A stretch of DNA of 64,000 nt from Boletus sp. NGJ (lineage: Eukaryota > Basidiomycota > Agaricomycetes > Boletales > Boletaceae): positions 20,743-84,742 of the forward strand of contig JAGTXK010000114.1 in the NCBI GenBank assembly GCA_019096195.1, given 5' to 3'. Under the pieces are notes generated by a model. That model was given only the letters and a program-made list of their open reading frames with translations. It was not told the DNA's origin and searched no databases. The translations under genes were made by a program, and so were the position numbers. This document shows positions 1 to 64,000 of the stretch, one piece after another. The number at the start of each line of letters is the position of its first letter. Position 1 is the stretch's first letter.

Positions 1-179
1 TTGACCAGTCGTACCATTCCGAGTCAATAGAGTACCACGGTTATAGGCGTTGTGAACCGGAGCGGTCAATCATATCAACCGCTGAGATACATCTTGATCG
101 AGAGCGCGAAGTCCCCGGCCGTGTAGATCGTTTCTGCCGCTTACGGGGCATAAAGAATGGGTTCTGTGGTACGCGCAAG

Positions 180-1010
180 ACGTGCATCAGTGATTGTAGG
201 AAGAATTCGTATCTGACCAGCTCGCCAGTGTCGATGGTCCAGCCAAAGTCATGAGGGATGACAATGTACTGGTGAAGCTGTCAAACTACCGCGAGAGTTT
301 GCGAAGCGGCTGGCGATCTTGTTTATTCGTCAAAATGACGATGTACGGCGCTTCCAAATGGCCCTGGGAGGGGAAAATATAAGAACACAACGTGCACTCG
401 ATCGGACTCGCCTTGAAAACCTCAGCATAGTACTTGAGAGTAATGCCAGCGTTTCTGTGGTTTCCATGCGATCAAGTTTACTCGTGATGAACGCGGGAAC
501 TTGTTGTTTGGCGTCGAAATCCATCGCTGGGGTCAACGAAGCATGTGTGTGAGCGCAATCATTCGAGCCCCCGAGACGCGAATACACGTTTGCGACGTCC
601 GCATGTGTCCAACGTGCGTAGCAAGGTGCGCGAGCCGTGGCAGGAAGGCCCATTCCTCTGGAGTACGCGCGCTCCCAGCTGGAAAATGCCCTGGGATGGG
701 TGCTATATCGCGGGTGGGAATAATGCAGATTGTACGCTCGTCGTGAACCGGGTGCTGCAACCAAGAAAATACGAGGACTCACAAATCTTCGGGTAAGAGT
801 ACCCTTGGCCAACGAGGGAAGGATTTGTCGACGTTGACCACTGACCAGGTGGTCGCAAGGCGGCATGGGGATACAAATCCGTGCAGGCAATTTAGGGTAG
901 CGCCACGGCTTGCAATTTTTTTCGGGGCTCAGGACGAGCAGCGTCGGACGTATGTGATTCGCGTGTAGCGTTAATTTACTGGTGTCGAGTTGAGCGGATC
1001 TCTTTTCAGC
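180..1010 (-). pseudogene. Partner-ORF family copy at left edge (degenerate)
   Basis: Minus-strand copy of the repeat family that elsewhere sits head-to-head with the WD40-tail genes. It is the inverted counterpart of 11580-12240. Both share the block around 775-835 (CTTCGGGTAAGAGTACCC and its complement), the KYYAE-type segment near 420-440, and the far end near 180-300 (complement of 12070-12230). The longest open frame (330-1025) mixes exon and spacer sequence, and I do not believe it is one exon. In the KYYAE frame it reads KYYAEVF followed by a stretch aligned with the other copies. Function unknown. It may be a relic, since no adjacent WD40 gene start is present on its right side. Confidence 0.4.
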
Positions 1011-1350
1011 TAGGCTAGAGACCATGGTTCCTCAGCCTGGGTACTCGTGACATTTCCCTCGCATATAAGCGGGTTAATGCAAAGAGATATCACTCCGGAA
1101 TGCTAGTAGAATGAGGAAAAGATCATCAGGTTGACCGGAATGGAGAAATTAACCACATATTGCAGATCGAAAAACGAGTTTTGGCGGGTTCGCTACGCCA
1201 TCGCACTTAAGGTGACGCGCGTAGCCTTGCGAGCGGAAGAGGGTATGCTTATCTGGAGCTAAGAGGCACAGAGAAAAAAATGGATGCGTAATATCGTCGA
1301 TGGTTATTAAATAAACCCTATCCTTGGGCCTCAACAGACTGACAAAGCTC
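870..1350 (+). repeat. Segmental duplication block, copy 1 (matches 62170-62660)
   Basis: Direct-orientation duplicate of 62170-62660. Matching landmarks are the GGCAATTTAGGG..GGCTTGCAAT segment (about 895-918, against 62187-62220), GCGGATCTCTTTTCAGC..GGTTCCTCAG (about 994-1035), GACATTTCCCTCGCATATA and ATCACTCCGGAATGCTAG..ATGAGGAAA. In copy 2 the first part still reads as a fragment of a Dal5-type MFS permease (AVGM...GNLGGSVA). Here that frame is broken. Confidence 0.65.
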
Positions 1351-1499
1351 TGGGGCCTTACAAGACCTCACCATCGACGTTCCGTCGCCAATGATGCGAG
1401 GGGTGTGCTGTTGGAATGCGCGGTGGGAGATGGACTGCATGGGAATTCCGCAAGCTCTGCTACAGAGTCAGATCTACACTACACTGCCAGCGCGCGCAG

Positions 1500-2100
1500 A
1501 CTTGGCCTCGCGTCTAACTCTCGCAACCCGTCAACAGATTCCCTTCGGCAAAACCCATCCCATTCTAGTTCTTCTTGTACGAACCACGCTCGGAGAATGT
1601 CGCGCAGAAAACGACATCAGTGAGGTATGTATCGCGTAAGTTATGGAGTATGCATTGGAATGTTTATGGCCGGACAGGAAGACACGCTCGAGACTGAGTA
1701 TGTCAAGTCCGTGTTGCCACCCCAGCGTATGATGCCCCCCGCACGAAGATTCGGTTCTATCTCGTGTTGTATGTCCGAAATCCATAATACCTACTCGACG
1801 AACTCTCCCAACTCATCGACAGAACACTCACTCACAAAACCCTCCCATTCAACTGCATCATCTGTGGTGCAATCGAACGAACCACCATTGGAGAATGTCA
1901 CATGCCCTTAGCACTCAAATGCCATTCTACCAGAGGCTTTTTAATTGGCTCGTATGACGGTTACATCCCCCTCTTTCATTTCGTGCAACAGCTGTGTCCA
2001 GGACGTACAATCACACCAGGTACCCGTCGCCTCCTCGTGGCGATTCGTCCTCGTCGGTTTTCTTATCTCGAGCGTCGCCCGTTAGCTCGCCCCGTCCCGC
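1500..2100 (+). pseudogene. YTM1 5'-half pseudogene fragments
   Basis: Degenerate copy of the first three exons of the intact YTM1 gene at 43277. Positions 1500-1625 match the end of YTM1 exon 1 (NLE domain; LGECRAENDIS against LEECRAENGIS), including the GTATGT donor. Positions 1668-1770 match exon 2 (EDTLETEYVKSVLPPQRM). Positions 1795-1905 repeat an NLE-domain segment again (LIDRTLTHKTLPFN, ERTTIGECH). Positions 1925-2060 match the start of exon 3 (FLIGSYDGYIPLFHFVQQL against FLTGSYDGHIRLFDYAQQL). Segments are out of frame with each other and one is duplicated, so this is not a gene. Confidence 0.8.
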
Positions 2101-2768
2101 ACAGTCCTAGGCATCTTTTTTCCTCTTACAGATTACCATGTCATCACCATCGCCCTATATCAATCTCGGTAGTTCGTTGATTTCTCGTGTTGGCTGTGCT
2201 TCGGCTGTTGGCGTCCAGTCGATCGCAGCGCTGTTGACCATGTAAAAGAGAATCACAGAAAAAGGTGTGGGTCAGCAATACGTTGCCGGTAGGGTTCCCA
2301 ACCGCCAACGGCGACCACGATATTCGTATCAGACATCGATTCGCGTTGCATATGTCCTATCTGCAGACTGCCGGCATGTATACGTTGGATTTTGCCATCG
2401 AAGCTCGATCCATTAGGTGGCTGAGACTGTGCCGATGCGGATGTGGCGGGAAGAGATTGAGTTGTGCGAGAGTTTGGGATGGCATACGTTGTCATCTATG
2501 TTTGGGACTTGATCAAGCGTTCGCACTTAGATCCGCGATGAAAGACGTCGAAGAGGGGGGAATGTGACCTAACGCACACCCTCATCTTAGTTGGCATTCA
2601 AATAGTGACCAGAATCAATGATACACTATCCTCCATCCAACCCTTTGCGTGGGTCAATGATTGTGAAATAACCACTCATGATCTATGCTGAGAGGTTACA
2701 ATGACTTAAAGGACTGCGCGATCGATGGCTACACAAGTCATGTCTTGCTACATCAAAAATCACCTAGT
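2101..2768. other. 3' flank of WD40-tail gene A; no gene recognised
   Basis: Positions 2510-2768 are shared with the regions just downstream of genes C (14540-14877) and D (18830-18992). Shared blocks include CTTAGTTGGCATTC (2588; also 14627), a segment with GGACTGCGCGATCGATGGCTAC, and CACCTAG before the stop. This is likely 3' UTR and terminator of an ancestral gene copied with it. I see no coding region in 2101-2510. Confidence 0.5.
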
Positions 2769-5013
2769 TCATCTATGAGTGCTGTCTTCATTAGCTGACC
2801 CACAACACATCCACGCAGGAAACGCGATCGAAAGGATAGCCTTGTCTGACCGTCGCTGATTTGATCCAATATGAGTCCAATAGGTACGTGAAAAGAGGTG
2901 TGCGCACCGTGAGATGGACCGTCCCGGCAGACGGTTGAGATGAATCGTTCGCTTGTTGTGCCTAATAGAACGTGAGCTGTCATGATGTAGTCTATCACCA
3001 GAAAGAAGACTCACCTGGCTTGCTTCCGCTGGACTTGCAGCACCTTGTCTGCTATGAGAAGGACCTTTTTTCGGATGGGTGGGCTTTGTATTAGGCTACA
3101 ATGACTGATGAGTCCCTGTATACAAACTCGAGGAACAACGAACCTTTCGTTGTCGAACGGGTTTCGCCACCGCTCGCTAAGATGATGTGTTGGACACACC
3201 GCATCCAAATGTCCAGCAGGAAGAACACTCACTGGCACACGTTTAGTTGCAGCCATCCTCGATGGTCCCACATTTGAGTCTTCCACCTTCGCTAGTGGCT
3301 GTGAATGAGATTGATGATCAGCAGCCCGCCGCGACTCTCTGGAGATTCGAACGGGCAATGCTGGGTCCTTTTTACTCTTCCTGATCCTTGTTTTTAGCCA
3401 CTTTTTGAACATCTGGATACCCTGAGATGACTTGATACTGTCGCGATGTTCCTCCGGACACATCTCTGGAGGAGAGGTGACTGGCAGAGCATCCGACCGC
3501 TGTGCTACAGCAGGGGATAAGCCACGTGGTGGTACTTCATCCTCACGAGAATGAACAGAGGACACTGGGGACAGTGACTGCGGCAGGGTCAACATGGAGG
3601 GAAGAGGAGAATGCCGCGATGACCAACCTCATCGTAGTCGAACTGAGTAGCGGGCGTGGTCGTCGGCACCTCGACCTGTGTGATCGTGAGAACTCGCTTC
3701 AAGTGGAGAAATAACGAATGGATACCTCGAGGAGATCACCGTCGTCGTCATCGCTGCGGGCCTTGGACTTGAGTTGACCGGATCTCCCAGGCTCTTCCTG
3801 GAGTACATGCGCGATGACCAAGTCAGAGCGCCTCGTTTTGGGGACGGAAGAACAAACTCTTACTGAGTCAGTGTCAGATGTTTTATTGTCATGACCAGCC
3901 GAGGTCGAAGGCAGCTTGTCTGGTCGCCGTTCCTCGCGAGTGGATGCCTAACGTAGTATATCAACAGGGGTGACGGAACAGACATGCCAACACAGTCAAT
4001 GAACAAATACTTACATGGAAAGGACCATATGAGTCCGGGAGAATACTGCCGAGGTTGTGCACGTTGACTTTCCCGTGATCTTGACCAGTCGCAAGATAGC
4101 TACCATCTGGGGAGATTGCGATTGGGAAAATATATATATCTTCCCTCTCCTTGATGGTAGGGGCAATGTGAGAGAGAGTCGACGTGTCTAGGAACGAGAT
4201 GCCATGGTCTGCGACAGTAGCAATAAACTTGCCATTCGGTGCCAGAGAAATAGACTTGTGCTTCAAGTTGTCGCCATCGAGAGTGGGTGATTCAGCAATC
4301 TGGGACCCCGTGGATACATTGAAAGACCTGATTTTCTTGTCGTCCGATACAGTAAAAATGGATTGACCGTCGTTGGACCACGCGAGCGGGGTGATTGGCC
4401 ATATTGAGCATATAACGGTCTCGATGTCGATGAGTTGGTCTCCGTTGCGGCTGTCAAAAATGCGAACCGAGCCACCGTCACTGGAAGTAGCGATCTGTTC
4501 GCCATCTGGAGAGAACCTCACTCCCGTGACCGGTTCGTCATGTCTGAGCGGGCCAACGAGCCTCTTCCCACTTGATATGCTCCAGACGCTCGTTTGAATC
4601 GTTCCGCCTTGAGTCCCGGTGGCAAACTTGGCTGAGTCTGCGGAGACGTCAACTGCAGACACCCTGTTTCTCCCCTCCACCTCGACGACCTTTTCATCCA
4701 CCTCTGCATTCCACACTTGCGCCCCCTTGTCAGTCCCGCACACTACCCACTTATGATTCCTCGACACAGCAATGGCGTTGAAGTCCCACGTTGCCGTTTG
4801 CGTTCCGACCTGTTGGCCGTCGGCAAGTCGCCATCGTCGAATCCCATTACGACCACCGCCAAGAAGATGCTTTTCGTCTGGATGGAACGCAACTGCGTAT
4901 ACAGGGCCAGAGTCACCGGTCTCAAGTACTATTGTTGGGTCTTACTGAATTTCAGCATCGCACAATTATTATACTGCTCAGAACTACTACACACCGGTAT
5001 TTGTCGATGACAT
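2769..5013 (-). CDS. WD40-tail family protein A (premature stop in exon 7)
   Basis: Role unknown. WD40 propellers act as protein-interaction scaffolds; no enzymatic domain is visible. Exon 1 is 5013-4995 (MSSTNT, donor GTGTGT). Exon 2, 4940-4015, is one open WD40 exon with repeats such as VYAVAFHPDEKHLLGGG, VWNAEVDEKVVEVEG, VTGVRFSPDGEQIATSS and FPIAISPDGSYLATG. Tail exons follow on the minus strand: ASTREERRPDK (about 3950), a DYDE-ending exon (about 3630), a Pro/Ser-rich exon with KKWLKTRIRKSKK (3580-3230), the basic exon RAVAKPVRQRKVRC (about 3180), AQQANDSSQPSAGTVHLT (about 2970-2915) and the last exon ending FPAWMCCGSANEDSTHR at 2769. In the basic exon a TAG replaces the CAG found in paralogues (TTG TAG CCT, about 3100), so the last part may be untranslated. 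A YTM1 5' fragment lies divergently upstream. Another reading: pseudogene. Confidence 0.65.
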
Positions 5014-5204
5014 CCTCGTGAATGGTGCACAATCTTCGGGGGTTCAAAGACTGAAAAAATGATGTGTTTCGCTTTATGGTGCGCAAAGTCGCTGTGCCTT
5101 ATTCTCAATATGGGTCTGTTGCCTCGTGTCTTGGGCAGCTACTCTTGCTCGGATCCCTGCTCGGTGAGCCCCCTGCGACATCGCCACAGACAAAGTATGG
5201 GTTA

Positions 5205-5725
5205 ACCTTGGCGTCCACTTCCCTTGCAGTCCTATTCGCTGCCAGAATTTTCTATGTCCTCCCCTGCAAAAAAATATGGTTCCACTCTCGCAATTCGTCG
5301 AGAAAGCCCTCTTGGAAAAAAAAACCCCCGTTTGAATCCCATTCAATGTTTTCGATCGTGCCGCGATCGTACGAAAAAACCCTCGCGCAGAAAATAGGTA
5401 TGATCCATGCACGCATCGTGTCATGAACTGTGTACACGACAACCCTGTTCACAGTTAGGATTGGAAGACACAGCCAAGATGGAGTATCTCGAGTCGGTAA
5501 TGCAGCCGCAGCGGATGCTGACACTTCCGCACGAGGATTGGATTTCTTGTGTCGTATATCCCAGTACGCCTTTTTCAAGTTCCCCGTGTATCCCCATCTA
5601 CTCAAACGCGCTTTCTTCCGGACATATTCTAACTGCTTGTATGACCGTTGCACACGTTACATTGTGCAGCATTGGGAGATACACAATAGTACATAGGATT
5701 CACAAGACGAGGCGCATGTATATGT
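5205..5725 (+). pseudogene. YTM1 5'-half pseudogene, second copy
   Basis: Degenerate copy of YTM1 exons 1-3. The first part (5205-5400) matches the start of the NLE-domain exon (VLFAARIFYVLPCKK against VLFVTKTPYVLPSQK) with indels and frameshifts. Positions 5461-5545 match exon 2 in frame (EDTAKMEYLESVMQPQRM, TLPHEDWIS). Positions 5620-5660 resemble the exon 3 acceptor region. The copy stops there. It stands head-to-head with WD40-tail gene A, in the place that the partner ORF takes beside genes B, C and D. The shared WD40 upstream spacer (5030-5200) joins directly to it. Confidence 0.8.
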
Positions 5726-5809
5726 AGAACAAATATTCCAGTCACTGCTCAGAGGACCAACATCCTCTGCCGTTCGCCTCGGTGCTAGTGCTCATCCCTG
5801 ATCTCTACC

Positions 5810-7677
5810 TCAAATCCTTGTTCCAACCTGACGTGCGTCATCTCTCAACACTTCGAGTTGAATCGCTTCCGATTCATTCCCGCCGCCTTCCACGTCCTGA
5901 TCCTGCTCCGTGGCGCTATCCGCAAATGCAATCGTAGGCATGGCTACGTTTTGATTGACGATGGGTTGCGAGAACACATCGAATCCAGTATCAATTTCCT
6001 GCCAGCGGTGACGGTGGTCGCGGTCATACAGCTCGCGCATGCTTATGACGAACCGGGGCATCATGGGGCATATGGTTATGTAGGCCAACAGGTCCAGGAT
6101 GAGCATTGAAGTGCCGTTGATTGGATATCCATTTTCGACTTGAGCGATAATATTGAAAAACATGTTCCTAGCGGTTCAGAAGAAAACAGCCGAATGGTTA
6201 ACTTTGGGCAAGCACTCGAGAGTGAGATGGATGGGAGAACGTGATGATGACGGATGAAACCGAGAGAAGAAAATGAGACTTACGCGAGGAAATAAAGAAT
6301 TCCATCTCTCACGAACAGTTGCATGTACCGATTAGGCTGCCACCGCCTGGTCGCTTTGTACATCTCCACTGACTGTTTCAAGGCTGGGATGATAGCGAGA
6401 ACCAAAAGTGCACCACCGAGAAAAAATCGGGGGGCGGCAGAATACTGAGTAAAGAAAGACGGGAAACTCAATGATATGTTGCAAAAAGATAAATCAGTAA
6501 CTTGTGAAACTGCGACTAGTGAAAAGGGCCGCGGGAGATGAAGGGCCGCTTGTGTGAAATTGGTGTGATACGTGAGGTTGAGTCAGAGCTTGCCTGAGAA
6601 GGATGTGCTGGGATTGTTGTAGATGCCCGTAAACGCAATGGAAACAGCAACCTGCGGTATAAAAATGAACAGGAGGCCCCAAAGAATTCTTTTGGATCGA
6701 TTCCGCATTGCATACACCCGCAAGATCATAACCACTATATTGACATTATGATTATGGTCAGGGGAGATGACTGAGGGAGTAATGCTGACTCACAATCAGC
6801 AGCACTAAGAAATATTACGAAGACAAATTGAGATGCTAGTAATATTGGGGTACCTTCGGAATATCCATGTCCAATGTTGACATTTGGAGGGCAGTAAATC
6901 GATCCACTTACACCTATGGGACTGTTATCGATACTGACGGCGGCAGTTTTCAATCAAACATTAGATACATACATCTACCCGAAGACAATCATTAATAACA
7001 AACGAGATGCAAAGTAGAAAAACTGACGCTGAGATGGCCCCCAGGGACAAAGGTACCACTGACTAGTGAATGTATCTGATCAGCTAAACTCACCTTCGAT
7101 ATAACTTTGAACATACCGAGGCCCTTAAGGCTTGAGTACAGATCAACCATTAGCTGTGCAATTGCTATGCATCCGAGTCATGACATGATAGACTTACATA
7201 GCATAACCAAGACCAAGATAGCGGACCTACAGAACTGCCAATTTAGAACATGCGTGATCCGGAGTGGCTCGTAAGTGCTGATATGCACCAGAACAAAGAG
7301 TGTAGAGGCCCAGGCCCAGGGTCTGCGCTGTGTGGCTGTCAGGCCCAGCGCTCGTTTGTAAATTGATGCTTCCTTACCCAAATGTAGTGCATCTTTTGAA
7401 ATTTCTCAGTCATCGAATGAGATGTAGAGAGTGAATTAACATACCTCTCTCGGAAAGGTGAGGACTGCAGTGGTAGGATTGCAATAATAGTAACTTCAGA
7501 ATAGAACAAATAGTGTGCACATTATCACTCACGGTAATCGTATATGACAGCAGTGACGAGAACAACTGCACTGGTCTGTAAGAGTGATACTCGTTGACTG
7601 GGGGAACGAGCAACTTTACGGGATAAGTAGTCATTCATCTGGAGAAGCTCCAAAGCAGACTGCAAGTCGGAGGACAT
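5810..7677 (-). CDS. DUF6533-type integral membrane protein, copy 1
   Basis: Multi-span membrane protein of the fungal DUF6533 type (receptor-like architecture; ligand and role unknown). The start at 7677 gives MSSDLQSALELLQMNDYL, identical over the first 11 residues in the paralogues at 52154 and 59397. After splicing (donor near 7637, acceptor near 7574) the hallmark YDYLLTFPREV appears (7574-7450), then W in IHYIWG (about 7385), RRPWAWASTLFVLV (about 7325), VRYLGLGYAM (about 7225), GTFVPGAIS (about 7060), and GVSGSIYCPPN (6910-6790). Next come an exon with the R-Y-M-Q segment MYKATRRWQPNRYMQLFVRDG (6470-6285) and the last exon with ICPMMPRFVISMRELYDRD plus an acidic cytosolic tail ending at 5810. 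Small exons of 20-60 nt are typical of the family. No disabling change was seen, though not every exon border was fixed. Confidence 0.75.
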
Positions 7678-9169
7678 GGCAAGTACAAGAGAAACAGCAG
7701 TGGGTGACAGTCTAACAACAAACGGCGAAGATGACGGCCGAGGAGAGGGAGGTCGCCTTTGGTTTGGTCCTAGCAGTTATATCTTCTATCCATATTTGCC
7801 GAGATTCATCTGGAACAACAGGTGACCGCAATGCAATCCACGCAGGATATACAGGGGTAGTAGTGATAGAAGGCAGTGCGAGACTGTCTTTGAATGTTGC
7901 TGTGCAAAGAACAGAGTCGTCGTGTATACAGAAGAGGACATTTACAAGCGAAGGATTGAATTGTAGTTTTCGTTTGGGATCATGATGATCGTATCTATCC
8001 TACTACCCTCAGTGGCGAGAGTATGAAGCATTCAGCGCCAGCCTGAGAGCGGGTCTAGTTGAGGACAATGCCGAATTTTGCAATTCGGTGGTTTTGAGAT
8101 AATACAGTACCACGGACCAAAAACCCCACAGGAACGGCGTCTTTTGTCGCTCATCTAAACATTGACTCTCATCGCCATTATCAGCGTTCCTGCCATGCCG
8201 GCACCCAGCCTCGGCGAGGCACATACCTACGAATATCACCACGGTATATATTATTGATACCCACTTCTGCTCCTCAACGCGTGTCCAATTCTAATCCATT
8301 ACTCATGCTAATCTTGGCTTTAGGGATCGAGGGATTATTTCATCGTAGAACTCTGGTGACTTGACGACCCGCATCAACGTACTCATAAATGACGGTGACG
8401 AGAAGCAACAAGGCACTCGCGATACCGAAGTGTCCACGGGCCTTATCTTATAATTTATCAAACAGCAGTACAGACGACGTCAGCTGTAGACAGTCCATAT
8501 CGTTTCATCACGAGAATCAACGGAGAGATTTCGTCTTCTTCTGCGGTTTCCTGGCTGGAGTGGTGGGTACACATTTCTTCGAGATGGGTACAGGCGCTGC
8601 GTCCCCTCCGCGACCGCGACCACGTCGAAACGGACATCGATATTCGATCTCGGGGAGACATAGGCATTGTTTCCTTGGTGCGTGCACATGACAGTAGACC
8701 TTACCTTTCCAGAGAAGTAGAATCATACTGCGCTCATCCAAATCCACAGTCAGCGCTTCTTCATGGGCCATGCGCCAATGTGGCAATCACTCACCGAGTT
8801 TGGATGTCAGATCCGCGAGGGTCACAGAGCGCATAGAATTCAATTTGAACGTACTCCCTTGGTATCAACACCGTCACCAGAGAGGGGCATTATGAGCAGG
8901 AGCCCATCGATGCGGTCTTGACGAACAAGAAAGACACGGAAGGAGAAGGGATGCGACATTAGCGTCAGGCTAACGCACACTCTCGTCTCGTCATCTTCAT
9001 GTAACCCCTCCAATTCTAATGCTCGTGGGCGCATAGACCTCCCCAGCGACCGCTAGCGAGCTCAATATTCGATCATGAATGGGATCATCAGGACCTATAC
9101 TACTACTAGTGCCGAGGCGATATGTCTGCATGGTCAATGTCCATATAATCGTGATTGAGTACAGTTGGA
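7678..9169. other. Spacer with an unassigned spliced ORF remnant (8500-8840, minus)
   Basis: No convincing gene. On the minus strand a possible series of short exons runs from 8840 to 8500: RSVTLADLTSKLG, then a donor, then EALTVDLDERSMILLLWK, a donor at GTAAGG, then GNNAYVSPRSNIDVRFDVV. The VDLDERSM segment recalls the middle of SPRY domains but is too short to call. Positions 8890-9000 carry a block shared with the 3' flanks of genes A and C (..GAAAGACACGGAAGGAGAAGGGATGCGACATT.., CTAACGCACACTC). Confidence 0.3.
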
Positions 9170-11423
9170 TCAATGTGTCCCATCTTCTGTACCTGAACGC
9201 AAACACAACAACCACGCGGGGAACGTAAGCGAAAGGGTAGCCTTGCCCGATTCTCGCTGATGCTGATCTACTGTTAATCTCACAACACACGCTTAAGGAA
9301 AGTTCGCGCACCGTTAGATGGACCCCCCCAGCGGCAGGATGAGATGTGTCGTCCACTTGTTGTGCCTAATAGAAATGAGGTGTCATGACGTGGTTCATAA
9401 TAAGCAGAACAGACGCACTAGGCCTGCTTCCGTTGAATCAGCACGACCGTGCCTAGCATCCTTTTTCGGGTGGCTAGGACCAGTAGCCTTAGAAGACGAT
9501 TTAGGCTGTAACGTCCGATGAGTGCTTGCATATAAACTCGAGGAACAACGAACCTTTCGTTGTCGAACGGGTTTCGCCACCGCTCGCTAGAATGATATGT
9601 TGGACACACCATACCTGATTGTCTATTAAAGAAGAACACTCACTGGCACACGTTTAGTTGCAGCCATCCACGAAGGTCCCATATTTGACGCTTCCATCCT
9701 TGCTGGTGACTGCGAACGAGATTGGTGATCGGCAGCCTGACGCGACTTTCCGCGAACTCGATCGGGCTCGTGCAATGCCGGGTCCTTTTGACTCTTCCTG
9801 ATCTTTGTTTTTAGCCACTTTTTGAACATCGGAATACCCTGGGATGACCCGACAACGTCGCGATGTTCCTCTGGACGCGTCTCTGGAGGAGGGGTGACTG
9901 GCAGAGCACCAGACGGCTGTAGTACGGCAGGGGATGTGCCAAGTGGCGGTACCTCGTCTTCACGAGAATGGACGGAGGACACTTGGGACAGTGACTCCAG
10001 TAGGGTCAATACGGAGGGAAGAGGAGAATATAGTGACCACTAACCTCGTCGTAGTCAAACTGAGCAGCCGGTGTGTTCGTCGGCACATCGTCCTGTGCGA
10101 TCGTGAGAAGTCACTTCGAGGGGAAAAAAGAACGAATGGATACCTCGAGGAGATCGTCACCATCATCGTTACTGCGGGTCTCGGGCTTGTTTACACCGGA
10201 TTCCCCAGGCTCTTCCTGATGTACATGTGCGATGACCAAGTCAGCGCTCGTTTGGCGACAGAATGACAAATTCGTACCGGGCCGGATCCAGGTGGTTTCT
10301 TGTGATGGTCGGCCGAGGTCGAAGGCAGCTCGTCTAATTGTCGTTCCTCACGAGTAGATGCCTTATGTAGTGTATCAATGGGGAAGACAAAATGGACATA
10401 CCAACAGGTCAATGGATATATACACTTACATGGAATGGACCATAGGAATCCGGGAGAATGCTGGCGAGATTGCGTACGTTGATTTTCCCGTCCTCTAGTC
10501 CTGTCGCAATATAGCTACCATCCGGGGAGATGGTAATCGAGAATATATCTTCCGTGTCCTTAATGGCAGGGACAATGTGGGAGAGAGTCGACGTGTCTAG
10601 GAACAAGATGGAATGGCCTGCGTAGGTAGCAATGAATTTGCCATTCGGTGCTAGAGCGATAGACTTGTGGTCGCCGCCATCGAGAATCGGTGATTCAGCA
10701 ATCTGGGATCCTGTGGACACAGCAAAAGACCTGATTTTCATGTCGTCTGACGTGGCAAAAATTTGGAGAGCATCATCGGACCACGCTAGTGGAATGTTTG
10801 GCCATGTCGGAGGCGAGATGGTCTCGATGGTGATGACCTCGTCACCATTGCGAGCATTGAAGATATGGATGGAACCACCATAGCAGGCAGTGGCGATGTG
10901 GTCTCCAGTCGGAGAAAATTTGATTCCAGTGACAGATTTGTCATGTTCGAGCGGGCCAACGACTCTTTCCCCGCTTGTTATACTCCAGATGCTCGCCATT
11001 CTAGTCTCCAAACCAGTCCCGATGGCAAACCTTGTCGCATCTGGCGAGACGTCGACAGCATACACCTTTTGACTGCCCTCCACCTCGAAGGTTTTTTCAT
11101 GCATCTCCGCGTCCCACACGCTGGCCCCTTCGTCAGTCCCGCATACCACCCACTTGTGATCCCTTGACAATGATGTCGACACACAAATGGCGTTCAACTT
11201 CATTCCCGTTTCATTCCCGACCTCTTGCCCGTCTGCAAGTTGCCATCGCCGAATCCCACGATCGCCCCCACCCAAAACATGCATTCCGTCGGGGTGGAAC
11301 GTGATTGCGTATACAGAGTCAGAGTGACCAGTGTCAAGCACTATTGTTGGGTCTTGCCGAATTATCAGCATTCAACACAATCACTCCTCGGAACTGCTAC
11401 GCACCGGTTTTCGTCGACGACAT
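9170..11423 (-). CDS. WD40-tail family protein B (best preserved copy)
   Basis: Putative scaffold protein of about 600 aa, function unknown. Exon 1 starts at 11423 (MSSTKT). The donor GTGCGTAG gives way to a CAAG acceptor, with exon 2 at 11352-10430 carrying the WD40 propeller (VYAITFHPDGMHVLGGG, VWDAEMHEKTFEVEG, VTGIKFSPTGDHIATAC, FSITISPDGSYIATG). Exons 1 and 2 sum to 314 codons. Tail exons follow: ASTREERQLDELPS (about 10350), EEPGESG..., ...AAQFDYDE (about 10085-10045), the Ser/Pro/Glu-rich exon with FKKWLKTKIRKS (about 9990-9640), RAVAKPVRQRKVRC (from about 9590) with a Lys-rich end, AQQVDDTSHPAAGGVHLT (about 9370-9317), and the last exon RESGKATLSLTFPAW...DGTH, stop at 9170. No in-frame stop was seen. 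From exon 2 onward the borders are phase 0, so tail exons can be lost without a frameshift. A partner ORF lies divergently upstream at 11580-12240. Confidence 0.7.
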
Positions 11424-11579
11424 CCTGACGGGTGGTATACAGTCGTGGGGTTGAAAGAGCGGAAGAACGAGGTGTTTCGGTTTACTCGTGGTGCGCAAGG
11501 TTGCCAAACAAACACGTTTCCTTATGGTCCCGGGTCGTGGGTGCCCCGTGCCTTTTGTGCCTATTCTTACTCGGATTCG

Positions 11580-12240
11580 AGCTAGTAGGTGACCTCGTTG
11601 CGACCCGTCGACGAATTCTCCCCTTCGCCAAGGGTACTCTTACCCGGGGACTTGTGAGTCCTCGTCTTGTCTTGGACTCTTAGCTGCAGAACTCGGTTCA
11701 TGACGTCTGCATTATTCCCACTCGCGATATACTGTAGCACGCATCCTAGGACACTCTCCAGCTGGGAGCACTCCAGAGGAATGGGTGTTCCTGCCACAGC
11801 TCGCGCTCGTTGCTATGGACGTCGCAAACATGTACTGCCTTTTCAGGGCTCGAAGTTCCCGCGTTCATCACGGGGTGACCTGTACGGCATGGAAACCACA
11901 GGAACACCCAAGTACTTATGCTGAGGTTTTCGAGGAGATCCCCACGATGCGGTATGGGTATGCAGGCCAGTGTGGTCGAGTGCACATCATGTTCATATGT
12001 GCTTTCCTTCCCAAGGCAATTCGGAAGCGTCTTACATATTCCGACTAATAAGCAAGATCGACATCCGGTTCACGAACTCTCGCGGTAGTTTGACAGCTTC
12101 ACCAGTATGCTGTCATCCACCACGACGTTGGTTGGACCATCGACACTGACGGGTTGGTCAGATACGAATACTTCCTGCAATCACTGATCCGCGTCTTGCG
12201 CGCACCGCAGAATTCATTTTATATACTGTGAGCAACAGGA
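11580..12240 (+). CDS. Partner ORF, divergent from WD40-tail gene B
   Basis: Unrecognised family. It begins about 150 bp upstream of the start of gene B and points away from it. Conserved pieces seen across copies are the spacer with CTTACCCGGGGACTTGTGAG (11640), a segment equivalent to the LILRxDVLxKV region (here altered to LGALQRNG), a conserved GTxxxxTF segment, the KYYAE-type region at 11908-11930 (here TYAEVF), and a last part reading GWTIDTDGLVRYEYFLQSL, then RAPQNSFYI (12133-12228). The minus-strand ORF at 58719-59144 has a similar ending (SLQSLMNFLLPPQDAFYVLQ). Exon borders are uncertain, and it may be a decayed gene. Confidence 0.35.
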
Positions 12241-13490
12241 ACGGCCTACACGGCCGGCGGCGCCAAGATATCACTCAGTACGATTGACTGTTCCGGTTTT
12301 TCACAGTGAAGTGCTTGCTTTGACTCTGGCTGATTTTCATCAACTTTTTTGGGGATAAAAAAGTCTATTTCCGAGCGATGAATGATCCCGCGAAAGTCTC
12401 CCGTTTATTTTGATTGGTTGGGTCAATGTCTCACTATGATTTCATGCATTTCAGCCAGGTGGCAGTGGATCGCACCACTGTCACAAGCACAGGGAAAGGG
12501 ATGGATGAACAGATCTCGCATCGATCGAGCAGCATTCATCAGGGTATGTGGTTGTCGCTGTGGATGTGGAAGGACCGGGGGAAGGCTGCGTGAATGATAG
12601 GGTGGCATGTGTCATTCATATCATTTAACTTTACTTTTAAAGAGAACGCGTCGATGAACAGCATTGGGTTTGACGCAAATCCAACAGCAACACTGAACAC
12701 GCGTGTGGCATGTTAGAAATGCTAATATACATTATGAGAATTTTTCGATACATTATGAGAAAGTCTACTGTACTGCTACTCACCAGGATAGGATTCAACT
12801 ACTCCGAGTACATCATTGCCCTACAGTCAACCGTTGGCCGGACGAACCACCTCACTTACTACTTTTGCCAATATGCACTGCTATGGAATATCACCTTGTT
12901 GGTACGAACATTATCACGAATGATGCAGAAAATGTCCCTTCTTTATTCGACCTGTTGGGTTAGTCTCCAACACAATTTATGTTCATTGTTTTCTCACGTA
13001 GTACAGCAATCACTAACATACATCGCATATATTTCACCTCCATTGACACCGCACGGAGAGCTATCTCCATCCTATCACACTCGGCTGTCATCTTCGAGCT
13101 AAATGGTATGAACTGACATTTGTTCTCTCATCCTTACAACATTCCTCAACACAGTAAATACGACGTAAAATTTATGCTATTCCCCCTTGTACTTCGTTGT
13201 TGAATTACTCTCCATCCTTGGGGCCAGGGGTGCCCGGAGGGCAATGCTATGATAATGATCGGCGTGCTTGCGTGGATCTCGTCGATCACACAGCTATCTG
13301 ATCGCACCGGGCCTCTTTGACAGGTAAATAATGCTAGTTGACGGTAGACTCTGGCCCCGTTTACGTCGCCCAGCCACTGTTAGCCTATGCGTCTGGGTTC
13401 CCTCAGCCGAGACGGCCGCCAGTGATATGGCTTTCGAGGTCGGTGTGTATGAGGGGTAACATTCAAGCAGACGACCGGTTAGGCCCCGTC
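12241..13490. other. No gene recognised
   Basis: An open frame at 12710-13102 (+, 130 codons) has no recognisable domain, codes for an unlikely composition (many I, Y, M and S) and contains two direct copies of ATACATTATGAGAA (12729 and 12750). I regard it as chance. The stretch is more AT-rich around 12620-13250 than its surroundings. Confidence 0.4.
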
Positions 13491-13503
13491 CCCCTCCGGA
13501 GCA

Positions 13504-13851
13504 TAGTCCTTCGGAACGTGGCTCAGGTGGCCATCATGAAACACATGCATATGTGCTTCGGGTTCTAACCCGAACAGTGTACATACAAATGATCCAGCCA
13601 TGTCAATGAAACAAAGAACATGGATGCAGTGTCTCTTCCATTCCCGGAAGCATCCATCGAGTCCGCTTCACTCTGTTCTGTTGCGCCTTCCTTTTGTGCG
13701 CGTGAGGAGAATGCGGACACTCTAACACTCGTCTTAGTTGGCATTCTTCAGCAGCCGGATCATTTGTATGTACACCGTTCAGCCCAGAACTGGCAGAGCA
13801 TATATGCATGTGTTTCGTGCTGCGTATCTGAGCCACGTCCCGAAGGACTAT
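13504..13851. repeat. Imperfect inverted repeat, about 97-nt arms
   Basis: The left arm, 13504-13599 (ATAGTCCTTCGGAACGTGGC ... GATCCAGCC), is the imperfect reverse complement of 13754-13851 (GCCGGATCATTTGTATGTAC ... CGAAGGACTAT). The arms are separated by about 154 bp that carry no recognised gene. Longest exact runs include GATCATTTGTATGTACA and CATATGCATGTGTTTC-like pairs with a few mismatches. It could be a fold-back element or the two ends of a short non-autonomous transposon. No clear target-site duplication was found. Confidence 0.75.
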
Positions 13852-14877
13852 CCACCTTGGAAAGACGGAGAGTGGCGCAGATATCGATGCGATGCGATGT
13901 ACCTATGTAGCTATAGTGTAAAAAGGGTGATCTGTCCTTGTGCAGACAACCGCATGTCACGTTAGGATGAGCTGGCCAAAGTCAAGGAGACGCTGAAAAC
14001 CAATGTACGTGAGAGCAAGGAAGAGGGAAGGAACCGGTGGAGGGGGACGGGACCTACCCAGCGGCCAGCTTCAATCCAACCACGCTGTATCCCTCTACGT
14101 AAGATGTTCACCGCAACGAGACTGATGGGGAACGAGTAATTCTGCGCCTAACCCCATGGACCTGACCCGACAACACGAGATGCGGCGTTCGGTGATCCTG
14201 TCCTCATCACGCACAGCATCAAGCAATGTATCCATGTACTCGAAACGTGTCTCGCTCATTCGTTGTACTCTCGGAGAGGGTTACTTTGGACGCAGGATCG
14301 CGACGAAACCAGCAAGGACGCGACATTTCGGTAACATTCAATTTGAAGCTGGAAGAGCGAGCGCTTCAGACTTGCAACCAACGAATAAGTGCTGACGGGT
14401 GTGGATGGGTACGGTATCTTCCGGCGTTGTTGAGTATTCGTCTGACGTGCTGTAATGAGAGTAAATGGACCGAATGTGCAGGCTCGTATCGTCACCAGAG
14501 AGGGCCAATGTTAGTAGATCCTGGGATCAGTGCACTCGATCGTTTACTCAGTCGTACTTGGATCTGTGATGAACAAAAAAGACATCGAAGCGGGAGGAAT
14601 GCGACATTCTAACGTACATTGTCTTAGTTGGCATTCTCTAGATTTGCAATAGTGACCCGAATCAATGACGCACTATCCTCCATCCCAGCCATTGTGTGCC
14701 GTAGTAACAGTGTGTGTATCATCATTTCGTCAGTGACCATTGAGGAACTAGCCAGACTCAATCTGGACGGGCTTATCAGTACTCATACCAATGCTGAGAG
14801 ATGACCTCAACTCGAAGAACTGCGTGATCGATGCCTACATAAGTTCCCATATGTCTTGATACACCAAATCACCTAGA
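13852..14877. other. Spacer; 3' flank of WD40-tail gene C
   Basis: Positions 14540-14877 match the region after gene A (2510-2768) and gene D (18830-18992): CTTAGTTGGCATTC, then CAGTACTC..CAATGCTGA, then GAAGAACTGCG..GATCGATG. I see no convincing coding region in 13860-14540. The open frame at 14226-14612 (+) has no recognisable motif. Confidence 0.4.
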
Positions 14878-17115
14878 TCATCCATGGATTCCATCTCCGG
14901 TACCTGACCCACAGCACATCCATGTAGGAAACGCGATCGAAAGGATAGCCTTGTCTGTCCGTCGCTGATGTGATCCGACATGAGTCGAATAGGTAAGTTA
15001 GAGGAAGTGTGCGCACCGTGAGATGGACCGTCTCGGCGGGAGGATGAGACACGTCAATCATTTGTTGTGCCTAATAGGAAATGAGGTGTCATGACGAGGT
15101 TCATAATAACTAGAAACTGACGCACTGGACCTGCTCCCGTTGGAACTGCGTGACCTTGTCTATCACCAGATGCATCTTTTTTCGGATGGCTAGGGTCAGC
15201 AGTCTTGGTGGACGATTTAGGCTGTAACATCCGATGAGTGCCTGCGTATGAGCCCGAGGAACAACGAACCTTTCGTTGTCGAACGGGTCTCGCCACTGCT
15301 CGCTAGAACAATATGTATGTTAGACAAACCGCGTCCGATCGCCTATCAAGGAAGAGTACTCACGCGCACACGTTGACCTGCAGCCATCCACGAAGGTCCC
15401 ACGCTTGTGGTGCCCACTCTTGGTGGTGACTGCGAACGAGACCGGCGATCGACAGGCTGACCCGACGTTCCAGGAACACGATCGGGCTTGTGTGAAGTCG
15501 CCTCGTTCCTCTTTCTCGTCCTCGTCGGTACCCACCCTTTGAGCATTGGAATACCGTGAGATGAATTGGGAGTGTCAAGATTTTCCACTGGATGTGTCTC
15601 TGACGAGTGTGGGATGGCGTCAGACGCGCTAAGCGGAAGTACCTCGTCCTCGCGGAGATGGACGGAGGATGATGGGGAGTGGGACAGTGACTCCAGTAGC
15701 GTCAACACGGAGGGAAGAGGAGAATGTAGCGATGACTAACCTCATCGTAGTCGAACTGGGCGGCTGGCGTATTCGTCGGCACCTCGTCCTATGCAAGGGT
15801 GAAAAGTCACTTCAAAGGGGGGAATAACGAATGGATACCTCGAGGAAATCACCATCGTCATCTTTATTGCGGGTCTCGACCTTGAGTTGACCGGATTTCC
15901 CAGGCTCGTCCTGGTGTACATATGCAACGACGATGTGAGCGCAGCTCGTTTTGGCGACAGAGTGTAAACTCTTACTGGGCCAGAACCAGATGGCTTGTTG
16001 TCATGGTCGGTCGAGGTCGAAGGCAGCTCGTCGTGTTGTTGTTCCTCACGAGTGGATGCCTAACGTAGAAGGACGGAATTGGGCTTACCCGCCATGTCAA
16101 CATGGTCAATGATCAATTACTTACATGAAAAGGACCATATGAGTCCGGGAGAATGCTGTCGAGGTTCCGCACATTGAGTCTCCCGCTACCTTGTCCAGTC
16201 GCAAGATAGCTGCCATCCGGGGAGATTGCGATCGAGAATATAACTGCCCTGTTTTGGATGGCAGGGACAACGAGAGAGAGAGTCGACGCGTCTAGGAACA
16301 AGACGGAATGGCCTGCATAGGTAGCAATAAACTTCCCATTCGGTGCCAGAGCAATAGACCTATCGGAGCCACCAGCGAGAATCGTCGATTGAGTGAGTTG
16401 GGACCCCGTTGAAACAGCGAAAGACTTGATTGTCTGGTCGGCCGATACGGTAAAAATTTGTTGACCGTCGTTGGACCACGCGAGCGGAACGATTGAAATT
16501 GCTGCGGGTGAGATGGTCTTGATGTCGATGAGTTGGTCACCATTGTAACTGTCAAAAATGCGAACCGAGCCACCATGGCAAGAAGTAGCAATGTGCTCGC
16601 CAGTTGGGGAGAACCTGATACCCGTGACTCCACTGCCATGTTTGAGAGGGCCAACAAGTCTCTTCCCACTCGTTATACTCCAAATGCTCGCTTTTTTGTC
16701 AGGATATCCAGTCCCGGTGGCAAACCGGGACGAGTCTGGGGAGACATCGACGGTATACGTCCAATTTGTGCCCTCCACGTCGACGACCTTTTCATGTATC
16801 TCTGCGTCCCACACACTTGCGCCTGCGTCGCGAGTTCCACAGACTATCCACTTGTGATCCTTCGATACGGAAACGGTGCGCAGCTGCACTCCCGTTTGCA
16901 TCCCAACCTTTTGACCGTCTGCAAGTCGCCATCGTCGAATCCCATCACGGCCACCGGCCAGAAGATGTTTTCCGTCAGGGTGGAATACGACTGCCGCCAC
17001 CTCACGAGATCCACTGGTTTCTAGGACTATGGTTGTTGGGTCTTAGTGGATTGTCAGCATTGCATAATCGACGCCCTTCAGAACATTGCTACACACTGGT
17101 ATTCGTCGACGACAT
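14878..17115 (-). CDS. WD40-tail family protein C
   Basis: Same architecture as gene B. Exon 1 starts at 17115 (MSSTNT, donor GTGTGT after ACCA). Exon 2 starts at about 17040 (PTTIVLETSG) and ends at 16132 before GTAAGTAATTG. Propeller blades include VAAVVFHPDGKHLLAGG, VWDAEIHEKVVDVEG, VTGIRFSPTGEHIATSC and FSIAISPDGSYLATGQGSG. The tail has a DYDE-ending exon (about 15760-15740), a Ser/Pro-rich exon with KGWVPTRTRKRN (15700-15360), the basic exon RAVARPVRQRKVRC (about 15300-15130), AQQMIDVSHPPAETVHLT (about 15072-15020), and the last exon RRTDKAILSIAFPTWMCC...DGIHG, stop at 14878. No in-frame stop was seen. The exon corresponding to ASTREE is near 16045, and its borders are less clear than in B or E. 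A partner ORF carrying a MITE lies divergently upstream. Confidence 0.68.
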
Positions 17116-17279
17116 CCTCACCAATGGTATGTGCACAGTCTTGGGGTTCGAAGAGTGCAAAAACGACGTGTGTCGGTTTACTCGTATTGCGCAAAGTTAC
17201 CGTATAAACACATTTCCTTATTCTCAACATGAGGCTATTTACGTAGTGCCTCGTGTCTGGGCGGTATTCTTCAAGTTGC

Positions 17280-18010
17280 GAGGATCCTAGGTGAACCGTG
17301 ACCCTCTTGCGAGGATCAACCAAGCAGTCAATCTTGGTAAAACTTTCCCTTGTTGCCAATGCCAGTCTTACCCTTGGACTTGTGAGTATTCCCCTTGCCT
17401 ACACGACACTATTCACGACAAGTTTACAATCCGCATTAGACCCGTTTGCGACATACCGCCTTCATTGAAACACGTGTCCATACCACGAGGCACCGCTCAT
17501 GATCAATATCCTTGACAAGGTGGGAGACGAATATATGTAGGTGAGTCTAATCGAGTGCACCTCGTCTTTTCAGACCTTTCCCCTAAAGCAAATTCGAAGC
17601 GCTCTATTTCCCCCTCGTCCCCAAGTAGTCCAAGTGGATCACCGGTCGCATGAGATACATGCGCCGGCCTTTGAGGAACTGAGGAACAACCAAACCGCAC
17701 CTCCGAGTGATGCATGGTTCAATTTGGTATGCGTATATCATTACTCCGAGTGTTGATCTCACAACATGGTGGGCACTCTTTAGGACTGGCCTACAGGTCA
17801 GTCCAAACTTGAAATATAAGTCAAGTTTGGCTGACTAAATTTGAAATATTGTACGGCTAAGGGATTATACTTCAAAATTAACCTTCAGGTCATATTTTAA
17901 TAATTAACTTCATGTTTAGAATGGCGTTTAAGCCAGTCCTAAAGATTGCCCACCGCGTTGTCTCTGGCAATGCCGAAGACAGGCAACATTACTGTAAGGC
18001 CGGGATCTAA
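17280..18010 (+). pseudogene. Partner ORF upstream of gene C, interrupted by a MITE
   Basis: Homologous to the partner ORF of gene D (21380-22242): the shared spacer with GGTGAACCGTGACCCTC (17290), the CTTGTGAGTAT motif, GACAAGGTGGGAGACGAAT (17514), the segment starting CGAGTGCACCTCGTC (17553), CATGAGATACATGCGCCGGC, and the terminal exon TTGGTATGCGTATATCA..CTCCG. In the D copy the last exon reads NTPGVDF followed by DAEDRQHYC. Here a 200-bp element (17761-17960) splits it after VDL, and the frame resumes as GNAEDRQHYCKAGI with a stop at 18008-18010. Much of the KYYAE segment is missing, so I call it a pseudogene. Confidence 0.55.
17761..17960. mobile_element. 200-bp MITE with about 30-bp terminal inverted repeats
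   Basis: The left end ACAACATGGTGGGCACTCTT..AGGACTGGC is matched by the inverted right end ACAACGCGGTGGGCAATCTT..AGGACTGGC, with three mismatches over about 30 bp. The flanking trinucleotide CTC (17758-17760 and 17961-17963) fits a 3-bp target-site duplication. The paralogous site in the partner ORF of gene D (about 22197) lacks the insert, so an empty site is available in the same window. The interior is AT-rich with no open frame. A 3-bp duplication would suit the PIF/Harbinger or CACTA groups, but the terminal sequence is not diagnostic. Confidence 0.85.
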
Positions 18011-18992
18011 ACAAAGGAACGATACACAATAACCTAGTCACCTGGCAGCTGCCTGTTGGAATAGAATCACTTGCTACTGTACTGCTTACCTAACCACAGT
18101 AGCCATCTGGTAGCCACCCACTGTACTGTATTTCTTTGTCCGCTATCACGAATAACATCTGCCGCTCTGTCCCGCATTGTTCGCGCCCTGTTCCTGGCAT
18201 ACAACTTTTCAACACTACCCGCCTGGTTTCCGATCCTGTGCCCTGCCTCCCAACGGACGTCCATGCCTAGGCGTGTTTCAACAATAGCCAAATGAAAGTT
18301 TAATCATGTCGCAACGAAATTATTATTCCGCGACTCGAGCACCAGTCACCTCCAACGACAAGCATGCGCACGCGGTAGAGATTCCGTGATGCTTGTACAG
18401 ATTCGATTGCTCGTTATCGATAATTATCGCTGACGTCGTCCTATTGTTGGCTGAGTTCGTCGTCATGTTCTCTGCTGCCTGCATCCTGTACGTTGTATCC
18501 TCAATCTAAGTGACCTCTTCCTTTTTTTTCGCGACTAATATCTTGTCGTTCCTCGCGATGCGTATCTTCAGTTGGTGTCGCGATGGCGCTCATTGTGTGA
18601 GTGTCCAAGTGTGCCAACGAAAGTGTCTCGAGTACACGATCGACGAGCGTCGCATACACTCCGGCATAGGAATAGTCGAGTGTCGATATCCTGTTATCGA
18701 GAGGTGTGGTCGTGTACGGCAATGAGAGAAAGAGTAGTAGAATAGACTGAATGTGAATGTGTGCAGGCTCGTATCGTCACCACAGAGCCTGGACCGTCCT
18801 TCATCCTTCGTCCCAACCTTTGTGTGCATGTCATCGCATCGTTTAGTCAGTGACCGTTGACTGTACCCAGGTTCGATCTGGGCGGGCTTAGCAGTACTCT
18901 TACAATGCTGCCAGGTGACGCGTGACTCGAAGAACTGCGCGATTGATGTCTACTTAAGTGCCTACACGTCTTGCTACATCAAATCACCTACG
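18011..18992. other. No gene recognised; 3' flank of gene D from about 18830
   Basis: Positions 18830-18992 match the 3' flanks of genes A and C (GTCAGTGACC.., GGGCGGGCTTAGCAGTACTC, GAAGAACTGCGCGATTGATG). Between 18011 and 18830 several short open frames occur on both strands, but none shows a family motif or a consistent splice pattern. Confidence 0.4.
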
Positions 18993-21233
18993 TCATCCAT
19001 GGGTTCCATCTTCATTGGCTGAGCCACGACACAACATCCATGCAGGTAGTCTGATAGAAATAGTAGCATCGCCCGATTCTCGTTGATCCTGATCCACTGT
19101 GAGTCTAGCAATGTAAGCTAAACGAAAGCACGCGCACCGTTACACGGATCCTCCCGGATGAGGGATGAGATGGTTGGTTCACCTGTTGTGCCTAATAGGA
19201 CGTGAACTGTAATGATGTGGTCTATCATCACCAGAAAAACAAGACATACCTGGCCTGCTTCCGCTGGATTTGCAGCACCTTGTTCACTATGAGAAGCGCC
19301 TTTTTTTGAATGGGTGCGCTTGGCCTTAGGCTGCAACGACTGATGAGTGCCTGTATATAACCTGGAAGAACAACAAACCTTTCGCTGTCGAACAGGTTTC
19401 GCCACCGCTCGCTAGAATGACATGTTGGACACACTACATCCGATTATCTATCTATCAAAGAGCACTCACTGGCACACGTTTAGTTGCAGCCATCCACGAA
19501 GGTCCCACGTTTAAGTCTTCCACCGGTGCTGGTGACTGGGAAAGAGATTGATGATTGGCAGCCTGACGCGACTTTCTGGAAACTCGATCGGGCTCATGCA
19601 ATGCCGCGTCCTTGTTACGCCTCCTGATCCGTGTCAGTAACAACCTTTTGAACATCGGAGTACCCTGAGATGACTCGGCAATGTTGCGATGTTCCTCTAG
19701 ATCCATCCCTGGAGGGGAAGTGGCTGGCAGAGCATCCGATAGCCGTGGTACAGCAGGGGATGTGTCAAGTGGCGGTACCCCGTCCTCACGAGAATGGACG
19801 GAGGACGCTGGGGACAGTGACTCCAGTAGCGTCAACACGGAGGGAAGAGGAGAATGTAGTGATGACTAACCTCATCGTAGTCGAACTGAGCAGCTGGCGT
19901 ATTCGTTGGTACCTCGTCCTATGCAATGGTGAAAAATTGCTTCGAGGAGGGAAAGAATAAATGGATACCTCAAGGAAATTACCATCGTCATCTTCGTTGC
20001 GGGTCTCGGGCTTGTGTAGACCGGATTCCCCAGGCTCTTCCTGGTGTACATGTGCGATGATCAAGTCAGCGCTCGTTTGGCGACAGAATGACAAACTCGT
20101 ACCGGGTCAGAACCAGATGGCTTGTTGTCATGGTCGGTCGAGGTCGAAGGCAGCTCGTCTTGTTGTTGTTCCTCACGAGTGGCTGCCTAATGCAGAAGGA
20201 TGAAATGAGGTTTACCCGACATGTCAACAAGGTCAATGATCAGATACTTACATGGAAAGGACCATATGAGTCCGGGAGAATGCTGCCGAGGTTCCGCACG
20301 TTGAGTCTCCCGCTACCTTGTCCAGTCGCAAGATAGCTGCCATCCGGGGATATTGCGATTGAGAATATTTCCTCCCTGTTGTCAATGGCAGGGACAATGT
20401 GAGACAGAGTCGACGCGTCTAGAAACGAGATGCCATGGTCTGCGACAGTAGCAATAAACTTGCCATTCGGTGCCAGAGAAATAGACTTGTGGTTGCTATC
20501 CGGAATTGGTGATATAGCGAGCTGGGACCCTGTTGACACGGCGAAAGACCTGATTTTCTTGTTATCCGACACGGTGAATATTCGTTGACCGTCGTTGGAC
20601 CACACAAGCGGAGTGATTGGAAATGTTGAGCGGGTGACGATGTTGATGTCGATGAGTTGGTCTCCATTGTGACTGTCAAAAATGCGGACCGAGCCACTAT
20701 AGCAGGAAGTGGCGATATGCTCGCCATCTGGAGAGAACCTCACTCCCGTGACACCTCTGTCGTGTTCGAGCGGGCCAACGTGTCTCTTCCCACTCGTTAT
20801 GCTCCAGATGTTCGCTTTTTTGTTAGGGTGCCCAGTCCCGGTGGCAAACCGGGACGAGTCTGGGGAGACGTCGACGGCATATATCCAATTTGTGCCTTCC
20901 ACGTCGACGACCTTTCCATGCATGTCTGCATCCCACACGCTTGCGCCTGCGTCGCGGGTCCCGCAGGCTATCCACCTGCCGTCCCTCGATACGGAAATGG
21001 CGCGCGCCTCCATTCCTGTTTGCTTTCCGACCTCTTGACCATCTGCAAGTCGCCATCGGCGAACCCCATTAGGACCACCGCCAAAAAGATGCTTTCCGTC
21101 GGGATGGAACGCAACTGCGTATACATAGCCAGAGCCACCGGTCTCAAGTACTCTTGTTGAGTCTTACTGAGTTGTCAACATCGCACAATCACTCTTCAGA
21201 ACATTGCCACGCACCGGTATTCGTCGACGACAT
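18993..21233 (-). CDS. WD40-tail family protein D
   Basis: Exon 1 starts at 21233 (MSSTNT, donor GTGCGTGG). Exon 2 starts at about 21165 (DSTRVLETGG) and ends near 20250 before GTAAGTATCTG. WD40 blades include VYAVAFHPDGKHLFGGG, VWDADMHGKVVDVEG, VTGVRFSPDGEHIATSC and FSIAISPDGSYLATGQGSG. Tail exons are ASTREEQQ-like (about 20185), EEPGESGLHKPETRN...GNFLE (20044-19970), TNTPAAQFDYDE (about 19910-19871), the Ser/Pro-rich exon with FKRLLLTRIRRRN (19822-19460), RAVAKPVRQRKVCC (about 19410-19245, donor GTATGTC), AQQVNQPSHPSSGRIRVT (about 19190-19137), and RESGDATISIRLPAWML...DGTHG with its stop at 18993. The exon-2 propeller is nearly identical in places to that of C, which suggests recent duplication. 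No in-frame stop was seen. Confidence 0.68.
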
Positions 21234-21379
21234 CCTCACCAATGGCACCCAGTCGTGGAGTTCGAGGAAGGAAAAATGATATGTTGCGCAAAGATGCTGT
21301 ATACACTAAACACGTTTCCTTATTCTTAACATGGGTCTGTTTACGTAGGTGCCTCGTGCCATCTGGGCCGTGCTCTTGC

Positions 21380-22242
21380 TCGGGTCCCAGCTAGTAGGTG
21401 AACCGTGACCCTCCTGCGGAAATGAACCAAGCAGTCAACTTTGGCAAAACTTTCCCTTGTTGCTAATCTTACCCTGGGACTTGTGAGTGTTCGCCATGCA
21501 TCGCCTACACGACCCAATTTACGACGAGTGTACAATGACGCATTAGACCTGCTTGCGACGTATCGCCTACAAAACACGTGTCCATACTATGACGTTCTCG
21601 CTCAAGGACCGCTCATACTCCGGGGAGATGTTCTCGACAAGGTGGGAGACGAATGTGTCCGTTCACCACCCAAGCTCAAACCACGTCACTTTCCTATTCA
21701 TATGGTTGCACATTTGTTGAATAGCTTGCACTCGCTGCTATAGACGTCGGACACGTGTGTACATGTCCACCTGAAGCTCATATAGTTGCGCTCACACACA
21801 CCCCTGGTCGACGCCAGTAATCCCTTTGGAAGCCATGTCTCGAATTCACGGGTAGATTATATCACAAGCATCCACATGGAACCCCCAGAAATGCTAGCGC
21901 TCGCTGCCCTGCATTATGCTGGACTCTTGGAACCGGTTTTTATTACTACGGTATGCAGAGCAGTCCGATCGAGCGTACCTCTTCTTCTCATCCTTTCCCC
22001 CTAGACTCAATTTGAGGCACCGTAATTTCCCCTCGTCCCTAAGCAATCACGGTGGACGCGTGGATCAACGGTTGCACGAGATATGTGTGCTCGCCTTTCA
22101 TGAACTGAAGATCGGTCAAACCGCATTTCCGAGTGATGGATTGGGCCGCAAAGGTTCAATTTGGTATGCGTATATCAATACTCCGGGTGTTGATTTTGAT
22201 GACGCCGAAGACAGGCAACATTACTGTAGGACCGGGTTCTAA
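21380..22242 (+). CDS. Partner ORF, divergent from WD40-tail gene D (best copy)
   Basis: Unrecognised protein family. Open segments with plausible introns between them include PLILRGDVLDKVGDECV (about 21612-21660), LDVGHVC with THTPLVDASN (about 21740-21820), a segment ending LALAALHYAGLLEPVFITT (21870-21950) before a GTATGC donor, then GGRVDQRLHEICVLAFHELK, IGQTAFPSDGLGRKGSIWY, and the C-terminus DAEDRQHYC with a stop at 22240-22242. Blocks of this family recur at least seven times in the window, usually head-to-head with a WD40-tail gene and with 50-150 bp between conserved blocks. No enzymatic motif or membrane segment was recognised. The exon model is tentative. Confidence 0.4.
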
Positions 22243-22796
22243 GTCAAGGAACGATACACAACGAGATGATGTATGTATGCAAGCCAGAAAGCGGGACCCA
22301 GCAACTACCCACATTAACCTACAGATCGATAGTGAAACAGAACCATACGGAAAGCGGACCATGTTGTCAATACACGGAAAACAAGAAATAGATCGACAGC
22401 AGCCGATGGAACGATACGCGCCGGATTCCTCGCGAACACGCCTAATAGCCCGGGCATGGTTGCGATCGAGATGCGGTCCGTTCAAGGAGTGCGGACTATT
22501 TCTTCGGCCAGAACCCCACTTCTTGGCATAACTACTTCCTCATTCGCTATGTCGCTAATCCCACCCGCATAAACATACTCTGGGGCAGGCATATGATCCA
22601 CCGCAGACGATGATCCAGTCTCCACCAGGACTGAGCAACACGTCCGACAACCGTCATGATGACCTGTCAATTTCCCATATCAACCTCCAAATGAGACACA
22701 CATCCCACTTTTCGACGTCTGCCATGTAAAGGAGTATATCGTACGTAGCAACAAACATCAAGGCGAGAAAGAAAGTGCTTGGCACGAGGTCTCGCA
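22243..22796. other. No gene recognised
   Basis: Intergenic region between the partner ORF of gene D and the 3' end of the MFS permease. Short open frames on both strands show no motif. Confidence 0.4.
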
Positions 22797-25398
22797 TCAC
22801 AGTGTGTACCTGAAATCAGGCGCGCGATCACCCAGGTCTCTCAACTCCTGGATTGTAAATTGGAGCTTTCCCCCTTGCTCGATGCGCTGCCTCGATGCTT
22901 GGTCCCTCGCATCGTTGATGCGCTTGTACAAAACGATCAAGATGGGTACCACGACCAACCCAATTCCGACGAACATCAACTCCAGACCGTCTACCCAACG
23001 TCGAGAAGAAATCCATCCATGACCATGAAGGAGGGCAAGAGCAAGTAATATGACTTACGTCCAAGGATGAATCTTGGCGAATCCTGCTCTCGGTAAATAT
23101 TCGCCGCGATGGCTCCACTAAAGTTCCCGAATCCGATATTGAGCGCCATACCTACAGCGCGCTTATATTGACCAGCGAGGTTATTCCCGAGCCTACTCGA
23201 AATATTCGGTGAGTGCACTTCCAATATGGAGATCGACACACACCATGTGACAACACCAGGAAATGATGCATAACTTCCAATAACGATCAAGAAAGTCCCA
23301 AAGTACTTGATGCCATTCGAAGCTTCCGATATGTTGATGGAGTACCCAACGAGAAGCAAGAGGAGGCCAGCATAGATGAACACAGAGCGATTCTCAAATT
23401 TATCTGAGTAGTGCGCCCAGATGAGAAGGACGATTGCTAGATAAATGTCTAAATAAGCAAGGATAGATACATTCACCGATAAACCCACAGGCAATGACGT
23501 ATGGTGGGACAGTAAGGAGTTGACTGATAGCAGTGGTATACCCGAAGCTGTGATGCAACGTTAATCACCAGCGATCGACCAGAATCATGATCACGAACTT
23601 CTTGATAATCGTTCTATGCACATGTAAGAAACGTTCGTGAGTACCAGATGAACAAGGGTGAAATAACTGACGGAAGGAAAAAGGTGATGCCATATACTAC
23701 ATCAGAATGATGAGCCTCGCACTACCGACCATGGAGAATGTGGCCGTTACGTACGGGGAGCAATGATTGACATGTAGACAAGCATTTGCAGATAGACCTG
23801 CCAATCAGTGAAGGCGGCTATGACATGGCGGAGGGCAAAATGCTCTTCCTCTCCAACGGACGAGTTGTCATATTCTGCGATGTGTTAGCCAACGCACGTC
23901 TCAAAGAACCGGCACAACACACTTTTCCTCCATACAAGGTATGCACGTTCTTCCGGCGTCAGGAAAGTGGCAGTCGAGGGAAAATCGACGATCACTGACA
24001 AGGGCATCAAAACAGAATCTTGAAGGTTCGAAAGAGCTCTGAACCCACCGAAGAAAGCGATAAGCCCAACAACCACAGTCAACAGTCCTTCAATAATCTG
24101 TTACCGTGGTCATCAGAACAATAGTCACGACGTTTGGACGTAACTCACAAATATCCACGACCAACCCTCTAAATGACCCACTCCCCCCATGTAACCTATT
24201 CCAAACGCGAGGAGGCCGGAAAAGGCACCTTGAATTGCGTTTAGAATAGGGCGGCATGAAAAAAGCTCCATGTTGCTCACCTGCTACTGTTGCTGCCCCA
24301 AAGAATAGACCAACACGGTACTGGAGCATGTATCTTGGGTACCACAATGTAAGGCTATAGCGCCAACGTCAGTTCGCGAATGATACGTCAGCTAACAACG
24401 CACTAGTATACAACACCAGGGAATAACCCAGCTTCGGCGATGCCAAGACAGAGCCGTACACCAATTAATTGAGGGTAACTGTAGATCCCATTTGTCAATT
24501 CGAGACAAGGCAGCAATAAACGACGCGCATTACGTTTTCACGAGACCCATCAATGTCCTGGAACTGATATGAGTACCATGAGGGATTTATGGGACAACAG
24601 GGCTACCTACATGACAATGCCCCACAACACCTGAACGTTATCAGCTAATCAATACCAGGGGGTCGAACTTGTGTCCGACTCACCGTAATGCCTGGAAGCC
24701 ATCTTACGTCCCTGGTACATCAGTAATACGTCTGCACTACTATGGGCTAGCATACCTCGATGGACGAAACACCTTTAAGACCAGACTGAAGGGCGGCATA
24801 AGCTCGGCAAGTGATTCCAACACCACGACACTTACTTGGCTGGACATTCAAGTACGCAATACGACTATAGGGGAACGAGTCGAAACGCGAGCTTCAAGAC
24901 GAACACAGAGTACGCACCATGAAAAACATGGTCTGTAACTCGAATTAACAGAGGTATCCGAACACAGAGGATAAAGTGACGCACGAGGGCAATATTGTAT
25001 CTGTCGCCAATCAGGTAGAGCTGCGTCGTGAGACCGTCGAGTTTGGCGTTTCCTTGCTCAAAGTGAGTCTGGTAAGGTAGGCCAAGTACGCCGAACGACG
25101 AGAAAACATACCGATATTGCCTGTCCAAATGGTGATAATAAAAACAAGGCATCGCTCTCAGCTTGGGGATCTAGCTGAACCTGTCCGACCTACCTCGGTC
25201 CATGAAGGAAAGAAGATACATCAAACTTAGAATTGGCATCAACCGTAAATCAACCTTGCGCCAAAGTCGTTTCTCAGCCTCGGGACTGAGTGCGCGGGGT
25301 GCGTCATCGTCGGCAGAGTGAATTCGCTCGATCTGGGCCTCGAGTGTCCCTTTATCAACAGGACTCCCGTCGCGGTTGTTCTCCGGTGCGATGGACAT
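22797..25398 (-). CDS. Dal5-like (allantoate permease family) MFS transporter
   Basis: Plasma-membrane anion:proton symporter of the ACS/Dal5 group, probably for a small carboxylated nutrient; substrate not predictable. The start at 25398 gives MSIAPENNRDG, and the first exon holds the family's pre-TM1 segment KRLWRKVDLRLMPILSLMYL, then LSFMDR. Later exons carry DRGNIGNAKLDG..TQLYL (about 25150-24985), SYCVLECPAN-like (about 24860), WLPGIT (about 24695), VRLCLGIAEAGLFPGVVYY (24460-24405, a Dal5 hallmark), LTLWYPRYMLQYRVGLFFGA (about 24350), FLTPEERAYLVWR (about 23940), and RAVGMALNIGFGNFSGAIAAN (about 23160-23100). The C-terminal TM ends in ...RDLGDRAPDFRYTL at 22797. About 13 small exons, some only 9-15 nt. 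No disabling change was seen, but the smallest exons are hard to place. Confidence 0.8.
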
Positions 25399-26682
25399 GA
25401 CGGGTACGATGCCTCGAGGGCGGGTGTGAGATGGATGCGGGAACCCGGGAACCCAGGACCAGCTAATATAATAAGCTTTTGTACATCAATATACCCATGG
25501 CCGCCAAATCTCCGAGTCTTTATGGAGTATTCCTGGTGGGTAAACTGAAATGCTAGATGCGACAAAGTGGGAACCTACGGAATGAGAAGTGTTTCCTTGC
25601 CCAAGGAGATGGAAAAAGGAAATGTATTCTGTTGCGTACTTTTTGACTCTTGAAAGCACCACATAAGGACACATGACATGCTATGGGAGTCCCGGCACAA
25701 GCGGCGGTACCTGTCCTAGTGAGTAGCATCATTGTGCAGTGGGAAATTCTCGCCAAAGTCTCTGACCCGGCCTCAAACTTGCGAAGCCACTCCGTCTTGC
25801 GTTTGCATTTGACAACGAGAGGTCAAGTTCAACCCAACCCAACACCTGAACCTAGACAAGGAAGCAAATTATGAATGCCTGCGATCTTGACCACCAACGA
25901 AGTTGTACGAGTAATTCAAAAATTTTAGTTGATTCGCATGCCACGCGGTTGGACTCAATGCATCCGACCGAATTGTCACAGCGCCCGTTTTGCTTGATCC
26001 GGTAACTTGAACGCATGACGGTACCACGATCCACGACTTCAGATTGGTCTCTTTGAGTTGTATATAGGCCCGACATTGGCTAGACGGTACCTCTGATTGA
26101 TAACTGGTGCACATGCCAACTGCAGATAAGCGCGATTGGGTACTCGTTACTTTGCATCCAGGTGATATGGAAGTCCGTATATTATGTCGCCGAACGCTAC
26201 GGGGCTTGTTGTATAGCAAAGCGAGAAGATGTAGGTATGTAGCAGAGTGCGACTAAGATTAATGTGTGTAACAGGGAGTGAACGTATGGGTGAAGCCAGG
26301 CGAGGCAAAGAGATATAACTTAGAGGCGAATATTGCCTCCGCCGCTCTGAATCACGTATTGACACGGGCTGGCTGCCTCAAGCTAAATATCTGAATCCAC
26401 AGTAGACTGATCCCGGAATCCTCAAGGGCTCTTGGACTTGCATTTAGTTAGAAAAAAAGTGTCTGTGGATGCTAAACCGCTCCCCAATTGATTCGCATTG
26501 ACACTACCAGTATCCAAGAGGGCCTTCCAGATGCCCCGGGTCACCCAGACATTACACGACTCGTGGACCATCGTGATCTCTTTTATGCTATTCTCCATTT
26601 CCTTCCCCTCCATCTATCTTACCTGGCTTATTAAATAAAAAGAGCAGCCAAGGAGGTCGGGTGGAGGAAATGTGTGTACTTT
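25399..26682. other. Intergenic, no gene recognised
   Basis: Region between the divergent flanks of the MFS gene (5' side) and the 3' end of SEC61A. Short open frames (for example 26422-26613 minus and 25869-26219 minus) have no motif and no consistent splicing. It presumably holds the MFS promoter near 25400-25700. Confidence 0.4.
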
Positions 26683-28447
26683 TTACAATAGGTCAGCTAG
26701 CGCGGCCATCTCGGTTCCACCAGACTCCCGAATACCGATTTCCCAATCTGCACGACGGATGACATCAGCTGCAAACAGAACGATGAAAGAACGAGACACG
26801 CACAGCTGTAGATAATGGTGACTGCCATAAGGATACCTGTTCCACTACCAATCGCACCCATCAAGTCAGCAAAGACGGACAAGAGCCCGAGAATGGCCCC
26901 TCCAAAGGCAGCAGCAGTGGGGATCACGCGCTTCAGTTCCTTGTACATCGAACCTTCACGGTGGCCAGCCATGACCTGTAAGTCATACGCCGTCAGCACC
27001 GCACAAGAACAGCTTCAAATATAGGCGCTGACCATCTGTTGATCCTTGAGCTGTTTGGCAATGTCCCGAGGACCACTTCCTGAAACTTCAATCCAAGTCT
27101 TGGAAAAGAGAGCGCAAGCAGAGACTACAAAGGCGACATAGAGAGCAGTATGGATGGGATCAAGGAGGGCTTCTTTCATAGTATGAGGGGGGGACATGTA
27201 GTAAGCGATACCAGAGACAGCACGAAGCTGTGGCGAGTCTTCTGCGGGCTATGTGATCATGTGGTTGATAAACTCTCATGATTGTATAAAACACTGCGAC
27301 TGACCTCCCATACACCAACGAGCTTGACCAAAAAGTTGGACGGGAAGCGCGAAGCAAGCATCTGAGAGATGATGAAGACGTTGGAAGTAAGGGCAGACTG
27401 GAGCATGATGGGCATGTTGGATGTGTAGAAGAGTTTTACAGGATACGAGCCACGTTGCCCACGGAAGCGGTTGCTCTTGACAGGGATTTCAATGCGGAAG
27501 CCTTGCAAGTAAATAACAACGGCAAAAACGACAGCAGTGGCAATCAAGTTCATTATGTTCGGGAGACGGTCTCGCCAGAAGGCCTCGCGTAGCGCACGAC
27601 CCTTGTCGTTCCAGGTGAAGCAGAGGTGGAAGAGGGCAACAACTGCACCTTCAAACTCTGGACCACGACCGGTGTTGACAGTCGTCGGGGAGAATGCCTT
27701 CCAGATAATGGTTTCGCAAATGTTGGTAGCGATGAAAAGAGAGATACCGGAGCCAAGACCATAACCCTTCTGGAGGAGCTCATCAAGTAAAATGACGATG
27801 AGAGCTGCGACGATAAGCTGAATGATGAGCAACAAGCAAATACCAGCGCTTAAGTCCTTGGGTTGCCCGTAAAGACCGGTGAGGACATAGACAGTAGCCT
27901 GACCGAGAGCGATAATGAGAGCGAACACTAAAATTTTGGTCAGCAAAACGTTTTCAATGTTCGGGTAGCCCAAGGTAAAGACCCACATTTCTGTGCACCA
28001 CCGAAAAGAGCACGATCTTCCTTCAAGCTAAAGTCAACTTCGATCAAGTTTGCACCAGCCAAGAGCTGCATGATCATTCCACTAGTGATAATTGGGCTGA
28101 TACCGAGTTCCATGAGTGTACCGCGATTTGAAGCAAGGATGACACGCATCCAGTACAGAGGGTCGGCCGAGTCGGAGGACATGATTCCATAGAGCGGGAC
28201 TTGGGAACAGACCAAGAAAATAAGAAGCGTTACCGCGGTCCATAGTAGCTTTTGGTTGAATGGTACCTGGCGGAAAATGAGAAATACCATTGTTGAACGC
28301 TGTTGGTCACGTACCTTGCGGTCTGGGGAAGAGACTTCAGGCAGAAGTGGAAGGAAAGGTCGGACGAGATTCAAAAACCGGACTTTAGAGGAAGGTAGTT
28401 AGCAAATCTACACCACGTAGGAGAAAAGGTGACTTACACCCGCTCAT
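26683..28447 (-). CDS. SEC61: Sec61 alpha, protein-translocation channel subunit
   Basis: Pore-forming subunit of the ER translocon; imports secretory and membrane proteins. Exon 1 is only 10 nt (28447-28438, MSG plus one base, donor GTAAGTC). It joins exon 2 at 28382 to give the family N-terminus [20 protein letters not shown]. Further conserved blocks are [19 protein letters not shown] (plug region), [128 protein letters not shown], and [20 protein letters not shown]. The last exon (from about 26757) reads [21 protein letters not shown] with its stop at 26683. The length of about 475 aa equals the usual 470-480. All catalogue blocks are present and it should be functional. Confidence 0.95.
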
Positions 28448-28675
28448 TGTACGGATGAGCCCAGGAGTGTCTGGAGGTAGAAAGACAACGTTTAGGATTT
28501 GACACGCTCCGTTCCAAAGTCGTAACAGACGTGGCAATATCAAAACATGTACAAACACTTTTCGAGCACAGCCACCTCAACCGATTTGCAACGGTAATGT
28601 TGCTAAGTAATGAACAGTCATCAAGCTTTCAAGCCTCAAGTGCAGCCCTATCGTACTACCGCATCTCGGCGTGGC

Positions 28676-30959
28676 TCAAAGCGTACATTGTTTGAAATGT
28701 GCGTTCACAGCAGACCTCACAAGGAGCGGGATAGACGCTCTCGTGATCTGCTTCCCGCACCTGTAACAGAAATGCGTGTTGCATCCTGGTGTCGCGCACT
28801 GAGTGGCGGCGTTACAAAGAGAATGTACATCAACAATGGTCTGAGACGGCCTTGTAACACCAATGTTCGACTCACCGTCATATGATTGCATCCCCCATTC
28901 TTTTGAACCGGAGTTCTGCATTCTGTGACCGAGGATCACCGACTCATTTCCGACGCCGAGATGAGCATTGAAAGAAACGCGCTTACTTGGACAGTACTTC
29001 CATCCCATCTGTTTCACGAGGTAGTCCAGCTCCTCCGCTCCGTCGCAAGAGTGTTTCAGTTTACCTCCCGAAAGACTTTGCTGACAGTTTTTGCACCAGG
29101 TATGCCTGCATCCTGGGAACGGACAACGGAGCTCTTCCGATTGTTCATAATCTTCCTTGTCGACGAACGCCGAGCGATTGCACCTTGGGTCACATGAGTT
29201 CCAGGTTCGGACAATAGTTAGGTCTACCCGTCGATCACCTGCGACAATGTACCCGCACACACAAATGTGCCAATTCGAGCTCAGACCAGATCGCATACTG
29301 TGACTCGGATACCCCGAGTCGTTGAACCAAAGTTCCAGACACGACTGTTCGTGATCCTCATCAGCAACCGCCTACGATTCGATCGGCTGCTGCTACTCAC
29401 CAGAAGGACTGGCGTTTCCCTGTTCGGCCATGCATAGCGGGCAGAACACAGGGAACTTACGTTCCTCGATCTTTGAACAAACATGTCCTACAAGACAACC
29501 CCTACAGAATCCGTGAGCACAAGGAAGAAGGTGAATCCCTTTCTCCTCAGGTATGTCTTCAAAACAGATCACGCATTCAAAACATGCTTCTTCGTCAGAC
29601 CCTTCATACGAAAGCGAGGTGGGGATGGTGCTCGTGCTCGTAGGCGCAGACGATTCATCATCTGAAAAGAATATCCGGCAGTATCGTTTGGTCTGCTCGT
29701 ATGGTATAAACGTCGTCTTCGGGCGTGGTTTTTCCATGCGCACACTTGACCCTTCTCCCAACGACCCGACACCGACACCGCCAGCGTACCCGCGGCTTGT
29801 CGTTGGCTCAGCCCCATCGACGTCAAACGGAGTCCTTTTCCGTAGCTCTCTCTGGCTTGATCCGGAGGGTTGATCGCTTTGGCGTCGGTTTCGGTCTCTT
29901 TTTCCATCTCTTTCTCTCTCCCGATCCCGTCCTCGATCGTCTATTTCCCCCATGACCCTCAACAACGCAACGCTTTCGTTGATCGCCAACGACTCTGCAT
30001 CTGACAACATCACAACCCCTTCAGCAGGTGTAAACATACATATCGTACAGCTCGTAAACAGCTGGGCCTGCCACCGCCTATCGCGTGTCACCAAGTGGTT
30101 ATCGACCGGCAAGATCCCCGACATGCGGGCGGCTGTTTGTTCCAAGGACGTGCTGATCACAAGGGCAAGCGTCGCACCGTGCTCCGAAGCGAGGGCGAGA
30201 TCGAGTACAAGAAAGACGTCTTTGAAATTTTCGCGGAACTTTAGACATACAGTCGTCCCTGAATTGCGGCTCACGACGATGGCTGAGACGGGGGAGGCAT
30301 GTAGTTGCATTTGCCTACCAAAAGAAGAAGGAAAGGAAAGGAAACATATGTGAGTAGTCCACTTTATTGAAAATGACAAAATCAGAGACAACGACTGACC
30401 GCAATGATTGTTTGAGGAGGATCATACTCGGAGGGCCGTGCTTGGTCGCAACGTGCACGAGCGGACCCTCGAATAAAGGAATGCGATACATTTCCTCCAA
30501 CTGAATTGCCTGCTCGCTGGTCAACTGTTCGCACGGAGACAACATCTCCTAAACATGCGCGACAAGTCAAGCGTCAGCACCGACCGTCTCTCGACGATCC
30601 AAATCCACGTCAACAACCCCTGACCCACATACCTCGAGGACGTGCCGTTCCATGATGACACTCAACCATCGCACCATGCTCGGGCTCGAGGCCCCTCGCG
30701 TGCGCTGCATGTGCTTAAACGCGACGCGCACGAAATTCAGCGCGGCAAAGTGACATGCCGAGAGGGTTCGACATGGGTAGCGTCGGATGTCTACGAGGGG
30801 GAGAATGCGTTCTTTTCCTGAAAGAACGTCTTTGACGACTCCGCCGTGATCTGTACCGAACCATGCGGACAGGCGTTCGCCAAGCATGAGGTGAAGACGT
30901 TTGGAGGTTTGAAGGCTGAGGGAGGAGATGAACCCCCCACCCGGGTGTGTGTGCCTCAT
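28676..30959 (-). CDS. RING-IBR-RING (RBR) E3 ubiquitin ligase, paralogue 1
   Basis: RBR-type ubiquitin ligase: RING1 binds the E2, and the Cys of RING2 forms the ubiquitin thioester. N-terminal exons (30959-30410) encode an unnamed domain shared with the neighbour at 31287-33350 (FAALNFVRVAFKH.. and MYRIPLFEGPLVHVATKHG). A second exon (about 30340-29930) continues it (VSRNSGTTVCLKF, SGILPVDNHLVTRDRRWQAQ). Then comes an Arg/Asp/Glu-rich linker and RING1: CVICFEDIPEEKG..CAHGFCRGC..CPLCM (29570-29420). The IBR follows (RCPFPGCRHTWCKNCQQSL, HSCDG). After splicing, RING2 reads KYCPKCRTPVQKNGGCNHMT, then C-x4-CNTHFCYRCG (29010-28740), with a stop at 28676. RING2 CNHM-T-C holds the expected catalytic Cys. 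The start is uncertain: the ATG at 30959 is the first in frame, but a later Met near 30885 is possible. Confidence 0.75.
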
Positions 30960-31286
30960 ATAGCGCTGTCACTGTCACTCGATGAGCACAGACACTCCTC
31001 GCGGCCTCGTGGAGGAGGGAGAAACGTTGCGTTAATGACGCCCGCCCACAGCAACGGCGCTTCGATAGCGTACTTGTGCCCGTTCAGTGTGGCTTCAGTT
31101 AGCGAGTTGACTTCCTCGGACGGAGGCTAGCAAACCGTAAGCAGATGAATGCAGATTTACAGGTCTGGTTACAATGGCTGATACATGCACGTCTGTCAAG
31201 CGTAGCAGCAACCCCTCCCCCCCCCCACATGAGACCCCCACGAGAAGTGCTTCCACAATGGCAAAAGCTACTTTTAAACAAGCGTC

Positions 31287-33350
31287 CTAATGGATAGCAC
31301 AAGTGCGAAAGTGCTCAGTTTTGCCTTGCTGTATTTCCTGAGGAATGGCGGTTCGGTTGATCGTCTCACCACAGCCATAACAAAAATGCGTATTACAGCC
31401 GGGCGCAACACACTGAACGTCACAGCAAGTTTCGTAAATGCCCGTGTTATGGCAAGTCACAAGCGAACAGGCGACGTACCGAGAGGTGGTTGCAACCAGA
31501 AACTTTCTGGATGGGCGTCTTGCAGTCTATATAGGGAAGGAAGGTCGTGAAGCAACGTCGATACGCGAGGGGTGAAGTTCAACTCACTGGGGCAGTACCG
31601 CCATCCTTGCTGTTTCACGAGATGATCCAACTCCGTTGTTCCATCGCACGAGTGATTAGGTCCATTTGGGTCGATTGTCTGTTGGCATTTTTTGCACCAC
31701 ACATGGTCGCACGACGAAAAAGGGCAGTGAATTTCAGATTCGGCTTCAAGATCCTGTCTGTCGACGAAACCGGAATGCTGACACCTCGAGTACAAGGTCA
31801 CCACGAGGGGGCGTGGGGAAACATGTGAAACGTACTTGCGACAACTGATTAGGATTGAGTATTGAGCGATTTCCATCTCTACCCAGGTATCCCACTGTTT
31901 CTCGGAGACGCCGAGCAACTGCACCAATGTACCCGGTATGGCTGAAAGTGATGGATACCGGTCAGACGTAAAGGCGGACAGTCACGAAACTCACTTCCGG
32001 GATTTTGGTTTCTGTGATCTGCCATACAGACTGGGCAGAGTACAGGGAAACGATGTTCCTCGATCTTGATGCAAACATGCCCACGTGCGCAATCTCTGCA
32101 AATTTCGTGTCCACATGCGTCGATATGAACGACATCATCCTCTGGGAAATCATCCAGACAGACACCACAGTGGTACTGGCGCTGTGCAGTCTGCATGAGC
32201 TCGCGTTTTTGCTTTAGAAGGAGCTCGTTTTCGGAGTCGAACGTCGCCTGCAGCTGAAGCGCAAACACCATACTGGGGTCCATCTCTTCATCTCTACGGA
32301 AAAAGTCTTTGCGTTCTCCAGTGGAGCGGGAATATTGGGTAGGCTGAGGACCTCGGCTGTTGTGAACTGTTTTCACCATCGAGGGACTTGGAGGTCTGAA
32401 CACGTTTCGTTTTGGCCTTTTCCTTCTCTAGTTTGGCTTCAAGATCAACGACGCTTCTCTCCAATCGCTGCTTCTCGCTTTTCAGATCGCCGTTGCCGTG
32501 GGTGAGTTCCACTAGTTCCGCCCTTAACGTAAGGAGTGTTAAACTGGATACGATAAGAGATTCCTCTCCTACGTCAGGTTCGTGGGAAGTGGGCCTTGGA
32601 ACAAACAGGTGTCCAGTGCATTTCTCAAGCAACTTTGCCTGCCGGTCCATATTGGCTTGGGGAAGCGGAATCTTGTCCAAGGGGAATACTTCACAAATTT
32701 GTTGTACGATCTGCGGAAGAGATGTACTGAAGGTCAAAGTTGGGACTTGCTCGCGCTCTGAGGTTACTCGTGGATTAAATAGGACGAAAAGGGTTTGTGC
32801 AGATGTTCGCAGCCGTAAGCATGTGACGACATCTGGATAGCGAGTGATGAGGATAGCAGCCGATGAACCAAGGGCACGTTGATTTCTGGTATCGCCCCCA
32901 TCAGCGCAGGGAACAATGGGAAAATTATGCAGACCACAAACTCCAACAATCTTGCGATGTGATTAGGGCTTGGTGAATCGTAATCCGTGGACACAAGTCT
33001 GAGTGGCACTTCAAATAGAGGGATGCGATATATATCTTCGACTTCCAGGTGAACACCACGAGGCGATTCGCGACAGATTGCAAGGGCATCCTGGACGCCA
33101 CAAGAGAATTAGTGGATTGACCCTCGAAAAAGGCTCTACGTACCTCGACCATCTTCTTCGAGCATAGCAACGCGATGATTTTGGATAAGATAGGAGTATT
33201 CGCCTCTGCCGCAAAAGCGAGCCTCGCAAAGTTTAGCGCGGACAGAACACCGGCAGTAAAGTCCTTGTCGGGGCCAACGGCCACGTTTTCGAAGGATAGG
33301 ACACAAGCCTTACCTCCCAAGATGTCCGATATGAGTTTGTGTAGCTCCAT
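31287..33350 (-). CDS. RING-IBR-RING (RBR) E3 ubiquitin ligase, paralogue 2
   Basis: Tandem paralogue of the gene at 28676-30959. The start at 33350 gives MELHKLISDILGGKACVLSF. The N-terminal domain shares VLSALNFARLAFAAEA and IYRIPLFEVPLRLVS with paralogue 1. It continues as SSAAILITRYPDVVTCLRL (about 32870-32780) and VPRPTSHEPDVGEESLI. A coiled coil rich in E, K and L follows (LTLRAELVELTHGNGDLKSE onward, about 32540-32410). RING1 is CGVCLDDFPEDDVV..CGHEICRDC..CPVCMADH (32185-32020). The IBR is HCPFSSCDHVWCKKCQQTI (about 31750-31690). After an intron (about 31590-31535), RING2 reads CKTPIQKVSGCNHLS, then CVAPGCNTHFCYGCG (to about 31340) and a short tail HFRTCAIH with a stop at 31287. Paralogue 1 has an acidic/basic low-complexity linker in place of this coiled coil. 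Confidence 0.78.
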
Positions 33351-34105
33351 CCGTCAACGATGTGGTTGAGCACAACTGAGAGGTTGAGGGTGAAGCTTAA
33401 GCTTGGAGACCTGATGGTTTTGGGAAGGCGACGACGGCGGTTTGCGATGATCAGCGATCATTACCATCGTAGACTCTCGTGTCAAAATGAAAGCCTAATT
33501 CCTGAGTCAATTTTCCATACATGAACATTGTTGTAGTCGTGGTCAGAGTCGACGTTCTCACTGGCATTGGCTCGGTTGTCAATATATCTTTTGTGACAGA
33601 GCCCTCACGAACTGTGATAACATTCTCACGCTGTCAACTTCCGTCTATCTAAACGGTATAGCTACTCGAGGTACGTTAGGACTCAGTTTCACGATCCCAC
33701 TTGCCACGAGTCATTTGAGTATGAACTCCGCGCCGCGTGACTCTACAACTTCCCTAGAAAGTTTAGAGAGCTATCGAACTAGTAGCTCTTAGCGTTACAT
33801 TTATTCCCTTCCCACTCGTGATGCGGCAGGGTCGCCGTGAGTGTCCAGTGCTGCATCACGGTTCACATGATCCAGCCGAAATCCATAGCCTGGCTTTTCA
33901 AGTTTCACGACTGTCGTTATCCGGCTGGTCACCAGAGTACTCACCGGTATCGATTTCTCCGTGCCGCATGGTTTGTCTTTTGAGTCGCCAATACCTGACT
34001 CGTCCCACCCAGTCGATTTAGAACTCGAGCACAAGCATCTCGTTTCCGCTCCTTCTGTGACCACGTGTAAGCGTGCAGCCATCCATCGCTCGGTAACTCT
34101 CCAAG
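33351..34105. promoter_or_regulatory. Divergent intergenic region between RBR ligase 2 and the esterase
   Basis: 755-bp region between the two divergently transcribed starts (33350 minus, 34106 plus). It should hold both promoters. I see no clear TATA or CCAAT box worth claiming and no coding region. Confidence 0.35.
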
Positions 34106-35601
34106 ATGATCGTCGCTCTGGGGTTCCTCTACCCCCTCCTCGCGCTGTATGGCTTTCAGAAGCTCGTCATCGAGCTTACGCGCATTCTCCTCAGGCTGAG
34201 CGCTGGTGAGCTTCGCTTCCCATCATTTCTAATGAATCCTCGTGGGCTTTTTCATCTCGCCGCCGCCGCGTTCCTCATTTCCGATTACACTCGGCTGGGA
34301 CAATCATGTATACCAAAGCCTGTTCGACTTTGTCTCCCGTTCTTGTTGCGTTCGTTCGCTGAAGCGGTGGTGTATACCCCATCAAGGATCCAACGAGACA
34401 GACGTCCACCTCGCTGTTCACCCTCAGTGTGGACCCCTCTGGGGCACCGTCTCCGACGTGAACGCGGGGCTCAACCTTGCGAATATCAAGACGATCGTAT
34501 CCTTTGGAGTGCGTACGCACTTGGTTTATCTTCGTGCTTGTAAGAGCGCTGACCACCGTTTTGCATTGTGTAGGACTCGTATACAGATGGCGGAAGACAC
34601 GACGGCGGGCCTCTCGCGCCACCCGTCGTGATCCCTCCGAATCCGTTCGCGGGCGATCGCTCGACTAACGGAAAGGTTTGGGTCGAGCATATCGCGGACA
34701 ACATCGACGCCACGTTTATGGATTATGCCGTATGTTCTCTCACTGATAACAGATAATGTAATTGTCTTATTGAATCCCTTGCAAGTGGTCCAGTGCGGTG
34801 ACCAATATCAGCCTGTGGCCGTCCAACCCCTACCCAAGGGACTTTGTCATGCAAGGTGAGACGGAACGGTACCTAGTTCTACACTCGACTGACGCTTGTC
34901 ACAGCGACGACATTCCTCAAACAATCAAATCAGCTCAACCCAGAGACCACGCTTTATACGGTCTTTTTTGGTATTAAGTCAGCCCCGCTTCCTTTTCGAG
35001 GTCCACCCGTTGTGACTGACGACGCCCTACAGTGACTGGGGTGATTCCTTTGGTAAGCGTGCTGAAGATCATATCGGAACGTTCATTCATCTATATCTAG
35101 TCGATGGCAACCACCTCCCGCAAGCAGCCCAAGACCTCCTCCACCAAATGACCCTCCTCTCTCAACCCCCTACCAATGCCCGCAACTTCCTCGTCACCGA
35201 CGCTTATGGTCGAGGCACCCATGATACCTGGGGTGAAGCCTGGCTCCAATCCGTCTTTGACGGGCTGATCGCACTCCACACACAGGACCCTCCAATCAAT
35301 GTTGCATTTGCCAATTTTGCGACGATTTGGGATGGAGTGTTGGGTTTGGATCCCGGCTACCAGGCATTTGGGTATGTGAGTACGGCCGCGTGTAACCCGG
35401 GGCCGACAACGCACGGAGGTTGTTCGGATCCAGATCATCACTTTGAATGGTTCTGGGGGTACGTTCATGTTTCATTAATTCGTTCGCATTCCGTGGAACT
35501 GATACATGACCTCAAACAACGACAGACATCCGTCGGCGGTGACGCACAAGATCATGGCAGACTACGTCTTTGAAGTGTTGAACGACTGTAGAGTGTTGTG
35601 A
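34106..35601 (+). CDS. GDSL/SGNH-type carbohydrate esterase (CE16-like)
   Basis: Secreted acetylesterase-type hydrolase, probably acting on acetylated plant-wall oligosaccharides. The N-terminus MIVALGFLYPLLALYGFQ is a likely signal peptide; the exon structure up to about 34400 is uncertain. Then AVHPQCGPLWGTVSDVNAG and LNLANIKTIVSFG precede an intron (34511-34571), which splices to DSYTDGG, completing block I with the nucleophile Ser (G-D-S). Next are STNGKVWVEHIADNIDATF (about 34665-34725), WSSAVTNISLWPSNPYP, and TTFLKQSNQLNPETTLYTVF. Then come the GIxDW region with very short exons, NARNFLVTDAYGRGTH (35175-35220), VNVAFANFATIWDGVLGL (family block), and CSDPDHHFEWFWG. After an intron, HPSAVTHKIMADYVFEVL holds the D-x2-H catalytic pair, with a stop at 35599-35601. 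Length and blocks fit CE16. Confidence 0.82.
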
Positions 35602-36714
35602 TCATGGTTGCGTGTCGGCTTCGTGCGCCTTTCTTTTCTCTTCGATCTGGATACCGAGTATACTAAACGTTTGTTGTACTCTACGTGTACCCCCCATTCT
35701 CCCTCCCCCCGTTTGTTTTCCGTTGTATTGTATTGTAACACTTCGTATCAGCATCGTTTATGATGGATATTGATCATGATGTCGTTCTAAAGCACTCCAG
35801 ATCCGCTTTTTCAGCCTGGGTCCTCTTCACCTGTTGTACTGAGATTAGCCAGAGCACTGATTGAGAATTGAAATGGGATGTTATTTAACACTAACCAGTT
35901 CAATAGGACAAGTCGAGCGGACAAGGGTGTCGCAGAATTCACACTCCGCTTCGGCTCTTCCTATTGTTAAGACTCCACGCGGCGGAGCAGACCAGCATTT
36001 GAAGCGGAGTATGTCGCACCCTCGATACGGCTTCCATGCCGTGTGTAACGACCCGGTGCAATACCGAATCTTGTTGCATTGATTCCTTGCCAACAGCCTC
36101 GAAAACCTCATATTTTGTTCCCATTGTTGTTGAGCTTCTTGGGAACAAGGCCCTCCCCAGGTTCATTCTCGCGTCTTCCGAGCTTGATAACTTCCAATTC
36201 CTTCCTGACATTACCGCGCCAACCGGCCAAGCCTGAAATTCAGCACCCTTGGTAATGCACGAAAACCTACTCAATGTTGGCCGGACGGTAACTGAAATTC
36301 ACGACTCCATCCAGCGTAGCTCATCGTCGTCTTTCTCCAAACCTGTTCAGCTTCGAAGAGTCTTCGATACGAGGAACAATATTCTATTCCTCCATTTCGG
36401 AAGCTTTTCCTCTGTGGAGTCGGTGCTGATAGGCAAAAAGGTTGTCAGGATGGAAAATGCCCTCTGATATTATTCACAACAGCCCTCGTTACTAGATCTG
36501 GCTTGCTGGGACATTTATGCTAGTACGAACTCGATCACAATGATATACACGTACACCCGACGCTTTCTACGCTTTCGATGGCACAACTTATGAAGTGCCT
36601 CCTCATTCACCGGGGTCCAGAACACGCTCAAACCTGAACAATTGGTTGGGTTCTCCGGTGAATCTTTTGATCCTTATCTAATTATGTTATGTCATTGATG
36701 GGAATTCTGCTGCA
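35602..36714. other. Intergenic, no gene recognised
   Basis: 3' flank of the esterase (poly-pyrimidine runs near 35680-35720) and the 3' flank of the small gene at 36715. Short open frames at 35881-36467 show no motif. Confidence 0.4.
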
Positions 36715-37188
36715 CTAGAAAGAATAATGGAATACCGGAGCGCGTGGCTCTTCCGCAGTCCATACCCTAGCGCCGTGGGGATCAGTCGCGACACTAGATA
36801 CAAAATGATACGGGCGACGGGTGAGTGAAACATATGTACACCACTATATGTGTTACTCACAAGTAGGCGTTGTCATAGTCGCTGGGGATAAGGAACCAGT
36901 CTTGATTCGATACGGGATCATTGGTCGCAAAGACCTCGCCGTGACGGTCTCGAGTGTACCGGTAAGGGCCGGCACTCAACTGGGTGGGACCCCTGCCGAT
37001 AATTGATGGTCTTGCCGTCCACTACAGTTGGTGAGGTTTGTACTCTCAATTGGGAACATCAAACAGGATACCTCGATAAGGTCAACATCGAGTCGAACAG
37101 GCTGGCCTGCCAGGTCTTGGCTCAAGTACCAGATACCGACATTAGGTTCTCCTGGCAAAAGGGAGAAGAGGTTGTAAGCAGCAGACAT
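36715..37188 (-). CDS. Small three-exon protein, 118 aa, unassigned
   Basis: Not recognised. The splice model is consistent in phase: exon 1 37188-37072 (starts MSAAYNLFSLLPGEPNVG), a 50-nt intron with GTATCC..TGTAG, exon 2 37021-36861 (PTQLSAGPYRYTRDRHGEVF, then NDPVSNQDWFLIPSDYDNAY), donor GTGAGTAA, and exon 3 36793-36715 (ATDPHGARVWTAEEPRAPVF). The sum is 357 nt including the stop. No signal peptide, no Cys. The spacing of aromatic and Gly-containing turns recalls small beta-trefoil inhibitors or lectins of mushrooms, but that is only an impression. It lies between the esterase and the UNC93-like gene, both unrelated. Confidence 0.5.
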
Positions 37189-38561
37189 CGATATTCTGAA
37201 TTGAGATGATGTTCTGGATGGGAGGCCCTTCGCTGAGTTGACTTTATACCTTCAGTATGGTGGGTCCTGAAGGCCTGATATGGGATCGGCCAAAGCATGG
37301 ACATTGTTTGCTTTCCAGAACCCCAAAAATGTTGATCGGAGACACAGTGGTCCAAGTGTTATTCAAATGTTTGCCACAGCACTTCGGTCATACGATAGAC
37401 GCTCAAAAGGACCTTTCTAGGTTGTCCCCCAGAACCTTGTCACCTCATTGCCCGCCTCCTAACATGACTCGTGATCCACAGGGTACGAGAATTATCAGGC
37501 ACCGACAACAACGCCGATCTCGAACTGGAACCGAAATACAACCGTCAGCTCGCCGCTCATTCTCGGAGCACGAGGTCATGAAACAGGCTAGAATCATCGG
37601 TCGGCGCTATCCAATGGAATTGAATAGGGAATGAACGTGCATTGCATATTCATATGGTTTTCTCTTAACAATCACTCGGTTCGTGACTATCTTTATTTAT
37701 CTTGACCTGGACGTGGACGAAGCAAAGCATCACCTAATAGGCTTTGACAATTCCCCCCTTCCCCCGCCTTCTAGGCTCTCGATCGCCATCGCGCGAGGTT
37801 TATCCAAACGCGATCTTTCTCCGTTGGCGTTCTCCACTAAAGGTAGCTTCATTCGACATAATGGGTTAATTGAGTGGGATCCAGGTTCCGAGGGTGCTCA
37901 GTTGGGTGAGCGGCGGGTACGCGCCTCACCGTACCTCTATTATGCGGGCGCTGAACGGAGCAGAGCGTTTCCTATGGGAGGTCGTGTCAGGGTTTGGTTC
38001 GTCCACCATACGTCCAGAACTTGTTCCCAACTAATGTTTGCAGGCTAGAAGCCTGTATCGCGGTAATTACTTTTGATGCAATCCAGAGCCTGCTTCTCGT
38101 GATATTGGACCTGAAGGCCTGATTAGTAATCCGTACCGGGCCAAAAAGAACATAAGGGGAAGAAGTGATGGAGAAGGAATGAAAAAAGGGTGGGTGGGAT
38201 TATTGGAAAGGCGGCGTGGGTGCGGCTGGAGAGGGGTTGGTGACCAGACGACACCCTGCATGATCCCGAAGGACACACAGAACCGCCCAAGCGATTCTGC
38301 GACTGGCTGAGCTGTCGAGTCCAGAGTTAGATGTTCCATTCAGAATGGGCTAAAACTCAAAGTCTACCTTCAATAACCTCCAGGTGCTGCCAAGCATGCA
38401 CAAGAGTTTCGATCGAATAGATGGAACCGAGGATTCCAGATGGCTTCAGGAAACGTGGAGTGGTCGTCATTTAACCAGCTTTGAATCAATTACGGATAGT
38501 ACAAGTGTGTTACATTCTATCGGACGGACAACGGCCGATATCCTTGTTATGCGCTATACTA
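37189..38561. other. Intergenic, no gene recognised
   Basis: Open frames at 37257-37634 and 37683-38048 (plus) and 38067-38339 (minus) lack motifs and splice support. The last part is the 3' flank of the UNC93-like gene. Confidence 0.4.
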
Positions 38562-40601
38562 CTACGCTTTCTCCTCAAACTCCTCGACACTCTCCATTGT
38601 CCCCGCGTCTCCGAGTGCCTGTTTCAAACTACAAATGGACGCAATGTCATCTATCCAGTTCCAGAAAGAGAAGAAAAAAAAAGCCACAGACATCACTTCA
38701 TCATTCAGCACGGTCATATCCCGGACCCGTGCATAGATCATCGGAAAGGCGAATATGAGGCCAGCTGCCACGAGGCACCATGTCGATAGGAAGATGTTCA
38801 TGTACCTGGATAGAGAAGGGGGGATGTGAGATAGATAATCAGTTCCTTTGCATCGTAGGCGGATTGTAGAGGCCTCAGAGTGATGAAAGTGACAAAGACA
38901 GATACGAACGGTAATCCGACGGCATCCATACGCCATACGCCAGCTGCCCCTGCAGACTGCATCGAGTGATCTGGTATTTTTCACGTCATTGTCTCAGTCA
39001 GCACAGGGGTTTACCATAGATATAACGCGCACCCCGGGATGGGGCGAACCCTGAGGGAAGGCGAACGAAAGGAATTCGAAACACTCATAAAACCCAGCAT
39101 AAATCGCGAGCTTGTTCGTGTCGTTGGACATGGCGCCAATCAACCAAAACGCCGCCGTCTGCCACATCGCATCAAGCAAACCATAGGAAATCATGAGCCA
39201 CACGTGTGCTGGGTACGCCGGATCATTTTTTGCGCGTCTGGCGGGATCGATTGGCGCGTGTAGGCTCTGCGTTGAACGTGGAGTTGAGGGGGGCTCTCGT
39301 TGATCACTGGTATTGCGCCGGCGAAAACGACCGTTATCCAAGACGATACCAATCATCCACGAACCGATGATCTGGGAAAGCCAATACATGAGGTTATTCA
39401 GTGATCGTGCGCGAATGTTGAATAGGGCCGAATTATAGTCGTTGAATTCTGCCGCATTTTTTTTTTGGTAAATCATGATAACATTTGTGCATGAGATCAA
39501 GTAGGAGACTTACGCCAAGTATAGAAGTAGTTACTCGCAAAGAACATGGGAAAGAGGAGGAGAATCATGGGGTCGGATATGATGGCAATCCAGAGGTTGT
39601 AGAACTCGGACTTCCAAGACGGAGAGCGTGGCGTGACGACTTTCGTTCCGTCAGTACGAATCATTTTGTTTGGGTCAGCCATAAGGAGGGGAATGGTAAC
39701 TCCGATGAGCGTAATTGTTAGAAATCCAATCTTGGCGCGTGTATTAGGTTGGATAAGGCCATTAATGGAGAAGCATACATATGTCCCATTTCCGACTAGG
39801 AAAGACAGTATTAGAAGCCAAGATATTCATGTCAGCTTCTAACGTATGACATACCGTCATTATTCTGACGGCCGTTGGTGATGAGATGAGAAGCGAAGTT
39901 TGATTACGAATGAACATACCGTCGATTTGAAGTTTTGTCCAAAGGACACAGAAGAACCAACGACTGCACCAAGATTGAACATGGCCCAAAAGATACTGAT
40001 AAAGATACCCTTTTGGCCTTCAGTCGGATAGCTGAGCATCAAAGATCCTTGTGCCGTCCACAAGAGTGCGGCCGTCATGCCAAGAAAGGCTCCCGCACCG
40101 ATAACGAAGCCGCCTGCGTTCGGATGAATGTTAATAGCCCTAGTAAACTGATACGAGTACCATCCTTTCGTGATTCTGATGGGAAATTTGTACAGATACG
40201 AGCCCACATAGATTGCATAACCAAACGTGCCCGCAAAAAGCGTCCACTTCGCGCCAAGTTTGTTGTTCACCGTGCTTGGCCAAACGTCAAGTTCCCCGCA
40301 AGTGTCAAAGGTATGAATGAATGATTACCCAGCAAAGAACGAAAAGAGAGCATATGTGGCGTAGAGTGCGCATGTCGAATTCGCGGAGGTCGTGGCATTT
40401 ACTTGTCCACCACCTCCGAGACCAGTCAAGGCGTTGAACATACCAGGACACAAAAAGCAGACGAAGCCGAGCATAATGAGCTGCGTGATGGGGTGATAGT
40501 ATACACCCTTTATGCCACGGGGTCGTTCGAAGCGTTCCTTGGATGAATTGATATCGACGCTCGGGGACAGGCTCGAGTTCTTTGCGAGAGGTCCCGTCCA
40601 T
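38562..40601 (-). CDS. UNC93-like MFS membrane protein
   Basis: Twelve-span MFS protein of the UNC93/DUF895 group; related fungal proteins are poorly characterised. Conserved blocks, 5' to 3': RGIKGVYYHPITQLIMLGF and CPGMFNALTGLGGGGQ (40540-40390), KWTLFAGTFGYAIYVGSYL, NIHPNAGGFVIGAGAFLGM, LLWTAQGSLMLSYPTEGQKG, FWAMFNLGAVVGSSVSFGQN (to about 39930), MADPNKMIRTDGTKVVTPR, LFPMFFASNYFYTW (about 39520), FNDYNSALFNIRARSLNNL, YWLSQIIGSWMIGIVLD, VWLMISYGLLDAMWQTAAFW, and LIGAMSNDTNKLAIYAGFY (about 39100). After an intron come AAGVWRMDAVGLP and YMNIFLSTWCLVAAGLIFAF, with a stop at 38562. The first coding exon is uncertain. The ATG at 40601 is in a different frame from the conserved RGIKG segment, so the true start probably lies in an upstream exon. 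The TM segment after TM8 (about 39330-39250) reads poorly. Confidence 0.75.
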
Positions 40602-40639
40602 AGCTGATAACTCGGCAGGGGAGAAGTGTTCGCACGTAA

Positions 40640-41445
40640 AACGTTCTGCTACTTGTACCTCAATAAAGAGGATGTATCATGGGACTGATTTTTCTGCGAC
40701 CAGATAACACGGAGAAGAAAGACAAGCCGGATAGGTAATAATAGCTCTGTCAAAACCCACGATTAACCACAAGGAAAAGATAAGATATAGATACCAGGAG
40801 TTCCCAAAGAGCGGGAGTTCGAGATAACATCGAGGGAGTGGGGAACGACGCAGATGGGTGGCAAGACAGTCAACCTGCCAAAGAACTGCGCGTGAATACT
40901 TGCCCAGGTGATCGAACGGCCTCGAATTCCTTTGAAAAGGCCAAAGTGAGTGCTATCATGTGAGATGGGTACCACAGGAGAAGGACGTATGTGATGACCA
41001 TGTGACAACTTCGCTGCCTAGGCTTCGCAAACTGCAGAGGGCATTCTCCTTCCCAGGCTTCTGAATTGCTGACGGAAACTTTTATGTGATTGTTTGAGGT
41101 TAGCCGGTTCGTGAATTCATTGTATCCAAGTCAGTGAGCCGTAGAATTGAACGTCGATGCCGTTCTCAGTAAGGTCCGCTTTGCAGCGCTGTTTGTGAGA
41201 TACTTAGATGTGACAAAAACATTTGCCACAATACCGTGACTGCGTGACTAACAACGCCAAAAGCCCCCTTTGAAGCATCTCCGGAGTTCATCCTAGCTGC
41301 CTTCACCAAATTTCTACATAGCGTGAGTTGAGTTAAATATTTTTGTCCGGGGTGTGAGCTTACACCGAACAGTTACTTGTGCTCTCCTGTTTGTGCATCC
41401 TACCTGCAATACAACACCCCCTTTTGATCTCTTACAACTTCAAAC
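40640..41445. promoter_or_regulatory. Divergent intergenic region
   Basis: Between the UNC93-like gene (minus) and the F-box pseudogene (plus). It holds both upstream regions and possibly the first exon of the UNC93-like gene. No gene recognised. Confidence 0.3.
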
Positions 41446-43091
41446 ATGTCAAACGAGGCCCAGCGCCGCATCGATGCTGAGATTACTAGGCTAAATTCAT
41501 CACTATACAACCTCTGCTCTCAAAGGAATACCCTGTCCCTTATTTCTCGCCTCCCTACAGAAGTTCTCGCGGACATATTCATCCTTGGTGCTTCTGACTA
41601 TTACTACCAGGAGAACCACCCTCGACCCAACTCAGGTGCACCCGATTGGGTCAACGTTTCGTACGTTTGCCGCCATTGGCGCAACGTCGCCCTGGACTGC
41701 CCGACTCTCTTGACCTACGTTATCATGTCATCAGAGGGGTTTACAGAGGTGTTACTAGCTAGATCAAAACAAAGGTCACTGAAGATCTGCATTGAAACTG
41801 ACAAACCACTGGAAGAGTGGTCGAGGCTCCTTCAGACAGTACTGGCAGACCACGCTGAGCGTATCCAAGAATTATGATTCCTACATGGCACCGCTGGTCG
41901 CGTCACATCCCCTTTAATGTTGTTCTCACGCATTCCTTGTTTGCAAGTCCTGGAGGTTGATGCACAATTTGACAACGTGGAATGGGGAAACATTCACGGA
42001 GCAATCCCAACACTTCGTAGACTGAAAGCCTCCAACTGCCACTCAATACCGTGGGATTCGTTTCAGCCAAGTGGTTTAACATCGCTCAGCCTGGAGAATA
42101 TTAGGGAAGAACACCGGCTAGATATCGTGAAGCTTCAATCCTACTTGGGTTGTATGCACGATCTCGTACACCTACATCTCAGGAATGCCCTTTGTGGCCA
42201 CAACAAGTTTCTGAACTCGCTCCACTTCGACCCCACCCGGAAGCTCACTTTACCCCATCTCTCTCGCCTTTTGATTGCGGCTCCGCTTTCAACCATTGTT
42301 GCATTTCTGTCTTACATCAAGATCCCATCAAAGACAAAAAAGAATTTGCAATGCCATGACGAAGGAGGCCCACACTACGTCTACCACGAAAATGATTGTT
42401 CCTCACTCTATTTACTTCTTCAACAACTATGCCCATCTGGAGATCAAGCTCTTCTTTGTCCCACAATTCACACATTCAGTATTTGTTACTTGGACAGGAA
42501 ACTTCTCCTCAGCTCATCTGAACGTTATGGCCATTGTCTTCGTTCATATGAACCCGAGGTATTCTGGGCTTGCGATGCTCCCCTCCAGCTCGGGATCAAA
42601 TTTATATCAAATGACTCGATGGAGGGTCAGGATTGTGTTATAAGCAATATCTGTCGCAGTGTATCCTCAAAAGACGTTCGAAGTGTTCATATTTGCAGCC
42701 TCCAACACTTGTCAACTTTCTGGAAGAATTCTCTGGGGCACCCCAGGAAGTAAAATACCTCAAAGTCACCAACAGCAACATTACAGGTTTAGCTTCAGCA
42801 CTTTCTCTCACCTCTCGCGATGATGCGGAGAACCAGGACGGACATGATGTTGGTCAACGCCTCCTTTGTGCGCCAGCAATAGAAAAGTTGGAATGTATTT
42901 CATGTTGGATAGATGTGGAACATGTCAAGGCGGATCACAACATATCTAGTCTCCGCACGGCGCTGGTTATCCGCAAAGAGTGCGATTGAGCCCTCAAGCG
43001 GCTCGTCATCAAGGATAATGCTAAGAATACATTCCCTCCGAAAGATGTGTTGGACTTGCCAGTGGGCGACATTTGTTTGGATGGTTGGTGA
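41446..43091 (+). pseudogene. F-box/LRR-type gene with two in-frame stops and one frameshift
   Basis: Would encode an SCF substrate adaptor. The start is at 41446: MSNEAQRRIDAEITRLNSSL with a short coiled segment, then the F-box ISRLPTEVLADIFILGA and WVNVSYVCRHWRNVALDCP (41545-41705), followed by LRR-like sequence. A TGA at 41875-41877 interrupts RIQEL; the same frame continues with FLHGTAGRV and LFSRIPCLQVLEVDAQFD. That frame ends at 42753, but the natural continuation (TLVNFLEEFSGAPQEVKYLK) lies in another frame, so a 1-nt shift occurs near 42690. A second TGA at 42987-42989 is again followed in frame by ALKRLVIKDNAKNTFPPKDV, ending at 43091. No introns are seen. The three lesions make it a pseudogene unless the stops are errors. 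The best reading frames carry little other damage, so loss is recent. Confidence 0.8.
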
Positions 43092-43276
43092 AGTTACTAG
43101 TCCATTATGCTAGCGATGTACATTGGGACATGGTTCGACGGGATCTTGTTCGTAGTACAAATTCAAGTATCGAAGTGTCGGGACTCGGGAGATGAACACC
43201 TAGCACAGCCACAGACCATGAATCCAGCTTTAAGTGTCCTCGTTAAACAATTTCTTGCACATACTACTGGCTAACC

Positions 43277-44859
43277 ATGGCCGCCACGTCCGCTGCGGTT
43301 CTATTCGTTACCAAAACTCCCTATGTTCTCCCCTCCCAGAAATTTATGATCCCGCTCGACTGGAAACGCTACCAACTCTCGCAACTCATCAACAAAGCCC
43401 TCTCTCTCGCAAAACCCATCCCATTCGACTTCCTCGTTCGTGGCGCGATCCTACGAACCAACCTCGAAGAATGTCGCGCAGAAAATGGTATCAGTGAGGT
43501 ACGCATCACATCAGCGAGCGGTATGGATTGTGTGCACGACAACCTTGTTGATGGGCAGGACAGGAAGACACGCTCGAGATCGAGTATTTCGAGTCGGTGT
43601 TGCCGCCGCAGCGTATGACGACGCTTCCGCACGAAGATTGGGTCTCCTCTATTTCGTGTCGTATATCTCAGTGCGTCTCTTTTTCGTGTATCCTCATCGC
43701 ACCCATACGTACTTTCTTCCAGACATTTTCTAACCGGTTCGTATGACGGTCACATCCGCCTCTTTGATTACGCGCAACAATTGGTCCGGGACGTTCCAGC
43801 GCACCAGGCACCCATCACTTCTGTCTGTGTTGTCCCGTCCTTTGGATCAACAGACGAGTCTGTGGTCATCGCGAGCACCTCACACGATCTGACCGCTTCC
43901 CTCACCCGCATCTCGCTCCTACCCGATGCATCCCCATCCTCCCAAGACCTCGCCTCACTCCACCTCCACACCTCGCCTCTATCTTCCATTTCCTCCGATC
44001 ACACTGGGTCCCATCTCCTCACTGCATCCTGGGACCACCTCATCGGGTTCTGGGACACCACCATCCCTGCCCAGGACGAAGTGGAACCCACATCTGACCT
44101 GGCTTCCTCTTCTGAACGCAAAAAACGGCGCAAGATAGCCAGCGAGGCTGACCAAGGGCACGCAAAACGCAAGGCGCCCACGACCGTACTCAAGTCCCAT
44201 ACGGCACGTGTGTCCAAAGCGGACTTTGCCCCTGGATCGATCGAGCGGGCGTATAGTTGTGGATTCGACTCGACGGTGCGGACGTGGGACGTGGAGTCTG
44301 GTGTGTGTATGGATACGATCGTACGTCTTTCGTCCTTGTCGTTTTTAGGTGACATGAAAAATCAACCTCATGCTGGTTCCCGTTTCGTTTGATCCTTGTC
44401 GTATAGGCTGTTCCTGAACGACCGATGCTCGATCTCGTGGTTACACCTGACGGACACACCGTCCTCGCGGCCTCTACGGACCGGACCGTCTCCATCTTTG
44501 ACCTCCGTTCGCCCTCGCTCACGAGTACAGCAGGAACGCTCATGCACCCCGCCACACCATCCTGCCTGGCCTATCCCGGTGCCGCACCGACCTTATCCCA
44601 AAACGCCAACACCAACGAAACCTTGCCCTCGCCCCCAAACCCGAGCGCACCTCAAGTCCTGACAGGCGCCTACGATGGGATCGCCCGTCTATGGGATCTT
44701 CGAAGCATGAAGAGCGCTGTCGCGAGCGTCAAAGCATGGGACGGTACCCCCAAGAAGATTTTGGGCGTCGATTGGGCGGGCGAGGTCGTTGGGGTGGGTG
44801 GGGAAGGTGGAGTTGAGATATGGCGAGTCGGCCAGGGGGATCGGGTATTATCCAAGTGA
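43277..44859 (+). CDS. YTM1: Ribosome biogenesis protein Ytm1 (WDR12)
   Basis: Subunit of the Erb1-Nop7-Ytm1 (PeBoW) complex needed for 60S maturation; removed from pre-60S by the AAA ATPase Rea1, which binds the N-terminal NLE domain. Four exons in consistent phase: 43277-43498 (NLE domain, QLSQLINKALSLAKPIPFDF, EECRAENGIS), 43564-43670 (EDTLEIEYFESVLPPQRM), 43723-44320 and 44407-44859; 459 aa, the usual length. WD40 repeats include LTGSYDGHIRLFDYAQQL, LLTASWDHLIGFWDTT, AYSCGFDSTVRTWDVESG, VLAASTDRTVSIFDLRS, VLTGAYDGIARLWDLRS and a last blade ending VEIWRVGQGDRVLSK. A basic insert KKRRKIASEADQGHAKRK may be the nuclear signal. This is the only intact copy. Broken pieces of it occur at 1500, 5205, 46299, 48475 and 63270. 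Confidence 0.95.
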
Positions 44860-45179
44860 AACATTGGTCGTACATCCGGTTCGATCTCCTGGAGGTGTGG
44901 AGGACGCAGCGGGTGCGATGCAGATATCGACGTGCTTTCGATAGAGATGTGAAAATGCAACAGATAAAAAAAAGGGGGGAATAGATATAAAATATCGACA
45001 ATCCGAACGTGATTCACGGTTGCGAGGTGATGAGCCCCAACAGATCCGAGACTCGTGCCCAGTCGGAGCCATCAGAGATTACCGGCACCGATCTGCCAAA
45101 TCACGCATCTCCCCTGATCGTATGACGTCCGTTGGCGACGTCCACGTTGATAGCAGCAAAATGCACGTACAATGATGGT

Positions 45180-45510
45180 TATTGAATAGGCATACGACGT
45201 GGTCGACCGAGTTGGCAAAATTTATCTACCACCTTGTGGAGGACATTCTTCTGGAGTATGAGAGCTCCCTCTTGGAGAACGTCTTGGAATGTACATGCGT
45301 GTTTTGCGCGCAGTATGTTGCGAGTGCCGGGTCTAGTGCGGATTTCGACCCTCGTCGTGAACTGAGTACTGAGTCCTGTAACCGAGATGCTGACGAGCAA
45401 CTCGCAAGTAAGACCATCCTCGGCAATGAGACAAGGTCACCTAAGTAATGGTTGGTATCCAGGTAAGAATTGACGCCGGGGACACGAGGCGTCGGCGTGA
45501 ACAAACCCGC
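45180..45510 (-). pseudogene. Partner-ORF copy in tandem unit 1
   Basis: Minus-strand partner-ORF fragment. Reading TFQDVLQEGALILQKNVLHK, then VVDKFCQLG (45300-45215), it preserves the family's first block (compare PLILRGDVLDKV at 21612). The KYYAE part is absent. It stands head-to-head with the propeller-less WD40-tail relic G. Confidence 0.45.
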
Positions 45511-45589
45511 ATTGAGAACAAGCTCCAGGCGAAAGCGTGTTCATGGCCCGCCAAGTCGGCTTTGCACACCACGTGTAAACCGTAACACC

Positions 45590-46172
45590 TCAGCCTCACT
45601 CTTCGAAGCCGACGACAGCATATCACCGCTCCTAGTTCAACCACCGGCTTATACTTGTTGCTGCACGAAGGATGGGTGGGAAACGTGTGCGAATGAGTGT
45701 TCCTCGTTGATAGACGATCTCGGATCGGCGGTGCGTCTAACATGTCATTCTAGCCAACGGTCAAAAAACGCTTTTCAATACCACCCGTGGTGTGTTGTTT
45801 CTCGAGTTTTGCATGCAGGGATTCATCAGGTTACAGCATAAATTGCCGAAACGTCCCAAAGAAGATACTTCTCATAGCGGACGAGGTTCTGCAGGTCCGA
45901 AGGAAGCGGGTCCGGTGCGTCTTTTACAAAGTAATGTGTTCTGTGTCAGGATAGCTTATTTCCTGTTAGGCGGAACAAGCAGACGACTCCGAGTCATCTC
46001 AGCCCTCCGCTGCGAGGGCCCAAGGGACGGTGCGGCGTACTTTCCTTACGCTTATAATACGAGACTTACAGCGGATCAACATCAGGAAGAGTCAGGCAAG
46101 GGTACCATTTTCAGGCTTCCCGCTTGGATGTTCTGCACGCGTAGTTCACATATCGGAGATGGGACACATTGA
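45590..46172 (+). pseudogene. WD40-tail relic G (propeller deleted, tail exons kept)
   Basis: The upstream spacer of the WD40-tail family (CACACCACGTGTAAACCG..CACTCTTCGAAG) joins directly to the end of exon 6 (GGATGGGTGGGAAACGTGTG, donor near 45690). The tail exons follow: the basic exon near 45750-45915 (with a stop at the TTACAGCATAA position), the exon with GCGGAACAAGCAG (about 45973-46025), and the last exon from 46088: EESGKGTIFRLPAWMFCTRS, then GDGTH with a stop at 46170-46172. Start codon, propeller and exons 3-5 are missing. The same fusion point is found in H and F. Confidence 0.7.
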
Positions 46173-46298
46173 TCCAGTTTATTCGATATAATAACATGTA
46201 CATATTATGCCGAACTGTGATATGCGTACGAGTTCGTGTCTCCTTACAGTACTATTAGGAGCACAAATCCTCATAGGCCTGTCCAGGACTGAGCTCGT

Positions 46299-46560
46299 TA
46301 GCAAAAAGATTGTTGGGCGTCGATTGGGCGGGCGAAAGGTCGTTGTGGTGGGGAAGGTGGCGCTGAGATATATAGGCGGTGTCTGCCAGAGGGATCGGGT
46401 ATTTGGCCAAGTGGAAACATCTGTCACGCATTCGATTCGATCTCCTGGAAGTGTGGAGGACGCAGCGGGTGCGATACAGATATCGACGCACCTTCCTGCT
46501 TTCCATGGAGATGTGAAGGTGCAAGAAATGCATGGAAAAAGAACGTGGTGGGAAAACGTT
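46299..46560 (+). pseudogene. YTM1 3'-end fragment, tandem unit 2
   Basis: Matches YTM1 from codon KKILGVDWAG (44749) through the stop and about 120 bp of 3' flank (ATCTCCTGGA..GTGGAGGACGCAGCGGGTGCG). Frameshifted. The junction with WD40-tail 3' flank is at GAGCTCGTTAGC/AAAAAG, the same place as in the copy at 48475. Confidence 0.85.
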
Positions 46561-46679
46561 GATGTCCAAACCGGCGTTTGAAATTTCAAAAATCCGAACA
46601 TACAGTGTGTTCAAGAAAAAATCATTGCTCACTCGTTGTCGATCCTACTGGTGATCAACTATACAATACGACAGATAGG

Positions 46680-47260
46680 CTACCGGTCCATATCCACAGA
46701 CATGAAAAACCGGGCCGTGGAACTCTTGAACGGGTGGACAGAGGTCGATGGCGCAGATGTACTTGGAGTATCGGTGGGAAGTTCTTCGACGATGGGAAGA
46801 CAATATCGCGGTGATAGGCGAGGTTAATCCTCGCAGGGAGCTTCGAGGATGCCCCAGAATACGTGATACCACAGTCATGGAAGCTGTGCGAGCCCTCATC
46901 GAAGAATCACCCACCCTCTACCTCGATGAAACCATCGACTATCTTGCCGTCATCCACGAAATCCAAATCTTAGCAACTGCACTTCACAACAACCTCCAGC
47001 GCTTGGGGTGACCTGCAAAATTATTCGGTGCACAAATTCCCAGTGGGATGAACAGGCTCGTCAGGCTTGGCGTGATGATATTGCCGCTGACCTCAGTTGC
47101 GACCAGTTTGCATCCATCGACGAATCCAGCAAAGATGGCCGCACTTACAATGATGTTTCTGCTTACGTTGGTCCATTTTCGCTGCGTCAGGTTCATTATG
47201 TTCTTTGTCGTCGTCACACTCGGATTCTTCTTGCTCCTCTGAGTCAGCACTAGTGCCACC
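46680..47260 (+). pseudogene. Tc1/mariner-type transposase relic
   Basis: DDE-type (Tc1/IS630-like) fungal transposase, N-terminal part only. Segments: STDMKNRAVELLNG (about 46695-46740, helix-turn-helix start), then after a frameshift RWEDNIAVIGEVNPRREL, VMEAVRALIEESPTLYLDE, DYLAVIHEIQILATALHNNL (46776-47000; second HTH), then after another shift WDEQARQAWRDDIAADLSCD and FASIDESSKDGRTYND (47046-47160), where the first catalytic Asp of the DDE triad is expected (IDESSKD). Sequence beyond about 47260 no longer matches, and the second and third catalytic residues are absent. Dead copy; ends not defined. Confidence 0.75.
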
Positions 47261-47339
47261 AGATTCTTCCTTATCATTCTCTCCTGGGCTTGTTGGCGAA
47301 TCATGATCAACTTTTTTTTGGAAACAACAATCCTTCCTA

Positions 47340-47700
47340 CCGCACGGATCCGAGGGCGATGCGATGAGCCCACACAGATCCGAGACTCATGCCCCGTCGG
47401 GCATCCACGCGTCGCCCGCGCGAGCGCGCCTTTTCTTTTCACCCCTTCTTCACCTTGGCTCGTGTCTGTCGCCGCCGGGATGACTCGCCTACCTGGCGCA
47501 TGGTGGAAGCGTGACGTGCACTCGTTCACACTGGGCTGCACTAATACGTGAGAGCAATGAGTTCTATCGTTTCCGTGGTTTCGGGGGGTATCCATTGCCT
47601 GGTCGTTGCAACGAGGTGACCTAGTTGGAATTTGGGTAAGAATTAATGCCGTGAACACGAGGCGCCAGCATAAACAGGCCCGCATTGAGAACACGCAAAC
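47340..47700 (-). pseudogene. Partner-ORF copy in tandem unit 2 (degenerate)
   Basis: Positions 47505-47540 (GACGTGCACTCGTTCACACTGGGCTGC) and 47560-47690 align with the partner-ORF copies at 48830-49110 and 45440-45540. The KYYAE segment is reduced to a remnant near 47560. The long minus-strand open frame spanning 46984-47784 mixes this with transposase antisense and is not a gene. Confidence 0.4.
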
Positions 47701-47714
47701 GTGCTGATGGAGCG

Positions 47715-48353
47715 GCTTTGCACACCACGTGTAAATCGAGATACCACGTCTCCTCACCCTTCGAAGTCGACGACGGCGTACCACCTCCTAGTTCAACGTT
47801 TAACCACTAACTTGTACTCGAAGGATGGGTGGGAAACGTATGCGAGTGAGTCTTCCTTTTTGATAGACGAACGGATGCGGCGGTGCGTCTAACATATCAT
47901 TCTAGCGACCGGTCGCAAGACCAACGGTTTGTTGTTTCTCGAGTTTGTATATATGCAGGAATTCATCAGACGTTACAGCATAAAGCGCGTGCTAAGAGTC
48001 CCAAGACTACTGTTCCGAAATATCCCAATAAAGATGCGTCTCGTAGCGGGCAAGGTTCTGCAGATCCGGGGGAAGCAGGTCCGGTGCGTCTTTTGTATAG
48101 TATTGTGTCCCATGTCACGATAGCTTATTTCCTCGCAGGCGCAACAAGCAAATAACCCATCTCAGCCCTCCGCTGGGAGGGTCCATGTAACGGTGCGCGT
48201 TCCCTCAGCTTATATCATGAGTTTATGAGACTTATAATAGATCAGCATCAGCAAGATACAGGCGACGCTATCATTGCGTTCAGGTTTCCCGCCTGGATGT
48301 GCTGCTTGCGTAGCTCACATATCGGAGATGGGACACATTGATCTAGTTAATTC
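47715..48353 (+). pseudogene. WD40-tail relic H (propeller deleted, tail exons kept)
   Basis: Same fusion as relic G: spacer (CACACCACGTGTAAATCG..CACCCTTCGAAG) joined to the end of exon 6 (GGATGGGTGGGAAACGTATG, donor GTGAGTCTT). The basic exon is open here (HQTLQHKARAKSPKTTVPKY, then NKDASRSGQGSADPGEAG; 47905-48089). The VHLT-type exon is at about 48139-48190. The last exon after ATCAG at 48247 reads QDTGDAIIAFRFPAWMCCLR, then GDGTH, stop at 48353. The start and propeller are missing. Confidence 0.7.
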
Positions 48354-48474
48354 GATGTAAGCTAAATACAGGTAGATGTTGTGCCGAATTGTGTGTGTGT
48401 GTACGAGTTCGTGTCTCCTTACAGCACTACTAGGAGTGCAAGTCCTCATAAGCCCGTCCAGGACCGAGCTCGCT

Positions 48475-48720
48475 ACCAAAAAGATTTTGTGGCAACGATT
48501 AGGTGGGCGGGGTCGTTGGGGTGGGTGGAAGGTGGCGTTGATATACATATGGCGGGTTGGCCAGGGGGATCGGGTATTAGCCAAGTAGAACATTAGCCGC
48601 GCATTCGGTTCGGTCTCCTGGAGGTGTAGAGGAGGACGCAGCGGCTGCGATGCAGATATCGACGTGCTTTTTCTGCTTCCCATAGATGTGAAGGCAAGAA
48701 ATGAAAAATAAAAAAACTGA
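48475..48720 (+). pseudogene. YTM1 3'-end fragment, tandem unit 3
   Basis: KKILWQRLGG, then VALIYIWRVGQGDRVLAK, followed by the YTM1 3' flank (GGTCTCCTGGAGGTGTAGAGGAGGACGCAGCGG). The junction GAGCTCGCTACC/AAAAAG is homologous to the one at 46299. Confidence 0.85.
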
Positions 48721-48828
48721 GTGGGAAAAAAAGGGGCAAGTAATCTTAAGGGATAGATATAGAATATCGATAATCTGAACATACCTCCTACCGTACGGAT
48801 CCGCATTCGTAGTCGGAGCTTTCAGAGA

Positions 48829-49450
48829 TCAATATTGCGCATCTCCCCTGTTCATATGAGCCTCACCTTCTGCCATCCCATTCACATCCACGCGTTGCCC
48901 CACTCTCCCGCGCTCCCGCGCTCCTGTGCCCCTTTCTTTATACCTCTTCCCTGGCTCGTGTCTATCGTGTCGCCTCGCCTCGCCTCGCCTGACGCTTGGC
49001 GGGTCGGGAAAACGTGACGTGCACTCGATCACAATGGCCTGCATACCACGTTGATAAAGTTCCGCTTCCGATAACTCAGCATAGTACTTGGGAAGAATGC
49101 GTTCTATTGTTTCCGTGACTTCCATGCGGATGCTTGCGATACAGTCTACCAGTGGTTATTAATAACCCGGAACCATGTCGTTGCGGTGTCTGAAGGCATT
49201 GCTGGCGTCAAGGCGGCGTGTGTGTGACATGCAACCATTCGAGTCCCGGAGAGAGTAATACGTGCGCGCGAGCATCTAGTAGTACCATCTTGTGGAGAAC
49301 ATTCTTCTAGAGAATGAGCGCTCCCTCTTGGAGAACTTCCTGGAATCTGTTTTGTGCGCTGTGGTGTGTCGCGAGTTGTCTAGTAAGGATTGTACCCTCG
49401 TCGTGAACCGAGTCCTGTAGCCGAGATGTGGCGAGCAAGTCGCAGGGGTA
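48829..49450 (-). pseudogene. Partner-ORF copy in tandem unit 3
   Basis: Minus strand. TRFQEVLQEGALILQKNVLH (about 49350-49290) and MEVTETIERILPKYYAELSE (about 49125-49060) represent two of the family's conserved blocks in the order expected. The remainder to 48829 is low-complexity with the CGCCTCGCCTCG run. It is divergent from WD40-tail relic F. Confidence 0.45.
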
Positions 49451-49515
49451 AGATACTAAGAATTGATGCCGAGGACGTCGGAACAGACCATCGAGACATT
49501 GAGAATCTGGTAAGG

Positions 49516-50404
49516 ATGTCGTTAACGAATATCGGTGCGTGACAGTTATGAAGAGTGGTTGAGCAATGCTGAGAATTCAGTAAGACCAAACGATAGTCCT
49601 TGACACCGGTCACACTGACTGGGTATATGCAGTCGCATTCCACCCTGACGGAAAACATTTTTTAGGCGGGGGCATGGGTGGGATTCGACGATGGCGACTC
49701 GCGGACGGTCAACAGGTCGGACAGCAAACGGGAATGAGCTTGCGTGTAAGGCAACGCCGCGCTTATCTAGCTTTGCGCAGCACCGTGGAAACCGAAATAC
49801 CACGTCTCCTCAAGGCCTCACCCTTCGAAGAGAGTCGACGACAGCGTACCACCGCTCCTAGTTCAACCACCAGCTTGTACTTGTTGCTGCACGAAGGATG
49901 GGTATGGGAAAAGTGCGCGTGAGTGTTCCTCTTCAATGGACGATCGAATGCGGTGCGTCTAACATATCATCCTAGACATTGGTCTCCGGACCATTGGTTT
50001 GTTGTTTGCTCGAGTTTGTATGCAGGGATTCATCAGAAGTTACAGCATGATGGTAAATCGCCTGTCAAGGCTGCTGTTCCGAAACATCTCAACGAAGATG
50101 CGTCTCGTAGTGGACAAGGTTCAACTGCAGAACCGAAGGAAGCAGGTTTGGTGCGTCTTTTCACAGTATCGAGCCACAGGTCACGATATCGATATTATTA
50201 GGCGCAACAAGCAAATGATCCATCTCAGCCCTCCGCTGGGAGGATCCATGTGACGGTACGCGTCCCTTAAGCTTATATTATAAATTCATGAGACTTACAG
50301 TGGAACAGCATCAGAAAGACACAGGCGACGCTATCATTGCATTCAGGTTTCCCGCCTGGATGCTCTGCCTACGTAGCTCACATATCGGAGATGGGACACA
50401 TTGA
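49516..50404 (+). pseudogene. WD40-tail relic F (first blade kept, rest of propeller lost)
   Basis: Exon 1 (49516, MSLTNI, donor GTGCGTGAC) and the start of exon 2 (about 49588-49743: TIVLDTGHTDWVYAVAFHP, then GGGMGGIRRWRLADGQQVG) are intact. The sequence then passes into upstream-spacer sequence (TTTGCGCAGCACCGTGGAAACC..CACCCTTCGAAG) and the same exon-6 fusion as in G and H. The basic exon (AGIHQKLQHDGKSPVKAAVP, 49976-50154) is open. The last exon after ATCAG at 50314 reads KDTGDAIIAFRFPAWMLCLR, then GDGTH, stop at 50402-50404. It looks like a deletion relic placed behind a second 5' end. Confidence 0.72.
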
Positions 50405-52153
50405 TCCAGTTGATTCGATGTAAGTGAAACATGTACTAGATCCTATGCCGAATTGTGAGTATGTGTACGAGTTCGTGTCTCCTCACACACGCGTGATGCT
50501 TTCTGAGGATTTGGAGGCACCATCTCTTGTTATATCTCGATGCTTCCTACGTCCTTGCCGCATACCGTCCCTATGAAAATGGACTCGCCCATTGTCCATT
50601 CTCAAATCACTCGCGCGGGCAAGTTCATCCGAGACGTTCACTTACGTCGCTCAGCCGGGAGAGTCATTAGTGACACGAGGAGGTCGGCATGTATGCTGGT
50701 GAATTTACCGCCGCATCTCGTATATCGTGTCAGGTGCGCGGGGCTGGGTCGGATTGAAGCAGACACGTGAGTAGGCCTCGCCTCGGCCATGAGTGGTACA
50801 CCTCGGCGTTTGCCGCGCTGAACCGTGCAAATACATATGTTCTCCGTTTCTCTCTTGTAGTATACCCTTCTCATCTTCCTTCATTGTATTCGGAAAAGTG
50901 ATTGATTCCCGCCCGTGAAGTTCACCAACAAGACACTCCAAGGTGGGACCCTGTCCAGTAGCGGGGTAAAGGGTTGGTCGCGATGTGTATTAGGTCAGTA
51001 AGGGAAATGTATGAATCGGTGAGTGCGATTACGGTGTCCGAACATCGGAGGGACTTATTCCTTGGTATCTGCGAGGTGGAAGAGCCTGGAGAGGAACACA
51101 ATAGTGGGTTCCTGGTGAATGTATCCATGATTTGCGACGAGGGCCAGGTGTGGTGTAACAAACATGCGGTGGTACGGGGAAGGGCGGTGACAAGGCGGGA
51201 CGTTTCGCGGCCCTATCAAGCGATTCGGGAGATAAGACGTTGTTGTCGGCCGGGGCTTGGCAAAAGGCGGTTGTCTCGATCATCTGTCGTTCTGACTCAG
51301 GTCATTGCAGTCCCATACTGGAACTGAAGTCTGAATGTTGGCTCACTTCGGGCCCATTCAACGCCACGACACACTTCTTGATGATCACTGCTCTGACCAC
51401 TTGTTGGCAACTTGGAACAAGCAACCATGGTTCTCCGCTTCACTTCCGCAGCTCCACCACTAAGATAAAGTCGCCGGAGATGAGAGTCTTCGATCTTTAG
51501 GCCGAGATGAGCATAAATGATGGATTGGAATTGGATACATACAGTACTGATGGGCAGGACTAGCCTGAAGTAGCCGAGATAGTGGCCACTCATAAATAAC
51601 TCGAGGGCTGAGTTGAGTGCAAGTATAGAATGAGCGCTGATGAGGGTCGATTTGTAAATCTGAGTGACGAATGATGGCCCTGTGGCATTTTTGATCCGTA
51701 GTCATGCCTTGAAATGGACGATTCAATGGTAGAAATACGGTGTTGACCTCACTCTCAGGCGTGTCACCGTGTGTGGCCAAATGGTTCTTGCTTGCCAGTT
51801 GCCACCAAAGGTGATCGGATATGATCGTGATACCAAATTCTAACTGCGATCCAATCTTTCAATCACCAATGTCCCGTGCTGTGTATACGACAACTCTGTT
51901 CCCTGCATAGCAACGAGGACGCTCTCGTACAGCTTTCCGTCGCCACCCCTTGATCCTGTGCTGCGTCCTTGTGGAGGATCATACAGTACATCACTCGCTG
52001 TTCCAAAAAAGTCTCGAAGTATGCTTATATTCAATACATCGAAGAGGAGATATAACTGCCAGAGGATCCGAAGACCAAGCTGCTGGCAACCTTGACCCAC
52101 AAGCTTTCTTGTTGTTTAAACCCTCATACACCACCGTTTCACTTGTACACGCC
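50405..52153. other. No gene recognised
   Basis: An open stretch at 50540-50767 (+, MLPTSLPHTVPMKMDSPIVH) ends at a GTGAGTAG donor and could be an exon. Open frames also occur at 50974-51327 (+) and 51460-51780 (-). None has a motif I recognise. Positions 51840-52150 hold the upstream region of the second DUF6533 gene, part of which is shared with the region before the third (59000-59396). Confidence 0.35.
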
Positions 52154-53980
52154 ATGTCCTCCGACTTACAATCTGCTTTGGAGCTCCTCCAGATGAACAA
52201 TAATGTATTACGTACGGTTGCTCACCTTCGGTCAGCGATTAATCTTATCGGCCATCGCAGTTATCATTGTCACTGCTATCGTGTATGACTATCGTGAGTG
52301 ATTTCTATGTGCATACTGTTTCTTTCGTTCTACAGTGACCATTGCATTCCTGCCACCACAGTCCTCACTTTTCCGAGAGAGGTTTGTAACTTCACTCTCA
52401 ACATCTTATTCATTGGCTGACGCTGTCTAAAGATAGATTATGTTTGGGTAAGGAAGCAACAATGATCGAGTAAGCACTAGGCCTTTGATAGTCACGATCC
52501 TACAGCGCAGACCCTGGACCTGGGTCTCTACGGTCTTTGTTCTGGTGCGTACAAAGGCTTAGGAGAGGCACCCCATTGTGCATGTTCCGAAGTAACAGCA
52601 TTGTAGGTCCGCTATCTTGGTCTTAGTAGTGCTATGTGGGTCTGGTTGCTGTAATGCATAGCATCAAATTACACGACTAACAACGAATCCGTGCTCAAGT
52701 CTCACTTTCCTCAGTACGATCAGAGTTAAACAACAGGTTAATCGAGCTGATCAAAACCTTCACAGGTGGTGGTACCTTTCTCCCTGGCCCTCTCAGAGTG
52801 AGGTTTTCCGCTTTGCACCTCGTCTGTCATTAATGATGATATTCTGGTAGATGTATGTATCTAAATTTCGATCGAAATTTGTATTTATAACAGTTCCATA
52901 GGTGTAAGTGGATTAAATCACTGCTCTCCACACCAACAGTATATGACATGAATGTTTCCAAGGTACTGTAATGTCGGTGGTAGCGTCCTGGGAGTTTGCA
53001 ATATTTTATAACGCTGCTGATTGTGAGTCACGACACTCCTCTAAGTCCTTTCCCCCCACCATGATTTCAATTACAGTGGTAATGATCCTGCGGGTGTATG
53101 CAATGTGGAATCGATCCAAGGCGATCCTTTTGGTCCTCCTGTTGATCTATGTGCCACAGGTTATTTCCACCTTGGTGTATATCGGCATCTACTACAATCC
53201 TAGTACATACCTCTCTGGTATGTCTGGATCTAAATTGCATGTGTCACTCGAATCTCACCGAAGTCCGCTTTCATCTTCACTCAAGTCACAATCGTTCAAA
53301 TCAACAATTTCTCTGTTTGCGCTTTCTCGCTGAGAGGAACGTCATCCACGCTTGACTTGTATGGCAGAATTCTCCTAATCGTTCTTGGTGCTATACTTTT
53401 GGTTCTCGCTGTCTTCCAAACCTTGAAGCAGTCGGTTGCGATGTACAAAGCGACCAAGATGTGGCAGCCCAATCGGTACATGCAACAACTCGTGAGAGAT
53501 GGAGTCCTTTATTTTCTTGTGTACGTCTCTCCCTCTCTATTCGTCACCATCACGTTCTCCCGTCGATCTCGTCTTCGAGTGTTTGCAGACAAACTAACCA
53601 CCTAAATGTTTTTCCCCGACTCGGACACGTTCAGGGCCATGTTTTTTAACATCACGTCGATGGTTCAAGTCGAACCACCATCAAATAACGGCTTGGCGCT
53701 CTTCCTGAGCTTGCTTGCTTATATCACCATGTGCCCCATCATGCCTCGATTCATCATCAGCGTGCGAGAGCTGTATGACCGGGACATTCATGGCCGCGTG
53801 CAGGGGATGGACACCGGATTCGGGGCGTTATCGCAACCCATTGCCAGTCAAAACGCGGTCGTGTCTGCGATTGCATTCGCGGATGTCACCCCAGGGGAGG
53901 ATCAGATCATGGAGGTGGACAGGAACGAATCGGAGACAATTCGACTCGAAACAGCGGGAGATAATACACGTCAGGTTTAA
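52154..53980 (+). CDS. DUF6533-type integral membrane protein, copy 2
   Basis: Starts MSSDLQSALELLQMNNNVL at 52154. The donor GTACGG (52209) and acceptor CATCGCAG give LIIVTAIVYDY (52260-52290). Further exons read VLTFPREI DYVW (52363-52450), RRPWTWVSTVFVLV (52505-52540), VRYLGLSSAM (52607-52635), and GGTFLPGPLR (about 52767-52800). Then come a region with GVSG and SVVASWEFAIFYNAADC (52970-53020), VVMILRVYAMWNRSKAILLV with LLLIYVPQVISTLVYIGIYY (53080-53215), and LLIVLGAILLVLAVFQTLKQ with MYKATKMWQPNRYMQQLVRD (53370-53520). The last exon has AMFFNITSMVQVE and CPIMPRFIISVRELYDRD, with an acidic cytosolic tail ending at 53980. Architecture equals copies 1 and 3. The Ca. 53290-53350 stretch around an in-frame TGA (SLR/GTSS) lies near an exon border and was not resolved. 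Confidence 0.72.
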
Positions 53981-54319
53981 ATCGAGCGTTTTGTATAGGA
54001 ACAGAGAACGAGCACTAACACTGGGGCATCGATGGGCTGTGGTGGATGGTGGTACCGAACGGTGACTCGAATATTTATTCTACCTATGCATATGCCTCGT
54101 CATCTGAGCTCAACGTATCATGTATCTCCCGACGCTGCACAATGTAGGGATTGTCACGAGGGAGCTTCTACTCCACACATGCAATGACACCAATCCCCGG
54201 ACCCAACAAGACCGATAAGCGCCACTCACCCAAGGATCCAATGAGAGCAATATTTCGGTTTATCACAAGATCCGACCGCATACCAAACTGAACTTTAATG
54301 ATTTCTCGGAAATGCGATT

Positions 54320-55030
54320 TTACCCATCCTCAACTCCTCGAAGGTGTGCGCGTACATCTGGTGTGGACATTGATCCACGTGTCCACCTTGGTTGCTGGAG
54401 AGACGAGGGGAAGGCGCTTCAAAGTTGCTTTGGGGGGAAAGTAGTACGAGAATACGACGTACGCTCGATCACACTGGCCCAGATACCGTATTGGTAAAAG
54501 GCGCCTCCAAGAGCTCAGCATAGTACTTGAAAGCAATCTCCAGTGTTTCTGTGGGTTTCGTGTGGATGCCAGCGATATATTATACAGACAGTGGTGAAGC
54601 CGGGAACTTGGCGTTGGATATCCAAAGCCATTCCTGGCGTCGACCAGATGTTTGTGAGAGCGCAACATTCGACCCACAGAGAAAGCACATACAAATGAAT
54701 AGGAACGTGACGTGGTTTGAATTTGAGGTTGGGTAGGGAACTGACAAACAATCATTTCGCATCCAGTGGAGAACATGCCCCCAGAGTATAAGCAATCCCT
54801 GTTCGAGAACGTGACAAATATGCACACGCGTTGCGTGCGGTATATGGCGAGTGGGTCTAATTGTGGATGAACACTGATCGTAAGCCGAGTCCTGCAGCCG
54901 ATGCATGACGAGCACTCACAAGTCGAAATGCCTGCCTTGTGGTCGCAGTGAGTTAGTATGAGCGCCCAAGACACGAGGCACCTGTGTGAACAAAACCAAT
55001 TTGAGAATAAGGAAACGTGTCCATACAGCA
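54320..55030 (-). pseudogene. Partner ORF, divergent from WD40-tail gene E
   Basis: Minus-strand copy beginning about 70 bp upstream of gene E. Blocks: an altered equivalent of the LILxxxVLxK segment (QGLLILWGHVLHWM, about 54810-54755), PETLEI-like sequence before KYYAELLEAPFTNTVSGPV (54535-54470), followed by an in-frame stop in the simplest reading, then FPPKATLKRLPLVSPATKVD in another frame (about 54430-54370). It shares the GGTGGACACGTGGATCAATG segment with the copy at 22050. Probably decayed. Confidence 0.45.
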
Positions 55031-55099
55031 ACTTTGCACACCACGAGCAATCCGAAACACCATTTTCTCACTCTTTGAACCCCAAGACTGTGTACTGGG

Positions 55100-57342
55100 A
55101 TGTCATTGACAGGGACTGGTGGGTAGCATTGTTCTGAAGAGTGATTGCGCGATGCTGACAATTCAATAAGACTCATCAATAGTACTTGACATCGGAACCT
55201 CTGACTATGTACAAGCAGTCGCATTCCATCCTGACGGGAAGCATCTGTTGGCCGGGAATTCGAATGGGGTTCGACGATGGCGACTTATGGACGGCCGAGC
55301 GGTCGGAAAGCAGACAGGAATGCATTTGTTCGCCATTTGCGTGTCGGGAGATCGCAAGTGGGTGGTCTGTGGGGCTCTCAAGGGAGGCGCAGGCGTGTGG
55401 GATGCAGACATCCAGGAAAAGGTCATCCATGTGGAGGGCACAAACGAGGTGTGGGCAGTTGACGTCTCCCCAGACTCGACTAGATTTGCCACTGGCACTG
55501 GATGGGATGACAACAAAGCGAGCATCTGGAGCATAACGAGTGGGAAGAGACTCATTGGCCCGCTCCAATATGACGAACCGGTCACAGGAATCAGGTTCTG
55601 CCCAAATGGCGAGCAGATTGCCACTTCCAGCTATGGTGGCTCGGTCCGCATTTTCGACTGTCACAAGGGGGACAAGCTGCTTGACATTAACATGAACACA
55701 CGGTCATCTTGGCCAATCACTCCGCTTGCATGGTCCAATGACGGTCAACAAATTTTTGCTGTGTCGAACGACAAGAAAATCAGGTCTTTCACTGTGTCCA
55801 TGGGGTCCCAGCTCGCTGAATCGCCGGTCCTCAACGTTTACTCTCTCTCTCTAGCTGGCAATGGAAATTTTATTGCTACTGTCACAGATCATGCCATCAC
55901 GTTTCTAGACTCATCAACTCTCGCCAAGATTGGCTCTGCTATCAAGGACAGCGAAATAATGTGGTCCATCGCCATCTCCTCAGATAGCAGCCGAATTGCA
56001 ACTGGTCGACGCGACGGGAAAATTATCATACATAACCTCGCCGACTTTCTTCCAGACTCGTATGGTCCTTTCCACGTAGGTATTTGTCCTTTCATCGTGT
56101 CAGATAAGCACCACTCCACCTCCCATGCTGATAACATCAGGCACCTACTCACGAGGAACATCAGCCGGACGAACAGCTTTCGACCTCGGGTGGCCGTGAC
56201 AATAAACCATCTGGCTCCCAGCCGGTAAGTGTTTGTCATTCTGTCACGAACACGAACTGCGCTGACGTCATTGCATATATCAGGAAGAACCGGGAAAATC
56301 CAATCGACGCAAGTCTGAGATGGATAGCGAAGTCGGTAGTAGTGATCTCCTCGAGGTATCTATCTGTTCGTCCTTTTTTCAATGGAAGTGACCTCTCATG
56401 ATCGCATAGGTCGACGTGCGGTCGAGTGCACCCGGTCCTCAGTTCGACTACGATGAGGTTGGTCATCACTATATTCTCCTGTTTCATCTGTGTTGACATT
56501 GCTGAAGTCACTGTCGCCCGTGTCTTCTGCCCATTCTCGTCAGGATGACGTACTGCCCCATGGTGAACCACAGTCGTCAAATGCCCTACCCACTGCTCCC
56601 CCTCCAGAAGCACGTCGAGACGAAAATCTTGATACTCCCAGGTTGTCCCAGGGTATTTCTTTGCTCAAACGGTGGATCCCAACAAGGATCAAAAAGCAAA
56701 ACAAGGTCCCGGCTTTGCAAGAGTCCGATCGAGTTCCCAGAGAGTCACATCAACTTCCCGATCTTGGATCTCCTTCGCAACCACCAGCGAGAGTAGATTC
56801 CAATTCCACGAAGCAGGGACCGTCGTGGATGGCGGCAGGTAAACGTAAGCGAGTGAGTGCTCTTCCTTGATAGACGATCCGACGTGTGCGACTAACGTAC
56901 GATCTTAGCGAGCGGTTGCAAAATCTGTACGAAAACCAAAGGTTTGTTGTTCCCCGAGTTTCTATGCAGGGACTTATTAGATGTGACAGCCTAAATTGCC
57001 TGCCAAGGCTTCTGTTTCGAACGATCCCAACAAAGATGCTTCCCGTAGCGGAAAAGGTCCTGCAGATCCGAGCGAAGCAGGTCTCGTGCGTTATTTCGTG
57101 GCTGTTATAGACCATGATGGCTCATTTCATATTAGGCGCACCTAGTGAACAACGCATCTCAACCCTCCGCTGGGGGTGTCCATCTCACGGTATGTGTTCT
57201 TTCTTTACGCTCAAATTGTGGGACTCATGGTGGATCACATCAGCGAGAACCGGGCAGGGCTGTCCTGAGATTCTCGATCGCATTTCCTACGTGGATGTGT
57301 TGTGGCTCAGGTACCGGGGATGGGACGCATTCATCCAGCTGA
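55100..57342 (+). CDS. WD40-tail family protein E (nine-exon model; stops in exon 7)
   Basis: The clearest exon model of the family. Exons: 55100-55118 (MSLTGT), 55171-56075 (WD40 propeller: VQAVAFHPDGKHLLAGN, VWDADIQEKVIHVEG, VTGIRFCPNGEQIATSS, WSIAISSDSSRIATG), 56141-56224, 56284-56355, 56410-56457 (ends FDYDE), 56508-56852 (Ser/Pro-rich, LLKRWIPTRIKKQNK, ends AGKRKR), 56909-57085 (basic RAVAKSVRKPKVCC), 57136-57189 (ends GGVHLT) and 57244-57342 (RFSIAFPTWMCCGSGTGDGT, stop 57340-57342). All lengths fit phase 0 after exon 2; the model would give about 600 aa. Exon 7 contains TAG and TGA (about 56968-56976: TAT TAG ATG TGA CAG) where paralogues have CAT CAG and TTA CAG, so the product may end early or the copy may be dying. 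It is the only large family member on the plus strand. Confidence 0.72.
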
Positions 57343-58718
57343 TCCGATGTAATACATGTGAGTTTGTGTCGCCTCGCAGCACTACTTGTAGGATATGTCC
57401 CGATAAGGCCACCAATGAATGATCTCGCGATATTCGCTCGACGCTCACTGAGGAAGTCTACGCCCGAGAAGGATGGTGGACAGTATCTGACTGATTCGAG
57501 GTATCGCAAACCTCATGTTAATGTCCAGTAAGACGAGGCGTGTTGGGCGTCACGTTTCCCCGTATCGATATATTTTTTCATCACGGATCCAATTACTACT
57601 TAGTGCGAGCGCTCGAGATTTTTGGGGTGATTGCACCTCGTGAGCAGGCACTGATAGATGATCGGTTACGGTGGCCACTTGTTCCAGCGGCACCACCCCC
57701 ATTCACAAGCCCTTCAGTGGCCCTCATCACAATGCCACTTACATTGTCACTTTTCTGGTTTCTATTCTACCCCCTCAGAATCCACGACGCTACTATCATA
57801 CGATTGAGAGGACGCACAGGAGATATTAGATATCAACGGGTTCGAAGAGACCCAGTTCCAGTTCACAACAACCGTTACCATTCCTACGATCTCTCGACGT
57901 CTACCCACGAAACACGCACTACCGTATCCTAGGATAGGCAGAGCGCCAATTTATAATAGAACTCTATAGACATTCACGTTCTCGAGTACACGGAATGCCC
58001 AGATGACAAAGTGACGATCGGGCTCTAGGGACCAAATGCCTTGCTCCTCACGACGTCTGCTTACTGTAAGTCCGAATCCAGAAAAGACGACTTGTTCTGA
58101 CGACCTTTTTTGCGTTGTCAGTCCCGAGACCGTTTATCACCTCTATCTGCATCAACACATTTTGAGACTATGTGATCTTGATAGAGGAAGAAATCCCCCG
58201 CGTCATCCCGTCATCCCGTCATCCAGGCCATGCGGACGGTCAAACACGCTCTCCTCTCCGTCGACAGCAGTTTGCGTGGGTGCTAACTACAGAACCTCCA
58301 TGCACCATTACGGGACACGGGACATCTCTAGTATCTGCTTGATGCCCTGTCTGCAGGAGACTTGGCGAGGATATGAGGAGTTGCGAGGGACTTGAGTGAA
58401 TCCGGTGGAATTGATGCGAGACGCAGGCATCTCCACCGTCTAAATCGAGCTGGACACAAGGTGGACGCGATTGTACGACGCCAAGAGTGGTCTGTCAATG
58501 GTTTGTCCTCGTCGACCTTGGAATCGGGTTAGTGAGTTCGCAGAGGGAGAATTGGCACTGATCCGGCATTGGAGGGGATGTACAAATGGCAGAAGACGAG
58601 TACTTTGCCAGTACAAGATCCTTGAAATACGCACCCACCTTGGTTGCGAGTCTGGCGGAGGCCGTTTGACGATACGCCTTTTCCCACTCCACCTGAGTCG
58701 TCCCACGCCGAAAGGCAG
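57343..58718. other. No gene recognised
   Basis: 3' flank of gene E (57343-57440, shared with 50405-50490 and 46172-46298), then open frames at 57540-57932 (+) and 58036-58395 (+) with no motif. A short CATCCCGT tandem (58203-58225) is present. Confidence 0.35.
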
Positions 58719-59144
58719 TCAGGGAGCAACAATTTCGACTACCAGACATCTTGATTTAGAGCGTGGTGTCGCTGGCCTACACGCCGCTTGCAGGACGTAG
58801 AATGCATCCTGTGGTGGAAGGAGGAAATTCATCAGCGATTGCAGTGAATATCGCCAGTATCGATGGAAGCGTCTTGTTACATGTCGCGTACCTATCTCGG
58901 TCCAGCCTTCAATGTCGGTCAAGTATTGCGGGAGTTCGTGGTGGAAGGCTTCAAGGTTCCTAACTTGCCACCCGAAGTGATAGATCGTGATCATCAAACC
59001 TAAATGCCCTGTGCTGCACTTGCATTGAACAAAGGCGCTCTCGAACCGCGCCTTCGAGAGCGCCTTTCCGATGCCATCAAGCTTGTATCGTGTAAACTTG
59101 CAACCGCGGCGGAGTGCTAAATAAAAACAGCAATTTTCAATCAT
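58719..59144 (-). pseudogene. Fragment related to the partner-ORF C-terminus
   Basis: LEAFHHELPQYLTDIEGWTE, then RYSLQSLMNFLLPPQDAFYV (58970-58790). The last part resembles the end of the copy at 12133-12228 (RYEYFLQSLIRVLRAPQNSF). An intron probably lies between the two parts (GTACGCGAC near 58890). It stands alone, without a WD40-tail neighbour on this strand. Confidence 0.35.
59031..59067. repeat. Perfect 15-bp-stem palindrome
   Basis: AAAGGCGCTCTCGAA (59031-59045) and TTCGAGAGCGCCTTT (59053-59067) are exact reverse complements around a 7-nt centre CCGCGCC. It lies about 330 bp upstream of the third DUF6533 gene. It could form a stable hairpin or be a dimeric factor site. Confidence 0.9.
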
Positions 59145-59396
59145 TTGATGGCAAACATAGCGACTCGAGCGAGCAAACGAAAACGCTCTCGGGCCGCCTC
59201 TCCATGATGCTGTGTTATGTATTTGCCGAGCGTTGGAGGATTATACATAACTCGTCGTTCTGCAAGAGTCTCGATTCTCGAAGCAAGCTGCCAGACTGAA
59301 CGATTGGTCCACTCGCAACCTCCCCAAGCTCTCCTCGATTTCGAATCTTTGTCTGTCGTTAGACTGTCATAAATCGTTGTTTCTCTTGGGCCTGCC

Positions 59397-61208
59397 ATGT
59401 CTTCCGACTTACAGTCTGCTTTGGAGTTTCTCCAAGTATACGACTATATATTTCGTATGCTCACTCGTACCTTCACTCAGTGATTAATCTTATTGACCCG
59501 TGCAGTTGTTATTTGCAGTGCCGTCATATACGATTATTGTGCGCAATGTTTATGTGCATGCCATCCCTTTCGTTCTGAACTGACTATTGCAATCCTACCT
59601 GCAGTTCTCACGTTTTCGAGAGAGGTATGTTATTTTTCTCCCTATATCTTATCGGTTGGCTGATAATAATCGAAGATCGATTATGTTTGGGTAAGGACAC
59701 ACCAATTATTCGGACCAAGCACTAGGTTTTACGGTCCCACAGTGCAGAGGCTGGACCTGGGTCTCTACAATGTTTGTTTTGGTGTGTACAAAGGCTTAGG
59801 GGACACTCCATCGCACGTTCAAAATTGACAGTTCTGTAGGTCCGATATGTCGGTCTTTCCTTGGCTATGTGAGTCTCTTGTTCGCATGATTCATAACAAA
59901 ATACACAGCTAACAGTGACTACGTGCTGAAGCCTTGCTAGCCTCTGTATGTTTCGGAATTAATTTTGAGATTAATTGAGCTGATCGGATAAATTCACAGT
60001 CGGTACTACATTTGTCCCTGGCCCCGTCAAAGTCAGTTTTCCTGCTTTCTACCTCGTCGATCCTTAATGACTGTCTTTTGGTAGACGTATGCATCTAAAT
60101 TCTGATTGAAACTTGCATTGACAATATTCTATAGGTGTAAGCAGATTAATTTACTGTCCTCCAAATTATCAGTACGAAACATATATGTACCAAAGGTACC
60201 GCATTATCGCTAGTGATCGTCTGGGAGTATGAAATATTTACTAGTATTGCTGATTGTAAGCCACTATACCCCAGATTTCTTTTCCCGGATCATGATCTCA
60301 GTTACAGTGATGATGATCCTGCGGGTCTACGCAATGTGGAATCGATCCAGAAGGATCCTCTGGGTCCTCCTGTTCACCTATGTGCCACAGGTTATTGCTG
60401 CCGTTGTTATTACAGGCATCTACAACAACCCTAACACATACATCTCAGGTATGTCGCGAGCTGAACTGCTGCATCACTGCAATCTTACGCAGGTGGCGTC
60501 ATCTCATGTTACCTTTTTCTCCAGTCACGACACCCCAATTCCTTGATTTCTCATTTTGCAATGTCTCATCCAACAACTCGCCCGTGATTTACGCCAGTGT
60601 GTACGTTGCAATCCCTCGATTTGCCTTTAGCGTTGCACTTTTGGTTCTCGCTGTCATCCCGACCTTGAAACAGTCGATCAGTACGTACAAAGCAACCGGG
60701 CAGTGGCAACCTAATCAGTACATGCAACAACTCGTGAGAGATGGAATTCTTTATTTCCTCCTGTACGTTTCCACCTGTCACACATCACGTTCTCCTATCC
60801 ATTTTACTCTCTAGTGCTTGTTGAAAAACTAACGACTCAGTTGTTGTTTTCTTCTGAACTGCTAGGATTGTGTTTTACTATATCAGTGCTCTACTCCAAC
60901 AAGTGGCTACACTAAATAGCACTTTGGTGCTCTTTCTGGACGTGTTTTCCTTCATACTCGTCCCCATGATGCCTCGGTTTATCATCGGCATACGAGAGCT
61001 GTATGACCGTGGCCTCAATCGCCGCTGGCAGGGCGTTGACACCGGATTCGGTGTGTCGTCGCAGCCTATTGCCAGCGACAACGCGGTCGTGTCTGCGATT
61101 ATGTTCGCGGATGTCGTCCCGGGGCAGGATCAAGTGGTGGAAGGGGACGCGACCGAATTGGAGGCGATTCGACTCGAAACATTGGCAGATAACACGCGTC
61201 AGGTTTGA
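59397..61208 (+). CDS. DUF6533-type integral membrane protein, copy 3
   Basis: Starts MSSDLQSALEFLQVYDYIF at 59397 (donor GTATGCTC). The acceptor CCGTGCAG gives LVICSAVIYDY, then FLTFSREI DYVW (59607-59690), CRGWTWVSTMFVLV (59744-59780), VRYVGLSLAM (59838-59868), GTTFVPGPVK-like (about 60002-60030), and GVSRL.. with LVIVWEYEIFTSIADC (60210-60258). Then come VTVMMILRVYAMWNRSRRIL with VLLFTYVPQVIAAVVITGIY (60300-60450), VYVAIPRFAFSVALLVLAVI and TYKATGQWQPNQYMQQLVRD (60600-60760). The last exon has IVFYYISALLQQVATLNST, MMPRFIIGIRELYDRGLNRR and an acidic tail ending at 61208. All recognisable family segments are present, and no clear lesion was found. Confidence 0.75.
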
Positions 61209-62149
61209 ATGAGGAATGGGTAGAGACCGAGGATGGCCACTAGTACTGAGCGATTGATGAATGATCGACGATAGTAGCACTTAATTTAGTAGTTTCTGGA
61301 GGATTCTCTCTGCATGTGCAATTGGTTCTGTGCTGCAAAGATTTACAGAACCTATGCAGCGATCTCACCGAAACCAGCATGTCGTTCGTATTTTTCGTGT
61401 CTCGCTCTCTCCGAAGGGCTAGACTTGGATGTAGGTGGAATGGAAAGTTGCAACACTTCGGTCACATTCGAACTTGGAGAGCGGACGCCATATTGGCTTG
61501 CCACCAAAGTTGGTCTGTACCACAGACGAGAAGCGCGAGCTGGAGATGTGGACGAGTGTGGTATACGTCTGTTCTTAAGTGCATGCACCTAGAAGAGAGA
61601 AAGGTCTTTCTCGAGATCGAATAGCGATGCCAGGTTTGGCTGTCCCTGCGCGCGGTGGTTGTGATTGTGGCGGCAGCGGACACACTGGCTACATCAATCT
61701 CGTAAGAATGTCAACTCAAGCTTCATCCAGGAGAACGCAGAGGAAGACGAGGTCGCATCGTTGGCCCGTGGTAACACGATTTAGATCGTCTTCAGCCGTC
61801 ACCGTCTGATCTGTGCTCAGAGTCCTCCCGTATTCGTTACCAGTAAGTGTCAAAGTTCTACCTTGCTGTTCAGCATCTGACGTAGATGTTGTCCTTATGG
61901 CTTTTGCATACTCTTCGGATACACCTAAAGTGCGTTCTCTGTTTCATATTAGCTTCCTCGTTGGTCCCACTGGTAAAACATCTCGAACGTAGCATCAGGT
62001 GTCCATGTCAACCCTCATGAAATTTCATTGTGTCGTTGGGATTTATGGTGGCTGTCCTGGGTCAGTAGAGCTGGTACGTCGATACAGCACGCAGGAACAA
62101 CGCTGAAGAAGGCGATGACAAGGCAGATCAGCAATACCGGTGGAGGAGT
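61209..62149. other. No gene recognised
   Basis: Open frames at 61314-61624 (+, overlapping) and 61462-61683 (-) have no motif. The segment around 61440-61510 (CATTCGAACTTGGAGAGCGGACGCC..) weakly recalls 14335-14360, so part may be an old repeat. Confidence 0.3.
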
Positions 62150-62660
62150 ATGAGCAAGCGGTGGGCATGCGAAACAGAGTCGATGTGGGCAACTTAGGTG
62201 GCTCCGTGGCTTGCAATACTTATCCAGGCTCAAGACAAGCGGCGTTGTATTCGTTTGAAGAGGTGTCATTCGTGCGTATGCATCAGTTTTTTGCAGTCGA
62301 GTTCAACGGATCTCTCTCCAGATGGCCCGGAGATCTTGGTTCCTCAGAGTGAGACTCGTGAGCATTTCCCGCGCATATATGCCGGTCAGTTCAAGGAGAG
62401 ATCACTCCGGACTGCTAGAATGAGGAAAGATCAAGAGGTTGATCGAAATGGGGAAGGTACGTCACCTTCCGGAGATCAAAGAACGAGTTTCAGACATTAT
62501 TGGAGGGTTGAACACGACGCACGTATCCTTGTGAATGAAAGAGGATATGCTTACCTGTAGCTGAGAGGAACGCTCAATAGCGAGAAAAGAAGGAGGGACA
62601 CGTAACATCGTCGAGGGTCATGCACATGAACCCCGGTCCTCGGGCCTGAGACCAGACGGA
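62150..62660 (+). pseudogene. Dal5-type MFS fragment; segmental duplication copy 2
   Basis: Positions 62150-62275 read EQAVGMRNRVDVGNLGGSVA, then CNTYPGSRQAA, which aligns with the conserved segment RAVGMALNIGFGNFSGAIAAN, YREQDSPR of the intact permease at about 23160-23080. The rest of the permease is absent. The whole block to 62660 is the direct duplicate of 870-1350 near the left edge. Confidence 0.65.
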
Positions 62661-63265
62661 TAAAGTATCACTCACCCTGGAATCCGATAAAAGTAGTACT
62701 CCATGATATCACGAGATCCAACCAATCAATCATCACCATCGAAGTTCCGTTTGCACTGACGCGTGCTGGTGGAGGCGTAGATGGAGGGAGTCGGGGAGTC
62801 GGGGAGTCTCGTCGGAGGATGGCGATATCGGGTATCTCCGCAAGCTCCGACTCGGCACGAGTCTCGGATCTTCCGCTGCATAATTCGAATGCACTGGCAT
62901 GCTATCCTCCCATACACATACCTTATAACTTGCGCGGATGCGGACGACTGAGAACGCTGCGAGCGAGAGAGAAGAAAGAAAGGATGCGGCGCCGAGCCGC
63001 AGGCCCAGGGCTTAAGTATTCGTTGGTGACAGATGAACTATCAAGAGAGAAGCACCGGGCCATCGGCGCCGAATCGAGTTCTCGGAACGCAATCCGGAAC
63101 GGAGGACACTCATAAAATTGCGGTAATCCGAACGCATGCTATCATGATCCTCCCACCTATACATACCCTGTAACTTGTGCAGTGTCATGTCCTCTCCAGC
63201 CGCGTTTAAGAATCATATCTACCTGGGGTCTACGATTGAACTGTTTCAATGTCCACTGATGGACG
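62661..63265. other. Spacer with short direct repeats, no gene recognised
   Basis: Two related segments occur: 62880-62940 (TCGAATGCACTGGCATGCTATCCTCCC.., CATACCTTATAACTTG) and 63125-63185 (CCGAACGCATGCTATCATGATCCTCCC.., CATACCCTGTAACTTG). A GGGAGTC triplet run lies at 62787-62808. It separates the MFS and YTM1 fragments that are only about 150 bp apart in the left-edge copy, so sequence was inserted here or deleted there. Confidence 0.45.
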
Positions 63266-63269
63266 ATGA

Positions 63270-63360
63270 GACCACTCGTGAAACCCATCCGATTCGACTG
63301 GCTCGGAGAATGTCACGCAGAAAATGGCCTGAGTGAGGTATGTATCGCGTCAGGGAGCAG
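63270..63360 (+). pseudogene. YTM1 exon 1 fragment
   Basis: VKPIRFDWLGECHAENGLSE followed by a GTATGT donor equals the end of YTM1 exon 1 (AKPIPFDFL..LEECRAENGISE, GTACGC) with an internal deletion. It is the counterpart of 1540-1630. Confidence 0.8.
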
Positions 63361-63429
63361 ACTCCTCAATGTGAAGTCTCACACTCGATTCCGGCTTCGT
63401 TTAGTAGAAGGGCATGAGTCTATGTTGCA

Positions 63430-64000
63430 TTACGAGTCGACCGGATTCCTGCATGCGAATTGATGCCCGTCCTGTGATACGTAACCCAGCCCCGCAGGTG
63501 CGATGCTTGTATTCAACGGTGCATGGAAAAGGGGCAAGACACAGTAAGAGGGTATAGCTGCTTCGCCGCCAGCAGCCGTGTTGTTTTCGGGACCTATCCG
63601 ATGAGTGTGTTCGTGAGATAGCCCTGCGTTGCAAAATGACCTCGGAGATTCGCGTACCTCCACATATCGCATCGCTGTCAATGTGTGTCAACCGTCGATC
63701 ACCGGCTAAAGCAAAACCCGAGTGAGAACACACCATTTTCCAAAGTTCATTTGCTCTTCTCTGGAATATGGGTCTTTGAAACCTGTCCCAAGATGGAAGA
63801 TCAGCCAACGCAAATATACTCAAACTTCACTCACCGTTCCGCTTCCAGAACAGACCGTGCGTAATCAAGTCCTTTGCTCGATCAGGATCGGGCTGTATCC
63901 TATTCGTCAGGTGCTGCAGTTCATCATTGCCCGTACACGCCGCCTCATCGTCTGCACGACAATAGTCAATGTGGACGTGCCGCCCCATTGCCGAACAGAC
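63430..64000 (-). CDS. Partial protein running off the right edge, probably truncated 3'
   Basis: Spliced minus-strand coding sequence: exon to about 63835 (MGRHVHIDYCRADDEAACTG, then PDPDRAKDLITHGLFWKRN, donor GTGAGTG), exon from 63773 (DPYSREEQMNFGK), then AAGGEAAIPSYCVLPLFHAP and GLGYVSQDGHQFACRNPV before a stop at 63430. From memory, similar HIDxC..DPDR..FW and GHxFxCRNP segments precede a von Willebrand A domain in large basidiomycete proteins. Here the frame stops just after CRNPV, so this is either an exon end I misread or a gene cut short. The start lies outside the window. Low confidence in the family link. Confidence 0.45.

What the first reader, a model, noticed from the sequence alone, without database searches (positions are those of the whole stretch)
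2769..57342. A repeated gene family: WD40 propeller plus a conserved seven-exon tail, 5 large copies and 3 relics in 64 kb
Genes A, B, C, D and E share a 19-nt first exon (MSSTNT-like), a single propeller exon, then seven tail exons whose borders are all phase 0 (exon model worked out exactly for E: 84, 72, 48, 345, 177, 54 and 99 nt). The order of tail modules is fixed: ASTREE, EEPGES, DYDE, Ser/Pro/Lys-rich, RAVAKPVRQRKVRC, VHLT, PAW..DGTH. WD40 domains are well known, but I cannot assign the tail to any named family. The local copy number suggests rapid birth and death of a recognition or scaffold gene, as known for fungal NACHT-WD40 incompatibility genes, but here with no NTPase.
Basis: partly seen in the sequence, partly recalled or inferred. 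Interest (0 to 1): 0.8.

Follow-up and report, generated by a model that had tools for sequence, protein, structure and literature searches.

The report
Huge fungal family of recognition propellers
A mushroom-forming fungus carries more than a hundred related gene copies whose ring-shaped proteins change fastest on the face that would bind partners, which suggests a large self/non-self or microbe recognition system that lacks the usual enzyme engine.

Summary
Five intact genes (A-E) and three relics lie in the window. The family is genome-wide: 126 propeller places at 47% identity or more (capped search, some duplicates) in a 32.8 Mb genome. Of 71 tail-family places fetched, 56 give the whole tail model. 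The tail has no Pfam or PDB match, looks disordered, evolves more slowly than neutral and ends in FPxW(M/L)xC..DGTH. Diversifying selection falls on the top face of the propeller: 20 of 299 codons, 17 in d-a/b-c loops and 3 beside them, as in Podospora HNWD allorecognition receptors. Six null simulations gave 0-1 such sites. No NACHT is attached. The nearest relatives in the genome are WD40-TPR-HET proteins carrying the fungal incompatibility domain; the tail family is a clade of its own without HET. Best reading: a non-self recognition repertoire whose HET/NTPase effector was replaced by a conserved disordered tail. Function is inferred, not shown. Rivals: host-plant recognition, decoys. New variant of a known kind.

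The parts
2769..5013 (-). Gene A, 10 exons, 571 aa: 5013-4995, 4940-4015 (propeller), 3947-3864, 3797-3726, 3675-3628, 3541-3233, 3176-3144, 3095-3015, 2961-2908, 2855-2769
9170..11423 (-). Gene B, 10 exons, 572 aa: 11423-11405, 11352-10430 (propeller), 10361-10278, 10215-10144, 10092-10045, 9952-9644, 9586-9554, 9505-9419, 9365-9312, 9256-9170
14878..17115 (-). Gene C, 10 exons, 565 aa: 17115-17097, 17041-16125 (propeller), 16059-15976, 15910-15839, 15788-15741, 15648-15364, 15302-15270, 15221-15126, 15070-15017, 14964-14878
18993..21233 (-). Gene D, 10 exons, 571 aa: 21233-21215, 21162-20252 (propeller), 20186-20103, 20040-19969, 19918-19871, 19784-19470, 19411-19379, 19330-19250, 19191-19138, 19088-18993
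55100..57342 (+). Gene E, 10 exons, 573 aa: 55100-55118, 55171-56075 (propeller), 56141-56224, 56284-56355, 56410-56457, 56544-56852, 56909-56941, 56990-57085, 57136-57189, 57244-57342
20252..21160 (-). Propeller of D: seven WD40 blades (my reading of the strand list; the N-terminal strand would close blade 7); AlphaFold2 pLDDT 84.2, pTM 0.87
45855..46178 (+). Relic F: late tail exons including the last-exon motif, no propeller match found
47916..48347 (+). Relic G: tail exons ending FRFPAWMCCLRSSHIGDGTH, no propeller match found
49584..50401 (+). Relic H: first-blade stretch only, then late tail exons

Best explanation
A-E belong to a large family of NTPase-less recognition proteins in a basidiomycete (Boletales by recall of ITS-like sequence). 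Shown by computation: each gene codes for a seven-bladed WD40 propeller plus a conserved, probably disordered tail of about 255 residues with a hydrophobic Trp-Cys C-terminal motif; the genome holds over 100 propeller places of this family; top-face sites of the propeller carry diversifying selection while core, bottom face and tail evolve below the neutral rate; the nearest relatives in the genome are WD40-TPR-HET proteins. Inferred: the variable face of each copy binds a variable non-self (or modified-self) protein after hyphal fusion or microbial contact, and the shared tail links binding to a common downstream partner, perhaps at a membrane through the conserved cysteine(s). HET-bearing sister proteins are the obvious candidate effectors. 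The family would be the recognition half of a HET-type incompatibility or immune system, detached from the death domain and multiplied.
For: Ten-exon models open in all five window genes; 56 of 71 fetched tail-family places give a tail model, 41 are open throughout and 36 of these have the usual first intron and propeller length. Codon model: 20 of 299 propeller sites with P(beta>alpha)>0.9, 17 in d-a/b-c loops against a background of 65 of 299, p 6e-10; six null simulations gave 0, 1, 0, 0, 0, 0 such sites; separate trees for thirds of the propeller gave 21 sites. Top loops omega 0.91 against bottom 0.34 and rest 0.38. Sites set by homology to HNWD: omega 2.24 in 4 pairs with dS<0.15, 1.80 in 21 pairs with dS 0.15-0.35, 1.22 and 1.25 in 95 and 758 more diverged pairs, against 0.42, 0.33, 0.30 and 0.26 for sites outside the top loops. 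The same face carries positive selection in Podospora HNWD (PMC1805685, passages read). WD40-TPR-HET relatives: 14 of 21 non-tail propellers (12 if two same-score pairs count once) have HET 1.7-2.9 kb downstream on the same strand, 0 of 126 tail-family ones do; 50 of 50 tail propellers form one clade (support 1.0), and tail + HET-linked group apart from the outgroup (1.0). Tail omega 0.72, omega=1 rejected by 2dlnL 377; 53 of 54 distinct tails keep a Cys near the C-terminus.
Against: No expression, polymorphism or binding data. Pooled omega of all top loops is about 1 (95% range 0.77-1.07), so part of the excess could be relaxed constraint; the simpler counting test flagged only 6 of 295 sites at p<0.05, no more than chance would give. 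HNWD middle sites are strongly conserved in Podospora but not here (mean beta/alpha 1.13, and site 70, a middle site, is itself flagged). Paralogues, not alleles, were compared, and pairs are not independent, so divergence for another role is possible. Which HET-linked propeller is closest to the tail family is unresolved (support 0.39). Membrane anchoring and HET partnership are guesses. The copies modelled are not a random sample: 55 of 128 places were never fetched.
Confidence: 0.58

Rival explanations
1. Host-plant or symbiont recognition: the propellers act in ectomycorrhizal signalling (for example as G-beta-like WD40 proteins) and diversify against plant or rhizosphere partners, not against other fungal individuals.
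For: In Suillus (Boletales) over two thirds of the host-specific unique genes were related to G-protein signalling, G-beta WD40 proteins among them (PMC5065116, passages); WD40 is the first-named Pfam count (237 genes) in the bolete Phlebopus portentosus (PMC12028679, passage).
Against: The nearest relatives in this genome carry HET, an incompatibility/cell-death domain. Exon 1 codes for six residues only, so there is no room for the N-terminal coiled coil of a G-beta (that feature recalled). Read by eye, the N-terminus does not look like a secretion signal (no predictor was run).
Confidence: 0.17
2. Decoys or regulators: the HET-less copies compete with WD40-TPR-HET receptors for ligands and dampen cell death, so numbers and top-face variation follow the ligands of the HET receptors.
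For: Homologous propellers with and without HET; a few copies lie near HET genes, 5 pairs within 10 kb, two of which have the same scores and spacing.
Against: A decoy would not obviously need a conserved eight-exon tail kept below the neutral rate. Copies outnumber HET-linked propellers about 9 to 1 (126 to 14).
Confidence: 0.12
3. Relaxed birth-and-death family: copies amplify by segmental duplication and drift, variable loops being merely unconstrained.
For: Overall omega seems high for a WD40 protein (0.38-0.50; the yardstick is recalled); relics, truncated copies and duplicates exist; pooled top-loop omega near 1; weak single-site counting test.
Against: Omega above 1 at HNWD-equivalent sites in all four divergence bands, 20 sites against 0-1 in null simulations, and tail omega below 1.
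Confidence: 0.1

Closest known systems
Podospora anserina HNWD/NWD family (HET-E, HET-D, HET-R; NACHT-WD40 NLRs)
   Same: WD40 propeller as variable part; positive selection in the d-a loop and b-c turn on the top face, at equivalent sites (PMC1805685 passages); multigene family
   Different: No NACHT, no HET; blades are not near-identical repeats (blade-blade identity in D 9-37%); long conserved tail; over 100 places rather than ten members; middle sites not conserved
WD40-TPR-HET proteins of the same genome (e.g. C114:88343-91414, C59:38215-41084)
   Same: Homologous propeller, 34-48% identity to tail-family ones
   Different: They continue into TPR-like repeats (below Pfam's cut-off in L082, by eye in L073) and a HET domain; no tail-family propeller has HET downstream
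NACHT-WD40 genes of the same genome (8 NACHT matches)
   Same: WD40 repeats
   Different: Not adjacent to tail-family copies; three of their arrays and one further WD40 array fall outside the tail + HET group in a roughly rooted tree
Thermomonospora PkwA WD40 domain (PDB 5yzv) and other seven-bladed propellers such as WDR5 and G-beta
   Same: Fold: TM-score 0.86 normalised by the query
   Different: Fold only, 25-26% identity for 5yzv; the tail of E matched no PDB chain
WD40 expansions reported in boletes and other ectomycorrhizal fungi (Phlebopus portentosus, Suillus; Laccaria as cited there)
   Same: Many WD40 genes
   Different: None of the passages read describes this tail, this selection pattern or the HET relationship

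Membership tests
WD40 beta-propeller superfamily | Several WD40 repeats above Pfam cut-off, closed seven-bladed ring | tested here: met
   PF00400 at E 2e-25 to 4e-29 in A-E; AlphaFold2 model whose strands I read as seven blades
NACHT-WD40 NLR (HNWD/NWD) | NACHT or NB-ARC NTPase N-terminal to the WD40 domain | tested here: not met
   Only a 19-nt exon precedes the propeller; 8 NACHT matches in the genome, none beside the family; NB-ARC not searched
NACHT-WD40 NLR (HNWD/NWD) | Highly identical repeats (internal conservation, concerted evolution) | tested here: not met
   Blade-blade identity in D mean 25%, maximum 37% (only D was measured)
NACHT-WD40 NLR (HNWD/NWD) | Positive selection at paired d-a and b-c positions of the top face | tested here: met
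   compared with PMC1805685; the conserved middle site of the pairs was not reproduced
HET-domain incompatibility proteins | PF06985 HET domain | tested here: not met
   0 of 126 tail-family propellers have HET within 4.5 kb downstream on the same strand
Genetically defined het/vic incompatibility gene | Allelic difference triggers rejection or cell death on fusion | not testable with these tools
   needs crosses or transformation
G-protein beta subunit | N-terminal coiled coil pairing with G-gamma (recalled) | tested here: not met
   Exon 1 gives six residues before the propeller exon

The most novel reading that the evidence does not exclude
Basidiomycete non-self recognition, whose genes are unknown, rests in boletes on a repertoire of over 100 single-propeller sensors that shed the HET/NTPase effector and signal through a shared disordered, possibly lipid-anchored tail to a small set of HET-bearing sister proteins: a sensor-helper split convergent with plant sensor/helper NLRs, but with no NTPase.
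Probability: 0.22. Interest if true: 0.88.

Novelty: new variant of a known kind. Interest (0 to 1): 0.7.

Why it matters
The mechanisms of somatic incompatibility in basidiomycetes are called completely unknown in a 2021 paper (PMC8229728, passages). The well-studied fungal recognition propellers sit on NLRs. A family of over 100 places with HNWD-like selection, HET-bearing relatives and a stereotyped tail gives a concrete, testable candidate set, and shows the top-face strategy without NACHT. One published bolete genome lists 237 WD40 genes, so the same family may be hidden there under generic names.

Tried and rejected
Tail as a known domain: Pfam (tails of A, D and E; best E 0.35) and PDB (E tail) gave nothing significant; tails of B and C were not scanned. 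Fold of the big tail exon: pLDDT 57, pTM 0.11, no fold. Tail motif outside the family: 12 of 49 pattern hits lack a scored propeller upstream; two are the window relics G and H; of two others fetched, C117 is a tail relic and C40 probably chance; the remaining eight were not examined. CpG decay of the relics: CpG observed/expected 0.97-1.04, like the window's 0.99. Telomere at the window end: no TTAGGG in the last 2 kb. Counting test for single sites gave no excess; a home-made FUBAR-like grid model followed, so its posteriors are those of my script, not of HyPhy. A first reading of branch supports after re-rooting was wrong and was redone on the unrooted tree (one search corrects). Second structural aligner not available. 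No fungal sequence collection is on hand, so the family could not be sought in other species; a resemblance to bolete proteins annotated only as WD40-repeat proteins, with a similar Cys-Cys...DGxH end, is recalled and untested. Literature: nothing describing this family in the listings or in the passages seen; no paper was read whole.
Full report
Observation. Spliced models were built for the five genes by chaining AG/GT-bounded exons against exon templates read from E. All five are open from ATG to stop, 565-573 aa, with the same ten exons: 19 nt, propeller (905-926 nt), then 84, 72, 48, 285-315, 33, 81-96, 54 and 87-99 nt. The exon 1/2 border splits a codon; every later border is phase 0. 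The 177-nt exon is wrong: it is two exons (33 + 81-96 nt) with an intron of 48 nt in A-E. It contains stops in A and E, and over 58 modelled tails its length runs from 41 to 66 nt, 15 of 58 not a multiple of three, with phase kept. Three relics are confirmed.

Genome-wide family. The window is C70:20743-84742 of a 32.8 Mb, 141-contig genome. The D propeller finds 128 places (only the best candidates are scored, so the true number may be higher). Two of them (44% and 41%) turned out to be HET-linked relatives; the other 126, the window five included, are at 47% or more. Several sets have equal scores (C19/C103, C15/C42/C81, C71, C22/C75 and others), by duplication or assembly; identity of sequence was checked only for the tails of L016/L017 and L026/L027, so distinct copies are fewer than 126. 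Gaps between neighbours have a median of 7.8 kb. One search counts 75 segments and 58 tail models; three places were counted twice as segments, two of them as models, so the places are 72 and 56. Of the 71 tail-family places, 56 give a tail model scoring at least 450, 41 of these also have exon 1 and the propeller open, and 36 of these have the usual first intron and length. Fifteen have no such model: propeller or tail broken, cut by the fetched stretch, or missed by my script. Duplicates removed, 54 distinct copies remained for the tail analyses.

The tail. About 255 aa; acidic in exons 3-5, basic in exons 6-8. Mean hydropathy lies on the disordered side of the Uversky boundary (0.385 against 0.415), and exon 6 gives no confident fold. 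Consensus landmarks: qFDYDe, SsqG..fKrW, GPSwMAA, RaVAk, VHlT, and fP.WM.C..SgT.DGTH at the end; 53 of 54 distinct tails keep a Cys there. No significant Pfam family (3 tails scanned) and no PDB chain (E tail). Pooled dN/dS per tail exon is 0.19-0.62 among A-E and 0.16-0.64 in wider bands. Third codon positions differ most in every tail exon, while introns show no such common pattern. A codon model gives tail omega 0.72 and rejects 1 (2dlnL 377), with 67 of 256 sites purifying and 6 diversifying. The tail is therefore maintained, if loosely.

The propeller. AlphaFold2 on the five window propellers gives a ring that I read as seven blades, pLDDT 84.2, pTM 0.87; best PDB match 5yzv, TM 0.86. Parsimony counts of replacement changes per site are 28 in b-c and 22 in d-a loops against 7-10 elsewhere; omega is 0.91 for the 65 top-loop sites (95% range 0.77-1.07), 0.34 for 65 bottom-loop sites and 0.38 for the rest, and 0 of 10000 permutations match the top-bottom difference. 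Site by site this counting flags just 6 of 295 at p<0.05, no more than chance. I then wrote a FUBAR-like grid model on 50 open, distinct propellers: 20 of 299 sites have P(beta>alpha)>0.9 and 192 have P(beta<alpha)>0.9. Of the 20, 17 are in d-a or b-c loops and 3 (94, 225, 266) in the first residues of strand a. Six simulations with beta capped at alpha gave 0, 1, 0, 0, 0, 0 such sites; separate trees for thirds of the propeller, as a guard against recombination, gave 21.

Comparison with HNWD. Paoletti and others (PMC1805685, passages) found codons 7 and 9 (d-a loop) and 25 and 27 (b-c turn) of the Podospora WD repeat under positive selection, on the top face. The equivalent sites here were set by lining up the blades with that pattern; b-c pairs of blades 1, 3 and 6 were left out because their loops differ in length, and one of the 8 remaining b-c sites fell in a gappy column. 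They have beta/alpha 2.44 (14 d-a sites) and 1.69 (7 b-c sites) against 0.47 for the rest. By divergence band (4, 21, 95 and 758 pairs) their omega is 2.24, 1.80, 1.22 and 1.25, while sites outside the top loops have 0.42, 0.33, 0.30 and 0.26. One difference: the middle sites between the pairs are not strongly conserved (beta/alpha 1.13), and site 70 is itself flagged. I had seen the parsimony counts before I set these sites, so they are independent of the codon model but not of all earlier looks at the data.

Relatives and origin. NACHT matches number 8, none beside the family. The C114 relative (L082) runs from the propeller into TPR-like repeats (E 5e-5, below Pfam's cut-off) and a HET domain (PF06985, E 1.4e-12). 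Of 21 non-tail propellers found have a HET match 1.66-2.86 kb downstream on the same strand (12 if two same-score pairs are counted once), 7 have none; of 126 tail-family propellers none has. In a protein tree of 50 tail-family, 6 HET-linked and 4 outgroup WD arrays (three beside NACHT matches, one not), the 50 form one clade (support 1.0) and tail + HET-linked part from the outgroup (1.0); which HET-linked branch lies nearest is unresolved (0.39), and the root is rough, since two outgroup rows begin before their WD arrays. The simplest history is a WD40-TPR-HET ancestor and one replacement of TPR-HET by the tail, then massive duplication; the opposite direction is not excluded.

How it would work. 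Shown by computation: fold, tail, copy number, site-specific diversifying selection, HET-bearing kin. Inferred: that the top face binds variable partners, as in HET-D/E; that the common tail reports binding; that HET-bearing sisters or other death effectors act downstream. A HET domain is reported as sufficient to trigger cell death (PMC10197012, passages). Anchoring by S-acylation of the Trp-Cys end is a guess from the motif.

Organism. The single 5.8S match is a decayed-looking copy whose ITS2-like stretch resembles boletes by recall. The size resembles Phlebopus portentosus (32.74 Mb, GC 48.9%; PMC8511702, passages; this window GC 50.0%), whose annotation lists 237 WD40 genes (PMC12028679, passage). 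I do not claim the species.

Verdict. It is not a NACHT NLR and not a HET protein (both tested, not met), but it looks built to work like the sensor half of such systems. No paper found describes it (listings), and most subscription literature is not held.

Noticed in passing
G000:C114:88343-91414 (L082), C59:38215-41084 (L073 in part) and others: A set of WD40-TPR-HET genes: 14 of 21 non-tail propeller relatives have HET 1.7-2.9 kb downstream on the same strand; propeller, TPR-like repeats and HET were read through only in L082.
   Followed up: partly
L079 (G000:C81:1729574-1729740): The only 5.8S rRNA match found in the assembly looks like a decayed copy (judged against a recalled 5.8S); intact rDNA may be missing from the assembly.
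   Followed up: no
G000:C22 about 161-325 kb; C71 63-87 kb; C19/C103; C15/C42/C81; C35/C50: Gene copies with equal scores in inverted or repeated arrangement: recent segmental duplication or assembly duplication.
   Followed up: no
window 45855-50401: Relics F, G and H on the + strand share a last exon (SSHIGDGTH end) unlike A-E: perhaps a small tandem subfamily.
   Followed up: partly
window 27257-28027 (-), 29393-30421 (-), 43619-44392 (+): Unrelated genes between the copies: a SecY/Sec61 core, a RING-finger protein and another WD40 protein.
   Followed up: no
intron between exons 7 and 8 of B, C and D: 48 nt, in frame and stop-free in B, C and D, so retention would add 16 residues; A and E have stops and some other copies other lengths.
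   Followed up: partly
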